Source: a virus. Taken from it: 30,316 bases of DNA. The stretch lies in IMG/VR virus record IMGVR_UViG_3300018080_000446, positions 1 through 30,316 of that record. The stretch is one strand, 5' to 3'. The first letter of the stretch is position 1. Every line of letters starts with the position of its first letter. The notes under the pieces are model-generated. The model saw nothing but the letters and a program-made list of their open reading frames with translations. It had not been told where the DNA came from and did no database searches. The position numbers were made by a program, and so were the translations under genes. Below, piece by piece: positions 1-30,316 of the stretch.

Positions 1-356
1 GTGAACGTTGTGTAATCCCACATGTACACATAGATGGCATATCCCTCTGGTGGAGCGTCGGCTACCAACGTATCTCCCCCACTAACGGCTGCGCCAGACA
101 CCATCGGCGGAATATCATCACGCAGATGGGGGTTGTAGACTGAATCTGCCATATAGCTCCAACACAGATTGATAGCTTGACTACCAACCACGTAACCCAG
201 TGAGTCATAGCACGCCCGGTACAGCGCACCCGTAAACGCGCCGTTCTCGATCATTCTATGTCGCGCATCCCGGTTAGTTACAGCCACCAGGTCGTCGAGC
301 AACGCCTGGAACAAGCCACTCGCCACCACTCTCCAAAATTCGTTCTGAATCGTCAT
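1..356 (-). CDS. Partial hypothetical phage protein downstream of the tail fibre
   Basis: I read 118 open codons from an ATG at 354-356 to the window edge, so the C-terminus is missing. An AGGAGGA ribosome site lies 6 nt upstream, and the stop of the tail-fibre gene is 13 nt before the start. The protein begins MTIQNEFWRVVASGLFQALL and has a predicted amphipathic N-terminal helix. Further on it becomes Gly/Pro and aromatic-rich (PPEGYAIYVYMWDYTTF), which looks like a beta-rich fold. I see no signal peptide or membrane helix. I do not recognise a family. Its place directly after a receptor-binding fibre in the same operon suggests a small virion or fibre-assembly protein, but this is inference from position only. 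Confidence 0.8.
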   Translation of the reverse strand, partial: MTIQNEFWRVVASGLFQALLDDLVAVTNRDARHRMIENGAFTGALYRACYDSLGYVVGSQAINLCWSYMADSVYNPHLRDDIPPMVSGAAVSGGDTLVADAPPEGYAIYVYMWDYTTF

Positions 357-369
357 TCTTCCTCCTATG

Positions 370-3300
370 CTATGCTAAAGTGTCAATCCGCGCTTTCAAA
401 TCTTGCACAGCTTTGAGTAACGGTACAATCAGCCTACTGTACTCAACCGTTTCCGGTTGGTTTGTGTCATCGTCATAGCTCACCAGCATTTTTTGTATCT
501 CCGCCACCTCTTCAGCTATCAGCCCCCATGCATGGACATCGTCAACACGATAATCGAACTCGACCGGTCTCAATTCGTACAACCAATCAACCGTACTGAT
601 ATTTGAAATATTCTTCTTGTGGCGGATCGAACTGGAAACATACCCTATTTGACCAGTATTATCTATGTACAGATCTCTGTTCGTTCCGCCGACCGCATCG
701 CTGTAAACTGGCAACATAAATATTGCTCCATCACCCCTAACTTTGAATTGATTTACATTGCTGGTATTTCTCAGATCCAATATTGTGTCCGTTGAATTTG
801 TGCCAGCAACAAAAACCGCGCCGTAACTCTGGCTGGTCGTGGTGTCGCCGTAAAACACCATCGCCCAACTATTGGCATTTCCTATCGCGTCCACGTACAA
901 TGTCGCTGCACCAGGAGACGGGGCAGAATCACCAACTCCCAGGTGACCATCAATGACTGCATAGTCGGTTGTATCCTCTACCAACTTTAATATCTGGACA
1001 CCACCAGCATAGAACGACATTTGGTCGGCTGCGGAGCCAAAATCAATGTACGTGTTGGTATCCGCGATATCTACAATACGATTGCGTACAGCAATATAGT
1101 CTGTTGCGTCCTCGACCAATCGCAGTATCTCAACATTGCCACAGTAAAATGACAACTGATCCAATGTGCCAAAATCAATATATGTGTCATCTAGAAAACT
1201 TCCCTGCATAATTTTCCCATCATATATTGCCAGATCTTTTCCTGTTGGAACCGATGTATTGCCTGATAGCGTAATAGTCTCGCCGACGAAAACCGTTGCT
1301 CCTCCACCAGCATCCAATTCGATACCAGCATATCCAGTACCAGCCACATTGCTATATAGCATAATATCTGGCGTCTCTGCAGCACTGTCTCCCTCAACGC
1401 TAATAATTATTGCATCACGTTTTGCTGCATCCGCGTTCAGTTTTTCAATTTCCAATGTTTCATACGTCACACCTGAAAACGCATATACCTGAACGCTGTC
1501 TGCAGTGTCTGTTGTGTTATACCATCGCAGTTTATTAACATTACCAACCCCAAAATTTATTAATAACCCATCGCTATTTAATTTTACCTCCCCCCCACCT
1601 GCCGTTATTGTACCATCAGTGTCAATATAAGCCTCGACAACCGTCCCGTTTGTACCTCCGCGGAAATTCAACTTTCCTCCGCTCTGATCCCAAAATAAAT
1701 TTGCCTTGTCCGTGGCAACTTTGCCAAAAATTACATCCCCACCAGGCTGCCATTCCCCGACCACATCGGCCCCGGCATAGAATTTTATACCATCCGTTGC
1801 ATCAATGGTCACGTGTGACGTGCCGTACTTTCCAAGCCCCAGACCGTATGTGTCGCTCGAATACCCATACAACCCATTGAGATTCCCAATCGCCCAACAT
1901 TCTGTATAATCGTTGTACGTGGCCGAATCGCGCACATTACCTACAATCGTCGGTCCGGCGGTGCTACCCGCAACAATGCCAGAATCACTATACAAATCAA
2001 TAAAACCGTCACCAGCCGCGCCGGTATTAACAATTCCATCACCAGCATACCACGCATTGCGCCCCGTGCCGTCTTTGTCACGTACTACAGTATACGTATA
2101 TGGCCCAGCCCCACCCGCCGCCGAATCGACCTCCATCCATTCAAGTTTTCCGTTCGATTCCATCACAATCAGGTCGCCATCGGCTAAATTGTTATGCTCG
2201 ACCGTGATGGTTGTATCCCCGGCACCGTCGCCCAAGTCACTCGTTAGGTAGGTAGTTGGTGCGATGATAATCCGACCGCCAATCGTAGCCATTACATCGG
2301 CAGCAACTAATGTTTGTACCCACAGCTCTGCCGCGTGTAACGTAAGGTATTTCTTGCTGATGCTCCCCAAATTAATATCGTAATTTGTTGTAGGAAGAAC
2401 GTCATTTCCCGTTGGATTGAGTATCAAATCTCCGGCTGGCGCGAGTGTCAGGTTTCCCGCTGTTGTAGATATACTCTGCGCACCAACGAAAACTAAATCC
2501 CCGTCAATGCGTGCCTCCTGCGCTGTGGCCGCTGTACCAATTCCCAACCCAACTAACTGCAAATACCCGCTTGCATCGCTGGCAAGCAAACTGGCTGCCG
2601 CGCCCGGATTCGACGACGACGTGATAGTATGCAAATGGTCACTTCGCGCAAATGATGACGCGCTTCCCTCGGCATTTGTCGTTGATACGCTCAACGTCGT
2701 GGCCGCCGCACACGTTATTTCGTGCTGGTGATCGCTCCTGGCAAAATAATACGCCGTCCCCTCTTCTGCACTATCATCCGGTGAAATCGTTCCCGCAACA
2801 TCACACGTAATCTCGTGCGTGTGATCGCTCCGCGCAAACGACGACGCGCTACCCTCCGCCGCGCTGTCATCCGGCGAGATCGTCCCCGCCGCCGCGCACA
2901 CAATCGCGTGTTGATGGTCACTTCGCGCCGGGTTTGTGCTTGTCCCGGCAGCCGCAGCATCATCCGGCTCAATTGTGCCAATAGTTGGTGTACCCCAATT
3001 GAGTGCCAGCGCGCTTCCGCCACCACCAGTCAACCCGCTACCTGCCGCGCTCGCCGCAATCCTCAGATTCTCGGCCCCGTCATCCTCCAATCCCGTGCCA
3101 GCAAAATCGCTTACGTCCACGCCAATCGCGCCAGTGTAGAAATCAAGCCCCCCACTGGCCTGCAAATTCACTCGGATATTATTAGAACTCTCTGTCAGAC
3201 CATACGACGTATCAACAAAGTCAGTCACGTCTACGCCAACCGTGTACGTGCCCCCCGCGCCTGCATCCGTCTCGTCAAGACCGTCACCAACCGTAAACAC

Positions 3301-3468
3301 CCGTTCTGCAGATAAATCCGCGTGAACAGCCAATGTCAAATACTGCGCGTTATCCGGTGCAACACCAGATCCACTGAGCGACGATACACTAGCAACCGGC
3401 TGACCCAGCGCCAGAGTTTTCGCCCGCACTGCATCGGCAAGCGGCCCTTTTCTACCAAACTTTGCCAT
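370..3468 (-). CDS. Tail fibre/tail spike with C-terminal S74 intramolecular chaperone
   Basis: This 1032-aa protein is most likely the host-recognition fibre. The last 85 or so residues match the peptidase S74 autoprocessing chaperone: an SSIRHKKNI segment carries the Ser and Lys expected of the self-cleaving dyad, followed by the family's YELRPVEFDY, WGLIAEEVAE and VPLLKAVQDLKARI stretches, the last being the trimerising helix. In this family the chaperone drives trimer folding and then cuts itself off. Four ARSDHxHxI repeats spaced exactly 31 residues apart lie at residues 181-282. A duplicated TYIDFG/SFYxG module sits near residues 760-840. The start is an ATG sharing one base with the stop of the upstream gene (TAATG). 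Base composition is more AT-rich than in the head genes. Confidence 0.9.
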   Translation of the reverse strand: MAKFGRKGPLADAVRAKTLALGQPVASVSSLSGSGVAPDNAQYLTLAVHADLSAERVFTVGDGLDETDAGAGGTYTVGVDVTDFVDTSYGLTESSNNIRVNLQASGGLDFYTGAIGVDVSDFAGTGLEDDGAENLRIAASAAGSGLTGGGGSALALNWGTPTIGTIEPDDAAAAGTSTNPARSDHQHAIVCAAAGTISPDDSAAEGSASSFARSDHTHEITCDVAGTISPDDSAEEGTAYYFARSDHQHEITCAAATTLSVSTTNAEGSASSFARSDHLHTITSSSNPGAAASLLASDASGYLQLVGLGIGTAATAQEARIDGDLVFVGAQSISTTAGNLTLAPAGDLILNPTGNDVLPTTNYDINLGSISKKYLTLHAAELWVQTLVAADVMATIGGRIIIAPTTYLTSDLGDGAGDTTITVEHNNLADGDLIVMESNGKLEWMEVDSAAGGAGPYTYTVVRDKDGTGRNAWYAGDGIVNTGAAGDGFIDLYSDSGIVAGSTAGPTIVGNVRDSATYNDYTECWAIGNLNGLYGYSSDTYGLGLGKYGTSHVTIDATDGIKFYAGADVVGEWQPGGDVIFGKVATDKANLFWDQSGGKLNFRGGTNGTVVEAYIDTDGTITAGGGEVKLNSDGLLINFGVGNVNKLRWYNTTDTADSVQVYAFSGVTYETLEIEKLNADAAKRDAIIISVEGDSAAETPDIMLYSNVAGTGYAGIELDAGGGATVFVGETITLSGNTSVPTGKDLAIYDGKIMQGSFLDDTYIDFGTLDQLSFYCGNVEILRLVEDATDYIAVRNRIVDIADTNTYIDFGSAADQMSFYAGGVQILKLVEDTTDYAVIDGHLGVGDSAPSPGAATLYVDAIGNANSWAMVFYGDTTTSQSYGAVFVAGTNSTDTILDLRNTSNVNQFKVRGDGAIFMLPVYSDAVGGTNRDLYIDNTGQIGYVSSSIRHKKNISNISTVDWLYELRPVEFDYRVDDVHAWGLIAEEVAEIQKMLVSYDDDTNQPETVEYSRLIVPLLKAVQDLKARIDTLA
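961..1187 (-). repeat. Duplicated fibre module (TYIDFG...SFYxG...LVEDxTDY)
   Basis: Two successive segments of the fibre gene, about 961-1060 and 1095-1187, encode the same roughly 33-residue unit. The shared pattern is TYIDFG, then DQxSFYxG, then VxIL(K/R)LVED(A/T)TDY. The DNA copies have diverged but remain clearly related. Tandem beta modules of this kind are typical of trimeric fibre shafts. Confidence 0.75.
2614..2991 (-). repeat. Four 93-bp repeats encoding HxH motifs in the tail fibre
   Basis: The repeats encode ARSDHQHAI, ARSDHTHEI, ARSDHQHEI and ARSDHLHTI, with the first His at residues 185, 216, 247 and 278: a strict 31-residue period. Between them run PDDSA and EGxAxxFARSD segments. 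HxH motifs in trimeric phage fibres such as T4 gp37 coordinate metal ions along the trimer axis. The same role here is inference from the motif and its spacing. Confidence 0.8.
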
Positions 3469-4931
3469 TATGATATCACCTTTCGCCTGAACTGTATCCC
3501 ATCAGGAGCCATATACCTGATCTCCTCAATAAAAATATTTCTCGGATCATCCGCGCTCGTTCCCGTAATCTCTCCCGGCCCCACCGGTGCATCGGACAAC
3601 CTAACCAATGTCGGCACCGCGAACCAAGGCTCTATCGGTCCGCCGTGCACCGCCAGCAACTTGCCACCCTGGTAATAATACTCCACCCATGTCTGAGCCG
3701 CCTCGTAATTGAACACCCGTCCACCATACACACCGCCCATCCACCGGTTCCCACTCCCATCGCCAGCCTCGATAATCTCCTCCAATGCGTCCCAGATCAG
3801 AACGGGTTCCTCCTCCTCAACCTGGAAACTGAGGGAATTAGTATCGATCACCCCTGCGGATACAAACTCACTCTCTCCCACCAGCGACGTCACGTGATTG
3901 CTCGCCGTGTCTGTGCCACCAACCAGCAGATACCGCCAATTGAGTGTCAAAACATATCCCGCAAACAGGATAGACAACCCATCCTCCCGCCCCACGTCTC
4001 CCACCTCGTACTCGTCTGGTGGCACGCTCCGCAGCCACGCCCGCTCGTTGACCTCCTTTTGTATCTGTGCCGAAGCCGCCGCGTCCGTCATCCCACCCAT
4101 CAGCAGACAATCCTCGATCCGTCCCCACTCATCGATCGAATCACTGTCAATTGTCCATTCCGTCTCCGCCCGGTACGGAGATCGCTGGTACACCGCCGCG
4201 TCGGCATAGATCTCCGCCGCTGCAGCGTCCGCTGTGATCCGCACGTACGTGTTACCCGTGTAATCGTTGCTGTCGTTAATATAACACCGCAGCACGTCCT
4301 TTCCTGTGCCACTCGTCACCGCTTGCGCCAGAATCGCGTCGTTATCACTCCGGTGGATTGCCAGCGTCCACGTCTCGGCCTCTACCTCGACCGTGACCCG
4401 GCATTGATACGCCAGGCCTGCCGTGATTGCGATTCCGCTCTCGATCTCCACACCCTCATCCGCGTCATCCGTCACCACGTGGACCCCGTATGTGCCTTTT
4501 GTTTGCCACGTCGTTACCCGTTCATTCGTGGACGGTGTACCAACGTCGCCCCACCCCGCGCTCTCCGCGCTCCCGTCGCTGAATAGATTGTCACCGATCT
4601 TGGAATAGATCATCCGTACCGCGTTCGCCCGGTCCAACAAGCTCCGCCGCCACGTGATCCCGTCCAAAGTCAGATCCATCTCGACGATCATTCCCTCCCA
4701 CGTGACGATACTACCCACGCTCTCAACGATCCGGCGCTCCATTCCTTCCAGGAACATCTCCAACATCTCGTCACGTGTGCTGTGGTATGTCCCACTGCCC
4801 TCCCAAAATCCGCCCTTGGCCCGGATCGTCCGATCCCATCCCCGCAGCCGACCCGTATGCCCATCCCCGAGATCCGAGATCACAGCATCACTTCGCATCA
4901 CGTTCTCGTATAGCGTTAGTATCGGCCTCAT
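3468..4931 (-). CDS. Putative distal tail / tail-associated structural protein
   Basis: This is a 487-aa protein with no signal peptide or TM helix. The N-terminal part (about 1-110) has the mixed alpha/beta look of a phage tail protein, including GRLRGWDRTIRAKGGFW. Residues of about 115-255 resemble a jelly-roll, carbohydrate-binding-like insert, beginning near NLFSDGSAESAGWGDVG and followed by alternating beta strands. The C-terminal part is again tail-like, ending ADDPRNIFIEEIRYMAPDG. It lies between the Dit-like protein and the S74 fibre, where siphophages place their tail-tip and receptor-binding components, and its ATG overlaps the upstream stop (ATGA). I cannot assign a named family. 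The tail-tip role is inferred from position and domain pattern. Confidence 0.7.
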   Translation of the reverse strand: MRPILTLYENVMRSDAVISDLGDGHTGRLRGWDRTIRAKGGFWEGSGTYHSTRDEMLEMFLEGMERRIVESVGSIVTWEGMIVEMDLTLDGITWRRSLLDRANAVRMIYSKIGDNLFSDGSAESAGWGDVGTPSTNERVTTWQTKGTYGVHVVTDDADEGVEIESGIAITAGLAYQCRVTVEVEAETWTLAIHRSDNDAILAQAVTSGTGKDVLRCYINDSNDYTGNTYVRITADAAAAEIYADAAVYQRSPYRAETEWTIDSDSIDEWGRIEDCLLMGGMTDAAASAQIQKEVNERAWLRSVPPDEYEVGDVGREDGLSILFAGYVLTLNWRYLLVGGTDTASNHVTSLVGESEFVSAGVIDTNSLSFQVEEEEPVLIWDALEEIIEAGDGSGNRWMGGVYGGRVFNYEAAQTWVEYYYQGGKLLAVHGGPIEPWFAVPTLVRLSDAPVGPGEITGTSADDPRNIFIEEIRYMAPDGIQFRRKVIS

Positions 4932-6322
4932 TCAGACCCCCGCAACATCAGCCACCGTTCGCCATAGTCAATCACCACAGTCAATGTATCAGACAAAATC
5001 TGTTGTGTCGATCTCTGCGCTACCAGGTACAACGTTCCAACCCCCACCGGCAGTCCAAATCGTTGCATATCAACAGACAAGCTACAAACTGGCACGCCAC
5101 CCGTCAATGCAACTCCGGTCACATCTCCATTTGGAAAGTATTTAACAATCGATGGGCGATCATCAGCCGCAACATACTGCGTCGCCCCTCCCGTCACGTG
5201 CACAAATCCCTCACTCATCGGTACCAAAACAAAACAATCACACAGCAAACTACCAGAGCCACTCACACGCTCAGCTTGCAGCCGTAACGCATATTTACTC
5301 AAATAACTACTAATCGAATAATTTATCCGTGCCGGTGGGATTGTCACAGTTCCAAGCGCGTACATAAACCAATTCTCTGCGTCAACTACTACACGGCTCT
5401 GTGTTCGCCAATCACTCGCAGAACTGAATCCATCCAATAGTCGTACTCGGCACGTCGTATTGCTACCAACCTTTGTCCGCAGCAATACTGCGAACGTTCC
5501 ACCTTGATCGCCATAGTTTGCCGTCACATCTTCTACTTCGACCGTGAACCGTGTCACTAGACTCTCATCTCCTGAAAAATCAATCTCCACGTATGCCCCT
5601 GACCCACTCCCAGGAGACGCCGTGTTCGGCTCACTCACCGCGTCGTCCGATGCATCTGTCCCGTTTGTCCCATCCTCGCATTCCCAGACCGGCACGAAAT
5701 TGGCAACCGTGCCAAATCTAGGTGTCCTGAATCCAGTCCAAAACTCGTACAACGGTCCACCGCCGCCATCTTCCCCCCTGTATTCCAACTCATCGATTCG
5801 CGCTGGAATATCCCCCGTGATCGTTGCGTAATTGTCATCACCTCCCAATGTGCTTATACCTGATAATGTTCCAGTAGATGACAATGCAGATTCCTCCCAA
5901 TGCCCCCTCTGCAATACCAATCGACATTCCGCAATGTGATTACCTGGATCAGTTAATGGTCCGTGCAAAGAATCGCCAGTCTCTATTCTTGCATCAAAAA
6001 TAAATGCTCGCCTGGCGTTTGTCTCGTTCGTCAACTGATCCACCAACCATACATTGTATTGCGACGATATATCCTCAGCATCCTGAACGACCTCTAACAA
6101 CTTTGCCGCCATATTCTGTATTTTTGTTGCCAGGTCATTGTGGCTACTACCGATCACCCGCAGCGTGATCACCTCTTCTGCCATCGTGTCATTCTGATGC
6201 ATTACCTTTGGTATCCACCCATCCCCAGCGATCGAAAAACCAGCCGCATTGGCATATAAATTTAGACTGTTCGACTCGACCCCACCATATCCCACCTTGC
6301 TCAATTTCAACACTGCCGCCAT
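4928..6322 (-). CDS. Putative distal tail (Dit-like) protein
   Basis: This 464-aa protein is encoded immediately downstream of the tape measure gene (TAATG overlap), the usual position of the distal tail protein in siphophages. The N-terminus (MAAVLKLSKVGYGG...NLYAN) and the following EEVITLRVIGSSHNDLATKI region fit a tail-hub domain that begins with a beta strand and has a helix. The central and C-terminal parts (about 200-400) are rich in beta strands and Gly/Ser/Thr, like a galectin or CBM-type insertion. No catalytic motif is visible. Its partners would be the tape measure and the 487-aa neighbour. The Dit name rests on gene order, not on a recognised signature. Confidence 0.65.
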   Translation of the reverse strand: MAAVLKLSKVGYGGVESNSLNLYANAAGFSIAGDGWIPKVMHQNDTMAEEVITLRVIGSSHNDLATKIQNMAAKLLEVVQDAEDISSQYNVWLVDQLTNETNARRAFIFDARIETGDSLHGPLTDPGNHIAECRLVLQRGHWEESALSSTGTLSGISTLGGDDNYATITGDIPARIDELEYRGEDGGGGPLYEFWTGFRTPRFGTVANFVPVWECEDGTNGTDASDDAVSEPNTASPGSGSGAYVEIDFSGDESLVTRFTVEVEDVTANYGDQGGTFAVLLRTKVGSNTTCRVRLLDGFSSASDWRTQSRVVVDAENWFMYALGTVTIPPARINYSISSYLSKYALRLQAERVSGSGSLLCDCFVLVPMSEGFVHVTGGATQYVAADDRPSIVKYFPNGDVTGVALTGGVPVCSLSVDMQRFGLPVGVGTLYLVAQRSTQQILSDTLTVVIDYGERWLMLRGSE

Positions 6323-8157
6323 TACATCCGTCCCTCCAACCGTGCCGACCGCTCCCGTCGTTTCTGATCCATCACCAACGCCGCCGCCATCCTATCCTGG
6401 ATGATGATCGTATCGCCGCCAAAATTGTTATTCGTCTGCATCATCCGCCGCGTATCTCCTGCTGTCAGCACCTGCGCTCCCCTCGGCATCATCACCAGCT
6501 CCGGTCCCGCCTCGCCCACCAGCGCCAGCCCGCCCGGTGCGTACGTCGTCCCGTGCTGGTGCTGCTGCGCCCCGCTCCCGCCCGGCCGCTGCCCGTGCTC
6601 CTCGTATGTCACAGTCACATTGATCTCCCGCTCGATCCTGCTCAGCGCCGATTGAGCCGCGTTAGCGCTACCTTCCACCCCGGCCAGGCTGCCAGCTAAC
6701 CCGTCCATCGAACCTGTCAGCGCCGCTCCGGTCCCGTCTGCCTCAATCATCCCACTTTGCAACGTCTCCAGCGTCCCCTCCGCCTCAGCTGCCGCAATGC
6801 TTTGCTGTTGCGTTGCCATCGCCAGCCCATCGAACCCAGACTCCAACTGTTGCGCAGAGATCACCCCCTCGCCGAACGCCTCGACCAGGGCATACGCCTC
6901 CATTGTATTCTGAATCTCGGCCTGTGTCGCGATTCCCAGGTTTTGAGCCAGCGCACTCAACGCATCTATGCTCGCCCCGCTGGCTAGCGCCATATTCCAC
7001 AGCGTCTCGTTATCGAACGTCATCTCTCCGAACGACCCCGCCACTTTGCTCGCCGCCGTGCTCAGATCGTACAGCGCCTCTGCTGTCACGTTGCTCGAAC
7101 TCGCCGCCTGCTCGAACACCCCCGACAAATCCTCCTGGTGCCTGGCCAGCGTCGCGCTCTCCTGCGCCGCCTGGCGGGACGCATCGTTCGCCGTCTGCAT
7201 ACTGACCGCCCACCCGTCCACCTGGTGGCGTCCCATCTCCACCCACGCGCTCAAATCTTGCGTCTCGCCGCTCAGCGCCTGGATCGTATTGATCAACGCC
7301 CCAACGCCCGGTACCAACGCACCGATCGTCTTTTCCAACCCCCCCGACGATTCGCGTGCCTGCGAAAACGCCCGCTGGAACTCGGTGATCTCTCCCACGC
7401 CATCCGCCAAAATCCCCAGGAACGACGCGATCTCTGGCGCTAACCCCTCGCCAAATGCCGCCTTGAGATTCTTAACACTCGCGTCCAACTGCTCGAACGC
7501 CAGCGCCGCGTCGTCCGTCGCCGGTCCCAACCGCTCCATCGAAGCCTGGCCCTCTTCCATCACCGCCTGCATAAACGCCATCTCTCGCGTCAGCCCTGGC
7601 GTCGCCGCTTGCAACTCTTGGATCCGTGTTCGCACCTTGCCCGCGCTGATCCCGAACGTGTCCAGCCGAGGTATACTCTGGTTCGCCAGCAGGAGAGAGA
7701 ACTCCTCTATGCTGCTCGCCGCGTCCCGCCCCATCGCCGTACCGAGCCGGACCGCCATCTCTGTCACGTTGCCCAACTCTGCCGCGTTGTTGGCCAGCCC
7801 CATCTGCGCCAACTGGTTAGCCGCCGCCATCGCTTCCTGCTCGCTCAACGCCCCCCTGGTGGCCACCATCATCGCCTCCAGGTTCTGGCTCGCCTCCCCG
7901 GCCCCGCCGCTGATCGCCTCGAACGCCGCCTTGGTTCGCAAGCTCGCCGCGCCCAACTGGGCCAGCTCGAACGCCGCCTTGGCCGCCGCGACCACCCCGG
8001 CCGCAGTGATCGCGTTACCCAGCAAATTAGCCGCGTCGGAAGTCTCCTCCGCGCTCCCGCCCACGTCGTCTACCGCGTCCCCCACCTTGCCCAACGTCCT
8101 GCTAGCCTCATCCTTGGCCCGCAGCACCATCTCCAGAACGCTTTTACTCGTCGCCAT
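6322..8157 (-). CDS. Tail tape measure protein
   Basis: This 611-aa protein sets tail length and is ejected ahead of the DNA. It is almost entirely helical and rich in Ala/Gln/Glu, with long coiled-coil stretches such as MEAYALVEAFGEGVISAQQLES. The N-terminal MVLRAKDEASRTLGKVGDAV and the region LLGNAITAAGVVAAAKAAFE are typical of tape measures. Near the C-terminus lies the recurrent signature GGLALVGEAGPELVMMPRG. At about 1.5 angstrom per residue, 611 residues would give a tail of roughly 90 nm. It sits between the tail chaperones plus a moron upstream and the distal tail genes downstream. The ribosome site is weak (TAGGCG), and the upstream repeat and terminator suggest it may depend on read-through. 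Confidence 0.9.
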   Translation of the reverse strand: MATSKSVLEMVLRAKDEASRTLGKVGDAVDDVGGSAEETSDAANLLGNAITAAGVVAAAKAAFELAQLGAASLRTKAAFEAISGGAGEASQNLEAMMVATRGALSEQEAMAAANQLAQMGLANNAAELGNVTEMAVRLGTAMGRDAASSIEEFSLLLANQSIPRLDTFGISAGKVRTRIQELQAATPGLTREMAFMQAVMEEGQASMERLGPATDDAALAFEQLDASVKNLKAAFGEGLAPEIASFLGILADGVGEITEFQRAFSQARESSGGLEKTIGALVPGVGALINTIQALSGETQDLSAWVEMGRHQVDGWAVSMQTANDASRQAAQESATLARHQEDLSGVFEQAASSSNVTAEALYDLSTAASKVAGSFGEMTFDNETLWNMALASGASIDALSALAQNLGIATQAEIQNTMEAYALVEAFGEGVISAQQLESGFDGLAMATQQQSIAAAEAEGTLETLQSGMIEADGTGAALTGSMDGLAGSLAGVEGSANAAQSALSRIEREINVTVTYEEHGQRPGGSGAQQHQHGTTYAPGGLALVGEAGPELVMMPRGAQVLTAGDTRRMMQTNNNFGGDTIIIQDRMAAALVMDQKRRERSARLEGRM

Positions 8158-8187
8158 CGCCTACCCTACCCCCGCATTCCCCGCACC

Positions 8188-8287
8188 GTACGGGCGACGC
8201 ATTCCCCGCGTAACACCCGCAAAAAGACCCATCACCCACGCTCGAAACACCCGCCAAACGGCCCATCTCTTGGGAATGCGTCGCCCC
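8188..8287. repeat. 95-bp palindrome-ended repeat, copy A (MITE- or REP-like)
   Basis: A perfect 15-bp inverted repeat, GGGCGACGCATTCCC (8192-8206) and GGGAATGCGTCGCCC (8272-8286), bounds a 65-bp centre containing CACCCGCAAAAAGAC and CCCACGCTCGAAAC. A second copy of exactly the same length lies at 25688-25787. It has no ORF of its own that I would accept. It lies in the gap between the tape measure start and the upstream moron terminator. Confidence 0.8.
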
Positions 8288-8346
8288 AACGCCACCAGAG
8301 AAGCCCGCTAAGAACCGGAAAACACAAATCCCCGCCGATTCCCAAC

Positions 8347-8391
8347 AATAAAGAGCACAGAGACGCCGTACGACGCCCCGTGCTCTTTATT
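8347..8391 (-). terminator. Terminator of moron cassette 1
   Basis: A perfect 12-bp inverted repeat (AATAAAGAGCAC at 8347-8358 and GTGCTCTTTATT at 8380-8391) lies 20 nt past the stop of the 70-aa gene. On the minus strand the stem ends in TTTATTGTT. The 21-nt loop contains a second imperfect palindrome around CGTCGTACGGCG. It fits an intrinsic terminator, possibly bidirectional. Confidence 0.7.
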
Positions 8392-8410
8392 CCCGTGTTC
8401 CCGTGCCCCG

Positions 8411-8623
8411 CTAGATCGCCTCCACTGCCTCCTCGACCGTCGCCCGGAAAGCATCCCACATCACCGCGTTCTCCAATGGCGCGAACACCTCCCGCCGAGA
8501 CAGCACCCGCTGGTACATCCTGATCATGTCCATCAATTGCAACTGGCCGTGCACCTCCTCCGGCAACTCTGCCGCGATCGCCACCGCCTCGTCCATCAAC
8601 GCCTGCTTTTCCTGCTCGTTCAT
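8411..8623 (-). CDS. Small helical moron protein 1, unknown function
   Basis: This 70-aa acidic, predicted all-helical protein begins MNEQEKQALMDEAVAIAAEL and ends FRATVEEAVEAI. I chose the ATG at 8621-8623 because an AAGGA site precedes it and because the matching cassette at 24.3 kb starts with the same 'leader-GGC AAATG' junction. A longer in-frame reading up to 8740 would be translated from the structured leader and is rejected. The gene has its own promoter (8809-8837), a 179-nt structured leader and its own terminator, and it interrupts the tail operon between the tail chaperones and the tape measure. This is the layout of a moron. It may also act as a chaperone-region protein. I recognise no family. 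Confidence 0.65.
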   Translation of the reverse strand: MNEQEKQALMDEAVAIAAELPEEVHGQLQLMDMIRMYQRVLSRREVFAPLENAVMWDAFRATVEEAVEAI

Positions 8624-8802
8624 TTGCCAGAATCCTTTCTCCCAGAAGGGAACTAGAACGCCAAAGAGCCACAGTGGAAAAAACTTCCCGGATTCTGGCG
8701 AATCTGAGGGGCAGCCGCTCCACTGTGGCTCTTTGACCACAACGTGTAGGGTTGTAAATAGGAAGGCGGCAAAAAAGCCCCTTCATTGATTCGCCAGAAT
8801 CG
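8624..8802 (-). promoter_or_regulatory. Structured 5' leader RNA, copy 1 (ribosome-site sequestering)
   Basis: The predicted transcript starts at about 8802. In transcript order it holds: a palindromic hairpin GATTC-TGGC-GAATC (8801-8788); a hairpin with a U6 loop (8783-8763); a conserved TTGTGGTCAAAG segment; the 5' arm of a perfect 16-bp stem (8734-8719); element E2, GATTC-GCCA-GAATC (8704-8691), in that stem's loop; and the 3' arm (8678-8663). Last comes GGATTCTGGC (8635-8626), just before the ATG. E2 is fully complementary (14 bp) to the first hairpin and (10 bp) to the ribosome-site segment, so the two pairings are mutually exclusive. The copy at 24292-24467 keeps the same pairings with different bases. 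Confidence 0.7.
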
Positions 8803-8808
8803 CTTCTC

Positions 8809-8851
8809 ATTTTACCATACCCCACACCGCCAGTCAATAGAACACCCGTTC
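8809..8851 (-). promoter_or_regulatory. Sigma-70 promoter of moron 1 with upstream LexA-like box
   Basis: On the minus strand, TTGACT (8837-8832), a 17-bp spacer and TAAAAT (8814-8809) form a near-consensus promoter. Just upstream, GAACACCCGTTC (8840-8851) matches GAAC-N4-GTTC, the Gram-positive-type LexA/SOS box. It lies directly behind the stop codon of the tail chaperone extension (8852). A box upstream of the -35 could repress, or could serve another regulator. Confidence 0.7.
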
Positions 8852-9076
8852 CTATCCCCGCGCCACCGCCCCCATCTTGGACAGCATCACCCGCACGTCG
8901 TCCACCACGTGCGCCGGTGTCTCCATCAACTCGCGCCAGCTCCACCCCATCGAACGGCAGATCACCGCATCCGTCAGATCACTCGGCAGCACGCTACCGT
9001 TCCTGATCGCCACCTCCACCTCGACCTCGAAACGTGGCTTGATCTTCCGCGCTGCGCGTCCTCCGTGGGTTAAAAT
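8852..9076 (-). CDS. Tail assembly chaperone, frameshifted C-terminal (T-like) part
   Basis: An open frame with no convincing start runs from after a TGA at 9116-9118 to a TAG at 8852-8854. It is in the +1 (equivalently -2) frame relative to the upstream chaperone gene. The product (KIKPRFEVEVEV..., then VICRSMGWSWRELMETPAHV and DDVRVMLSKMGAV) looks like a true protein and like the second half of a tail assembly chaperone. The upstream gene's own tail (RGRGGGGDQER) looks artificial. Tail chaperone pairs made by programmed frameshifting (lambda G/GT; -2 in Mu) are known in this position. The slip must lie between 9115 and 8995, probably near 9020-9077; I cannot name the slippery site. No start with a ribosome site is present. 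The 5' coordinate given is approximate. Confidence 0.7.
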   Translation of the reverse strand: MLTHGGRAARKIKPRFEVEVEVAIRNGSVLPSDLTDAVICRSMGWSWRELMETPAHVVDDVRVMLSKMGAVARG

Positions 9077-9395
9077 CCGCGATCTCGGCCAGCAGGAACC
9101 CCGCGTCCTCCTCGCTCAACGCCCGGATCCGCTCCGCCGTCACCGGCATCTCTTCGCCGTCCTCGTCCGTCCAACGAACCAGCGCCAGCTCCAAGAGTGC
9201 CACGTTCATCTTTTCCAGCGCCAACTGCGGATCGAACACCTTGCGGTATCCCCCGCCATCCTGCGGCTCCATCCGCACGTACACCGCGCTCAATGCCTGG
9301 CGGTCCCCGTATCCCAGCTTGCGGATCGTCGCCGTCTCCTTCTCATCCCACCAAGACGCCTGCACCACCCGCGTCTCCCCCACAAACCTCGGCAT
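8994..9395 (-). CDS. Tail assembly chaperone, G-like (unshifted product)
   Basis: A 133-aa reading frame lies between the tail tube gene and the tape measure, the standard position for the tail assembly chaperone that coats the tape measure during tail building. It begins MPRFVGETRVVQASWWDEKE and contains a helical middle (LALEKMNVALLELALVRW). Natural-looking sequence continues to LLAEIADFNP at about residue 109, after which the composition becomes odd (RGRGGGGDQER). This suggests that most of the useful product shifts frame into the downstream T-like segment (8852 onward). The ATG is preceded by a G-rich site of eight Gs. Assignment rests on position, size and the overlapping frame. No enzymatic motif is expected. 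Confidence 0.7.
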   Translation of the reverse strand: MPRFVGETRVVQASWWDEKETATIRKLGYGDRQALSAVYVRMEPQDGGGYRKVFDPQLALEKMNVALLELALVRWTDEDGEEMPVTAERIRALSEEDAGFLLAEIADFNPRRTRSAEDQATFRGRGGGGDQER

Positions 9396-9411
9396 AATAC
9401 CCCCCCCTCAA

Positions 9412-9444
9412 AGATTGGTTCAATCTTGGAGATTGAACCAATCT
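9412..9444 (-). terminator. Perfect 15-bp hairpin after the tail tube gene
   Basis: AGATTGGTTCAATCT (9412-9426), a 3-nt loop and AGATTGAACCAATCT (9430-9444) form a perfect 15-bp hairpin starting 3 nt past the tail tube stop. Each arm is itself near-palindromic (AGATTG...CAATCT). There is no clear T-run on the minus strand, only TTTGAG. It could be an attenuator or mRNA 3'-end stabiliser that lets the abundant tube protein exceed the chaperone. Confidence 0.6.
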
Positions 9445-9447
9445 ATC

Positions 9448-10482
9448 CTACGGATAAGCGGCTAGATCAGTCAGCAGCGCCGCCTGGAACATCTTGGCCC
9501 ACGTGCTATCATACACGCCCTCGGCTGTCACCTGCACCGTCGCCAGCCCATCCTCGTCCCCATACGTCGGCCAGTCCGTGTACCTAACTGCCGTGTCGAG
9601 ATATAAATACGGTACGTTGCTTTGCCCGCTGTCCAGCTCCGTCGCCCCCTTAAGTGCCAACCGAATAAACGTCGTCGTTCTCGCGTCGTACTTATCCCGC
9701 TCCGCCTCCGAGGTCGTCCCCCGGACGTACGTCAGCGTCAGCTCTGGCGCTTTCTTGCTCTCGCCAACTATCGCGAAATACAAGTTCCCATCGCTCGTAT
9801 AGACCGGCACGAACTTTGTGTCCAGCGTCCACGTGAACGCCTTCAACACGCCAGTTTTTTGAGTGCCACCCAAACCCGCCCCTGTGGTGTCCACGTAAAA
9901 CTCGGCCAGGTTGAAAGGCGCTCTCTGCACGCTCTGCGCCGTCAGCGCACCCGTAAACGTCGTCTCCGTCCGCTGCCTGCCCACGATCTCCGCCGTGAAC
10001 TGGCAAGCCTCGTTCGGTGCGCCGCTGATCGTCAGCTTGGTGCAAAAACAATATTCCGACTCATACGCCTGCACATTGTCCCCATACTCGATCGTGAACG
10101 TATCGATCCCGTTTGCAATGTCCGGCGTGTTTGCCGTCGTCAGCCCCGGCGTGAACGTCCACAAATACGCGTTCGGCTCGTTCGTGCTGTCCGGCTGCGT
10201 CGGCGTGATATTGCCACACAAAGACATTGACAGCGCGTACGCGATATGACGGAAATTGACGTCACCCGTCCACGTCAGCCGCGCCTCGTTGCCCACGAAC
10301 AAGTCATTCGCCATATGGCGCGCCAGGCTGCCCCGGTCCTCGTCCGGACTGTGCAACGTGTTCGCGCTCTCCGCCGTTGTCAGCATCCCGTACAATATTT
10401 CTGTAGCTGCCTCCGCCGAGCCAGGCGTGCCCTCCTCGTTGCTAATCTGAATCTTACTAAATGCCCTTAACGCTGTCGCCAT
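9448..10482 (-). CDS. Major tail tube protein
   Basis: This 344-aa beta-rich protein has the features of a siphovirus tail tube subunit: an N-terminal MATALRAFSKIQISNEEGTPGSA, an early GNEARLTWTGDVNFRHIAYALS segment, and repeated strands such as TKLTISGAPNEACQFTAEIVGR and LTLTYVRGTTSEAERDKYDA. A strong AGGAGG site lies 7 nt before the ATG, which overlaps the end of the small upstream gene. The strong site and the hairpin just after the stop fit a highly expressed structural gene. Gene order supports the call: connector genes upstream, tail chaperones and tape measure downstream. There is no sheath gene next to it, so the tail should be non-contractile. Confidence 0.8.
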   Translation of the reverse strand: MATALRAFSKIQISNEEGTPGSAEAATEILYGMLTTAESANTLHSPDEDRGSLARHMANDLFVGNEARLTWTGDVNFRHIAYALSMSLCGNITPTQPDSTNEPNAYLWTFTPGLTTANTPDIANGIDTFTIEYGDNVQAYESEYCFCTKLTISGAPNEACQFTAEIVGRQRTETTFTGALTAQSVQRAPFNLAEFYVDTTGAGLGGTQKTGVLKAFTWTLDTKFVPVYTSDGNLYFAIVGESKKAPELTLTYVRGTTSEAERDKYDARTTTFIRLALKGATELDSGQSNVPYLYLDTAVRYTDWPTYGDEDGLATVQVTAEGVYDSTWAKMFQAALLTDLAAYP

Positions 10483-10762
10483 CTACAACCTCCTGGTGTT
10501 GATAACATCTCTCTCCCCACGCCCCAACAGTCCGCTTGCATCGCCCGCCGCTCGCCGTCTCTGCCCCGCAAAACGGCTTGACCTCCACGACCTCCACCAC
10601 CACGTATAATCCCGTGCGCTCCACGTCCGCCTCCGTGATCCCCTCCCGCTGCTCGATCTCTACCAAATCGAACCGCGTCAGATCGCGCGCCGGGACGCCC
10701 ATCGCGTACGCCCCATCTCCAACGTACCTAAACACGGTGGCGCTTTTTATAGTCTCGCTCAC
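10457..10762 (-). CDS. Small protein with C-terminal Cys/His zinc-like motif
   Basis: This gene encodes 101 aa from a GTG at 10760-10762, chosen because a GGAGG site sits 7 nt upstream; the longer reading to 10822 lies wholly inside the glycosyltransferase gene. The N-terminal about 65 residues form a small mixed fold (YVGDGAYAMGVPARDLTRFD), like proteins that cap the neck. The C-terminal part reads FCGAETASGGRCKRTVGAWG followed by ERCYQHQ: a C-x(8)-C-x(8)-C-x(2)-H pattern. I recall this as a common small treble-clef-like motif in phage and bacterial proteins. It overlaps the tail tube start by 26 nt and the glycosyltransferase by 35 nt. Its function is unknown. A regulatory or structural zinc-binding role is possible. 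Confidence 0.7.
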   Translation of the reverse strand: MSETIKSATVFRYVGDGAYAMGVPARDLTRFDLVEIEQREGITEADVERTGLYVVVEVVEVKPFCGAETASGGRCKRTVGAWGERCYQHQEVVDGDSVKGI

Positions 10763-11333
10763 GCTCGTTCCTCCACTGCACGTACGCCCGCATCCGCCGC
10801 GCATAATCGACCGGACGCGCATACTTTAGGTGTAAGATGTTCCCATACGCCGGAGGCCAGCGCCGCGCACCTTTCACGTCCAGCAATTTCCCATCCTGCC
10901 ACACCGCGCTGTGCGCGCCCTCGTACCGCACGTCTCCCGTCTCCTGGAACATCCTCACACCCCAAGACTGCGCCCCGTTCCACGTGTTGATCATCATCGC
11001 ATAGTATCGCCCCGGCTCTGCCACCGGCAGCTCGCCCTGGAGGCGCTCGTCCGCGTCGATCACAAAGTACCAGTCCCCCGGATTCCCGATCAAGCTCGCG
11101 TTCCGCTTTTCCACCTCGTCCGCCCAAGCCCTCGGCGCGTCCACCCACTCGGCCCCGTAACACTCGGCGATCACCTGCGTCCCGTCTGTGGAAGAGGGCA
11201 CCGTGTGCTCGTACTGCGCGAACGCCCCATCCACCACCACCACCCGGTCCACCTTCATCTCCAGGCTGTCCAAGCACGCAGGGAGCAGCTTCCCCTCATT
11301 GAACGCGATCACACACGCCACTATAGCCATCAC
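10728..11333 (-). CDS. Family 2 (GT-A) glycosyltransferase
   Basis: This 201-aa protein shows the GT2 pattern: an N-terminal strand and nucleotide-binding loop VACVIAFNEGKLLPACLDSL, then DRVVVVDGAF, then STDGT, and the metal-binding DxD as VIDADE at residues 91-96. Downstream motifs (YEGAHSAVWQDG; GNILHLKY) fit the acceptor half of short GT2 enzymes. It would transfer a sugar from a nucleotide sugar to an unknown acceptor in the cytoplasm. The gene is embedded between the tail-completion gene (GTGA overlap) and the tail tube operon, so it is co-expressed with virion genes. Plausible substrates are a virion protein, phage DNA or the host surface; none is shown by the sequence. The start is GTG 11333 or ATG 11330. 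Confidence 0.85.
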   Translation of the reverse strand: MMAIVACVIAFNEGKLLPACLDSLEMKVDRVVVVDGAFAQYEHTVPSSTDGTQVIAECYGAEWVDAPRAWADEVEKRNASLIGNPGDWYFVIDADERLQGELPVAEPGRYYAMMINTWNGAQSWGVRMFQETGDVRYEGAHSAVWQDGKLLDVKGARRWPPAYGNILHLKYARPVDYARRMRAYVQWRNERERDYKKRHRV

Positions 11334-11794
11334 GCAAACTCACCCGATCCCGCGTAACCGATCTCCTCCACCGTGCTCACCGTCACCCGGAACCCCGCAA
11401 AACTCGGCAACGCCGACGTCCGCTCCCCCTTTTGCCACAAGTACATCAGCTCGTCGCTGGCGCTCGCCCAACTGTTCGTGATGTTCGCCGTACTGTTCAG
11501 CGTCGGATACTTGTTGATCTGGTCCACCACCGCCTGCCGTGCCGTAACCAGCCCGCTCAGGCTGTCACCCGTGAACCGGGACCACACCTCCACGTAATGC
11601 GTCCACGCATACGTTACCTGTCCATAATCCCCGCTCCTGAGCGCCTCGAACGGCCCCGCAACGACGATAGCATACGGATCTGACCCCCGACCCAACACCT
11701 GGAAATCGCCCAGCGTCACGTCCGCGTCCGCAAAATTCGCCAGTGCCCGGATCAACGTCTGGATTGCCGCCTGTATCGTCGCGTCTCCGGCCAT
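11330..11794 (-). CDS. Putative tail completion / tail terminator protein
   Basis: This 154-aa protein is encoded directly after the connector gene (stop and start overlap as TGATG) and before the tail tube. It begins with a helical segment MAGDATIQAAIQTLIRALAN, then strands (TLGDFQVLGRGSDPYAIVVAG; YAWTHYVEVWSRF) and a helix LVTARQAVVDQINKYP. This alpha-beta-alpha order is typical of tail terminator or minor tail proteins (gpU/gp17-like) that seal the tail tube at the neck. I do not see a family signature that would settle it. The role is inferred from order, size and predicted secondary structure. Confidence 0.6.
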   Translation of the reverse strand: MAGDATIQAAIQTLIRALANFADADVTLGDFQVLGRGSDPYAIVVAGPFEALRSGDYGQVTYAWTHYVEVWSRFTGDSLSGLVTARQAVVDQINKYPTLNSTANITNSWASASDELMYLWQKGERTSALPSFAGFRVTVSTVEEIGYAGSGEFA

Positions 11795-12309
11795 CAGTCA
11801 GTGTCCCAATCCACGACCGCGTTCCCCATCATCTTACGCTGAAACACCGGCTCTATATCATCCCCTGCGTCGTCAACGTCTCGATACTCTAGCCCGTACG
11901 TCATCTTGTACGTCCTGGTCGCGCCCAACAGCTCGAACCCCTTGGCCCGGTCCTTGATAAAGATCTCCGCGTCTCGCATAATCACTCTGGTAGGTGTCGT
12001 GTACCGCATCTCGTCAGCGCCAGACACGAACGGGCCCGCGCCGTTGGCGTATGCCGCCAGATGCGCCACGTGCATCACCACGAAATCGTCCAGCGCCAGC
12101 TTGGCGTCTGCCTGCGTCACCGGAATATCGAAACCCTCCTCCGCCAGCACCACATTGACGATCCCGCTCACCCGGTCGATCATCCCCTCCACCTGTGTGA
12201 TCGTCGGCCGCGTCGTCGCGTCGAACGTCGTCCCCGTCGCCGTGGCGTACAGCGGTACCAGCGCCCCGACCTCTGCAACCGTCCCGTAACTGTTGTCACC
12301 GATCGTCAT
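11794..12309 (-). CDS. Head-tail connector (adaptor) protein
   Basis: This 171-aa protein has the helical layout of gp6/gp36-type connector subunits. The N-terminal YGTVAEVGALVPLYATATG is followed by a helix in which ITQVEGMIDRVSGIVNVVL is the usual 'xxVExxIDRVSxxI' pattern, then KLALDDFVVMHVAHLAAY. A ring of such subunits would sit under the portal. A GAGGGG site lies 6 nt before the ATG. Neighbours are a structural protein of unknown type upstream and the tail completion gene downstream, consistent with the neck module. Confidence 0.75.
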   Translation of the reverse strand: MTIGDNSYGTVAEVGALVPLYATATGTTFDATTRPTITQVEGMIDRVSGIVNVVLAEEGFDIPVTQADAKLALDDFVVMHVAHLAAYANGAGPFVSGADEMRYTTPTRVIMRDAEIFIKDRAKGFELLGATRTYKMTYGLEYRDVDDAGDDIEPVFQRKMMGNAVVDWDTD

Positions 12310-12329
12310 ATTCTACCCCTCAATCTACG

Positions 12330-12878
12330 TCAAGCCGCCTCATAGATCCCCGTCAGACAAAAGTCCAGCGTACCGGACCCGCTCACCTCTTCCACCCACA
12401 CCACAATGTCACCGGTGCCCGGCTTGGTCGTCGATCCCACCGGACTCGCCCGATTGGTATCGTTCTGCCAGTTCACGTTATCTGCCTGCGTCAAATTGCT
12501 CGCAAAGTTCGTCAGCGCCCCGCTCACCACGACCAGATTGACGCCCTCCGGGTTTCGCCCGCCGAGCGTAAAGTCCACGGAAGTGTGGAACCGGTCCGTG
12601 CTGTCCGTCGCGTTGATCACCGACTCCAGATGAAAACAATGGACCCACGTAACGCTTCCGTTCGTCGCATCGTTTTCGGTCACCACGCCCACCCACACAT
12701 CGTACACCCCATCAGACGCCTTTTCTGCGCTCAGGATCAGCCCCAGAAGGTGCAGCTCTGTCGTGACCGTGTGAGGAAAGTTCGTCGTGTCAGAAAGATC
12801 AACCAACACGTAAGGGGTGGAGGCTGCCACGGCCTCCGCCCCCAACGTCACTACGTGTGATGGTCTACCCGGCATCAT
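12330..12878 (-). CDS. Beta-rich structural protein, unknown (possible second decoration protein)
   Basis: This 182-aa protein consists almost only of alternating hydrophobic/polar segments (STPYVLVDLSDTTNF; YDVWVGVVTEND; GVNLVVVSGALTNF; TGDIVVWVEEVSGSGTL), as expected of a beta-sandwich. It starts with ATGATG overlapping the upstream stop. It carries no signal, membrane helix or catalytic motif. It lies between head genes and the connector, so a virion decoration or neck-associated role is plausible. I do not recognise a family. Confidence 0.65.
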   Translation of the reverse strand: MMPGRPSHVVTLGAEAVAASTPYVLVDLSDTTNFPHTVTTELHLLGLILSAEKASDGVYDVWVGVVTENDATNGSVTWVHCFHLESVINATDSTDRFHTSVDFTLGGRNPEGVNLVVVSGALTNFASNLTQADNVNWQNDTNRASPVGSTTKPGTGDIVVWVEEVSGSGTLDFCLTGIYEAA

Positions 12879-13099
12879 TCACCTCCAGACTTGCGCGCCT
12901 TGGCGGGTTTCTTCTTTGGATCCGGCTCTGGCTCCGGCTCTGCCGCCTTCACCTCGACCACGCTCAGCAGCGGAGAATTGCGGATCTCGTCCGTCATCTC
13001 GTGCTCGTGGATGTACTCCACGCCCCGCTTGCTGAAAATCCGCCCCGCCACCCTGGCGGTATCCCAGCGATATTTCTCACTGACCAATACCTCGTACAT
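12875..13099 (-). CDS. Small head/neck-module protein with acidic linker and basic tail
   Basis: This 74-aa protein begins MYEVLVSEKYRWDTARVAGR and contains a folded part up to about residue 50 (VEYIHEHEMTDEIRNSPLLS). It ends in a Pro/Glu/Asp linker (EPEPEPDPKKKP) and a Lys/Arg-rich tail. A strong AGGAGG site precedes the ATG. It overlaps the next gene by 4 nt. Short proteins of this type, with a 'TDEIRxSPLL' centre, recur between capsid and connector genes of siphophages, but their role is not known to me. The charged tail could contact DNA or another virion protein. Confidence 0.7.
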   Translation of the reverse strand: MYEVLVSEKYRWDTARVAGRIFSKRGVEYIHEHEMTDEIRNSPLLSVVEVKAAEPEPEPDPKKKPAKARKSGGE

Positions 13100-13108
13100 A
13101 GTCGCCTC

Positions 13109-14251
13109 CTAACTGTTATTGCTCTCGCTCAACTCGACCCACTCGCTGTCCACATAGATCAGCGTGATGCAATCGTATTGATTGAGCACCTGAGCATTAC
13201 CATCGTTTGTGCGGATATTGCTATCGGCGATTGTAATATCGTTGGCATCGTCACCGCACAGAATGAGCAACTGGCCCTCCGTTCCAGTAGCTGCCAGCGT
13301 CACCGTCACCGCGCCAGCCGAATCCAGATTATAGAACGTCTTGGTGGGTGTCAGTGTCTCTCCATCCGTGATCGTCTCATCCGCATAAGACGGGAAAAAT
13401 GTGCTGCTAACCGTCAACTCATCGTCGATAGTCACGCCAGCGTCTGCCGTCTCCTCGCTGATATTATTCGCCTCGATCGTTGAACCCGACAACGCACTAA
13501 ACGTATTAGCCGTAAACTGGAAATCGTCCGCGCCGCTGATCTCGATATCAATCTGGTCATCCGTGTCGGCTGTAATACTGGTATCGTTATCTGCATCCAG
13601 ATCAACCATATTACCAGCTACATCGAACCCGATGTCCCATCCGGTGCCACCCAGTGCGATCGCCGTCTCTGTGTTCTGCGCGTCCTGGCTGATGTTATCA
13701 ATCAAAATACCATACACACTATTTGTACCGGCCGTCGAATCGCCGATCCCCAAGTCGATATTGAACGCCGCCAGGCTGTTCGTGCCAGCCGTCATCACAT
13801 TGGTGGAATCTGCGATCTCGAACAGATGCTTTGTTGTGTCTGTCGTGATCGTAGACGCCCCCCAATCCTTCCACGTCTGGATATCAGCGCCACCGATCTC
13901 CACGTCCACCTGATCGTCCGTGTCCGCCGTCAGGCTCGTGTCCGCGTCCGCGTCCAAGTCCAGCTTTTGACCGTTCAGATCCACCGTCCCGGACCAGGTG
14001 ACCCCGGCCAGCGTCGCCGCGCCATCCACGTTCAACGTGCTGTCGAAATCAGCCGCCCCCACCACGTTGAGAGCGCCATCATCGTCAACAGTCAACTGTG
14101 TCGTACCGGATCCATCCTCCAGCTTGAAAATGTACCCGCTGGCACTCATCTCCTGATACTCGACCGGCTGCCCGCGCAGCCCGGCGAACCCACCGAGCAG
14201 CAGCGCCAACACCAGCGCCGCCCCGATTACAACCTTCTCAGCCTTACTCAT
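13109..14251 (-). CDS. Membrane-anchored or secreted beta-repeat fibre protein
   Basis: This 380-aa protein has an N-terminal signal-anchor (KVVIGAALVLALLLGGFAG, about residues 6-24) after a short basic start and is otherwise beta-repeat. A 27-residue unit recurs at residues 97-123 and 216-242; the shared core is DADxDTS(L/I)TADTDDQ(V/I)D followed by (V/I)EI(G/S)GAD. A TANTFSALSGSTIEANNI stretch resembles phage fibre shafts. The last 90 or so residues form a compact head (TPTKTFYNLDSAGAVTVTL...). A signal-anchor is unusual for a virion protein; it could be a surface protein expressed in the lysogen or a capsid fibre with a hydrophobic base. It overlaps the protease-like gene upstream by 8 nt, so the two are probably made together. 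Confidence 0.75.
   Translation of the reverse strand: MSKAEKVVIGAALVLALLLGGFAGLRGQPVEYQEMSASGYIFKLEDGSGTTQLTVDDDGALNVVGAADFDSTLNVDGAATLAGVTWSGTVDLNGQKLDLDADADTSLTADTDDQVDVEIGGADIQTWKDWGASTITTDTTKHLFEIADSTNVMTAGTNSLAAFNIDLGIGDSTAGTNSVYGILIDNISQDAQNTETAIALGGTGWDIGFDVAGNMVDLDADNDTSITADTDDQIDIEISGADDFQFTANTFSALSGSTIEANNISEETADAGVTIDDELTVSSTFFPSYADETITDGETLTPTKTFYNLDSAGAVTVTLAATGTEGQLLILCGDDANDITIADSNIRTNDGNAQVLNQYDCITLIYVDSEWVELSESNNS
13526..13963 (-). repeat. Two-copy 27-residue beta repeat in the fibre gene
   Basis: The copies at 13883-13963 and 13526-13606 encode nearly identical DAD(A/N)DTS(L/I)TADTDDQ units separated by about 92 residues. The Asp/Thr-rich alternation suits a calcium-binding or parallel beta-helix fibre shaft. 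Confidence 0.7.
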
Positions 14252-14816
14252 CGTTTTTCCCTCCTATGGTCTCTCGACCCATAATTTTGAACTCTAATGC
14301 ATCACTATCCGACCTGCGCCAGATCGAGGCCATCAACCGCGCCTTGGCCCCCATCAACGCCACCTTGACAGATAGTCCTACCGCCAGCCCGGCGATCACC
14401 CACCGCGCCAGTAGGTCCGTGCCCACCACGCGATCACCCAACGCCAGGTTTTTACCCGGACCGGCGATCACCGCGCTCGCCCCTGCATCGTACAGCGCCT
14501 GCACCATCGGGTCATCATTTGCGCCATAACAATTCGCAACGATCACCACCGCCCCGCCCAGGTTCACATCGCGCAACTGGCCTAGTCCCAGCGCCAGCAT
14601 TTGCGTTTTCCCGAACCCCAGGGGGCCGGTGCCCTCACCGAACCATCCCGCCTGGCCATCCATCCCGTGCAGCCGGAAATAGATCACGTCTCGCCCCTCC
14701 AGCCACTCGGGGTCGAAGGTGCTGGCCGTCAGCGGTGGAGAAGTGACCGGCTCGACGCCCGTCGCCTTCCCCACCGCCGCCTTGGCCAGCTCGGTGCAAT
14801 AGGCAAACACCCGCAC
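14244..14816 (-). CDS. CHAT/caspase-like (clan CD) cysteine protease
   Basis: This 190-aa protein shows the clan CD dyad pattern. A hydrophobic strand ends in HG (VIYFRLHG, His50-Gly51), and a second strand ends in the nucleophile (VVIVANCYG, Cys96). After it come the features of CHAT domains: a helix, then AGASAVIAGPG, then a long helix-rich stretch (TDLLARWVIAGLAVGLSVKV) ending MGAKARL. The segment may also span a membrane. The GTG start has an AGGAGG site 6 nt upstream. It lies directly after the major capsid gene and overlaps the fibre gene by 8 nt. CHAT and caspase-like proteases act in bacterial immunity and cell suicide and in protein processing. A role in virion maturation or in lysogen defence are both possible. 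Family assignment is by motif only. Confidence 0.7.
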   Translation of the reverse strand: MRVFAYCTELAKAAVGKATGVEPVTSPPLTASTFDPEWLEGRDVIYFRLHGMDGQAGWFGEGTGPLGFGKTQMLALGLGQLRDVNLGGAVVIVANCYGANDDPMVQALYDAGASAVIAGPGKNLALGDRVVGTDLLARWVIAGLAVGLSVKVALMGAKARLMASIWRRSDSDALEFKIMGRETIGGKNDE

Positions 14817-14849
14817 GATACACCTCCTCAGAATTGCGAATAGCGATTC

Positions 14850-15743
14850 TTAGGTGTTCCCTTGTTTCACCAGACGCCAGTCTCCATAGTACATCTCGTA
14901 CCGGGCAAAGAACTTGAAATAGTGCCTGCCGCCGTCTGGCATCTGCGGATCGAACCACGCATCCTGCAAGCTCGGCTCCTTGCGCATCGCCACGATGATG
15001 GGCTTGATCGGCTCGCTGGACGCCACGATGTGCCACGCGGTCGAGTCATAGTATGGCGTCACCACCATATCAAAATTGGTGTATGGGTTGATCTCGTCGT
15101 TCGCGCTGTCGTATGCCAGCGGGTTGCCGACGATGTTGGCCGCGATCCGGCGCAGAGAGGGCGAGCACACCAGGAGATCATAGTCATAGTCAGTGTACTC
15201 CCCCTGGTCGTCCACGAATGCCTGGGCCGCGATCAGCATCGTCTCGAAATTGTCCAGACTGAGGGCAGCACCACCCTCGTTATCCTGCGCGGTCTGGTAG
15301 TGGGCACCCGGATCTACGTGATCACTGTCGAAAAAATCCTGCCCGTCGTAGCACGCGCCGTATGTTTGACTATCACCGGCATTCAGCACCTCGAACACGC
15401 GCTTGTTGATGTGGCGTTGAAAGTTTCGGCCCGCGCCGCGCACCTTCTGCTCCAGAGCACCCGTCTGATCGTCGTCAATCGCGTTTTGGCTGATCCAGAC
15501 GATGATCTCCCAGTCCGACGGTGTGACGGTCAGGCTCTTCTCGATGTAATCCTGGATCTCGCGCCCGGTCTTGCTCTCGACCGGCATCGGAGCCGCGCCA
15601 AGATCGACCAGATCGTGACTCTTGGCCGTCATATTGAACGTCATCGCCACCCGCTGCCACGGCATTGGGCTTTCCCGCAACGCGGTCAGAAACCCGGTCC
15701 GTGCACCTACCACTAAATGTTGTGGGACATTCCCTGAAATCAT
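14850..15743 (-). CDS. Major capsid protein (Mu gpT-like)
   Basis: This 297-aa protein resembles the Mu gpT group of HK97-fold capsid proteins in length and order: an N-terminal arm (MISGNVPQHLVVGARTGFLT), an early region SLTVTPSDWEIIVWISQNAI, then LEQKVRGAGRNFQRHINKRV, a characteristic YDGQDFFDSDHVDPG loop, and LLVCSPSLRRIAANIVGNPL, ending RYEMYYGDWRLV. A strong AGGAGG site precedes the ATG. The gene follows a Mu gpI-like protease/scaffold and a decoration-like gene, matching the Mu I-Z-T order. It would form the icosahedral shell. Confidence 0.85.
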   Translation of the reverse strand: MISGNVPQHLVVGARTGFLTALRESPMPWQRVAMTFNMTAKSHDLVDLGAAPMPVESKTGREIQDYIEKSLTVTPSDWEIIVWISQNAIDDDQTGALEQKVRGAGRNFQRHINKRVFEVLNAGDSQTYGACYDGQDFFDSDHVDPGAHYQTAQDNEGGAALSLDNFETMLIAAQAFVDDQGEYTDYDYDLLVCSPSLRRIAANIVGNPLAYDSANDEINPYTNFDMVVTPYYDSTAWHIVASSEPIKPIIVAMRKEPSLQDAWFDPQMPDGGRHYFKFFARYEMYYGDWRLVKQGNT

Positions 15744-15786
15744 CTAAAACCTCCTATTATCCGTTATCTTATTCCTGTAATCCGTG

Positions 15787-16242
15787 TTAGGCCCCGGTGC
15801 ATACCTGCGGGGTGATCAATTGAACGTAAGCGTACCCGTTCAACACCCGGTGCAGCTTGCCGATCTGCGGGTTGTCCGCTGCCGTCGCGCTCAGCGTCGC
15901 GCTGTCCGACATATACACCGTATCGCCCACGTCTGCGTCGGTGAACACGGTACTCTTAAACCCGATGATAGTAGGCCAGGTATAGATCTCGATCTCGTTG
16001 TCCGTCTCGGTGTCTGTGGTCGCCACAGTCTCCGGTTCTGCTGCGACCCCGATGAAAATATCGTCCGCCGCCACAGTGGTCGCGTCCACGAACCCGCGCA
16101 CGTACACCGTATCCTCGCTGATGTCAAGGATCATCGGCTGGCCCTTGTAGATCGTCTGGGCCGCGCTGTTGTCCAACGTCCATTTTTCGCTCTTGGGCTC
16201 CCCCAGAAAACGGAGTGGAGCATTTGCAGTCAAATCAGCCAT
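15787..16242 (-). CDS. Putative capsid decoration protein
   Basis: This gene encodes 151 aa from the ATG at 16240-16242, which follows the stop of the protease/scaffold gene by one base and has a GAGGAGG site 9 nt upstream; the six-residue longer reading lies inside that site. The protein is beta-rich, with a barrel-like middle (AAQTIYKGQPMILDISEDTV; GFVDATTVAADDIFIGVAAE) and end (GDTVYMSDSATLSATAADN). Its position between scaffold/protease and major capsid is the usual one for small cement proteins that stabilise the expanded shell. The call is by position and fold pattern, without a named family. Confidence 0.7.
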   Translation of the reverse strand: MADLTANAPLRFLGEPKSEKWTLDNSAAQTIYKGQPMILDISEDTVYVRGFVDATTVAADDIFIGVAAEPETVATTDTETDNEIEIYTWPTIIGFKSTVFTDADVGDTVYMSDSATLSATAADNPQIGKLHRVLNGYAYVQLITPQVCTGA

Positions 16243-16243
16243 C

Positions 16244-16717
16244 TTACTTTTCCTCCTCAAATTCGGACAGATCGTACTCGTCCGCCTTGCCCAGAATGTC
16301 CTCGTTCAACTCGAAGAACTCGGCCACGTTCTGGCCCCGTTGCTTCCAGGCCCGCAACTGGGTTGCATAGGGCCCTTCCAGCTTCTTCTTATCGTTCCCG
16401 GCCCCGGTAGACCCACGTTCTCCGAACTCGACCACCTTCGCCTTGAGCAACTGCTTGACCGCAGCGGTATGCTCGTCCGGCAGTGCATCGAGCACATCAA
16501 CCACGTCGTCAGGCTTGGCGCTCAACCCGGCACCGCACACCTCAGCCGCGAACTCGACGAGGCCCTGACGCCGCTCGTACTTGGCAGCCAGTTCCGCCTC
16601 GACCTCGGCCCGCGCCTCGTCCTTCAACTCGGCCCGTGTCACCTTTTGCTCGGCCATCTCTGCCTCCACTTCCTCGCGGATCCTGGCCCGCAGTTCGGCC
16701 TTTTCTTTTTCGTCCAT
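16244..16717 (-). CDS. Nested scaffold protein from an internal start
   Basis: An ATG at 16715-16717, in the frame of the protease gene, is preceded by AAAAGGAG and 6 nt. The 157-aa product begins MDEKEKAELRARIREEVEAE, a highly charged coiled coil, and ends acidic (YDLSEFEEEK). Lambda Nu3 and Mu gpZ are made this way, as the C-terminal parts of their protease genes. The product would assemble inside the procapsid and be removed by the protease. That it is actually made is inference from the ribosome site and these precedents. Confidence 0.6.
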   Translation of the reverse strand: MDEKEKAELRARIREEVEAEMAEQKVTRAELKDEARAEVEAELAAKYERRQGLVEFAAEVCGAGLSAKPDDVVDVLDALPDEHTAAVKQLLKAKVVEFGERGSTGAGNDKKKLEGPYATQLRAWKQRGQNVAEFFELNEDILGKADEYDLSEFEEEK

Positions 16718-17293
16718 CACATTCTCCTTTTCTAAATCTTGACATTCTTCCAATTCATCATCCTTTGTATCCGTGTTTTCGCGTTCCCTTTCTTCAGAAT
16801 CTCCCTCCTCCCCGCCGCTGAACGCAGCCGTCACAGCCGCCAACACCCGCTCCAACAGTCCACTGATCTCCATCGTGTACACCCCCTCGCTCAACTCAAC
16901 AGGCTGTAATCCCTTCACAGCCGGGAAATTCACCAGGCTCACACTCTTGATCACCTGCCGCGCCACGTCTATCGTCGCGCTCACGTACCGGTACACCCGG
17001 TCACCCACCAACATCTTGCCCATCTCGTTCCAGTCCGGCACCATCACCAACCGGTCACCGGCCCGTGATAATGACTTGATCCACCCCGCCGCCTCTGCCC
17101 GCTCGTGATCCACGTCGATGGGTACCTCCTGCCCTGCTGCCCCGTCATCGAAATTGACCACAAATGCGTCCAGATCATCACTCGTAATGTCTACCGCCTG
17201 CCCGTTCAAATCCGTGAACGACCCAACCCGCAGCACCTCGACCGGCTGCCCCTCTGCCAGCTCGCCAAACAAAAAATCTACCATCTCACCCAT
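16244..17293 (-). CDS. Head maturation protease (Mu gpI-like) with nested scaffold
   Basis: I start the gene at ATG 17291-17293 (MGEMVDFLFGEL), which has GGAGG 4 nt upstream; the reading that extends to 17545 runs inside the gp10-like gene in another frame. It gives 349 aa. Residues of about 1-145 look like the Mu gpI protease: VPIDVDHERAEAAGWIKSL, RLVMVPDWNEMGK, YRYVSATI, then VSLVNFPAVKGL. An acidic linker (GGEEGDSEERERENTDTKDD) follows. The C-terminal about 157 residues are coiled coil (MDEKEKAELRARIREEVEAE) and would be the scaffold. An internal ATG at 16715-16717 has an excellent AAGGAG site, so a free scaffold (gpZ- or Nu3-like) is probably made from within the gene. Confidence 0.8.
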   Translation of the reverse strand: MGEMVDFLFGELAEGQPVEVLRVGSFTDLNGQAVDITSDDLDAFVVNFDDGAAGQEVPIDVDHERAEAAGWIKSLSRAGDRLVMVPDWNEMGKMLVGDRVYRYVSATIDVARQVIKSVSLVNFPAVKGLQPVELSEGVYTMEISGLLERVLAAVTAAFSGGEEGDSEERERENTDTKDDELEECQDLEKENVMDEKEKAELRARIREEVEAEMAEQKVTRAELKDEARAEVEAELAAKYERRQGLVEFAAEVCGAGLSAKPDDVVDVLDALPDEHTAAVKQLLKAKVVEFGERGSTGAGNDKKKLEGPYATQLRAWKQRGQNVAEFFELNEDILGKADEYDLSEFEEEK

Positions 17294-17304
17294 AATCCCT
17301 CCGG

Positions 17305-17748
17305 TCACCTTGCCGCCGCCGCGATCCGCGCCAATATCGCGTCCACCGCCTCGCTCACCAATGCGTCCACATCCCCCACGCTGTCCCGGATCACGTCCTC
17401 CGTCGTCTGCCACCGGCCCCGGTGCATATACGCTTGCTCGGCCGGTGATTGTACAAATGGCCCGTATGGCGTCGCGTTCGAGATCGTTCCCTCGACAGAC
17501 GCCCCTCCGCCCCCAAAGTTCACCACTGGCCTGCCGCCGCGCCACAACCGCCCCAGCGTGCCCATCCGCCTATACGTGCTCCCCCCTGGAGGAGACGGAT
17601 ACACCGCCGCCCGTCCCGCCAATAGCAGCAGCGCCTGGCGCATCTTTCCGCCGATCTCCTGCCGCGCAAACTCGCCATACCTGGCCAGCGCCGCGCTCAA
17701 TCGCCGTGCATCGTCCGAAAACTCCTCCAACCCACTCGGATCAAGCAT
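17305..17748 (-). CDS. HK97 gp10-like / virion morphogenesis protein
   Basis: This 147-aa protein has an N-terminal helix pair (LEEFSDDARRLSAALARYGE) and a core with a loop GGSTYRRMGTLGRLWRGG. The segment NATPYGPFVQSPAEQAYMHR is typical of gp10-family and Mu virion-morphogenesis proteins, which help join tail to head. A C-terminal Ala-rich helix follows. It overlaps the portal gene by 8 nt. Its place between portal and protease differs from HK97 order but matches Mu-like maps, where gpG-type morphogenesis proteins follow the portal and MuF genes. The exact role (connector or assembly factor) is uncertain. Confidence 0.7.
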   Translation of the reverse strand: MLDPSGLEEFSDDARRLSAALARYGEFARQEIGGKMRQALLLLAGRAAVYPSPPGGSTYRRMGTLGRLWRGGRPVVNFGGGGASVEGTISNATPYGPFVQSPAEQAYMHRGRWQTTEDVIRDSVGDVDALVSEAVDAILARIAAAAR

Positions 17749-19732
17749 TTCCCACCATCGCTCTTGCCGCGCTCAATGTCATTCCTCCGTAATTCGCACT
17801 CACCACTACGCCCTGGAGATCCCTGTCGCTCAACGCCCCCCACGGCGTCGCCACCGGAACCTGGCTCACCCGCTCGTCGCTCGCCGTCTGCCACACGATC
17901 ACCCACTCGCCATTAGGCAGCCGCTCCGGCCGCAACCAGCATCGGCACCGCACGTGAGCCGGTGGCCTGAATATCGCCTCCGGCAGCCCCGCAGCCTGGA
18001 AAACAAGATTATTAGCCTCTGAAAAAACCCGTGTCACCTCCGTGATGGCGATCATCTGCGCCCGGTTCGCCCCAAAAACAGGTTCCAACAGCGCCTCCAG
18101 CTCGCCCAACTCCCCGCCCGTCTCTATCCACGCCGCCACCGCCTCCCGCACGTTGCGCAGCGTCGTCTCGTTCAATCCCGTGATCAGATCGTATGTATAC
18201 TCCCTGGCCCATGCCAGCGCGTCCGCGTTTATCTCTGTCCAATCCACTCCCATCTCTATCGCTGCCGACTCTACTGCCCGCACCAACACAGAAACGAGAG
18301 GCCCTAACAACTCGGACCGCATCACGGCATCCTCCGCGGTCCAAAAATCGCCGTTATCTCCCACGTTACCCTCGCCGGATGCCTGCGCCTCGATCACCCG
18401 CTCCGCCTGGTCACCAAACGCCTGCCGCACCGCCACCTCGACTGCCGACTCTGCATCCCCACGCCCGTCCGGCTCCCCCTCCTGGAACTCGGCCAGCTCT
18501 TCTTGTTCATCAACCTGCAAATTCTGATTCCGATCTGAATTTGCTGAACTATCAGCGTCCGCGCTGATGGTCGGCATACCCGTTCGTCGCCGCAGCCAAT
18601 CCTCGTCCTCAGGCCGCCAGCTCAACTTGTCCCCGATCTGCTGCAACCAGTTCCCCAACTGCCCCAGCGCAGGCTTCTCGACCTTCGTGTGGACCACCTT
18701 TGGCATCCCCGTCACCGCCAGCGACGGGTTATATCCCATCAGCCGCGCCACCCCGAACCGGTTTACCACACCTGCGATCCGGTCCAGGAACCCATCGACC
18801 GCCATCAGGAACAACTGGCTCTTGTCGCTCCCCAATGCCCAGCTCCCAGTCTGCCCCGTCCCCAGGTCGATGAAATCGGCAAGCAACGTCTGCAACATCA
18901 AAAGCCGGTAATATTTGATCGTGTTCAGCAGCGCCTCTGCTCCCGCGTTATTCGCGCTCTCAAGCCTGAATTTTATACCTGACGGCACGCTGACGTACTG
19001 CTTTTCATCCATCGTCAGGCCCTGGCCCACGCGCTCGACCACTGACTTATCGTCGGCAGAGGGCTTTTCCTCATACTCGAACACCGGCAAACCGACAAAC
19101 GTCCGCTGCCAGCCAATCCCCTGCATAATCTGGTAATTCTTCACGTAATACCAGATCTCGTACAGGCTCTCCAGCAGCGCAAAACCCTCCGGGTTGCCGC
19201 CGTCCCGCTGGGACGTAAAATGCAAACTCTTTTCGATGGGGATCGTCCGCTTCTGGTAGTCCGGGGCAGGCCGCTGCACCATCCCCTGCACTCCGCCCGC
19301 ACGATCAATCTCCCACCTGTGAAACGAGGATTGTCGCCGCACGGCCCACTTTTTCCAGCCCACCAGACCATCATCCCGCCGCTTGTATACCAGCTCCAAC
19401 CAGCTCCAACCAAACAGGACGCAGGATAGGGCATCCTCCACCGCGTCCTCGCTGGTATGGCTCATATCGTCCATCGCCAAATTCAAGAAATCCGCCGCCC
19501 GTTTGTCCCCGTCCGTCGCGCCCCCAGGCTCTGCGTACCACGACGCAGTCCTGGCCAGCAAGATCAGCGCGTTCCAGATCGTGCGGATCGTCGGATCTCG
19601 CCGCCGCATCTCGTCGTAAATCGAAAATGCCCCCGGCCAATACAGCTTGGACGTGTACGACTCCATAACCTGGCCGTTCCATTCCTGGAGGCCGCTCTCG
19701 CCCTTCTCAGGCATCAGACTGATCCTAGCCAT
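17741..19732 (-). CDS. Portal protein fused to a MuF-like head morphogenesis domain
   Basis: This is a 663-aa protein. Residues of about 1-400 resemble Mu gp29-type (DUF935) portals: YDEMRRRDPTIRTIWNALIL, a helical stem region (YEIWYYVKNYQIMQGIGWQR; YRLLMLQTLLADFIDLGTGQ) and FLDRIAGVVNRFGVARLMG. An acidic linker follows (EEQEELAEFQEGEPDGRGD-like). Residues of about 480-620 match the MuF/SPP1 gp7 C-terminus: ITEVTRVFSEANNLVFQAAG, then PPAHVRCRCWLRPE, the conserved His and paired Cys. In most phages these are two adjacent genes; here they form one polypeptide. The portal ring is the DNA gate and the MuF part would lie inside the head. An AAGGAG site precedes the ATG, which overlaps the terminase gene by 19 nt. 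Confidence 0.85.
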   Translation of the reverse strand: MARISLMPEKGESGLQEWNGQVMESYTSKLYWPGAFSIYDEMRRRDPTIRTIWNALILLARTASWYAEPGGATDGDKRAADFLNLAMDDMSHTSEDAVEDALSCVLFGWSWLELVYKRRDDGLVGWKKWAVRRQSSFHRWEIDRAGGVQGMVQRPAPDYQKRTIPIEKSLHFTSQRDGGNPEGFALLESLYEIWYYVKNYQIMQGIGWQRTFVGLPVFEYEEKPSADDKSVVERVGQGLTMDEKQYVSVPSGIKFRLESANNAGAEALLNTIKYYRLLMLQTLLADFIDLGTGQTGSWALGSDKSQLFLMAVDGFLDRIAGVVNRFGVARLMGYNPSLAVTGMPKVVHTKVEKPALGQLGNWLQQIGDKLSWRPEDEDWLRRRTGMPTISADADSSANSDRNQNLQVDEQEELAEFQEGEPDGRGDAESAVEVAVRQAFGDQAERVIEAQASGEGNVGDNGDFWTAEDAVMRSELLGPLVSVLVRAVESAAIEMGVDWTEINADALAWAREYTYDLITGLNETTLRNVREAVAAWIETGGELGELEALLEPVFGANRAQMIAITEVTRVFSEANNLVFQAAGLPEAIFRPPAHVRCRCWLRPERLPNGEWVIVWQTASDERVSQVPVATPWGALSDRDLQGVVVSANYGGMTLSAARAMVGNA

Positions 19733-21321
19733 AGGCTCCTTGTCCCATTTTCTCTTTGTCCCCCTGTCTCGTTAAACAAATCCCATTGGCTAGACTTGTC
19801 CGGCGCTTGCGGCAGGTCCTCCATACTCACATACCCCGGCAGCATCTGCCACCCGCCGCTCACCCCGTCCACCTGGTCGTCGTGCGTCCCGCCCGGAAAA
19901 CTCAGTGCCTCGGCCACGAACGTATCGTTCCACGGCCCGCGCACCATAAACACCTTCTGGTCCTCGATGCGCGTCGCCCACAACTGCGCCCGCGCCTCTT
20001 TATCTCCCCTGGGAGCCACCGGGACCACGCTCACGCCCTGGAGCGCGTCATCGTCCCGCAGCTCCTGGTAGTATCCATCCTGTTGCCCGGCCACCTCGAT
20101 CCCCTGCACCACCTCGACCGGATCCTCACGCATCACCCGCACCATCTTGGGCCGTGCCGACGACCACGGAGCCGCGATCCGTGCAATGTCCATAATGTAG
20201 AAATTCTTTTTCCGGTCCCGGCCACACAACGCGCCGCAGATCCAGTCCGCCCGCTTGCTGCGCCCCACCGCCAGGTCCCAATACCGCACCGGACGTACCT
20301 CGCCCGGCACCGCGTCCACATCGATGATCTGGATCTGGTTTGCCTTGATCAGCTTGCCCTCCAGCCTGCGCGGACGCTGCTGGTACAGCGCGTCCCAATC
20401 GTAGCCGCTGTTGGCCCGGATGGGACGAAAATAATCCAAATCGAACATCCGCTCGCACAACACCTCGCCCGGCACCCGGTCCAGCGGGTCCACGCTCATA
20501 AACCAGCCATCCTTGAGCGCTCGCTCGACCTCATCCGCCGCAACCGCCTGCGCCCACGTCTCTGCCAGCGCTGGCAGACACACGATCTCCCACTGGTCCG
20601 CGTCCGGCTCGGTCACCATCTGTTTGATCAGCTTGCCGCTCAAGTCATCCGAGTGCCACCGCGTCTGGATCACGATTGCCGCGCCGCCCTTTTCGATGCG
20701 CGTCCGTGCTGTGGATGTCCACCAGCTCCAGACCGCATCCCGCTTGGCCGCGCTCTCCGCCTCAGCCCGGTCCTTGTGCGGGTCGTCCACGATCAGCAGA
20801 TTGAACCCGCGCCCCGTGATACCGCCGCCCACGCCCGCCGCCATCACGCCGCCCCTGGTTCCCAGCAGGTTCCACTCCTCCACGCTCCGGCTCTCGCCGC
20901 TCACCTCGACCAGGTCCACGTCGCCCGCCGCCCGGTCTCCGAACAATGCCCGGAACGGGTCATCCATCAAGTGATTCCGCGCCCGACGCGAAAACCCTTT
21001 CGCCAGGCTCGCGTTATAACTCGTGATCCCGATCCGCAGGTCCGGGTTGCGCCCCAGCACCCACGTCGGGAACAACACGCTCGTCGTCGTGCTCTTCCAA
21101 TGGCGGGGTGGCATAAACACCATCAACCGCCCGATGCCCTCGGCCCCATCCGTCGCCACGTACCGCTCCACGTCCTCCAGGTAGCTGGCCAGCAGATTCA
21201 GGTGGCGCGCCCAGAACGGGTACCCCTTGTACACGTACCGCTCGAAATCCAGGAACGAGTCCCGCGCCAGCTTGCGCCGGGCCAGCTCCCGCTTGGCCGC
21301 CAATCGTGTATCGTTACCCAC
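19714..21321 (-). CDS. terL: Terminase large subunit
   Basis: This 535-aa packaging motor ATPase and nuclease is well supported. Walker A is PPRHWKST at residues 71-78 (the Arg/His form seen in this group). Walker B is LLIVDDP at 175-181, with the coupling motif TRWHSDDLSG near 220. The RNase H-like nuclease has acidic residues in RYWDLAVG (Asp349), QGIEVAG (Glu409) and THDDQVDG (Asp481/482 and Asp485). It would bind the small subunit and the portal and cut the DNA concatemer. Its presence means that packaging is by a terminase from concatemers, not by Mu-style transposition, even though the head proteins are Mu-like. It overlaps both neighbouring genes, pointing to translational coupling. 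Confidence 0.95.
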   Translation of the reverse strand: MGNDTRLAAKRELARRKLARDSFLDFERYVYKGYPFWARHLNLLASYLEDVERYVATDGAEGIGRLMVFMPPRHWKSTTTSVLFPTWVLGRNPDLRIGITSYNASLAKGFSRRARNHLMDDPFRALFGDRAAGDVDLVEVSGESRSVEEWNLLGTRGGVMAAGVGGGITGRGFNLLIVDDPHKDRAEAESAAKRDAVWSWWTSTARTRIEKGGAAIVIQTRWHSDDLSGKLIKQMVTEPDADQWEIVCLPALAETWAQAVAADEVERALKDGWFMSVDPLDRVPGEVLCERMFDLDYFRPIRANSGYDWDALYQQRPRRLEGKLIKANQIQIIDVDAVPGEVRPVRYWDLAVGRSKRADWICGALCGRDRKKNFYIMDIARIAAPWSSARPKMVRVMREDPVEVVQGIEVAGQQDGYYQELRDDDALQGVSVVPVAPRGDKEARAQLWATRIEDQKVFMVRGPWNDTFVAEALSFPGGTHDDQVDGVSGGWQMLPGYVSMEDLPQAPDKSSQWDLFNETGGQRENGTRSLWLGSV

Positions 21322-22012
21322 GGCCCTCTCCCGGCTCGTAGGCCAGCGCCCGCAGATCGTCCTCCGTCATCTCCTCCAGGTCGTCCGGCACCATCGCCCC
21401 CACCCGGATCGTCTCGCTCTTTTTATAATCACCCGTCATTTCCAGGAACAATTTCCGGTCCGCGTGCGCCCGGTAATTGGCCGATGACGCGCTCTCGATC
21501 AATGCCCGGATCACCCGGCTCCGCGCCTTACCCAGTGCGCTCGCTGTCAACTTGGCAATCCTGGCCATAATGGCCGGGTTATCCGCCTTCCACGTCCTGA
21601 TCACCCGGTCGCTCGTCAGCCCCAGGATCTCAGTCGCCAGCTCGCCCTGCGTCTTTGGCGTCCGGTTCTGCGATGGCTGCGCCTCCCACAACATATACAC
21701 CGCCTGCCGCCAGCTCCACCCCTCACCCAGCAGATCCCAATAATCGTCCATCCAAGGCTCCGCCGCCGCGTCCCCAGCCTCGAACACCTTCCGCGCCGCC
21801 TCGCTCTTCAACTGCGCCTCACTCAACGGATCCATCACCGCCCCCTCAAACCCCGGCAGCGTCAACGGATCATACGGTGGCTCAACACCCTGGAGGAGAA
21901 CAGGATCGCCAGGGGGTGAGGAACCATCGAGGGCGGGGTTCGAGGGCCCCTCTTGGCTCTCCTGCGCTCCTCCAGAATGTGGAACGTTATTAAAACGGCT
22001 CACCGATTTCAT
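21314..22012 (-). CDS. terS: Terminase small subunit
   Basis: This 232-aa protein is encoded directly upstream of terL with an 8-nt overlap. A central helix-turn-helix is visible (NRTPKTQGELATEILGLTSD followed by RVIRTWKADNP), with a second helical region (IMARIAKLTASALGKARSRV) for oligomerisation, and a C-terminal acidic tail (LEEMTEDDLRALAYEPGEG) that could contact TerL. This is the layout of phBC6A51/phage-type small subunits, which recognise the packaging site. The N-terminal about 60 residues are Pro/Gly/Ser-rich and probably unstructured. The ATG lies within the end of the endolysin gene; a later start around the MDPLSEAQLK methionine is possible. Confidence 0.85.
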   Translation of the reverse strand: MKSVSRFNNVPHSGGAQESQEGPSNPALDGSSPPGDPVLLQGVEPPYDPLTLPGFEGAVMDPLSEAQLKSEAARKVFEAGDAAAEPWMDDYWDLLGEGWSWRQAVYMLWEAQPSQNRTPKTQGELATEILGLTSDRVIRTWKADNPAIMARIAKLTASALGKARSRVIRALIESASSANYRAHADRKLFLEMTGDYKKSETIRVGAMVPDDLEEMTEDDLRALAYEPGEGRG

Positions 22013-22634
22013 CCCTCAACGCTGTGTAAAACAACGACCGCCAACCCATATCGCCCCACCCAGGGCACACCGTCGCCCGGTATCGATCATTGTGTCCCTG
22101 CACCTGCTCCAGCGGGATGCTGTATTCCTCCATTAGCCACGCCACCAGCCGCACCGTCGCCGCCATCTGCTCCGTCGCCGGCAGCACCTTGTGCAGATGC
22201 CCCGCCATCCCCACGCTGATATTCACGTTTCTGTGCCCCGTGTGGTCGTGCCACATCCCGTAATGTAACGGCACGCACAGCCAGCACTCCCCCGCCTGGC
22301 TCACCCAGAAATGATAGGGCAGCGTCGGACGCCCTTTCTGATCAATCACGTATCGCGCTGTCGCCTCTGGGCTGGCGCTCAACGTGTGGTGGATCGTGAT
22401 CCCATCAATCTCGCCCGGCTCTCGCAGCCACCACGCCTCCGGGTCTGTCGGCTCTGGATTGACCGGAATATGCTCGATGATGTCCACGTATGGCAGCGTT
22501 AACTCATCCACGTCCACCTGCAACTGCTCGGCCATCTCGACCAGCTCATCAGACAGCGTTGGCAAACCGTCCATTCGCGTCCGCAGATCTGCCGCGATCT
22601 CCTTGATCCGTTCGACCGCCCAATTATTCGACAC
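21990..22634 (-). CDS. Endolysin: PGRP/amidase_2 N-acetylmuramoyl-L-alanine amidase
   Basis: This enzyme would cut the bond between N-acetylmuramic acid and L-alanine in peptidoglycan at lysis. The domain spans about residues 75-205: ITIHHT with the zinc His near residue 82, YHFWVSQAG with the Tyr near 107, HRNVNISVGMAG, and QGHNDRYRATVCPG with the second zinc His near 181 and the Cys near 190. An N-terminal helical region of about 60 residues precedes it (ERIKEIAADLRTRMDGLPTL), perhaps for targeting. I chose the GTG at 22632-22634 (VSNNW) because a GAGGAG site sits 4-5 nt upstream; a GTG four codons earlier lacks one. No signal peptide is present, so a holin should release it, fitting the membrane genes just upstream. 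Confidence 0.9.
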   Translation of the reverse strand: MSNNWAVERIKEIAADLRTRMDGLPTLSDELVEMAEQLQVDVDELTLPYVDIIEHIPVNPEPTDPEAWWLREPGEIDGITIHHTLSASPEATARYVIDQKGRPTLPYHFWVSQAGECWLCVPLHYGMWHDHTGHRNVNISVGMAGHLHKVLPATEQMAATVRLVAWLMEEYSIPLEQVQGHNDRYRATVCPGWGDMGWRSLFYTALRDEIGEPF

Positions 22635-22929
22635 CGTTCTCCTCACCGGCCACCGCCTTCCCGATGGCTCGCTCTGCCTCCATCATCCGGCATTTGGCCA
22701 TACACGACATCAACGTCTCGTGCAACGTCTGCCGTTCAATGTACCAGTTACGCCGCTCGTTCTTCAACTGCACATTTTCCTCTCGCAGATCATCCAGCAA
22801 ACCAATCGCCGTCTCGGCAATTCTGGCCGTCGCGTTGGCATCCGTCAGATTGCGCTGCCGCCACGCCGCATATAAGCCAGGCAATGCCGCCGCCAGCGCC
22901 ACCAGGAGCGGGATCCATTCGATGTTCAC
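22624..22929 (-). CDS. Lysis-cassette membrane protein with coiled coil
   Basis: This 101-aa protein starts at a GTG that overlaps the upstream stop (GTGA). A single N-terminal hydrophobic helix (WIPLLVALAAALPGLYAAW, about 5-23) is followed by RQRN and a long amphipathic coiled coil (AETAIGLLDDLREENVQLKN, ERQTLHETLMSCM). One N-terminal TM plus a soluble coiled coil is the plan of inner-membrane spanins and of some XhlA-like holin partners. It sits between the holin-like gene group and the endolysin. Whether it is a spanin depends on whether the host has an outer membrane, which the window does not show. Confidence 0.7.
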   Translation of the reverse strand: MNIEWIPLLVALAAALPGLYAAWRQRNLTDANATARIAETAIGLLDDLREENVQLKNERRNWYIERQTLHETLMSCMAKCRMMEAERAIGKAVAGEENGVE

Positions 22930-23144
22930 ACAGCACCATTCTCACCCACCCCGTCCAACTCATTAGCAAACGTGAATACCATCAGCACGTTCAGCAACTC
23001 CTCGCGCACCTGCTCCAACTCCTCGACCATCACCCGGATTGACGCGATCTTTTCCTCCAGAGACGCTACGACGCCTCGCAAACGTTTGACCGCCCGCTTG
23101 CGAGACTCCAGGATCACCGCCGCTTCGTTTGTCTCAACGTCCAC
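22926..23144 (-). CDS. Small coiled-coil protein in the lysis cassette
   Basis: This 72-aa protein is predicted to be almost a single helix: LRGVVASLEEKIASIRVMVE, then ELEQVREELLNVLMVFTFAN. It has no signal or membrane segment. The GTG start at 23144 has no clear ribosome site and lies 13 nt after the holin-like stop, so it may be translated by coupling, or start later. It overlaps the next gene by 4 nt. It may belong to the holin/spanin machinery. I do not recognise a family. Confidence 0.6.
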   Translation of the reverse strand: MDVETNEAAVILESRKRAVKRLRGVVASLEEKIASIRVMVEELEQVREELLNVLMVFTFANELDGVGENGAV

Positions 23145-23157
23145 AACGGCAAACTAT

Positions 23158-23433
23158 TTATTTCCCGCCGAATAGATCGTTGATGAAATTCGCTCCACCG
23201 CCGCACACGATAGCCGTCAGCACCAAACCGACCACCTCATTCGGCAAATATGCCACGAACAGATTGACCCCGCTCAATCCCACCAGCGCCCCACCAACCA
23301 CCCAAGACACATACTTGAGCCAGAACGTATCCAGCGCATACCGCTCGAATATCGGCACCGCCAGCGCGTCGATCAACCGGTTCGCCACCATCGAAAGAAA
23401 AATTGCAATTGCCAACATCTCCGCCAAATCCAT
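23158..23433 (-). CDS. Probable holin from internal start
   Basis: This is the shorter product of the lipoprotein/holin frame. AGGAGG and 7 nt precede the ATG at 23431-23433. The 91-aa protein begins MDLAEMLAIAIFLSMVANRL and has hydrophobic helices at about residues 6-27, 39-61 and 66-83, with an ending (GANFINDLFGGK) that is soluble and Gly-rich. Size and topology fit a holin. It is reported separately because the start site decides between two very different proteins. Confidence 0.65.
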   Translation of the reverse strand: MDLAEMLAIAIFLSMVANRLIDALAVPIFERYALDTFWLKYVSWVVGGALVGLSGVNLFVAYLPNEVVGLVLTAIVCGGGANFINDLFGGK

Positions 23434-23598
23434 CTCAACTCCTCCTAAAAATTCACCAGTAGCCGCGATTTCCAAATCGCGCCCAGGAACCGCCAGCGGG
23501 CTCGCTGGTGGCGTGGGTAAAGGTGACACCGTTGGCATCACATCCACCACGCACCCCACCAAAACCGCCACCGCCACCAACAAAACCAAAACCCGCAT
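23158..23598 (-). CDS. Lipoprotein / holin-like membrane protein with two good starts
   Basis: From ATG 23598 (GGAGG 6 nt upstream) the 146-aa product begins MRVLVLLVAVAVLVGCVVDV, a lipoprotein signal with lipobox LVGC, then a Pro-rich linker. A second in-frame ATG at 23433 has an even better AGGAGG site at 7 nt and gives a 91-aa protein with two or three TM helices (AEMLAIAIFLSMVANRLIDA; YVSWVVGGALVGLSGVNLFV; VVGLVLTAIVCGGGANF), typical of a phage holin. Holins open the membrane for the endolysin encoded nearby. Two products from one frame would recall the dual-start holin/antiholin genes of lambda and P21, with the longer form acting as inhibitor. An attenuator-like hairpin lies just upstream. 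Confidence 0.7.
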   Translation of the reverse strand: MRVLVLLVAVAVLVGCVVDVMPTVSPLPTPPASPLAVPGRDLEIAATGEFLGGVEMDLAEMLAIAIFLSMVANRLIDALAVPIFERYALDTFWLKYVSWVVGGALVGLSGVNLFVAYLPNEVVGLVLTAIVCGGGANFINDLFGGK

Positions 23599-23611
23599 CA
23601 CATCCCTCCAC

Positions 23612-23656
23612 AAAAAAAGCGCGCCGCCTCCCCCTTTCGGGAAAAGCAGCGCGCTT
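23612..23656 (-). terminator. Attenuator-like intrinsic terminator before the lysis genes
   Basis: On the minus strand, AAGCGCGC (23656-23649) pairs with GCGCGCTT (23624-23617), extended by partial pairing inside, and is followed by a run of seven Ts. It ends only about 14 nt before the lipoprotein/holin start. It could end the upstream transcript and also act as an attenuator needing antitermination for lysis. Confidence 0.75.
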
Positions 23657-23698
23657 CCTACGCTAACGCCGGACCCGGTCACCCGGATCTATTTATCA

Positions 23699-23729
23699 TT
23701 TATACCACGTGCAGAAACGCAGTTTCTGC
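23699..23729 (-). promoter_or_regulatory. Candidate promoter with palindromic operator before the lysis operon
   Basis: An extended -10 (TGGTATAAA, minus strand; hexamer 23704-23699) is preceded by the perfect palindrome GCAGAAAC-GCA-GTTTCTGC (23711-23729), which covers where a -35 should be. No consensus -35 is seen (AGAAAC at 17-bp spacing). Such a layout suggests activator-dependent late transcription, but the evidence is modest. Confidence 0.35.
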
Positions 23730-23732
23730 CAA

Positions 23733-23750
23733 GCCACCGTCTGCGGTGGC
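23733..23750 (-). terminator. Short hairpin after the 65-aa gene
   Basis: GCCACCG-TCTG-CGGTGGC is a perfect 7-bp hairpin 2 nt beyond the TGA at 23753. It has no T-run (followed by TTGGC on the minus strand), so it is at best a weak terminator or pause. Confidence 0.4.
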
Positions 23751-23752
23751 CA

Positions 23753-23950
23753 TCAACGCAAAAAAGCCGCGTCCACTGCCTCGCGCTCCTTCACCTCCGC
23801 GCTCACACTGGACCCGGCACAATCGAACGTCACCGCCAACCTGTCCGGGATCATCAACCGCTCTGCCCGTGCCACCAGCCAGCGCACGATCAACGCGATC
23901 CGGCCACGAACACAATATTCACGGTCACCATCCAGAACAGATAAACTCAT
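23753..23950 (-). CDS. 65-aa protein under a LexA-like operator, unknown function
   Basis: The product begins MSLSVLDGDREYCVRGRIAL and continues with a hydrophobic helix (IVRWLVARAERLMIPDRLAV), strands (TFDCAGSSVSAEV) and an Ala-rich end. A stop (TGA) 3 nt before the ATG fixes the start; the G-rich GGGGG site is about 10 nt away, so translation may be weak. Its own promoter lies just upstream with a perfect palindromic GAAC-N4-GTTC box over the start of the transcript, implying damage-type or repressor control. Another frame (23700-23915) is also open but has unnatural composition. I do not recognise a family. Position next to the lysis operon might mean a regulator of lysis. Confidence 0.6.
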   Translation of the reverse strand: MSLSVLDGDREYCVRGRIALIVRWLVARAERLMIPDRLAVTFDCAGSSVSAEVKEREAVDAAFLR

Positions 23951-23969
23951 TCGTCAGCAGCCCCCGTCT

Positions 23970-24019
23970 AGAACACACGTTCTTTGCATACTATACCACA
24001 CATACCCCTAATCTGTCAA
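23970..24019 (-). promoter_or_regulatory. Consensus sigma-70 promoter with LexA-like operator at +1
   Basis: On the minus strand, TTGACA (24019-24014), an 18-bp spacer and TATAGT (23995-23990) preceded by TGG (extended -10) form a strong promoter. Immediately downstream, AGAACACACGTTCT (23970-23983) is a perfect palindrome containing GAAC-N4-GTTC and covers about +1 to +14. This is the classic arrangement for LexA-type repression. Confidence 0.75.
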
Positions 24020-24030
24020 CCCCCAACATC

Positions 24031-24047
24031 ACGGTTATCCCAACCGT
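24031..24047. promoter_or_regulatory. Perfect inverted repeat ACGGTT-N5-AACCGT
   Basis: A 6-5-6 dyad, 12 bp upstream of the -35 at 24014-24019 and before the terminator of moron 2. Its size and position suit an operator for a dimeric regulator. The regulator is not identified. Confidence 0.45.
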
Positions 24048-24063
24048 TATTTCTGAATAACGC

Positions 24064-24093
24064 AAAAGCGCCGGGACCCCACAGCCCGGCGCT
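24064..24093 (-). terminator. Intrinsic terminator of moron cassette 2
   Basis: A 9-bp perfect stem (AGCGCCGGG with CCCGGCGCT) and a 9-nt loop are followed by TTTTGCG on the minus strand, 13 nt past the 61-aa gene's stop. Confidence 0.85.
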
Positions 24094-24105
24094 CGTAACT
24101 CCGCC

Positions 24106-24291
24106 CTAAGCACGCACAGCGTGCGCCAGCGCCTCGAACGCCGCCCCCATCACCCGCAACAACCGGACATCCGCCTCCCGGTCCGCACCACCGATCACCT
24201 CCAACGCCGCCGCGCACGCTTCCGCCAACAACGCGCACGTATCCCGCGACAACGCCACCACCGCAAACACGTCAATCTTTTCGATAAACAT
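24106..24291 (-). CDS. Small helical moron protein 2, unknown function
   Basis: This 61-aa protein begins MFIEKIDVFAVVALSRDTCA and is helix- and Ala-rich (LLAEACAAALEVIGGADREA; FEALAHAVRA). The ATG follows GGAGATGGGCAA, giving a GGAG site whose sequence is also the last element of the structured leader. Like the 70-aa gene at 8411-8623 it is a one-gene unit with a LexA-boxed promoter, a structured leader of about 176 nt and a terminator. The two proteins do not clearly resemble each other, although both are small and helical. This suggests that the control cassette, not the protein, is what is shared. Candidates include inhibitor or signalling proteins, but I do not assign a function. Confidence 0.65.
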   Translation of the reverse strand: MFIEKIDVFAVVALSRDTCALLAEACAAALEVIGGADREADVRLLRVMGAAFEALAHAVRA

Positions 24292-24467
24292 TTGCCCATC
24301 TCCTTTACTCTACTAAACGCAAAAGCCAGCAATGGCTGCACCTGTCCGGGAGATGGGCATCTCGCAGAGCGGGCAACGCGCCATTGCTGGCCTTTGACCA
24401 CAAAATATACAATTGTGGGGTGAGGGACAAGCGCAAAAAAAACCGCTCCCCAGAGATGCCCATCTCA
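24292..24467 (-). promoter_or_regulatory. Structured 5' leader RNA, copy 2 (ribosome-site sequestering)
   Basis: From the predicted start at about 24467 the order matches copy 1: hairpin GAGAT-GGGC-ATCTC (24466-24453); a hairpin with an A8 run on the plus strand, so U8 in RNA (24450-24424); TTGTGGTCAAAG; stem arm (24395-24380); E2, GAGAT-GCCC-ATCTC (24363-24350); stem arm (24336-24322); and GGAGATGGGC (24303-24294) before the ATG. E2 pairs fully with the first hairpin (14 bp) or with the ribosome-site segment (10 bp). The E1/E2/E3 bases differ from those of copy 1, but every pairing is kept. Confidence 0.7.
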
Positions 24468-24473
24468 CCCCAA

Positions 24474-24517
24474 ATTATACCACACCTGCCTCCTTCTGGT
24501 CAATAGAACACTTGTTT
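24474..24517 (-). promoter_or_regulatory. Consensus promoter of moron 2 with upstream LexA-like box
   Basis: TTGACC (24503-24498), an 18-bp spacer and a perfect TATAAT (24479-24474) preceded by TGG form a strong extended -10 promoter. GAACACTTGTTT (24506-24517) is a one-mismatch GAAC-N4-GTTC box in the same relative position as at 8840-8851. The sequence TCAATAGAACAC is shared with copy 1. Confidence 0.75.
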
Positions 24518-24519
24518 CT

Positions 24520-25422
24520 TTATTCATTCATAACTTGCTCAATGACCTTTTTAACAATCTGTTGAACCTGTTCCAGCGTGAATGTATCACTATTGTCAAC
24601 CACATCATCCTTTACAACTGGCCTTTGCGTAACAATCCACCCCTTCCTACCATCTCTTTTGAAACCAAAACCCTCTTTATCACGTAAATCTCTCCTTGAT
24701 TGTCCATACGATGATTTAGAATATCCCCCAAAATGCGCCAAGGCAACATCTGACGGAATATAATCATAACTCATCACAAATTCACGATATACATCGATTA
24801 TTTTATCGCCACCATTATCGCTATTTTCATCATCACTACTTTTAAATAGTAACGATCTAGCTGAAGAGAGCCAAGTCTCAACCTCGCTTCCTGCGGCAGC
24901 CGGAGAGAACATACTCTTCCCAATTAATTCAGCAGCCGACCTCCTCGCTCTTTTTTGATCATTTATTCTAACATTTATTTCATTCTGCTTCTTACCAACC
25001 AATGACGCCAAGTATCTGTGGTTATCTCTTGTCATCTCAAATTCTTGTATAGATCGCATCTTATCCCCCATTTCTATGCTGTCTTTTTTTTCTGTTACTA
25101 AATCTCCATCACCCATACATCCAATAGAAAGCCCGGAGATACTTTCAATATCTTTCCAAAATTGTCTCACGCCAACCCATATATACCAACCTATTCTCGA
25201 TTGTTCGCTCGTGATTTTAGCTCCTAATCCACCACTCTTGATCTCGCTCCTCCTTTCCATATAACATATATGTGCATCAGGGAATCTATTCATTGCAGAT
25301 TCTATAGCCAATTCTTTGATATCATCCCTCTCATTACTATTAACAATAGGAATATATCCAAGATCATTCACTAAATACAACACAGACCGCTTATACTCTT
25401 CTAGATACTCATCAGCAGACAT
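24520..25422 (-). CDS. AT-rich 300-aa protein of unknown function
   Basis: I start at ATG 25420-25422 (MSADEYLEEYKRSV), which has AAGGGGG 4 nt upstream; longer readings overlap the preceding gene and lack a site. The N-terminal part has charged and aromatic alpha/beta sequence (YLVNDLGYIPIVNSNERDD; SRIGWYIWVGVRQFWKDIES). A basic region (NDQKRARRSAAELIGKSMF) and an acidic linker follow. The end looks like a winged-helix or helix-turn-helix (YIPSDVALAHFGGYSKSSYG) with a terminal helix (LEQVQQIVKKVIEQVMNE). DNA binding is plausible. Base composition is clearly more AT-rich than its neighbours, suggesting recent acquisition. It ends next to the LexA-boxed promoter of moron 2. I recognise no family. 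Confidence 0.75.
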   Translation of the reverse strand: MSADEYLEEYKRSVLYLVNDLGYIPIVNSNERDDIKELAIESAMNRFPDAHICYMERRSEIKSGGLGAKITSEQSRIGWYIWVGVRQFWKDIESISGLSIGCMGDGDLVTEKKDSIEMGDKMRSIQEFEMTRDNHRYLASLVGKKQNEINVRINDQKRARRSAAELIGKSMFSPAAAGSEVETWLSSARSLLFKSSDDENSDNGGDKIIDVYREFVMSYDYIPSDVALAHFGGYSKSSYGQSRRDLRDKEGFGFKRDGRKGWIVTQRPVVKDDVVDNSDTFTLEQVQQIVKKVIEQVMNE

Positions 25423-25459
25423 TTTACCCCCTTTAAAATACAATGACTCGCTCAGCTCT

Positions 25460-25660
25460 TTAGTAACCATCATCACGCCCACCCACAACATCGCCTTGTC
25501 TTAACCTTCCCTCAAAATACAACCGGTTCTCCCTCACCTGCTCCAGCATCCGCTGGGCCTGCACGCTCCACCCCGCCCCGTGCACCTCCCGCGAGGCCAC
25601 GTACACCTGCTCCAACTCCCGCGCCCGCTCAGCCTGCGCCTTCACAAACTCCACATCCAT
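25460..25660 (-). CDS. Small charged helical protein, unknown
   Basis: This 66-aa protein starts at an ATG (MDVEFVKAQAERARELEQVY) with AAGGGGG upstream; a GTG one codon earlier is less well placed. It is one long charged helix with the middle WSVQAQRMLEQVRENRLYFE and a short tail RQGDVVGGRDDGY. It has no signal, TM or cysteines. It begins the small operon with the AT-rich gene, 37 nt upstream of that gene's start. It resembles many small phage proteins that carry a coiled coil. No function is assigned. Confidence 0.6.
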   Translation of the reverse strand: MDVEFVKAQAERARELEQVYVASREVHGAGWSVQAQRMLEQVRENRLYFEGRLRQGDVVGGRDDGY

Positions 25661-25687
25661 CACACCCCCTTGTGATTATGATCATCT

Positions 25688-25787
25688 GTACGGGCGACGC
25701 ATCACCCGCAAACCACCCGCAAAAAGACAAATCTCCCACGCTCGAAACCTCCGCAAAAACAACCATCCCCCGGTGATGCGTCGCCCC
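25688..25787. repeat. 95-bp palindrome-ended repeat, copy B
   Basis: GGGCGACGCATCACC (25692-25706) and GGTGATGCGTCGCCC (25772-25786) form a perfect 15-bp inverted repeat around a 65-bp centre with the same CACCCGCAAAAAGAC and CCCACGCTCGAAAC blocks as copy A. Compared with copy A, stem bases have changed in pairs (ATTCCC/GGGAAT against ATCACC/GGTGAT), so complementarity is kept. Confidence 0.8.
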
Positions 25788-26021
25788 CTACCGCCCCACG
25801 TGGCACAAAAACACCACCCCATTCTCCCGCCGCCACGCCGTCACCGGCACCCCAACCTCCCCATCCAACACCCCCGCCGCGTCGATCAACTCATCTACCC
25901 GCGTCGTCCCCAGCGGCACATAAAACTCCGCCTCCCAACAACTCCCCGCCACCGCATCACACAACATCGCCACCAACCCCAAACTCAACAAAACCTCGTC
26001 AATCCGTCCCAACATCGTCAC
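25788..26021 (-). CDS. Small protein of unknown function
   Basis: This gene encodes 77 aa from a GTG that overlaps the upstream stop (GTGA); an ATG two codons later (26015) is an alternative, and both share a GGGAGGGGG site. It begins with a hydrophobic helix (MLGRIDEVLLSLGLVAMLCD) and then has a beta-rich, acidic part (AEFYVPLGTTRVDELIDAAG; VGVPVTAWRRENGVVFLCHV). The latter could be a small strand-helix-strand fold binding a partner. Its stop touches the end of the 95-bp repeat copy B. I do not recognise a family. Confidence 0.65.
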   Translation of the reverse strand: MTMLGRIDEVLLSLGLVAMLCDAVAGSCWEAEFYVPLGTTRVDELIDAAGVLDGEVGVPVTAWRRENGVVFLCHVGR

Positions 26022-26209
26022 CCCCCCTCCCGTTCAGAACTCGGCAAACGTCTCAACGCATTCCTAGAAATACACTCACGTTGCCCGTTCTCAAACTCGA
26101 CGATGGCGCTATTCATCCGCAACCTGGCGATCACCTTACAATGCCGCCTGTACAGTGTCGCTCGTTTCGGATTATTCTTCCACGCATAATAATGAGTTAA
26201 ATTATCCAA
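26018..26209 (-). CDS. Small basic SH3-like phage protein
   Basis: The protein reads DNLTHYYAWKNNPKRATLYR and continues to ARLRMNSAIVEFENGQRECI and SRNALRRLP. The strand pattern 'VIARLRMNSAIVEFENGQRE' resembles a small SH3-like barrel seen in many phage accessory proteins. I place the start at TTG 26207-26209 because a GAGGGGG site lies about 8 nt before it; the GTG at 26230 lacks a site. The product has 63 aa and is basic, so it could bind nucleic acid. It overlaps the next gene by 4 nt. No function is assigned. Confidence 0.55.
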   Translation of the reverse strand: MDNLTHYYAWKNNPKRATLYRRHCKVIARLRMNSAIVEFENGQRECISRNALRRLPSSEREGG

Positions 26210-26264
26210 TCCTCTATCCCCCTCCCCCACTCACCGCTCATCAACTGGTGGCAGCCCACCCCGT

Positions 26265-26291
26265 CCACCACCCACCACCACCCACCACCAC
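26265..26291. repeat. GTG-type G-rich tract (CCACCACCC on plus strand)
   Basis: A 27-bp run of CCACCA/CCCACC triplets gives GGTGGTGGGTGGTGGTGGG on the minus strand, in the about 115-bp gap between the PAPS-reductase-like gene and the small basic protein. It could fold as a G-quadruplex in the transcript. I see no ORF or promoter in the rest of the gap. Confidence 0.5.
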
Positions 26292-26324
26292 TAAATCACA
26301 TCCGGGTACCCGTTTTATCGGAAG

Positions 26325-27176
26325 TTACGTCCAGCACGGCCCATCACCACACAAAAGTGGTATCTGTACAGCATTATTTACTCTCTCCCTCTTTGCGTCA
26401 TCCTCAAGATTCGCTGCGCTCAATGCACCACCGTGTTTATAAATAAAAATCTGATCTGACGTGCTACCGTCACCCGCAAGTGGATTATGCCTATTGGCAT
26501 CGTCAAAACGTACCGCCTCTTTCCATTCGTCTGGAGATTCGCTACACATCTGTAGCCATTCTGATGCTGGGCGGTAAGGACAGCAGATACAAGCAGATTT
26601 GCTCGGAACTGGCAAGCCGAAAGATTGCAGATAGTCTATACAATCCTGGCGCGTCATTTTATGCTCTAACAAAGGAAACCTCTTGACGATAAATTTAACG
26701 CGACTGGGTTTCATTCTTGTGAACTCTTCCAGTGTGAAGCCGTAGGATTGTTCAACGCTGCCAGGCCGAGGGTGCGGCGCTTTTGATTTGTGAAATCCTA
26801 GTAATTCGCGTATCCTTCGCTTCGATGGATCAACTTTAAAATGTCGCGTACACTGACGCTTCAAAGGGCCACCAGTGGAACTCCAAAACGGAATATGTAT
26901 ATGATCTGCGGCACCGTCCTCTCGAATGTCGCCGCCGCTCACAATCTCAACACGCATACCGTGCTCACGAAAATAGTTAGTGTACCAATCGCGTATCTCT
27001 CTCGTGTGGTATCGTTCAAAGTTTGTGTCTGAATGAATGATAGCATCGAATGGCTCTATCAATCCCATAACGCTCATCACGCCAACTGTTGTTGATGGCG
27101 CTCCACATCCCCACGCTAACACGCGGTATACTTCTCCGTTCATCGCGCTCCACGTTATTCCTTCCACAATCAACAT
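26325..27176 (-). CDS. PAPS-reductase-like ATP-pyrophosphatase (phage family)
   Basis: This 283-aa protein belongs to the adenine nucleotide alpha-hydrolase group. The PP-loop is AWGCGAPSTTVGVM (about residues 21-34), a variant of the SGGxxS loop. It is followed by AIIHSDTNFERYHT, and RQCTRHFKVDPSKRRIRELL (108-127). The segment RMKPSRVKFIVKRFPLLEHK (154-173), DCIDYLQSFGLPVPSKSACI and CCPYRPASEWL form the Cys-rich end of the phage 'PAPS reductase/FAD synthetase-like' proteins. Such enzymes activate a substrate with ATP and often move sulphur. Roles in nucleic acid modification are suspected, and the phage substrate is unknown. ATG 27176 has a weak site; an ATG at codon 12 (27143) with GGAG upstream may be the true start. 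Confidence 0.85.
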   Translation of the reverse strand: MLIVEGITWSAMNGEVYRVLAWGCGAPSTTVGVMSVMGLIEPFDAIIHSDTNFERYHTREIRDWYTNYFREHGMRVEIVSGGDIREDGAADHIHIPFWSSTGGPLKRQCTRHFKVDPSKRRIRELLGFHKSKAPHPRPGSVEQSYGFTLEEFTRMKPSRVKFIVKRFPLLEHKMTRQDCIDYLQSFGLPVPSKSACICCPYRPASEWLQMCSESPDEWKEAVRFDDANRHNPLAGDGSTSDQIFIYKHGGALSAANLEDDAKRERVNNAVQIPLLCGDGPCWT

Positions 27177-27185
27177 CCTAGTCGT

Positions 27186-27959
27186 CTAATTATCAGAACT
27201 CAAATACTGCCTTAAAAACGCCCGCCCAGAAAAAGTCAACACCAACCCGTTATACTCATTCTTCCCGTTCACAAACCCCAACAACCCACCCCCCAACATC
27301 GCCTTACTGATCCCCCCGTACTTTTCACCGCTCACCACATCCGCCAACCCCCGCCGAGAAAACGCCGCCCCATCCACCAACACCGCTCTGGCCAGCCGCT
27401 CCAGATCGCCATCCGTCACACCCACCGGCAGCGTCACATACCGGATCCGCCGCAGACGCCGCTTATCGTCCCGCTCCACACTCTCCACCGTGATCGGATC
27501 CCGCGGACCTGGAGACGGACTGCCCACCATACCATCCCCGTTCAAATCTCGCCCCACGATACGCTCCACCTCCTCCAGCGCCCGCCGGTGCTCCCCCAGA
27601 ATAATGAACCAACTCGCCCCCAACGTCACCGCCCCACCGATCCCCGACCACAACAACGACCGCCAGCCCTGCCCCAGCAGCCCCGCCCCCGTCCCGGCCA
27701 ACAGCGCCCCGATCACCCCGCTGAACGCCGCCTGCGCCACCGGGACCCACACATCACTCTCCAGCTTGGCCGGTCGCGTTGGTCGCCGCTTCTCATACGT
27801 CGCACCCGCCTTGATCGCCGCCCCGACCGTCCCCGCGTCGAACTGCGAGAACCTGGACCACCCCTCCGCATCCGCCCGCCGCTCCCACGGAGGCCGAACC
27901 AACTCGGCCCAATTCCTAGGAGCGCCACAAACACGACACCGCCCAAACTCATCCAACAT
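27186..27959 (-). CDS. Zinc-ribbon, two-TM membrane protein with C-terminal winged helix
   Basis: This 257-aa protein has a short CRVC half-zinc-ribbon at residues 8-11 and two adjacent TM helices (WVPVAQAAFSGVIGALLAGT at about 71-90 and LLWSGIGGAVTLGASWFIIL at about 102-121). A dockerin- or EF-hand-like loop DLNGDGMVG (138-146), which may bind calcium, is followed by a soluble C-terminal part. That part (DLERLARAVLVDGAAFSRRG; LGFVNGKNEYNGLVLTFSGR) looks like a winged helix. A membrane-tethered DNA-binding or signalling protein is possible. Its promoter is not evident. The REP-like palindrome and the iterons lie upstream. I recognise the parts, not the whole protein. Confidence 0.75.
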   Translation of the reverse strand: MLDEFGRCRVCGAPRNWAELVRPPWERRADAEGWSRFSQFDAGTVGAAIKAGATYEKRRPTRPAKLESDVWVPVAQAAFSGVIGALLAGTGAGLLGQGWRSLLWSGIGGAVTLGASWFIILGEHRRALEEVERIVGRDLNGDGMVGSPSPGPRDPITVESVERDDKRRLRRIRYVTLPVGVTDGDLERLARAVLVDGAAFSRRGLADVVSGEKYGGISKAMLGGGLLGFVNGKNEYNGLVLTFSGRAFLRQYLSSDN

Positions 27960-27984
27960 ACCGCACCTCCCCCTAGTGCTACGC

Positions 27985-28032
27985 GATTCCTATCGCGCCG
28001 TCATTCCGAGCGACGCAAGGAGCCGAGGAATC
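27985..28032. repeat. REP-like palindrome
   Basis: GATTCCT (27985-27991) and AGGAATC (28026-28032) bound a sequence with GTCATTCCGAGCGACGCAAG and a matching CCGAGGAAT end. Palindromes of the type CATTCCGAGCG...GAGGAATCT occur as dispersed repeats in several bacterial phyla (general recollection). It fills most of the gap between the membrane-protein gene and the iterons, together with an AAGAACCGAAAAACGCAAA stretch also seen near 8310. Confidence 0.6.
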
Positions 28033-28143
28033 TAAACCAACGCCCGCTCCGATCGTCTCCATAGCGCTCCTAAACGCCTCCTAAGAACCGAAAAACGCAA
28101 AACGACCCATACTACCTTGAAAAATAAAATTTCTGACCAACAC

Positions 28144-28212
28144 GGTGCCGTATCCGGTGCCGTATCTGTGCCGTACCTGGTGCCGTACCTGGTGCCGTAT
28201 CGGTGCCGTATC
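28144..28212. repeat. Six GTGCCGTA iterons, candidate partition centromere (or origin)
   Basis: Identical 8-bp cores begin at 28145, 28157, 28168, 28180, 28192 and 28203, with spacings of 12, 11, 12, 12 and 11 bp, close to one helical turn, so all sit on one DNA face. The flanks are GG and TC/CC. The array lies about 44 bp past the ribbon-helix-helix gene of the partition cassette. Arrays like this bind ParB-type RHH proteins or replication initiators. Which one applies is inference. Open frames across it only encode RYGT-type repeats and are not genes. Confidence 0.75.
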
Positions 28213-28255
28213 AAACGCGCCCCAATATGGCCGTTTTTCAATCCCGCCGAACTCC

Positions 28256-28609
28256 CTAACCCAACTCATCAGGCACAAAATCACCCGCCTCGGCCTGGCA
28301 CAACAATGGCATCACCAATGCCTCGACCACTGCGCTCACGTTTGGGCTTCTCCCATCCGGTGCCACCATATCCCATTCCCTGGCAAGCGCCCGCAACCGC
28401 TCTGGGATCTCGGCATCAGAGAACGTCACATTCACCCGCCGCGCCCGTCTCCGCTTTTCCGCAGGCCGTCGCCCCGTCTTGCGCCCGCCCGTTGGCCGCC
28501 GCCCCAACCCACTCGGCAACCCACCCACCAACCCCAACGCCCCCACCGGCTCCCTAGCCGAGCGCAGCTCGGCCTCCATCCCCTCGAACGGATTCCGTCG
28601 ATCCCCCAT
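28256..28609 (-). CDS. Ribbon-helix-helix DNA-binding protein, likely centromere binder
   Basis: This 117-aa protein has a long basic, flexible N-terminus (GRRPTGGRKTGRRPAEKRRR, about 36-55). A ribbon-helix-helix fold follows: beta strand RRVNVTFSD (57-65), helix IPERLRALAREW, then a second helix NVSAVVEALVMPLL (90-103). This is the ParG/omega type plan: an RHH dimer that binds tandem repeats and, through its flexible N-terminus, stimulates ParA. It is encoded two genes after ParA, with a TAATG overlap with the small gene between, and is followed by six iterons. The partition role is inferred from this context. A repressor role on its own operon is also likely. Confidence 0.8.
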   Translation of the reverse strand: MGDRRNPFEGMEAELRSAREPVGALGLVGGLPSGLGRRPTGGRKTGRRPAEKRRRARRVNVTFSDAEIPERLRALAREWDMVAPDGRSPNVSAVVEALVMPLLCQAEAGDFVPDELG

Positions 28610-28809
28610 TACAATCCCCCTTGAGGCATCCTGCCCGCCCGGCTCGCTGCCTCCATCCGCATCCTGCGGTTCACCGTCTCTACCTCCACCAACTCCCGCC
28701 GCAGCCGCTCCACCTCACCCACCAACCAGATCACATCATCCATCCGTGCCCGCCCAGGATGCTCTCTGATCCGCCACAACCGCTTATCTCCTCTCAAATC
28801 GTTACACAT
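28609..28809 (-). CDS. Small coiled-coil protein in the partition operon
   Basis: This 66-aa protein begins MCNDLRGDKRLWRIREHPGR at an ATG inside the parA end (8-nt overlap) with GGGGGG upstream; the longer reading from 28842 overlaps parA more deeply and has no site. The middle is a coiled coil (IWLVGEVERLRRELVEVETV) and the end is basic and flexible (RMRMEAASRAGRMPQGGL). Lying between parA and the RHH gene, it may be an adaptor of the partition complex. I do not recognise it. Confidence 0.65.
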   Translation of the reverse strand: MCNDLRGDKRLWRIREHPGRARMDDVIWLVGEVERLRRELVEVETVNRRMRMEAASRAGRMPQGGL

Positions 28810-29539
28810 CCAACACCCCCCACACAACCCCGGCATACTCACCCGCCGCCCGGCTCTCTGGATCGTGCTCGAAAATCGTCAGTCCCATTGCCGGGCACTC
28901 CCGCAGCACCGCCGCCCGGTGGATCGGCTCCAACACACACTCCCCGAACGTCGCCCGCAGCGCCGCCAAATTCGCCGCGCTCTCCCGCGTTACCTCGTCA
29001 TAGAACGTCGGCAGGATCCGCACCAACGGAGGCCGAGGTCGCCGCAGCGCCTGCAACGTCGCCAACACCTCCCGCACCCCCTCCAGACTCAAATGATCCA
29101 CCGCAGAGGGCACGATCAACACATCACAACACCACAGCGCGTTCTCCTGCAACCCGCCCGCGCTGGGAGCCGTGTCCATCACCAGATAATTCAGCCCCCC
29201 GTTGATCCGCTCACCGAGCAGCTCCCCCAACGTCCGGCAGCCCAACCCCTCCACCACCATCAACGTCTCCGCCGTCCGCGTACGCTTGCTCCCCGGCAGC
29301 AACCACAACTCGTCACGCCCCGTCATCCGCACCACATCCCGCAGCGTCGGCCCATTCACCAGCAGATCGAAAACCCCGTCCCCCTGGCCGATCCCCAAAT
29401 GACTCGCACACTGCCCCTGTGGGTCCAGGTCCACCAACATCGTCGCGTAATTCTTCAACGCCAACCCGTGCGCCAGCGTCACCGCCGTCGTCGTCTTGGC
29501 CACCCCGCCCTTTTGATTCGCTACCGCAATCCTAATCAT
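28802..29539 (-). CDS. parA: ParA-type partition ATPase
   Basis: This 245-aa ATPase carries the deviant Walker A KGGVAKTTT at residues 10-18 (with Ala where Gly is more common), DLDPQGQ at 37-43 and Walker B YLVMDTAPS at 118-126, then IVPSAVDHLSLEGV. It lacks an N-terminal DNA-binding domain, so it belongs to the short (type Ib) or bacterial Soj-like group. It would move DNA along the nucleoid together with the RHH protein and the iterons. A GGGGGATG segment near the ATG and the upstream gene's stop 1 nt before it suggest coupling. A partition cassette in a phage suggests extrachromosomal lysogeny, although chromosomal prophages can also carry parA. Confidence 0.9.
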   Translation of the reverse strand: MIRIAVANQKGGVAKTTTAVTLAHGLALKNYATMLVDLDPQGQCASHLGIGQGDGVFDLLVNGPTLRDVVRMTGRDELWLLPGSKRTRTAETLMVVEGLGCRTLGELLGERINGGLNYLVMDTAPSAGGLQENALWCCDVLIVPSAVDHLSLEGVREVLATLQALRRPRPPLVRILPTFYDEVTRESAANLAALRATFGECVLEPIHRAAVLRECPAMGLTIFEHDPESRAAGEYAGVVWGVLDV

Positions 29540-29540
29540 C

Positions 29541-29756
29541 TCATCCCCCTTGATTTAGCGATTCAGGATCATACTTTTCCAACCATTCCTGCATCATATA
29601 GACCGGAATTTTATATCTGGTCACACATTGACCAGTCTCAACATTCTTAAAACGCCTCCCAATACAAAGACGCAAATATTCATATACATCTCGTGGCAAT
29701 TCCATCCCATCTGGGACGATATAGTCAACTAGTCGGAAATCAAGCACGTGTTTCAT
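29541..29756 (-). CDS. Small protein of unknown function upstream of parA
   Basis: This 71-aa protein reads MKHVLDFRLVDYIVPDGMEL, then PRDVYEYLRLCIGRRFKNVE and TGQCVTRYKIPVYMMQEWLE. The order strand, helix, strand-rich turn and helix suggests a compact domain. It ends one base before the parA start and is therefore probably in the same operon. There is no clear ribosome site before the ATG, but the 5' side holds a stem-loop. More AT-rich than parA. I do not recognise it. Confidence 0.65.
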   Translation of the reverse strand: MKHVLDFRLVDYIVPDGMELPRDVYEYLRLCIGRRFKNVETGQCVTRYKIPVYMMQEWLEKYDPESLNQGG

Positions 29757-29769
29757 TGTTTATCAGAAT

Positions 29770-29829
29770 TGGGCGCGCCGGGTCCAACAATCCCCGGTCC
29801 CTGCAAACCAGTTCCCCCGACGCGCCCCA
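29770..29829 (-). promoter_or_regulatory. Nested stem-loop in the leader of the partition operon
   Basis: GGGCGCG (29771-29777) and CGCGCCC (29821-29827) form an outer 7-bp stem, enclosing a CCGGG/CCCGG hairpin (29778-29782 and 29793-29797). It ends about 14 nt before the 71-aa gene start region. It may be a terminator for the upstream gene or a leader structure. There is no T-run and no promoter hexamer pair that I trust. Confidence 0.4.
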
Positions 29830-29836
29830 CGAAACA

Positions 29837-30082
29837 TCATTCCCCACTCGGCCTATTCAATCCAGAAAAAAACCGCTGATCCTCGCACCGCTCGATCACC
29901 TCGTCATCGCTTGGCACAGGATCAAACCCATCATAATAACCATCAAAGACCTCGCCACTACCACCACACTCCGAGCAGATCTCCTCCCCATCACCGTGTA
30001 TACAATGATCCATCCCCACACACATATCATCGCAGCACGTCACAATGTACCCATTCCCCCAGCAACGATCACAAATCGCCAT
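29837..30082 (-). CDS. Cys-rich zinc-finger-like protein (DnaJ-type CxxCxGxG motifs)
   Basis: This 81-aa protein begins MAICDRCWGNGYIVTCCDDM and contains EEICSECGGSGEVFDG. The two CxxCxGxG-type motifs, plus further Cys and His between (CCDDMCVGMDHCIH), match the zinc-binding repeat of the DnaJ central domain. The acidic C-terminus (DPVPSDDEVIERCED) is disordered-looking. GAGGGG precedes the ATG, which overlaps the upstream gene. Small proteins with this motif are common in phages and may fold as zinc-binding adaptors; the partner is unknown. Confidence 0.7.
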   Translation of the reverse strand: MAICDRCWGNGYIVTCCDDMCVGMDHCIHGDGEEICSECGGSGEVFDGYYDGFDPVPSDDEVIERCEDQRFFSGLNRPSGE

Positions 30083-30248
30083 CGCCCCTCACCCCCCGCG
30101 CCACATCACCCACCACCTTCTGGCGCGCCGCCTCCACCACGTCAAAACCCGTCCCGCACAACTCGCCCACCGCCTGCGCCGCGCAAAACAACACCACCAG
30201 CACCACCACGACGATCACCACAACCGTCAACACGATCCTGATCTTCAC
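30069..30248 (-). CDS. Small single-pass membrane protein
   Basis: This gene encodes 59 aa from GTG 30246-30248, chosen because GGGAGGG lies 8 nt upstream and because the start overlaps the preceding stop (GTGA). After VKIR comes one strongly hydrophobic helix (IVLTVVVIVVVVLVVLFCAA), then a soluble amphipathic segment (GTGFDVVEAARQKVVGDVAR). It could be a superinfection-exclusion or other inner-membrane protein; nothing more specific can be said. It overlaps the Cys-rich gene by 14 nt. Confidence 0.65.
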   Translation of the reverse strand: MKIRIVLTVVVIVVVVLVVLFCAAQAVGELCGTGFDVVEAARQKVVGDVARGVRGDGDL

Positions 30249-30316
30249 GACCCATTCCCTCCCTCGAAAGGGCCGGGCACGATGACCGTCTCGTCCCCTT
30301 CTTTCGCCCAATGCCA
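30245..30316 (-). CDS. C-terminal end of a gene cut by the window edge
   Basis: The last 23 codons before a TGA at 30245-30247 read WHWAKEGDETVIVPGPFEGG and then NGS. The stop overlaps the GTG of the next gene as GTGA, the same tight coupling as elsewhere in this operon. The N-terminus lies beyond the window, so no family can be assigned. Confidence 0.6.
   Translation of the reverse strand, partial: WHWAKEGDETVIVPGPFEGGNGS

Follow-up and report, generated by a model that had tools for sequence, protein, structure and literature searches.

What is a complete transcription unit doing inside the tail operon of a phage, and what is the function of the structured leader that precedes its small gene? 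Both questions are raised by cassette A, found at 8347-8851 on the minus strand of the window, the whole 30,316-nt stretch of uncultivated phage DNA analysed here (IMGVR_UViG_3300018080_000446, positions 1 to 30,316). The cassette lies between the second tail-chaperone frame (end 8852) and the tape measure gene (start 8157), and consists of an operator-like dyad, a sigma70 promoter, a 178-nt leader, a 70-aa ORF and a terminator.

A self-contained unit in the tail operon

An earlier, sequence-only reading had described an autonomous promoter-leader-ORF-terminator unit at this position, and every one of its parts was located on the minus strand:

8840..8851, minus strand: operator-like dyad GAACGGGTGTTC, adjoining the -35 element; type of the Bacillus LexA box GAACN4GTTC (PMC4234289)
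8809..8837, minus strand: promoter TTGACT-17-TAAAAT with extended -10 (TGG), from a promoter scan; TGGTAWAAT shared by the five complete copies
8788..8801, minus strand: E1, palindromic hairpin at the 5' terminus (predicted +1), proposed decoy of the ribosome site
8762..8784, minus strand: P2, hairpin with a U-run loop, its form conserved in all five complete copies
8738..8756, minus strand: P3, conserved hairpin ACAAC...GUUGU
8660..8737, minus strand: rod P4, 20 bp, with E2 at its tip and covarying stem pairs
8691..8704, minus strand: E2, proposed masking element, able to pair over 14 nt with E1 or over 10 nt with E3
8626..8638, minus strand: Shine-Dalgarno (SD) sequence AAAGGA and E3 GGATTCTGGC (E3 = 8626-8635), followed by AAATG
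8411..8623, minus strand: ORF A1, 70-aa acidic helical protein, ATG at 8623
8347..8391, minus strand: terminator, perfect 12-bp stem with arms 8347-8358/8380-8391

The TTGACT-17-TAAAAT promoter that had been read from the sequence is present at 8837-8809 and is the sole promoter-like site in a scan of 8200-8950 (10/12 matches, 0.1 expected). The arms of the terminator pair fully over the 12 bp originally claimed, with the U-run inside the stem and not 3' of it. Two lengths required correction: the leader measures 178 nt and not 179 nt if +1 is position 8801, and the stem given as 16 perfect base pairs is a rod of 17 perfect base pairs, or 20 with G-U pairs. The position of the terminator upstream of the tape measure gene implies that late transcription must antiterminate at this site or that the tape measure gene needs a promoter of its own. 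Between these two features lies a MITE-like inverted repeat, GGGGCGACGCATTCCC / GGGGAATGCGTCGCCC, at 8272-8287 and 8192-8207 (minus strand) of the window; as a host marker its motif was found in 2 of 251 genomes, approximately the chance level, and it is too rare in the sampled Chloroflexota to mark the host.

One leader element with two possible partners

The leader of cassette A folds with a minimum free energy (MFE) z-score of -6.6 relative to shuffled sequences, and at its centre is an element that can pair in two ways. E2 (8691-8704) matches the reverse complement of E1 (8788-8801) at all 14 nt, while E3 GGATTCTGGC (8626-8635), the start of which lies within the Shine-Dalgarno sequence, is complementary to E2 over 10 nt, so that both complementarities previously ascribed to the loop, to the 5' hairpin (14 bp) and to the ribosome-site segment (10 bp), were found. 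The pairings are mutually exclusive, E2 taking either E1 or E3. The leader was also considered as coding sequence and this was rejected: a GTG frame from TTGTGGTC enters the ORF in copies A1 and A2, is out of frame in B1, and has no start at that place in B2.

Copies of the cassette in this and other phages

A second complete copy, cassette B, is located at 24.3 kb in the window, with the layout of cassette A and different letters:

24506..24517, minus strand: operator-like dyad AAACAAGTGTTC, 7/8 positions of GAACN4GTTC
24474..24503, minus strand: promoter TTGACC-18-TATAAT
24453..24466, minus strand: E1 GAGATGGGCATCTC
24350..24363, minus strand: E2 GAGATGCCCATCTC
24294..24303, minus strand: E3 GGAGATGGGC, overlapping the SD
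24106..24291, minus strand: protein B1, 61 aa
24064..24092, minus strand: terminator GCGCCGGG...CCCGGCGCTTTT

Directly after cassette B is a third strong promoter, TTGACA-17-TATAGT (window 23971-24000, minus strand), with GAACGTGTGTTC just downstream.

Altogether, five complete copies were found in three related phages: those at 8.6 kb and 24.4 kb of the window, L094, L287 and L008. L094 and L287 reside on one 40.5-kb viral contig, which represents the second phage, and were recovered with promoter and hairpin patterns and with a detector that requires an element X, its reverse complement and X again (X...rc(X)...X), together with an SD, a start codon and an enclosing stem. Run on 2.5 Mb of collected viral DNA, the detector matched only true cassettes among the loci assembled by that stage. 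A covariance model built from these first four copies (two in the window, L094 and L287) identified the fifth, L008, in a phage whose terminase is 54% identical, as well as a sixth, decayed copy, L380, in a Chloroflexota metagenome-assembled genome (MAG).

No further complete member was found with the model in 400 Chloroflexota genomes, where the one match (L330) was due to chance, or in 396 genomes of one class, where L380 proved real but decayed and L381 a chance match; 24 genomes from the family to which the L380 genome belongs yielded nothing new. Pattern searches of viral contigs gave no complete members beyond L094 and L287 among the matches listed, and neither a pattern search of genome contigs nor DNA and protein searches of INPHARED added any. 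Rfam had no match to the window at the gathering score, and for 8300-8900 only chance matches at E values up to 10. The pairing leader is very probably a real RNA switch, not described before, that serves small phage proteins.

Pairing is maintained by compensatory change

The absence of these pairings from homologous phages had been named as grounds for discarding the proposal; instead, the pairings are present there, with compensatory changes. In a 38-column alignment of the E elements, the register of which was set by hand from the leaders, E1 reads GATTCTGGCGAATC, GAGATGGGCATCTC, GAGACAGCATCTC, GAGCAAGGCAGCTC and GAGCATCGCAACTC in the five complete copies, and E2 changes in step. E1:E2 is paired in 68/69 cells (98.6%), with double changes at 9/14 pairs, and its covariation score of 0.69 (0.16 in shuffles) was reached by none of 500 shuffles; sliding the partner as a control lowered pairing to 26-41%. 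E2:E3 is paired in 47/49 cells (95.9%), with double changes at 6/10 pairs and a covariation score of 0.72 (0.14 in shuffles), a value matched by 0-1 of 500 shuffles. Over the copies, E1:E2 extends for 13-16 nt and E2:E3 for 10-12 nt, and for each of four leaders 0/1000 dinucleotide shuffles contained X...rc(X)...X with elements of 9-10 nt. L008, the most distant copy, has one mismatch each in E1:E2 and E2:E3, and the length of its exact repeat does not exceed that seen in shuffles. E1 and E2 are themselves palindromic, and the covariation of their arms is partly shared with their own hairpins; this does not hold for loop columns 6-8, and the changes in step at these columns are therefore explained only by E1:E2 or E2:E3 pairing. 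The alignment of copies also revealed compensated changes in the rod and a nearly constant P3, and in four copies the flanking AAAGGA and AAATG do not vary. We hold with high confidence that the pairing system is real.

Pairing is also specific to each copy. Among the first four copies, the native duplexes range from -23.6 to -27.7 kcal/mol for E1:E2 and from -18.5 to -22.4 kcal/mol for E2:E3, whereas no cross-copy duplex is stronger than -16.8 kcal/mol, native E1:E2 being stronger by at least 6.8 kcal/mol. Because of this difference, two cassettes of one phage should not cross-regulate.

The encoded proteins

The proteins form two weakly conserved sets, A1/A2 (70 and 79 aa) and B1/B2/L008 (61, 84 and 88 aa), and all five are acidic (pI 4.4-4.9, charge -3 to -8). 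The structure model of A1 has three helices (pLDDT 71), and that of B1 is a helical hairpin of generic fold (pLDDT 82). Neither A1 nor B1 had a match in Pfam, PHROGs or INPHARED, a fold search with B1 gave no meaningful match (a Rop variant at Z 6.1, a level flagged as not meaningful), and weak profile matches to proteins in Chloroflexota had no leader nearby. Small acidic proteins expressed from a strong autonomous promoter hint at a possible role in counter-defence.

A proposed switch and its alternatives

In the five copies, the E1:E2 state lies below the E2:E3 state by 3.5, 4.1, 2.8, 1.9 and 4.0 kcal/mol. The nested MFE lies above either state in every copy; the energy of a state here is that of the duplex plus the fold of the remainder and includes no loop or pseudoknot penalty. 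E1 starts 6-7 nt past the -10 element in all five copies, which fits a 5' end at 8801 and predicts that E1 is transcribed first; E2 follows after ~100 nt, and E3 after a further ~55-65 nt. Because E1 is made before E2 and E2 before E3, and because E1:E2 is slightly more stable, the default should be E1:E2.

We propose that the transcript starts at or beside E1, as a small palindromic hairpin that would copy the ribosome site and its spacer, and that E2, displayed at the tip of the 20-bp rod and ending in an anti-SD sequence, could pair either with E1 or with E3 in the SD region. In the nascent mRNA, E1:E2 would form by default and leave the SD free (ON). Removal of E1 by 5' decay or processing, or its occupation by a ligand, protein or RNA, would release E2 to mask the SD (OFF), and P2, with its conserved U-loop, and P3 are possible binding sites for a protein acting on E1. 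From these features we infer the effect on translation, the default state, the trigger and an advantage in making a small acidic protein for a short time, perhaps in anti-defence. The sequence-only reading had assigned a similar logic to the leader, in which pairing of the loop with the 5' hairpin frees the ribosome site; what the copies bear out is that its two alternative helices are both kept, conserved and covarying. Judged from sequence, cassette A is an autonomous moron, and its leader is probably a translational switch that acts in cis through three elements: the decoy of the ribosome site at the 5' end would titrate the masking element, with ON as the default.

The same energies bear on a switch with the opposite default, in which newly made mRNA is OFF (E2:E3) until it is switched ON by an event favouring E1:E2, such as a kissing complex between E1 and E2 stabilised by a protein, or cleavage of the rod by an RNase, as in inert type I toxin mRNAs. 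The two states are only 2-4 kcal/mol apart, E3 can pair without the prior opening of a hairpin, and inert primary transcripts are common among type I toxin mRNAs (PMC11228461). However, all five copies favour E1:E2, which is able to form first during transcription, and the proteins are acidic and not hydrophobic toxins, and we consider this arrangement unlikely.

E1 might instead serve mainly in mRNA stability, with the 5'-terminal hairpin or the E1:E2 duplex shielding the 5' end and the match of E2 to E3 a by-product of an SD-like E1. Its location at the predicted +1 in all copies would suit such a role, as would the reduced mRNA stability of timP pseudoknot mutants (PMC11228461), but stability alone would not require that E3 be complementary to E2 over 10-12 nt, past the SD and with compensatory changes, which makes this explanation improbable. 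Still less probable, to the point of being remote, is a type I toxin-antitoxin locus, in which a structured toxin mRNA is opposed by an antisense RNA: while the small protein, the highly structured leader, the possible SOS-type operator and the copy-specific pairing elements would be in keeping with one, a simple consensus scan of 8200-8950 detected no plus-strand promoter-like site, and the helical proteins, with the acidic pI values given above, lack a membrane toxin profile, none of the five being a small hydrophobic membrane toxin of the timP/hok type. Finally, E1 and E3 are direct repeats of 9-10 nt that differ at each insertion, as target-site duplications of an inserted element without regulatory role would be, but this explanation was rejected, since E2 lies within the element and covaries with both, and since the AAAGGA and AAATG flanks are constant in four copies.

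Relation to known systems

In translational attenuators such as the ermC leaders, pairing of segments 1 and 2 frees segment 3, while pairing of segments 2 and 3 masks it. The decoy switch proposed for cassette A shares this logic of a chain of segments, but operates without a conserved leader peptide and through a pseudoknot with a rod-displayed element.

The closest known mechanism is that of the timP mRNA of the type I toxin-antitoxin locus timPR, in which a long-range SL1:SL3 pseudoknot, supported by covariation, is essential for translation from a masked SD, and which likewise possesses mutually exclusive structures (PMC11228461). In timP, the pseudoknot comprises 7 bp, the SD is held in a separate stem-loop, SL4, and an antisense RNA, TimR, is involved (PMC11228461). 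In cassette A, by contrast, direct pairing of E2 with either of its partners, the SD or the 5' decoy, spans 10-16 nt, there is no evident antisense RNA, and the host group and type of protein are different. The AapA3 mRNA of Helicobacter pylori is similar in that alternative short SD-sequestering structures act during transcription, but there metastable hairpins hide the SD of the toxin (PMC6733600), while the 5'-end SD decoy proposed here would unmask it. Phage morons are likewise autonomous promoter-gene-terminator units between late genes, at differing sites in related phages (PMC7067206), but we found no description of a long switch leader common to two cassettes per phage.

It is possible, though we put this forward tentatively, that these leaders constitute a new class of phage RNA, in which a 5'-terminal decoy holds a rod-displayed anti-SD away from the real site, copy-specific sequences keep two cassettes in one genome from cross-regulating, and the small helical proteins might bind the E1-E2 complex and so complete a feedback loop. 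If this is true, phages possess a portable, compact RNA device that uses decoy pairing at the 5' end to set the translation of accessory proteins, its lock-and-key sequences are naturally orthogonal, and the question of how morons stay quiet or pulsed becomes directly testable. The signature X, rc(X) in a rod, and X with an SD would then be searchable for more members and their small proteins.

Mobility, operator and host

The moron reading is borne out by the promoter and terminator of cassette A and by its junctions in a related phage, G003. The gap between chaperone and tape measure is ~694 bp in the window and 60 bp in G003, whereas that between tail protein and chaperone is 52 bp in the window and ~638 bp in G003, where cassette A, preceded by a large inverted repeat, separates the major tail protein from the chaperone. 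It follows from these reciprocal clean junctions, at two different intergenic sites, that cassette A was acquired or relocated in one piece. In both phages, cassette B occupies the same region, upstream of the terminase.

The description of the promoter as LexA-boxed is supported only in part. The Bacillus-type LexA operator GAACN4GTTC (PMC4234289) is perfect in A1 and B2, has one mismatch in B1 and A2, and is absent from the promoters of L008, in the third phage, and of the MAG remnant. In the window and in G003 alike, the unit that follows cassette B has another perfect dyad at its promoter; the orthologous dyad of G003, GAACATTAGTTC, is at 7626. These sites make it plausible that the lineage of the window and G003 has a common repressor, either LexA or one belonging to the phage; the LexA-type dyad is not part of the definition of the leader.

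The MAG remnant (L380, 1440-1640, plus strand) retains the extended -10, P3, the rod and a perfect 13-nt E1:E2, while its E3 is damaged and no ORF follows. Because its contig carries ordinary chromosomal-type genes and a truncated DNA methyltransferase, with AAATCTGCT-type repeats beside the leader copy, it may be a prophage scar, and as the only host lead it hints at Chloroflexota. The window encodes a ParA-type ATPase (28802-29539, minus strand), no integrase was noticed among its examined ORFs, and the phage is possibly a phage-plasmid. It also encodes a phosphoadenosine phosphosulfate reductase-like protein at 26325-27176 (minus strand; PHROG 424, E 1.6e-22).

Follow-up and report, generated by a model that had tools for sequence, protein, structure and literature searches.

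Translational riboswitch platforms contain three mutually exclusive segments at the ribosome-binding site, and the logic of an anti-Shine-Dalgarno opposed by an anti-anti-Shine-Dalgarno segment is typical of riboswitch expression platforms. In phage P4, an anti-word (CI) is flanked by two complementary words within a single leader (seqA-CI-seqC), and the outcome is premature transcription termination through the processed CI RNA (PMC4825925). The c4 of phages P1/P7 is an antisense RNA directed against an mRNA start site that sets heteroimmunity (PMC12197685; the c4-a1b1 element is given in PMC2864571). In the IsrK/anrP leader of Gifsy-1, a sequence competes with its own second copy to produce inactive or active folds, the balance being tipped by a trans RNA (PMC4825925).

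The window analysed here (the whole 30,316-nt stretch, positions 1 to 30,316 of the IMG/VR virus record IMGVR_UViG_3300018080_000446) carries two small-gene cassettes, A and B, whose leaders lie on the minus strand (A, 8801-8624; B, 24466-24292) and show the same order of parts: a sigma-70-type promoter, the segment E1, a poly-U-loop hairpin (P2), an ACAAC/GTTGT-like hairpin (P3), the hairpin P4 and the segment E3. Each leader contains a copy of its own start signal (E1), a mirror copy (E2) and a second copy (E3), in that order; E2 is held close to the tip of the 17-bp stem P4, and E3 covers the Shine-Dalgarno sequence and AUG. Pattern and covariance searches added three copies (C, D and E) in two related metagenomic phages, C and D being two cassettes of one phage, so that five copies are known in total from three related phages and two groups of small proteins.

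The word, anti-word, word order of P4-type CI immunity is present in all five copies; unlike P4, to which they are likened through PMC4825925, these leaders place E3 over the following gene's Shine-Dalgarno and AUG and E1 at +1. As in c4 (RF01695), an antisense segment, E2, is complementary to the downstream start site and covaries with it (47 of 49 cells paired); the stems differ, however, the downstream genes are not recognisable antirepressors, and four leader loci were free of C4 matches in cmscan (E<=5), as were the three phages above the cut-off. Competition of a leader word with its own copy for pairing is shared with IsrK (RF01394, no match above the cut-off), which, unlike the leaders described here, has its own terminator and acts via orf45 coupling. 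Riboswitch platforms differ in that no aptamer is recognisable here and the pairing words drift jointly, with no ligand core holding them. The features of the two cassettes are as follows.

8840..8851, minus strand: LexA-like box GAAC-N4-GTTC over the -35 region of cassette A, exact match
8809..8837, minus strand: promoter A, TTGACT-17-TAAAAT
8788..8801, minus strand: E1 of A, GATTCTGGCGAATC, at about +1
8762..8784, minus strand: P2 hairpin of A, T6 loop
8739..8755, minus strand: P3 hairpin of A, ACAAC/GTTGT
8662..8735, minus strand: P4 hairpin of A, 17-bp stem, 74 nt, holds E2
8691..8704, minus strand: E2 of A, GATTCGCCAGAATC, anti-Shine-Dalgarno
8621..8634, minus strand: E3 of A, GATTCTGGCAAATG, over Shine-Dalgarno and start codon
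8411..8623, minus strand: small ORF of cassette A, 70 aa, possible homologue of the ORF behind copy D
8355..8379, minus strand: terminator-like hairpin at the end of cassette A
24506..24517, minus strand: LexA-like box with one mismatch at the -35 of cassette B
24474..24503, minus strand: promoter B, TTGACC-18-TATAAT
24453..24466, minus strand: E1 of B, GAGATGGGCATCTC, at about +1
24424..24451, minus strand: P2 hairpin of B, T8 loop (sequence reading and alignment)
24398..24418, minus strand: P3 hairpin of B, CCACAA/TTGTGG
24320..24396, minus strand: P4 hairpin of B, 17-bp stem, 77 nt, holds E2
24350..24363, minus strand: E2 of B, GAGATGCCCATCTC, anti-Shine-Dalgarno
24289..24302, minus strand: E3 of B, GAGATGGGCAAATG, over Shine-Dalgarno and start codon
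24106..24291, minus strand: small ORF of cassette B, 61 aa, homologue of the ORFs behind copies C and E
24064..24093, minus strand: GC-rich hairpin and T run ending cassette B, AGCGCCGGG...CCCGGCGCTTTT (sequence reading)

The -10 boxes end at 8809 (A) and 24474 (B), and E1 begins 7 nt beyond them (6-7 nt downstream in all five copies), in agreement with the sequence-only reading, which had placed a palindrome at the start of both transcripts. That reading had also given a leader length of 176-179 nt, which holds for A (178 nt from E1 to AUG) but not for B (175 nt), and a set of shared words, of which TTGTGGTCAAAG (8742 and 24403) and GGCAAATG (8628 and 24296) were found in both leaders. The upstream word TCAATAGAACAC (8834 and 24500) turned out to be promoter: it consists of the -35 hexamer plus half of the GAAC-N4-GTTC box and lies outside the RNA. 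Exact occurrences of this box, a motif class described in PMC3323433, number two in the window against 0.41 expected; at the promoter it is exact in A and C, has one mismatch in B and D and is missing in E, suggesting that the cassettes may be transcribed after DNA damage.

E3 spans the region from the Shine-Dalgarno (GGAG; GGAT in A) to the start codon in every copy, and E2 ends in the Shine-Dalgarno complement. The length of the E2 hairpin is steady (74-80 nt, with E2 31-34 nt in), and the flanking spacing varies. When the window was dinucleotide-shuffled 60 times, a 9-nt word/complement/word arrangement before a start codon appeared in one shuffle; the two real leaders thus exceed what chance gives. 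Leaders A and B fold better than all of 200 shuffles (z of -4.9 and -4.4, respectively). A terminator scan flagged nothing in leader A and, in leader B, one small terminator-like hairpin within the 3' strand of P4.

Copy D was retrieved by the promoter plus GGTCAAAG only, and copy E by a model devoid of any E1:E2 or E2:E3 pair (35.5 bits, E 2e-8); because both were found without recourse to the E1/E2/E3 complementarity, their words constitute independent tests of it. A looser pattern, CATTTGC...CTNTGRCC, matched 106 stretches, and C and D alone passed the structural filter. The pattern TGTGGTCAAAG...GGCAAATG gave 14 matches in IMG/VR, none of which proved to have the leader anatomy when inspected, and a promoter pattern that was one G too loose (TTCTATTGAC...TGGTAWAAT) yielded no new leader among the matches listed. 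No leader was detected at 80 loci near terminase relatives in GTDB genomes, nor any copy by model R1 with strict filters in 301 genomes from the phylum to which an Ardenticatenia MAG belongs; the LexA-box promoter pattern had no match in 298 genomes from the same class as an Anaerolinea MAG, leaving a host from that class unsupported. The refitted model R2 produced a single 31-nt chance match on 19 other phage records, and the AACGTTCC repeats of L020, which at first appeared similar, were ruled out by their different layout. Searches with leader DNA and with the copy E protein against INPHARED and with the small proteins against IMG/VR returned no match or relatives; AlphaFold modelled the copy C protein as helical (pLDDT 71), and a structural search with this model gave no useful match. 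The proteins downstream of A and B belong to different sequence groups, consistent with the initial impression that they are not clearly related.

In all five copies E1 matches E3 and E2 is the complement of both, with letters that vary between copies. E1:E2 is paired in 68 of 69 cells with two-sided changes at 8 of 14 positions, E2:E3 in 47 of 49, and P4 in 83 of 84 with 9 of its 17 pairs changed on both sides; for each of the three helices the copies' own partners rank first of 120 permutations (119 re-pairings beaten). The words are cassette-specific and cross-pair poorly, E1 identity being 7/14 for A and B of one phage and 10/14 for C and D. Judged by this comparison of sequences, the leader is an RNA element that covaries in E1:E2, E2:E3 and P4. 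The complementary loops reported for A and B (UGGC/GCCA and GGGC/GCCC) were confirmed, but they follow automatically once E2 is the reverse complement of E1. The kissing-loop step built upon them is only a by-product of this relation, and in copy E the self-pairing of E1 has shrunk to 3 bp, with E1:E2 still paired at 13 of 14 positions. The proposal of a regulatory RNA common to both cassettes is upheld by three more copies, a covarying stem and words and the lack of any Rfam match in the window (cmscan at gathering score). The remark that no described element with this plan was known is correct as regards Rfam, but the plan has precedents: P4 seqA-CI-seqC, c4 and IsrK share the word logic. 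The many matches before diverse genes that had been hoped for did not appear (five copies, two protein groups).

We consider it fairly probable that the leader of these promoter-autonomous phage cassettes acts as a self-antisense translational switch. Transcription would begin at E1; in the OFF state E2, near the tip of the stable 74-80-nt P4 hairpin, would pair with E3, shut the start site and block translation, and in the ON state E1, at the 5' end, would compete for E2 and free E3, since it carries the same word as E3 and can pull E2 off the start site. The unit would work mainly in cis. Duplex energies (E1:E2/E2:E3, kcal/mol) are nearly balanced within each copy: -22.8/-19.8 in A, -26.1/-22.7 in B, -25.3/-23.2 in C, -22.7/-19.8 in D and -20.5/-20.3 in E. 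As OFF and ON energies are close, the choice may be tipped by the order of folding, by processing of the leader or by another RNA with the same word. Once P4 forms, both E2:E3 and E1:E2 are pseudoknots; with the folding programs used, which consider nested structures only and assign pseudoknots no score, the preferred fold is P4 in A, C and D but E1:E2 in B, and the three states of copy E lie within about 6 kcal/mol. The shared element is real and had not been catalogued before; as an RNA switch it probably sets the timing of small-gene translation.

A possible but less likely reading is that the E2 hairpin, processed from the leader or freed from incomplete transcripts, is a trans immunity RNA that would silence all transcripts whose E1 and E3 carry the same word, in the manner of P4 CI and P1/P7 c4, and that unlike words would prevent the two cassettes of one phage from silencing each other. 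The seqA-CI-seqC order (PMC4825925), the constant hairpin amid variable surroundings and the poorly cross-pairing, cassette-specific words agree with it, as does the divergence of the A and D words (7/14 identical) while their P4 strands keep 15/17 and 15/18; however, neither a processing site nor an own promoter was found for the hairpin, the words of C and E are still rather alike (11/14), and no other phage sharing a word, and so able to serve as immunity partner, came to light. A ligand riboswitch with P2-P5 as aptamer and E1/E2/E3 as expression platform is improbable: there are conserved words beyond the switch (ACAAC...GTTGTGGTCAAAG, CTTTNGCG and the poly-U loop), but P4 covaries freely with no strongly conserved unpaired core of the aptamer type, the downstream genes have no metabolic theme, and no Rfam riboswitch matches.

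The interpretation of E1, E2 and E3 as palindromic repressor sites in DNA, raised originally as the alternative, could draw on the palindromic E1 and E2 of A and B and on E1 at +1, and is now very improbable, as words that differ among the five copies and still match amount to covariation. Sequence conservation of the three segments without covariation, named at the outset as a refutation of the RNA reading, is the reverse of the pattern observed. In addition, the two cassettes of one phage have unlike words, in A and B as in C and D, which could hardly be read by a single repressor, complementarity stays in copy E where the palindrome is nearly lost, E3 is merely half-palindromic, the P4 covariation is left unexplained, and the cassettes have no recognisable repressor gene. 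That the hairpins belong to a mobile repeat or recombination site for cassette insertion could be argued from the location of A and D in adjacent but distinct gaps of one tail-gene order, and is scarcely credible considering that every copy has other words, that all copies come with a promoter and a start codon, that E3 falls exactly on the start site each time, and that B, C and E keep to the terminase side of their phages.

The leader is a structured regulatory RNA outside Rfam, with strong covariation obtained from few sequences, and because it exposes its own pairing code, its mechanism is testable via swaps of a few letters. A broader picture, which we regard as speculative and rather unlikely, is that of a phage family with coded self-antisense leaders and a private word per cassette, in which the E2 hairpin would confer immunity in trans against incoming phages with the same word, selection for heteroimmunity would drive the diversification of words, and one phage would possess two orthogonal damage-inducible circuits. 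If the trans reading were true, RNA immunity of the P4/c4 type would reach phages unrelated to the enterobacterial ones, and these leaders would be a source of ready-made orthogonal translational switches.

Recognisable genes of the window, a phage contig of 30.3 kb, lie on the minus strand and include:

19714-21321, minus strand, terminase
17741-19732, minus strand, portal
14850-15743, minus strand, major head protein

Two cassettes, A and B, are interspersed among the phage genes, each with its own predicted sigma-70-type promoter, a leader, a small ORF (70 aa in A, 61 aa in B) and a terminator-like hairpin. The leaders measure 178 nt (A) and 175 nt (B) from E1, a 14-nt word starting 7 nt past the -10 box, to the AUG. 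E2, the exact reverse complement of E1, is close to the tip of a 17-bp stem (stem P4). The Shine-Dalgarno and start codon are overlaid by E3, which repeats the first 9 or 10 nt of the word and then continues with A(A)ATG. Two hairpins separate E1 from the stem: the loop of the first kind is poly-U, and the other is formed by ACAAC/GTTGT (CCACAA/TTGTGG in B). Both leaders folded better than 200 of 200 shuffles, and of 60 shuffled versions of the window one had word/complement/word ahead of a start codon.

The sequence-only reading had proposed these leaders as a possible new RNA class and suggested a covariance-model search. A search of this kind, run with a model of copies A-D (R1), extended the set to a third phage, IMGVR_UViG_3300044712_001102, where copy E scored 35.5 bits (E 2e-8). 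Copy C had been found by searching for E1, E2 and E3 as an IUPAC pattern in which some letters were fixed and the remaining, variable ones left free, and copy D by a pattern of promoter plus GGTCAAAG alone. Both are on IMGVR_UViG_3300014613_000044, which is syntenic with the window (protein identity mostly 52-69% over structural genes) and, like it, carries exactly two copies by a promoter-plus-stem scan. Neither the D pattern nor R1 included E1:E2 or E2:E3 pairs, so D and E each test the complementarity of the words independently. The known set comprises five copies in three related phages; the searches covered IMG/VR by exact patterns and GTDB by a sample under strict filters, so the set gives no measure of rarity.

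Words of the five copies
Copy A: GATTCTGGCGAATC
Copy B: GAGATGGGCATCTC
Copy C: GAGCAAGGCAGCTC
Copy D: GAGACAGCATCTC
Copy E: GAGCATCGCAACTC

In helices aligned by hand, with one gap in D, E1:E2 within the same copy was paired in 68 of 69 cells (two-sided changes in 8 of 14 pairs), E2:E3 in 47 of 49 over ten positions, and the P4 stem in 83 of 84 (two-sided changes in 9 of 17 pairs). For each of these three helices, own partners ranked best by duplex energy among the 120 possible assignments, a rank that is not a strict P value because the copies are related. Complementarity maintained between words differing at up to half their positions would be hard to get unless pairing is needed. The self-palindrome of E1 has 5 bp in A and B but decays to 4 bp in C and D and to 3 bp in E, evidencing that E1:E2 pairing, not the palindrome, is the conserved feature.

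Pairing of E2 with its complement E3 should stop initiation, as E3 lies over the Shine-Dalgarno and start codon, while E1, being the same word as E3 and transcribed first, would compete for E2. The E1:E2 and E2:E3 energies, calculated for isolated duplexes, are only 0.2-3.4 kcal/mol apart in every copy, a near balance that would be expected of a switch; once P4 forms, both pairings are pseudoknots, which the programs used do not score, and in nested-only folds the outcome varies among copies. We infer the direction of the switch, its trigger and its action in cis as against trans. The strongest rival is that a processed E2 hairpin serves as an immunity RNA acting in trans, a reading consistent with the constant length of this hairpin and with the different words in two cassettes of one phage. 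Across the five copies the P4 hairpin spans 74-80 nt with E2 31-34 nt inside, and the -10-to-E1 spacing is 6-7 nt in all five; E1-to-P4 (66-101 nt) and P4-to-AUG (28-38 nt) are looser.

The promoters carry a GAAC-N4-GTTC box, exact in A and C and with one mismatch in B and D; copy E has neither this box nor a clear -35. In Firmicutes and Actinobacteria this sequence is the LexA motif (PMC3323433). Two exact boxes occur in the window against 0.41 expected, a count that is not significant by itself (9 of 100 shuffles reach 2), and their weight is in their position on promoters; LexA control of the cassettes is therefore no more than a lead. Just past cassette B, at window 24019-23753 (minus), another promoter (TTGACA-18-TATAGT, exact box at ~+1) precedes a 65-aa ORF, and a similar one with GAACATTAGTTC lies just past copy C in the relative (L055 ~7590-7640). 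In other phages, GAAC/AAAC-N4-GTTC boxes abut TTGAC promoters in the same layout (L186 6739-6772, L256; L190 and L244 near one end), and two such promoters in L190 appear divergent from one short region.

The ORFs downstream of B, C and E belong to a single family (B vs C, E 2e-4), and those of A and D may be a second, with 32% identity in a weak two-sequence comparison. Neither group gave a useful Pfam, NCBIfam or PHROGs match, and no homologue without this leader was found in the DNA examined. B and C are both on the terminase side, each adjoining a second promoter with a GAAC box. Cassette A has the tape-measure gene (6322-8157) on one side and a tail gene (8994-9395) on the other, and D lies one gene earlier in gene order, so the cassette moved or was gained twice.

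Elsewhere in the window, a near-perfect 15-bp inverted repeat, AGATTGGTTCAATCT/AGATTGAACCAATCT (9404-9440), followed by a G run, immediately precedes the start of ORF 9395-8994, and the promoter scan also flags TTGAAC-18-TATTAT at this site. A 323-aa ORF (24520-25491), visibly A+T-richer than its surroundings and matching nothing in Pfam, PHROGs or NCBIfam, is probably a recent acquisition. A PAPS-reductase-like gene (phrog_424) is present at 26325-27176, and a ParA-like partition gene (phrog_164) at 28802-29539 could indicate a prophage maintained in plasmid-like form. In a terminase relative (L020 4240-4590), several AACGTTCC/GGAACGTT words across ~350 bp look like an operator array.

The window had no Rfam match at gathering score, and four leader loci gave only matches far below it, including mir-769, which reflects long-hairpin resemblance. 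In phage P4, CI RNA pairs with upstream seqA and downstream seqC (PMC4825925), the same order as word, complement and word in these leaders. Two further RNAs follow a similar logic: c4, which acts by blocking the start site of ant and determines heteroimmunity between P1 and P7 (PMC12197685), and the IsrK leader, in which copies of one sequence compete. The C4 and isrK models gave no match above cut-off; by curated models the leaders belong to none of these kinds, although they probably work in the manner of P4 CI, c4 and IsrK.

Follow-up and report, generated by a model that had tools for sequence, protein, structure and literature searches.

What a caspase-like protease may do among the head genes of a tailed phage, and which protein it may act on, are the questions raised by one small gene of the window, that is, of the whole stretch of DNA analysed, a virus contig of 30,316 bases from an uncultured bacterial virus. 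The gene lies between the major capsid gene and a membrane-anchored ORF, as an earlier note had claimed, and its stop overlaps the start of the latter (ORF 13109-14251) by 8 bases. The head part of the locus contains the following features:

14244..14816, minus strand: CDS of the putative caspase-like (clan CD, CHAT-like fold) cysteine protease, 190 aa, GTG start
14821..14828, minus strand: Shine-Dalgarno sequence AGGAGGTG of the protease gene, read from the sequence
14850..15743, minus strand: major capsid protein, Mu gpT-like (PF10124, E=1.6e-28; phrog_371, E=2.4e-33)
16244..17545, minus strand: Mu I-like head maturation protease/scaffold ORF (PF10123, E=8.1e-14; phrog_976, E=4.8e-26), start codon uncertain

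The Shine-Dalgarno sequence is strong, with its AGGAGG core six bases 5' of the GTG start, and the protease gene follows the capsid gene after 33 bases; the order of the genes upstream is terminase, portal, Mu I-like protease, cement-like protein and capsid. The PF10123 match belongs to ORF 16244-17545 and not to the caspase-like ORF 14244-14816, in agreement with the earlier supposition that the phage has a separate gpI-like maturation protease. Peptidase_S74 is a self-cleaving domain, and it is present as a C-terminal intramolecular chaperone (E 3.8e-6) in a large tail protein (370-3468), so that the window phage has three kinds of protease-like domain. Elsewhere in the window there are a phosphoadenosine phosphosulfate reductase-like gene (26325-27176; phrog_424, E 1.6e-22), possibly an auxiliary metabolic gene, and a gene for a ParA-like partition protein (28802-29539; phrog_164, E 1.1e-42).

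The caspase-like fold proposed for this protein was recovered by structure prediction: the AlphaFold2 model built from 28 homologs (pLDDT 90.5, pTM 0.88) has the caspase (clan CD) fold, and clan CD proteins account for 50 of the 50 structural matches listed (Z 8.3-14.3). The VIA-align Z scores were 14.3 for DdvA, 13.2 for SAVED-CHAT and 12.2-12.3 for the TPR-CHAT protein Csx29/Craspase, all of them CHAT proteins; 14.2 for RgpB (rmsd 2.6 over 159), 12.2 for separase and 9.4 for Kgp among the other members of the clan; and, among the lower matches, 9.0 for C11, 9.0 for MALT1 and 8.8 for caspase-3. A model from four sequences was weak (pLDDT 63.5), with SAVED-CHAT and Csx29 first among its matches and these two and DdvA (Z 11.6-11.2) outranking unrelated flavodoxins (7.7). 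Gingipain and separase score about level with the CHAT proteins, and therefore the fold does not single out CHAT.

The sequence searches gave no such assignment. The Pfam CHAT profile PF12770 had no match in the window protein or in any of 20 family members (E<=10), and the CHAT family search of the window contig was negative, with one of 14 control genomes positive; the profiles of Peptidase C14 (PF00656) and Peptidase C25 (PF01364) did not match the protease either, the latter giving nothing in the control genomes as well. Nothing credible was found for the protease in Pfam, PHROGs, PADLOC, NCBIfam and PDB sequence searches, cultured phages searched by tblastn with the window protein and with the homolog from locus L021 gave no match, pattern-limited scans of bacterial and archaeal genome contigs revealed no relative, and among the BFVD viral structures there was no match at E<=0.001, an ascovirus caspase being named at E 0.63. 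The weak match to cellobiose dehydrogenase, the Abhydrolase_6 match of one member only (E 0.0011) and that to an oxidoreductase model (E 0.0057) were rejected as identities of the protease, being contradicted by the fold. Thus, of the suggested CHAT/caspase-like identity, the CHAT-type, clan CD fold stands and recognisable membership of PF12770 or C14 by sequence does not; the modelled protein is best described as a clan CD fold protein of its own family, CHAT-like but outside Pfam CHAT, and the naming stops at this level because no sequence profile credibly recognises it.

Scans of viral contigs with protease queries yielded 30 protease-bearing loci including the window, a few of them near-duplicates, and identity to the window protein ranges from about 62% down to about 39% over 28 aligned homologs. 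Sixteen columns are invariant in the 28 aligned proteins, among them C7, H50, C96, N123 and D172. The residues of the putative catalytic dyad are encoded as follows:

14667..14669, minus strand: codon of the proposed catalytic His50, invariant in 28 homologs, at the end of strand 44-48
14529..14531, minus strand: codon of the proposed catalytic Cys96, invariant in 28 homologs, at the end of strand 90-93

The invariance of this pair at identities down to about 39% takes the pattern far beyond chance, and in the window protein His50 is the sole histidine and C7 and C96 are the sole cysteines. Neither of the results that would have refuted the earlier note, a fold unlike that of caspases or a missing His/Cys pair in homologs, was obtained. 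The dyad stands after the hydrophobic strands of the model just where it had been placed from the sequence, in keeping with the clan CD standard of a catalytic His and Cys directly after core strands (PMC4357240). A glycine adjoins the catalytic His in the clan (PMC4357240); however, of the His50-Gly51 pattern only the histidine is constant, since Gly51, present in the window protein and in 21 of the 28 homologs, is Arg or Ser in the other 7. The C-terminal AxxxAKARL stretch holds in part as well, A157 being invariant and A153, L154 and R160 nearly so, while its remaining positions vary. Cys7 (codon 14796-14798), at the end of strand 1, is likewise invariant in 28 of 28 homologs, and the first-helix region in clan CD contributes to S1 (PMC4357240). 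Taken together, the modelled fold and the dyad point to a putative stand-alone, minimal caspase-fold cysteine protease with His50 and Cys96 as its presumed catalytic residues.

The neighbour that the protease gene overlaps has the features of a candidate substrate:

13109..14251, minus strand: partner, the proposed substrate, 380 aa, with an N-terminal membrane anchor and a repetitive fibre-like ectodomain
14177..14233, minus strand: hydrophobic membrane anchor of the partner, about residues 7-25, preceded by a basic N-terminus
14144..14158, minus strand: juxtamembrane motif YQEMS, partner residues 32-36, with the proposed scissile bond Met35-Ser36

The window's own partner ORF has no database match, but an N-terminally anchored, often fibre-like ORF abuts, overlaps or closely flanks the protease gene in each of the 28 loci that show the neighbour, the contigs L006 and L008 ending too early to show it. 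These 28 comprise 20 loci of the clade with Arg at protease residue 48, to which the window belongs (R48 clade), and 8 of a second clade with Asp at this place (D48 clade). The partner is downstream of the protease in most loci and upstream in L014, L018, L020, L021, L026-L028, L032, L057 and L058, and in several of the latter the linkage is kept although no relative of the window's capsid gene was detected in the vicinity. Loci of the window's capsid lineage largely keep the order of capsid gene, protease, anchored ORF and small ORF. The constant feature of the 28 loci is thus the protease together with a protein that has a single hydrophobic anchor behind a short basic N-terminus; in a few loci there is a lipobox (LAGC in L031, LIGC in L032). 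The ectodomains differ among the loci and some are fibre-like; the partner in L007 matches the tail-fibre PHROG phrog_30742 (E=1.1e-13), and the protein at its place in L017 matches the depolymerase C-terminal domain Phage_depo_C, PF25692 (E=5.4e-10). In some related phages, L068 and L073, the partner locus holds an unanchored repeat protein, in line with the idea of an ectodomain that functions free of its anchor. The protein of L073 (6904-7698, after the capsid gene) has many copies of ATVAELN(A/T)(L/M)DGI.

The neck of the partner carries the sequence that ties it to the protease. The consensus in the R48 clade is [YIV]-Q-x-M-[S/G], starting 5-12 residues past the hydrophobic core, and QxM[SG] stands just outside the anchor in all 21 segments of this clade, whereas the motif arises in 0.4% of shuffled neck segments. 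Among the 24 ORFs of the window that were tested, the partner is the sole carrier of [YIV]Q.M[SG]. A scan of all ORFs of the collected loci for a Q.M[SG]-like sequence after a hydrophobic stretch recovered the partner in every R48-clade locus where it is visible, with almost nothing else, the extra being a multi-TM protein of L020 that is unrelated. In L011 (5434-6063) and L029 (9491-10066) a further anchored protein has a QxM[SG] neck and is possibly a second substrate.

Protease-less relatives were gathered by scans of viral contigs with the capsid protein, and neither the Met motif nor the Arg motif of the D48 clade (see below) is present in their nine distinct anchored ORFs found soon after the capsid gene. 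Within the window's capsid lineage the motif occurs in 17 of 17 cases with the protease vs none of 9 without it (Fisher p=3e-7, not corrected for relatedness); the independent contrasts agree in direction in 3 of 3 cases, which alone gives p=0.25. On the capsid tree, supported branches hold at least 3 changes between presence and absence of the protease, and the best tree has 5; L042, which lacks both protease and motif, nests in a well-supported group with L012, L015 and L019, where both are present. The protease-less anchored proteins share another neck motif, roughly [KQR]-[AS]-[LI]-[AT]-G (SKALAGD, QQALAGD, EQALTGY), so the neck carries other conserved signals too; its A-x-A-G resembles a signal peptidase site, but far from the anchor. 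The carriers of this neck are:

L043, 6942-7670
L065, 4302-5027
L067, 3668-4618
L071, 2669-3331
L079, 6939-7660
L083, 2092-2527

The protease and the neck motif could travel together as one cassette, which would give co-occurrence without cleavage. However, a functional link is more likely, since the pair exists in two gene orders and is accompanied by a matching exchange at residue 48 of the protease:

14673..14675, minus strand: codon of Arg48, the clade-splitting residue two before the catalytic His, proposed to lie in the S1 pocket

This residue is Arg in 22 and Asp in 6 of the 28 aligned homologs, and the D48 clade (L020, L021, L025-L028, L057, L058) has YFDLH for YFRLH. Its partners are without QxM[SG] and have in the same place [PA]-[VIE]-x-R-[small], found in 7 of 7 segments, the same seven sequences from which this Arg motif was defined: AVPR/A, AIAR/T, PVAR/N, PVER/T, PEAR/G, PVPR/S and PVAR/S, where the slash marks the proposed cut. 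Residue 48 (Arg or Asp) thus switches together with the neck site (Met or Arg). The catalytic histidine of the comparison protein TbMCA2 is His158. The residue two before the catalytic His of this protein, Ser156, is in the proposed S1 pocket, and the equivalent residue of MARTX-CPD, Gly89, is within contact distance of the P1 Leu (PMC4357240). By this analogy residue 48 is proposed to line the S1 pocket, where the acidic Asp48 would go well with an Arg at P1. In the window's own clade an Arg close to S1 does not obviously match a Met at P1, which counts against cleavage there; the charged positions that separate the clades are 48, 134 and 170, and our guess is that R48 is neutralised by D134 in the R48 clade.

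The earlier note had left open whether the target would be a host or defence protein or the fibre, and the constant adjacency and the motif-protease co-occurrence point to the neighbouring membrane-anchored fibre. On balance it is judged likely that a dedicated caspase-fold protease cuts its anchored fibre-like neighbour at a four-residue neck site and so frees the ectodomain, a reading built on the predicted fold, the invariant dyad, the gene linkage and the co-occurrence of motif and protease. The partner would be held in the membrane by its N-terminal transmembrane helix or lipobox; the protease would recognise the four-residue site just outside the anchor and cut in a caspase-type manner after the fourth motif residue and before the small one, between M and [S/G] of [YIV]-Q-x-M-[S/G] in the window's clade (Met35-Ser36 of ORF 13109-14251) and between R and the small residue of [PA]-[VIE]-x-R-[small] in the second clade; and the cut would release the ectodomain from its anchor. 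The neck sequence is found only when the protease is present, and hence the enzyme probably cuts the fibre loose; the exact bond we infer from the motif, and the cut would most likely serve to mature or release a fibre, which would end up either free or on the virion. The weak point of such cleavage is topology. The basic N-termini and the lipoboxes (L031, L032) put the site at the external surface of the membrane, while the protease, with no evident signal peptide, should be cytoplasmic, and with these opposite predicted sides the two would come together only ahead of export or once the cell has lysed, or if the predicted insertion of the anchor is wrong.

The same protease and substrate would be kept if the partner were a cell-surface factor, for superinfection exclusion or receptor masking, that is shed at lysis. 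The basic N-terminus with its transmembrane segment and the lipoboxes in L031 and L032 do predict export and surface anchoring, and the protease would reach the site after lysis; but the location of the genes within the head module, adjoining the capsid gene, the unanchored repeat protein at the same position in L068 and L073, and the tail-fibre/depolymerase-type domains in some ectodomains (L007, L017) make such shedding rather unlikely, if worth reckoning with. Cleavage of a host or defence protein, with the gene position incidental, is improbable: CHAT proteases are known from immunity systems (PMC10028731), yet nothing here supports a role in defence, and it would be left unexplained why an anchored protein is always encoded next to the protease, on one side or the other, and why the motif is found or missing along with the protease. 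Very improbable is a sortase-like transpeptidase, which would cut at the neck motif and link the fibre to a further protein, for instance the capsid, as the gene beside the capsid gene, the site next to a membrane anchor with its resemblance to sorting-signal logic and the conserved small residue after the proposed cut might suggest, for the clan CD relatives among the matches listed are mostly hydrolases. That translation of an unanchored fibre isoform, unrelated to the protease, starts internally at the neck-motif Met is disfavoured and scarcely credible: the Met is invariant in the R48 clade and the relative L073 has an unanchored protein at this locus, but a Shine-Dalgarno core at working distance is absent in 17 of 22 cases and of four bases only in the others, while the N-terminal starts have cores of 4-6 bases in 21 of 22, the Gln codon of the motif varies (CAG 19, CAA 3), and the motif is absent where the protease is absent and replaced by the Arg site in the D48 clade.

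Release of the fibre by the neighbouring protease, as preferred here, would make the two genes a pair that is present or absent as a whole, with a cleavage code that can be read and a predicted switch of specificity between two clades. It suggests, if true, that in some tailed phages a fibre-like protein is first handed to the host membrane and later severed from it, and such delivery and release lie outside standard virion assembly. The chances seem about even for the wider proposal, in which a hitherto undescribed caspase-fold family of tailed phages co-evolves with its four-residue neck site, cuts after Met in one clade and after Arg in the other through the Arg/Asp exchange, and frees membrane-anchored fibre-like proteins in a manner like that of a sorting signal. 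In the literature searched, caspase-fold proteases are described in cellular signalling, immunity, virulence and eukaryotic viruses, and no phage caspase-like enzyme for structural proteins was found.

Several known systems are comparable in part. Bacterial gasdermin-protease pairs also have a caspase-like protease adjoining a membrane-acting substrate, as in the window pair; however, the window partner is N-terminally anchored and often fibre-like rather than a pore former, and the genes are phage structural neighbours. The Mu I type prohead proteases are likewise phage proteases in a head operon, and the window enzyme presumably processes a phage protein as they do, but they differ in fold and chemistry, and an enzyme of the Mu I type is encoded separately in the window (16244-17545). 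Gingipain R (C25) and separase (C50) are among the best structural matches, and their Arg specificity is comparable to the proposed site of the D48 clade, although they are large multidomain enzymes with no detectable sequence similarity to the window protease, and RgpB is secreted. The CHAT proteases Csx29, SAVED-CHAT and DdvA share the caspase fold with a His and a Cys after two core strands (Z 12-14), whereas the window protein, of 190 aa, has no TPR, SAVED or other sensor domain, no PF12770 match and no universal Gly after the His in its family, and is encoded in a phage head-gene module. Csx29 cuts its partner Csx30 once, at residues 427-429, and cleavage fails when Met427 is deleted (PMC10028731); in the same way, the window protease probably makes one specific cut, with a Met at the site, in a dedicated partner encoded nearby.
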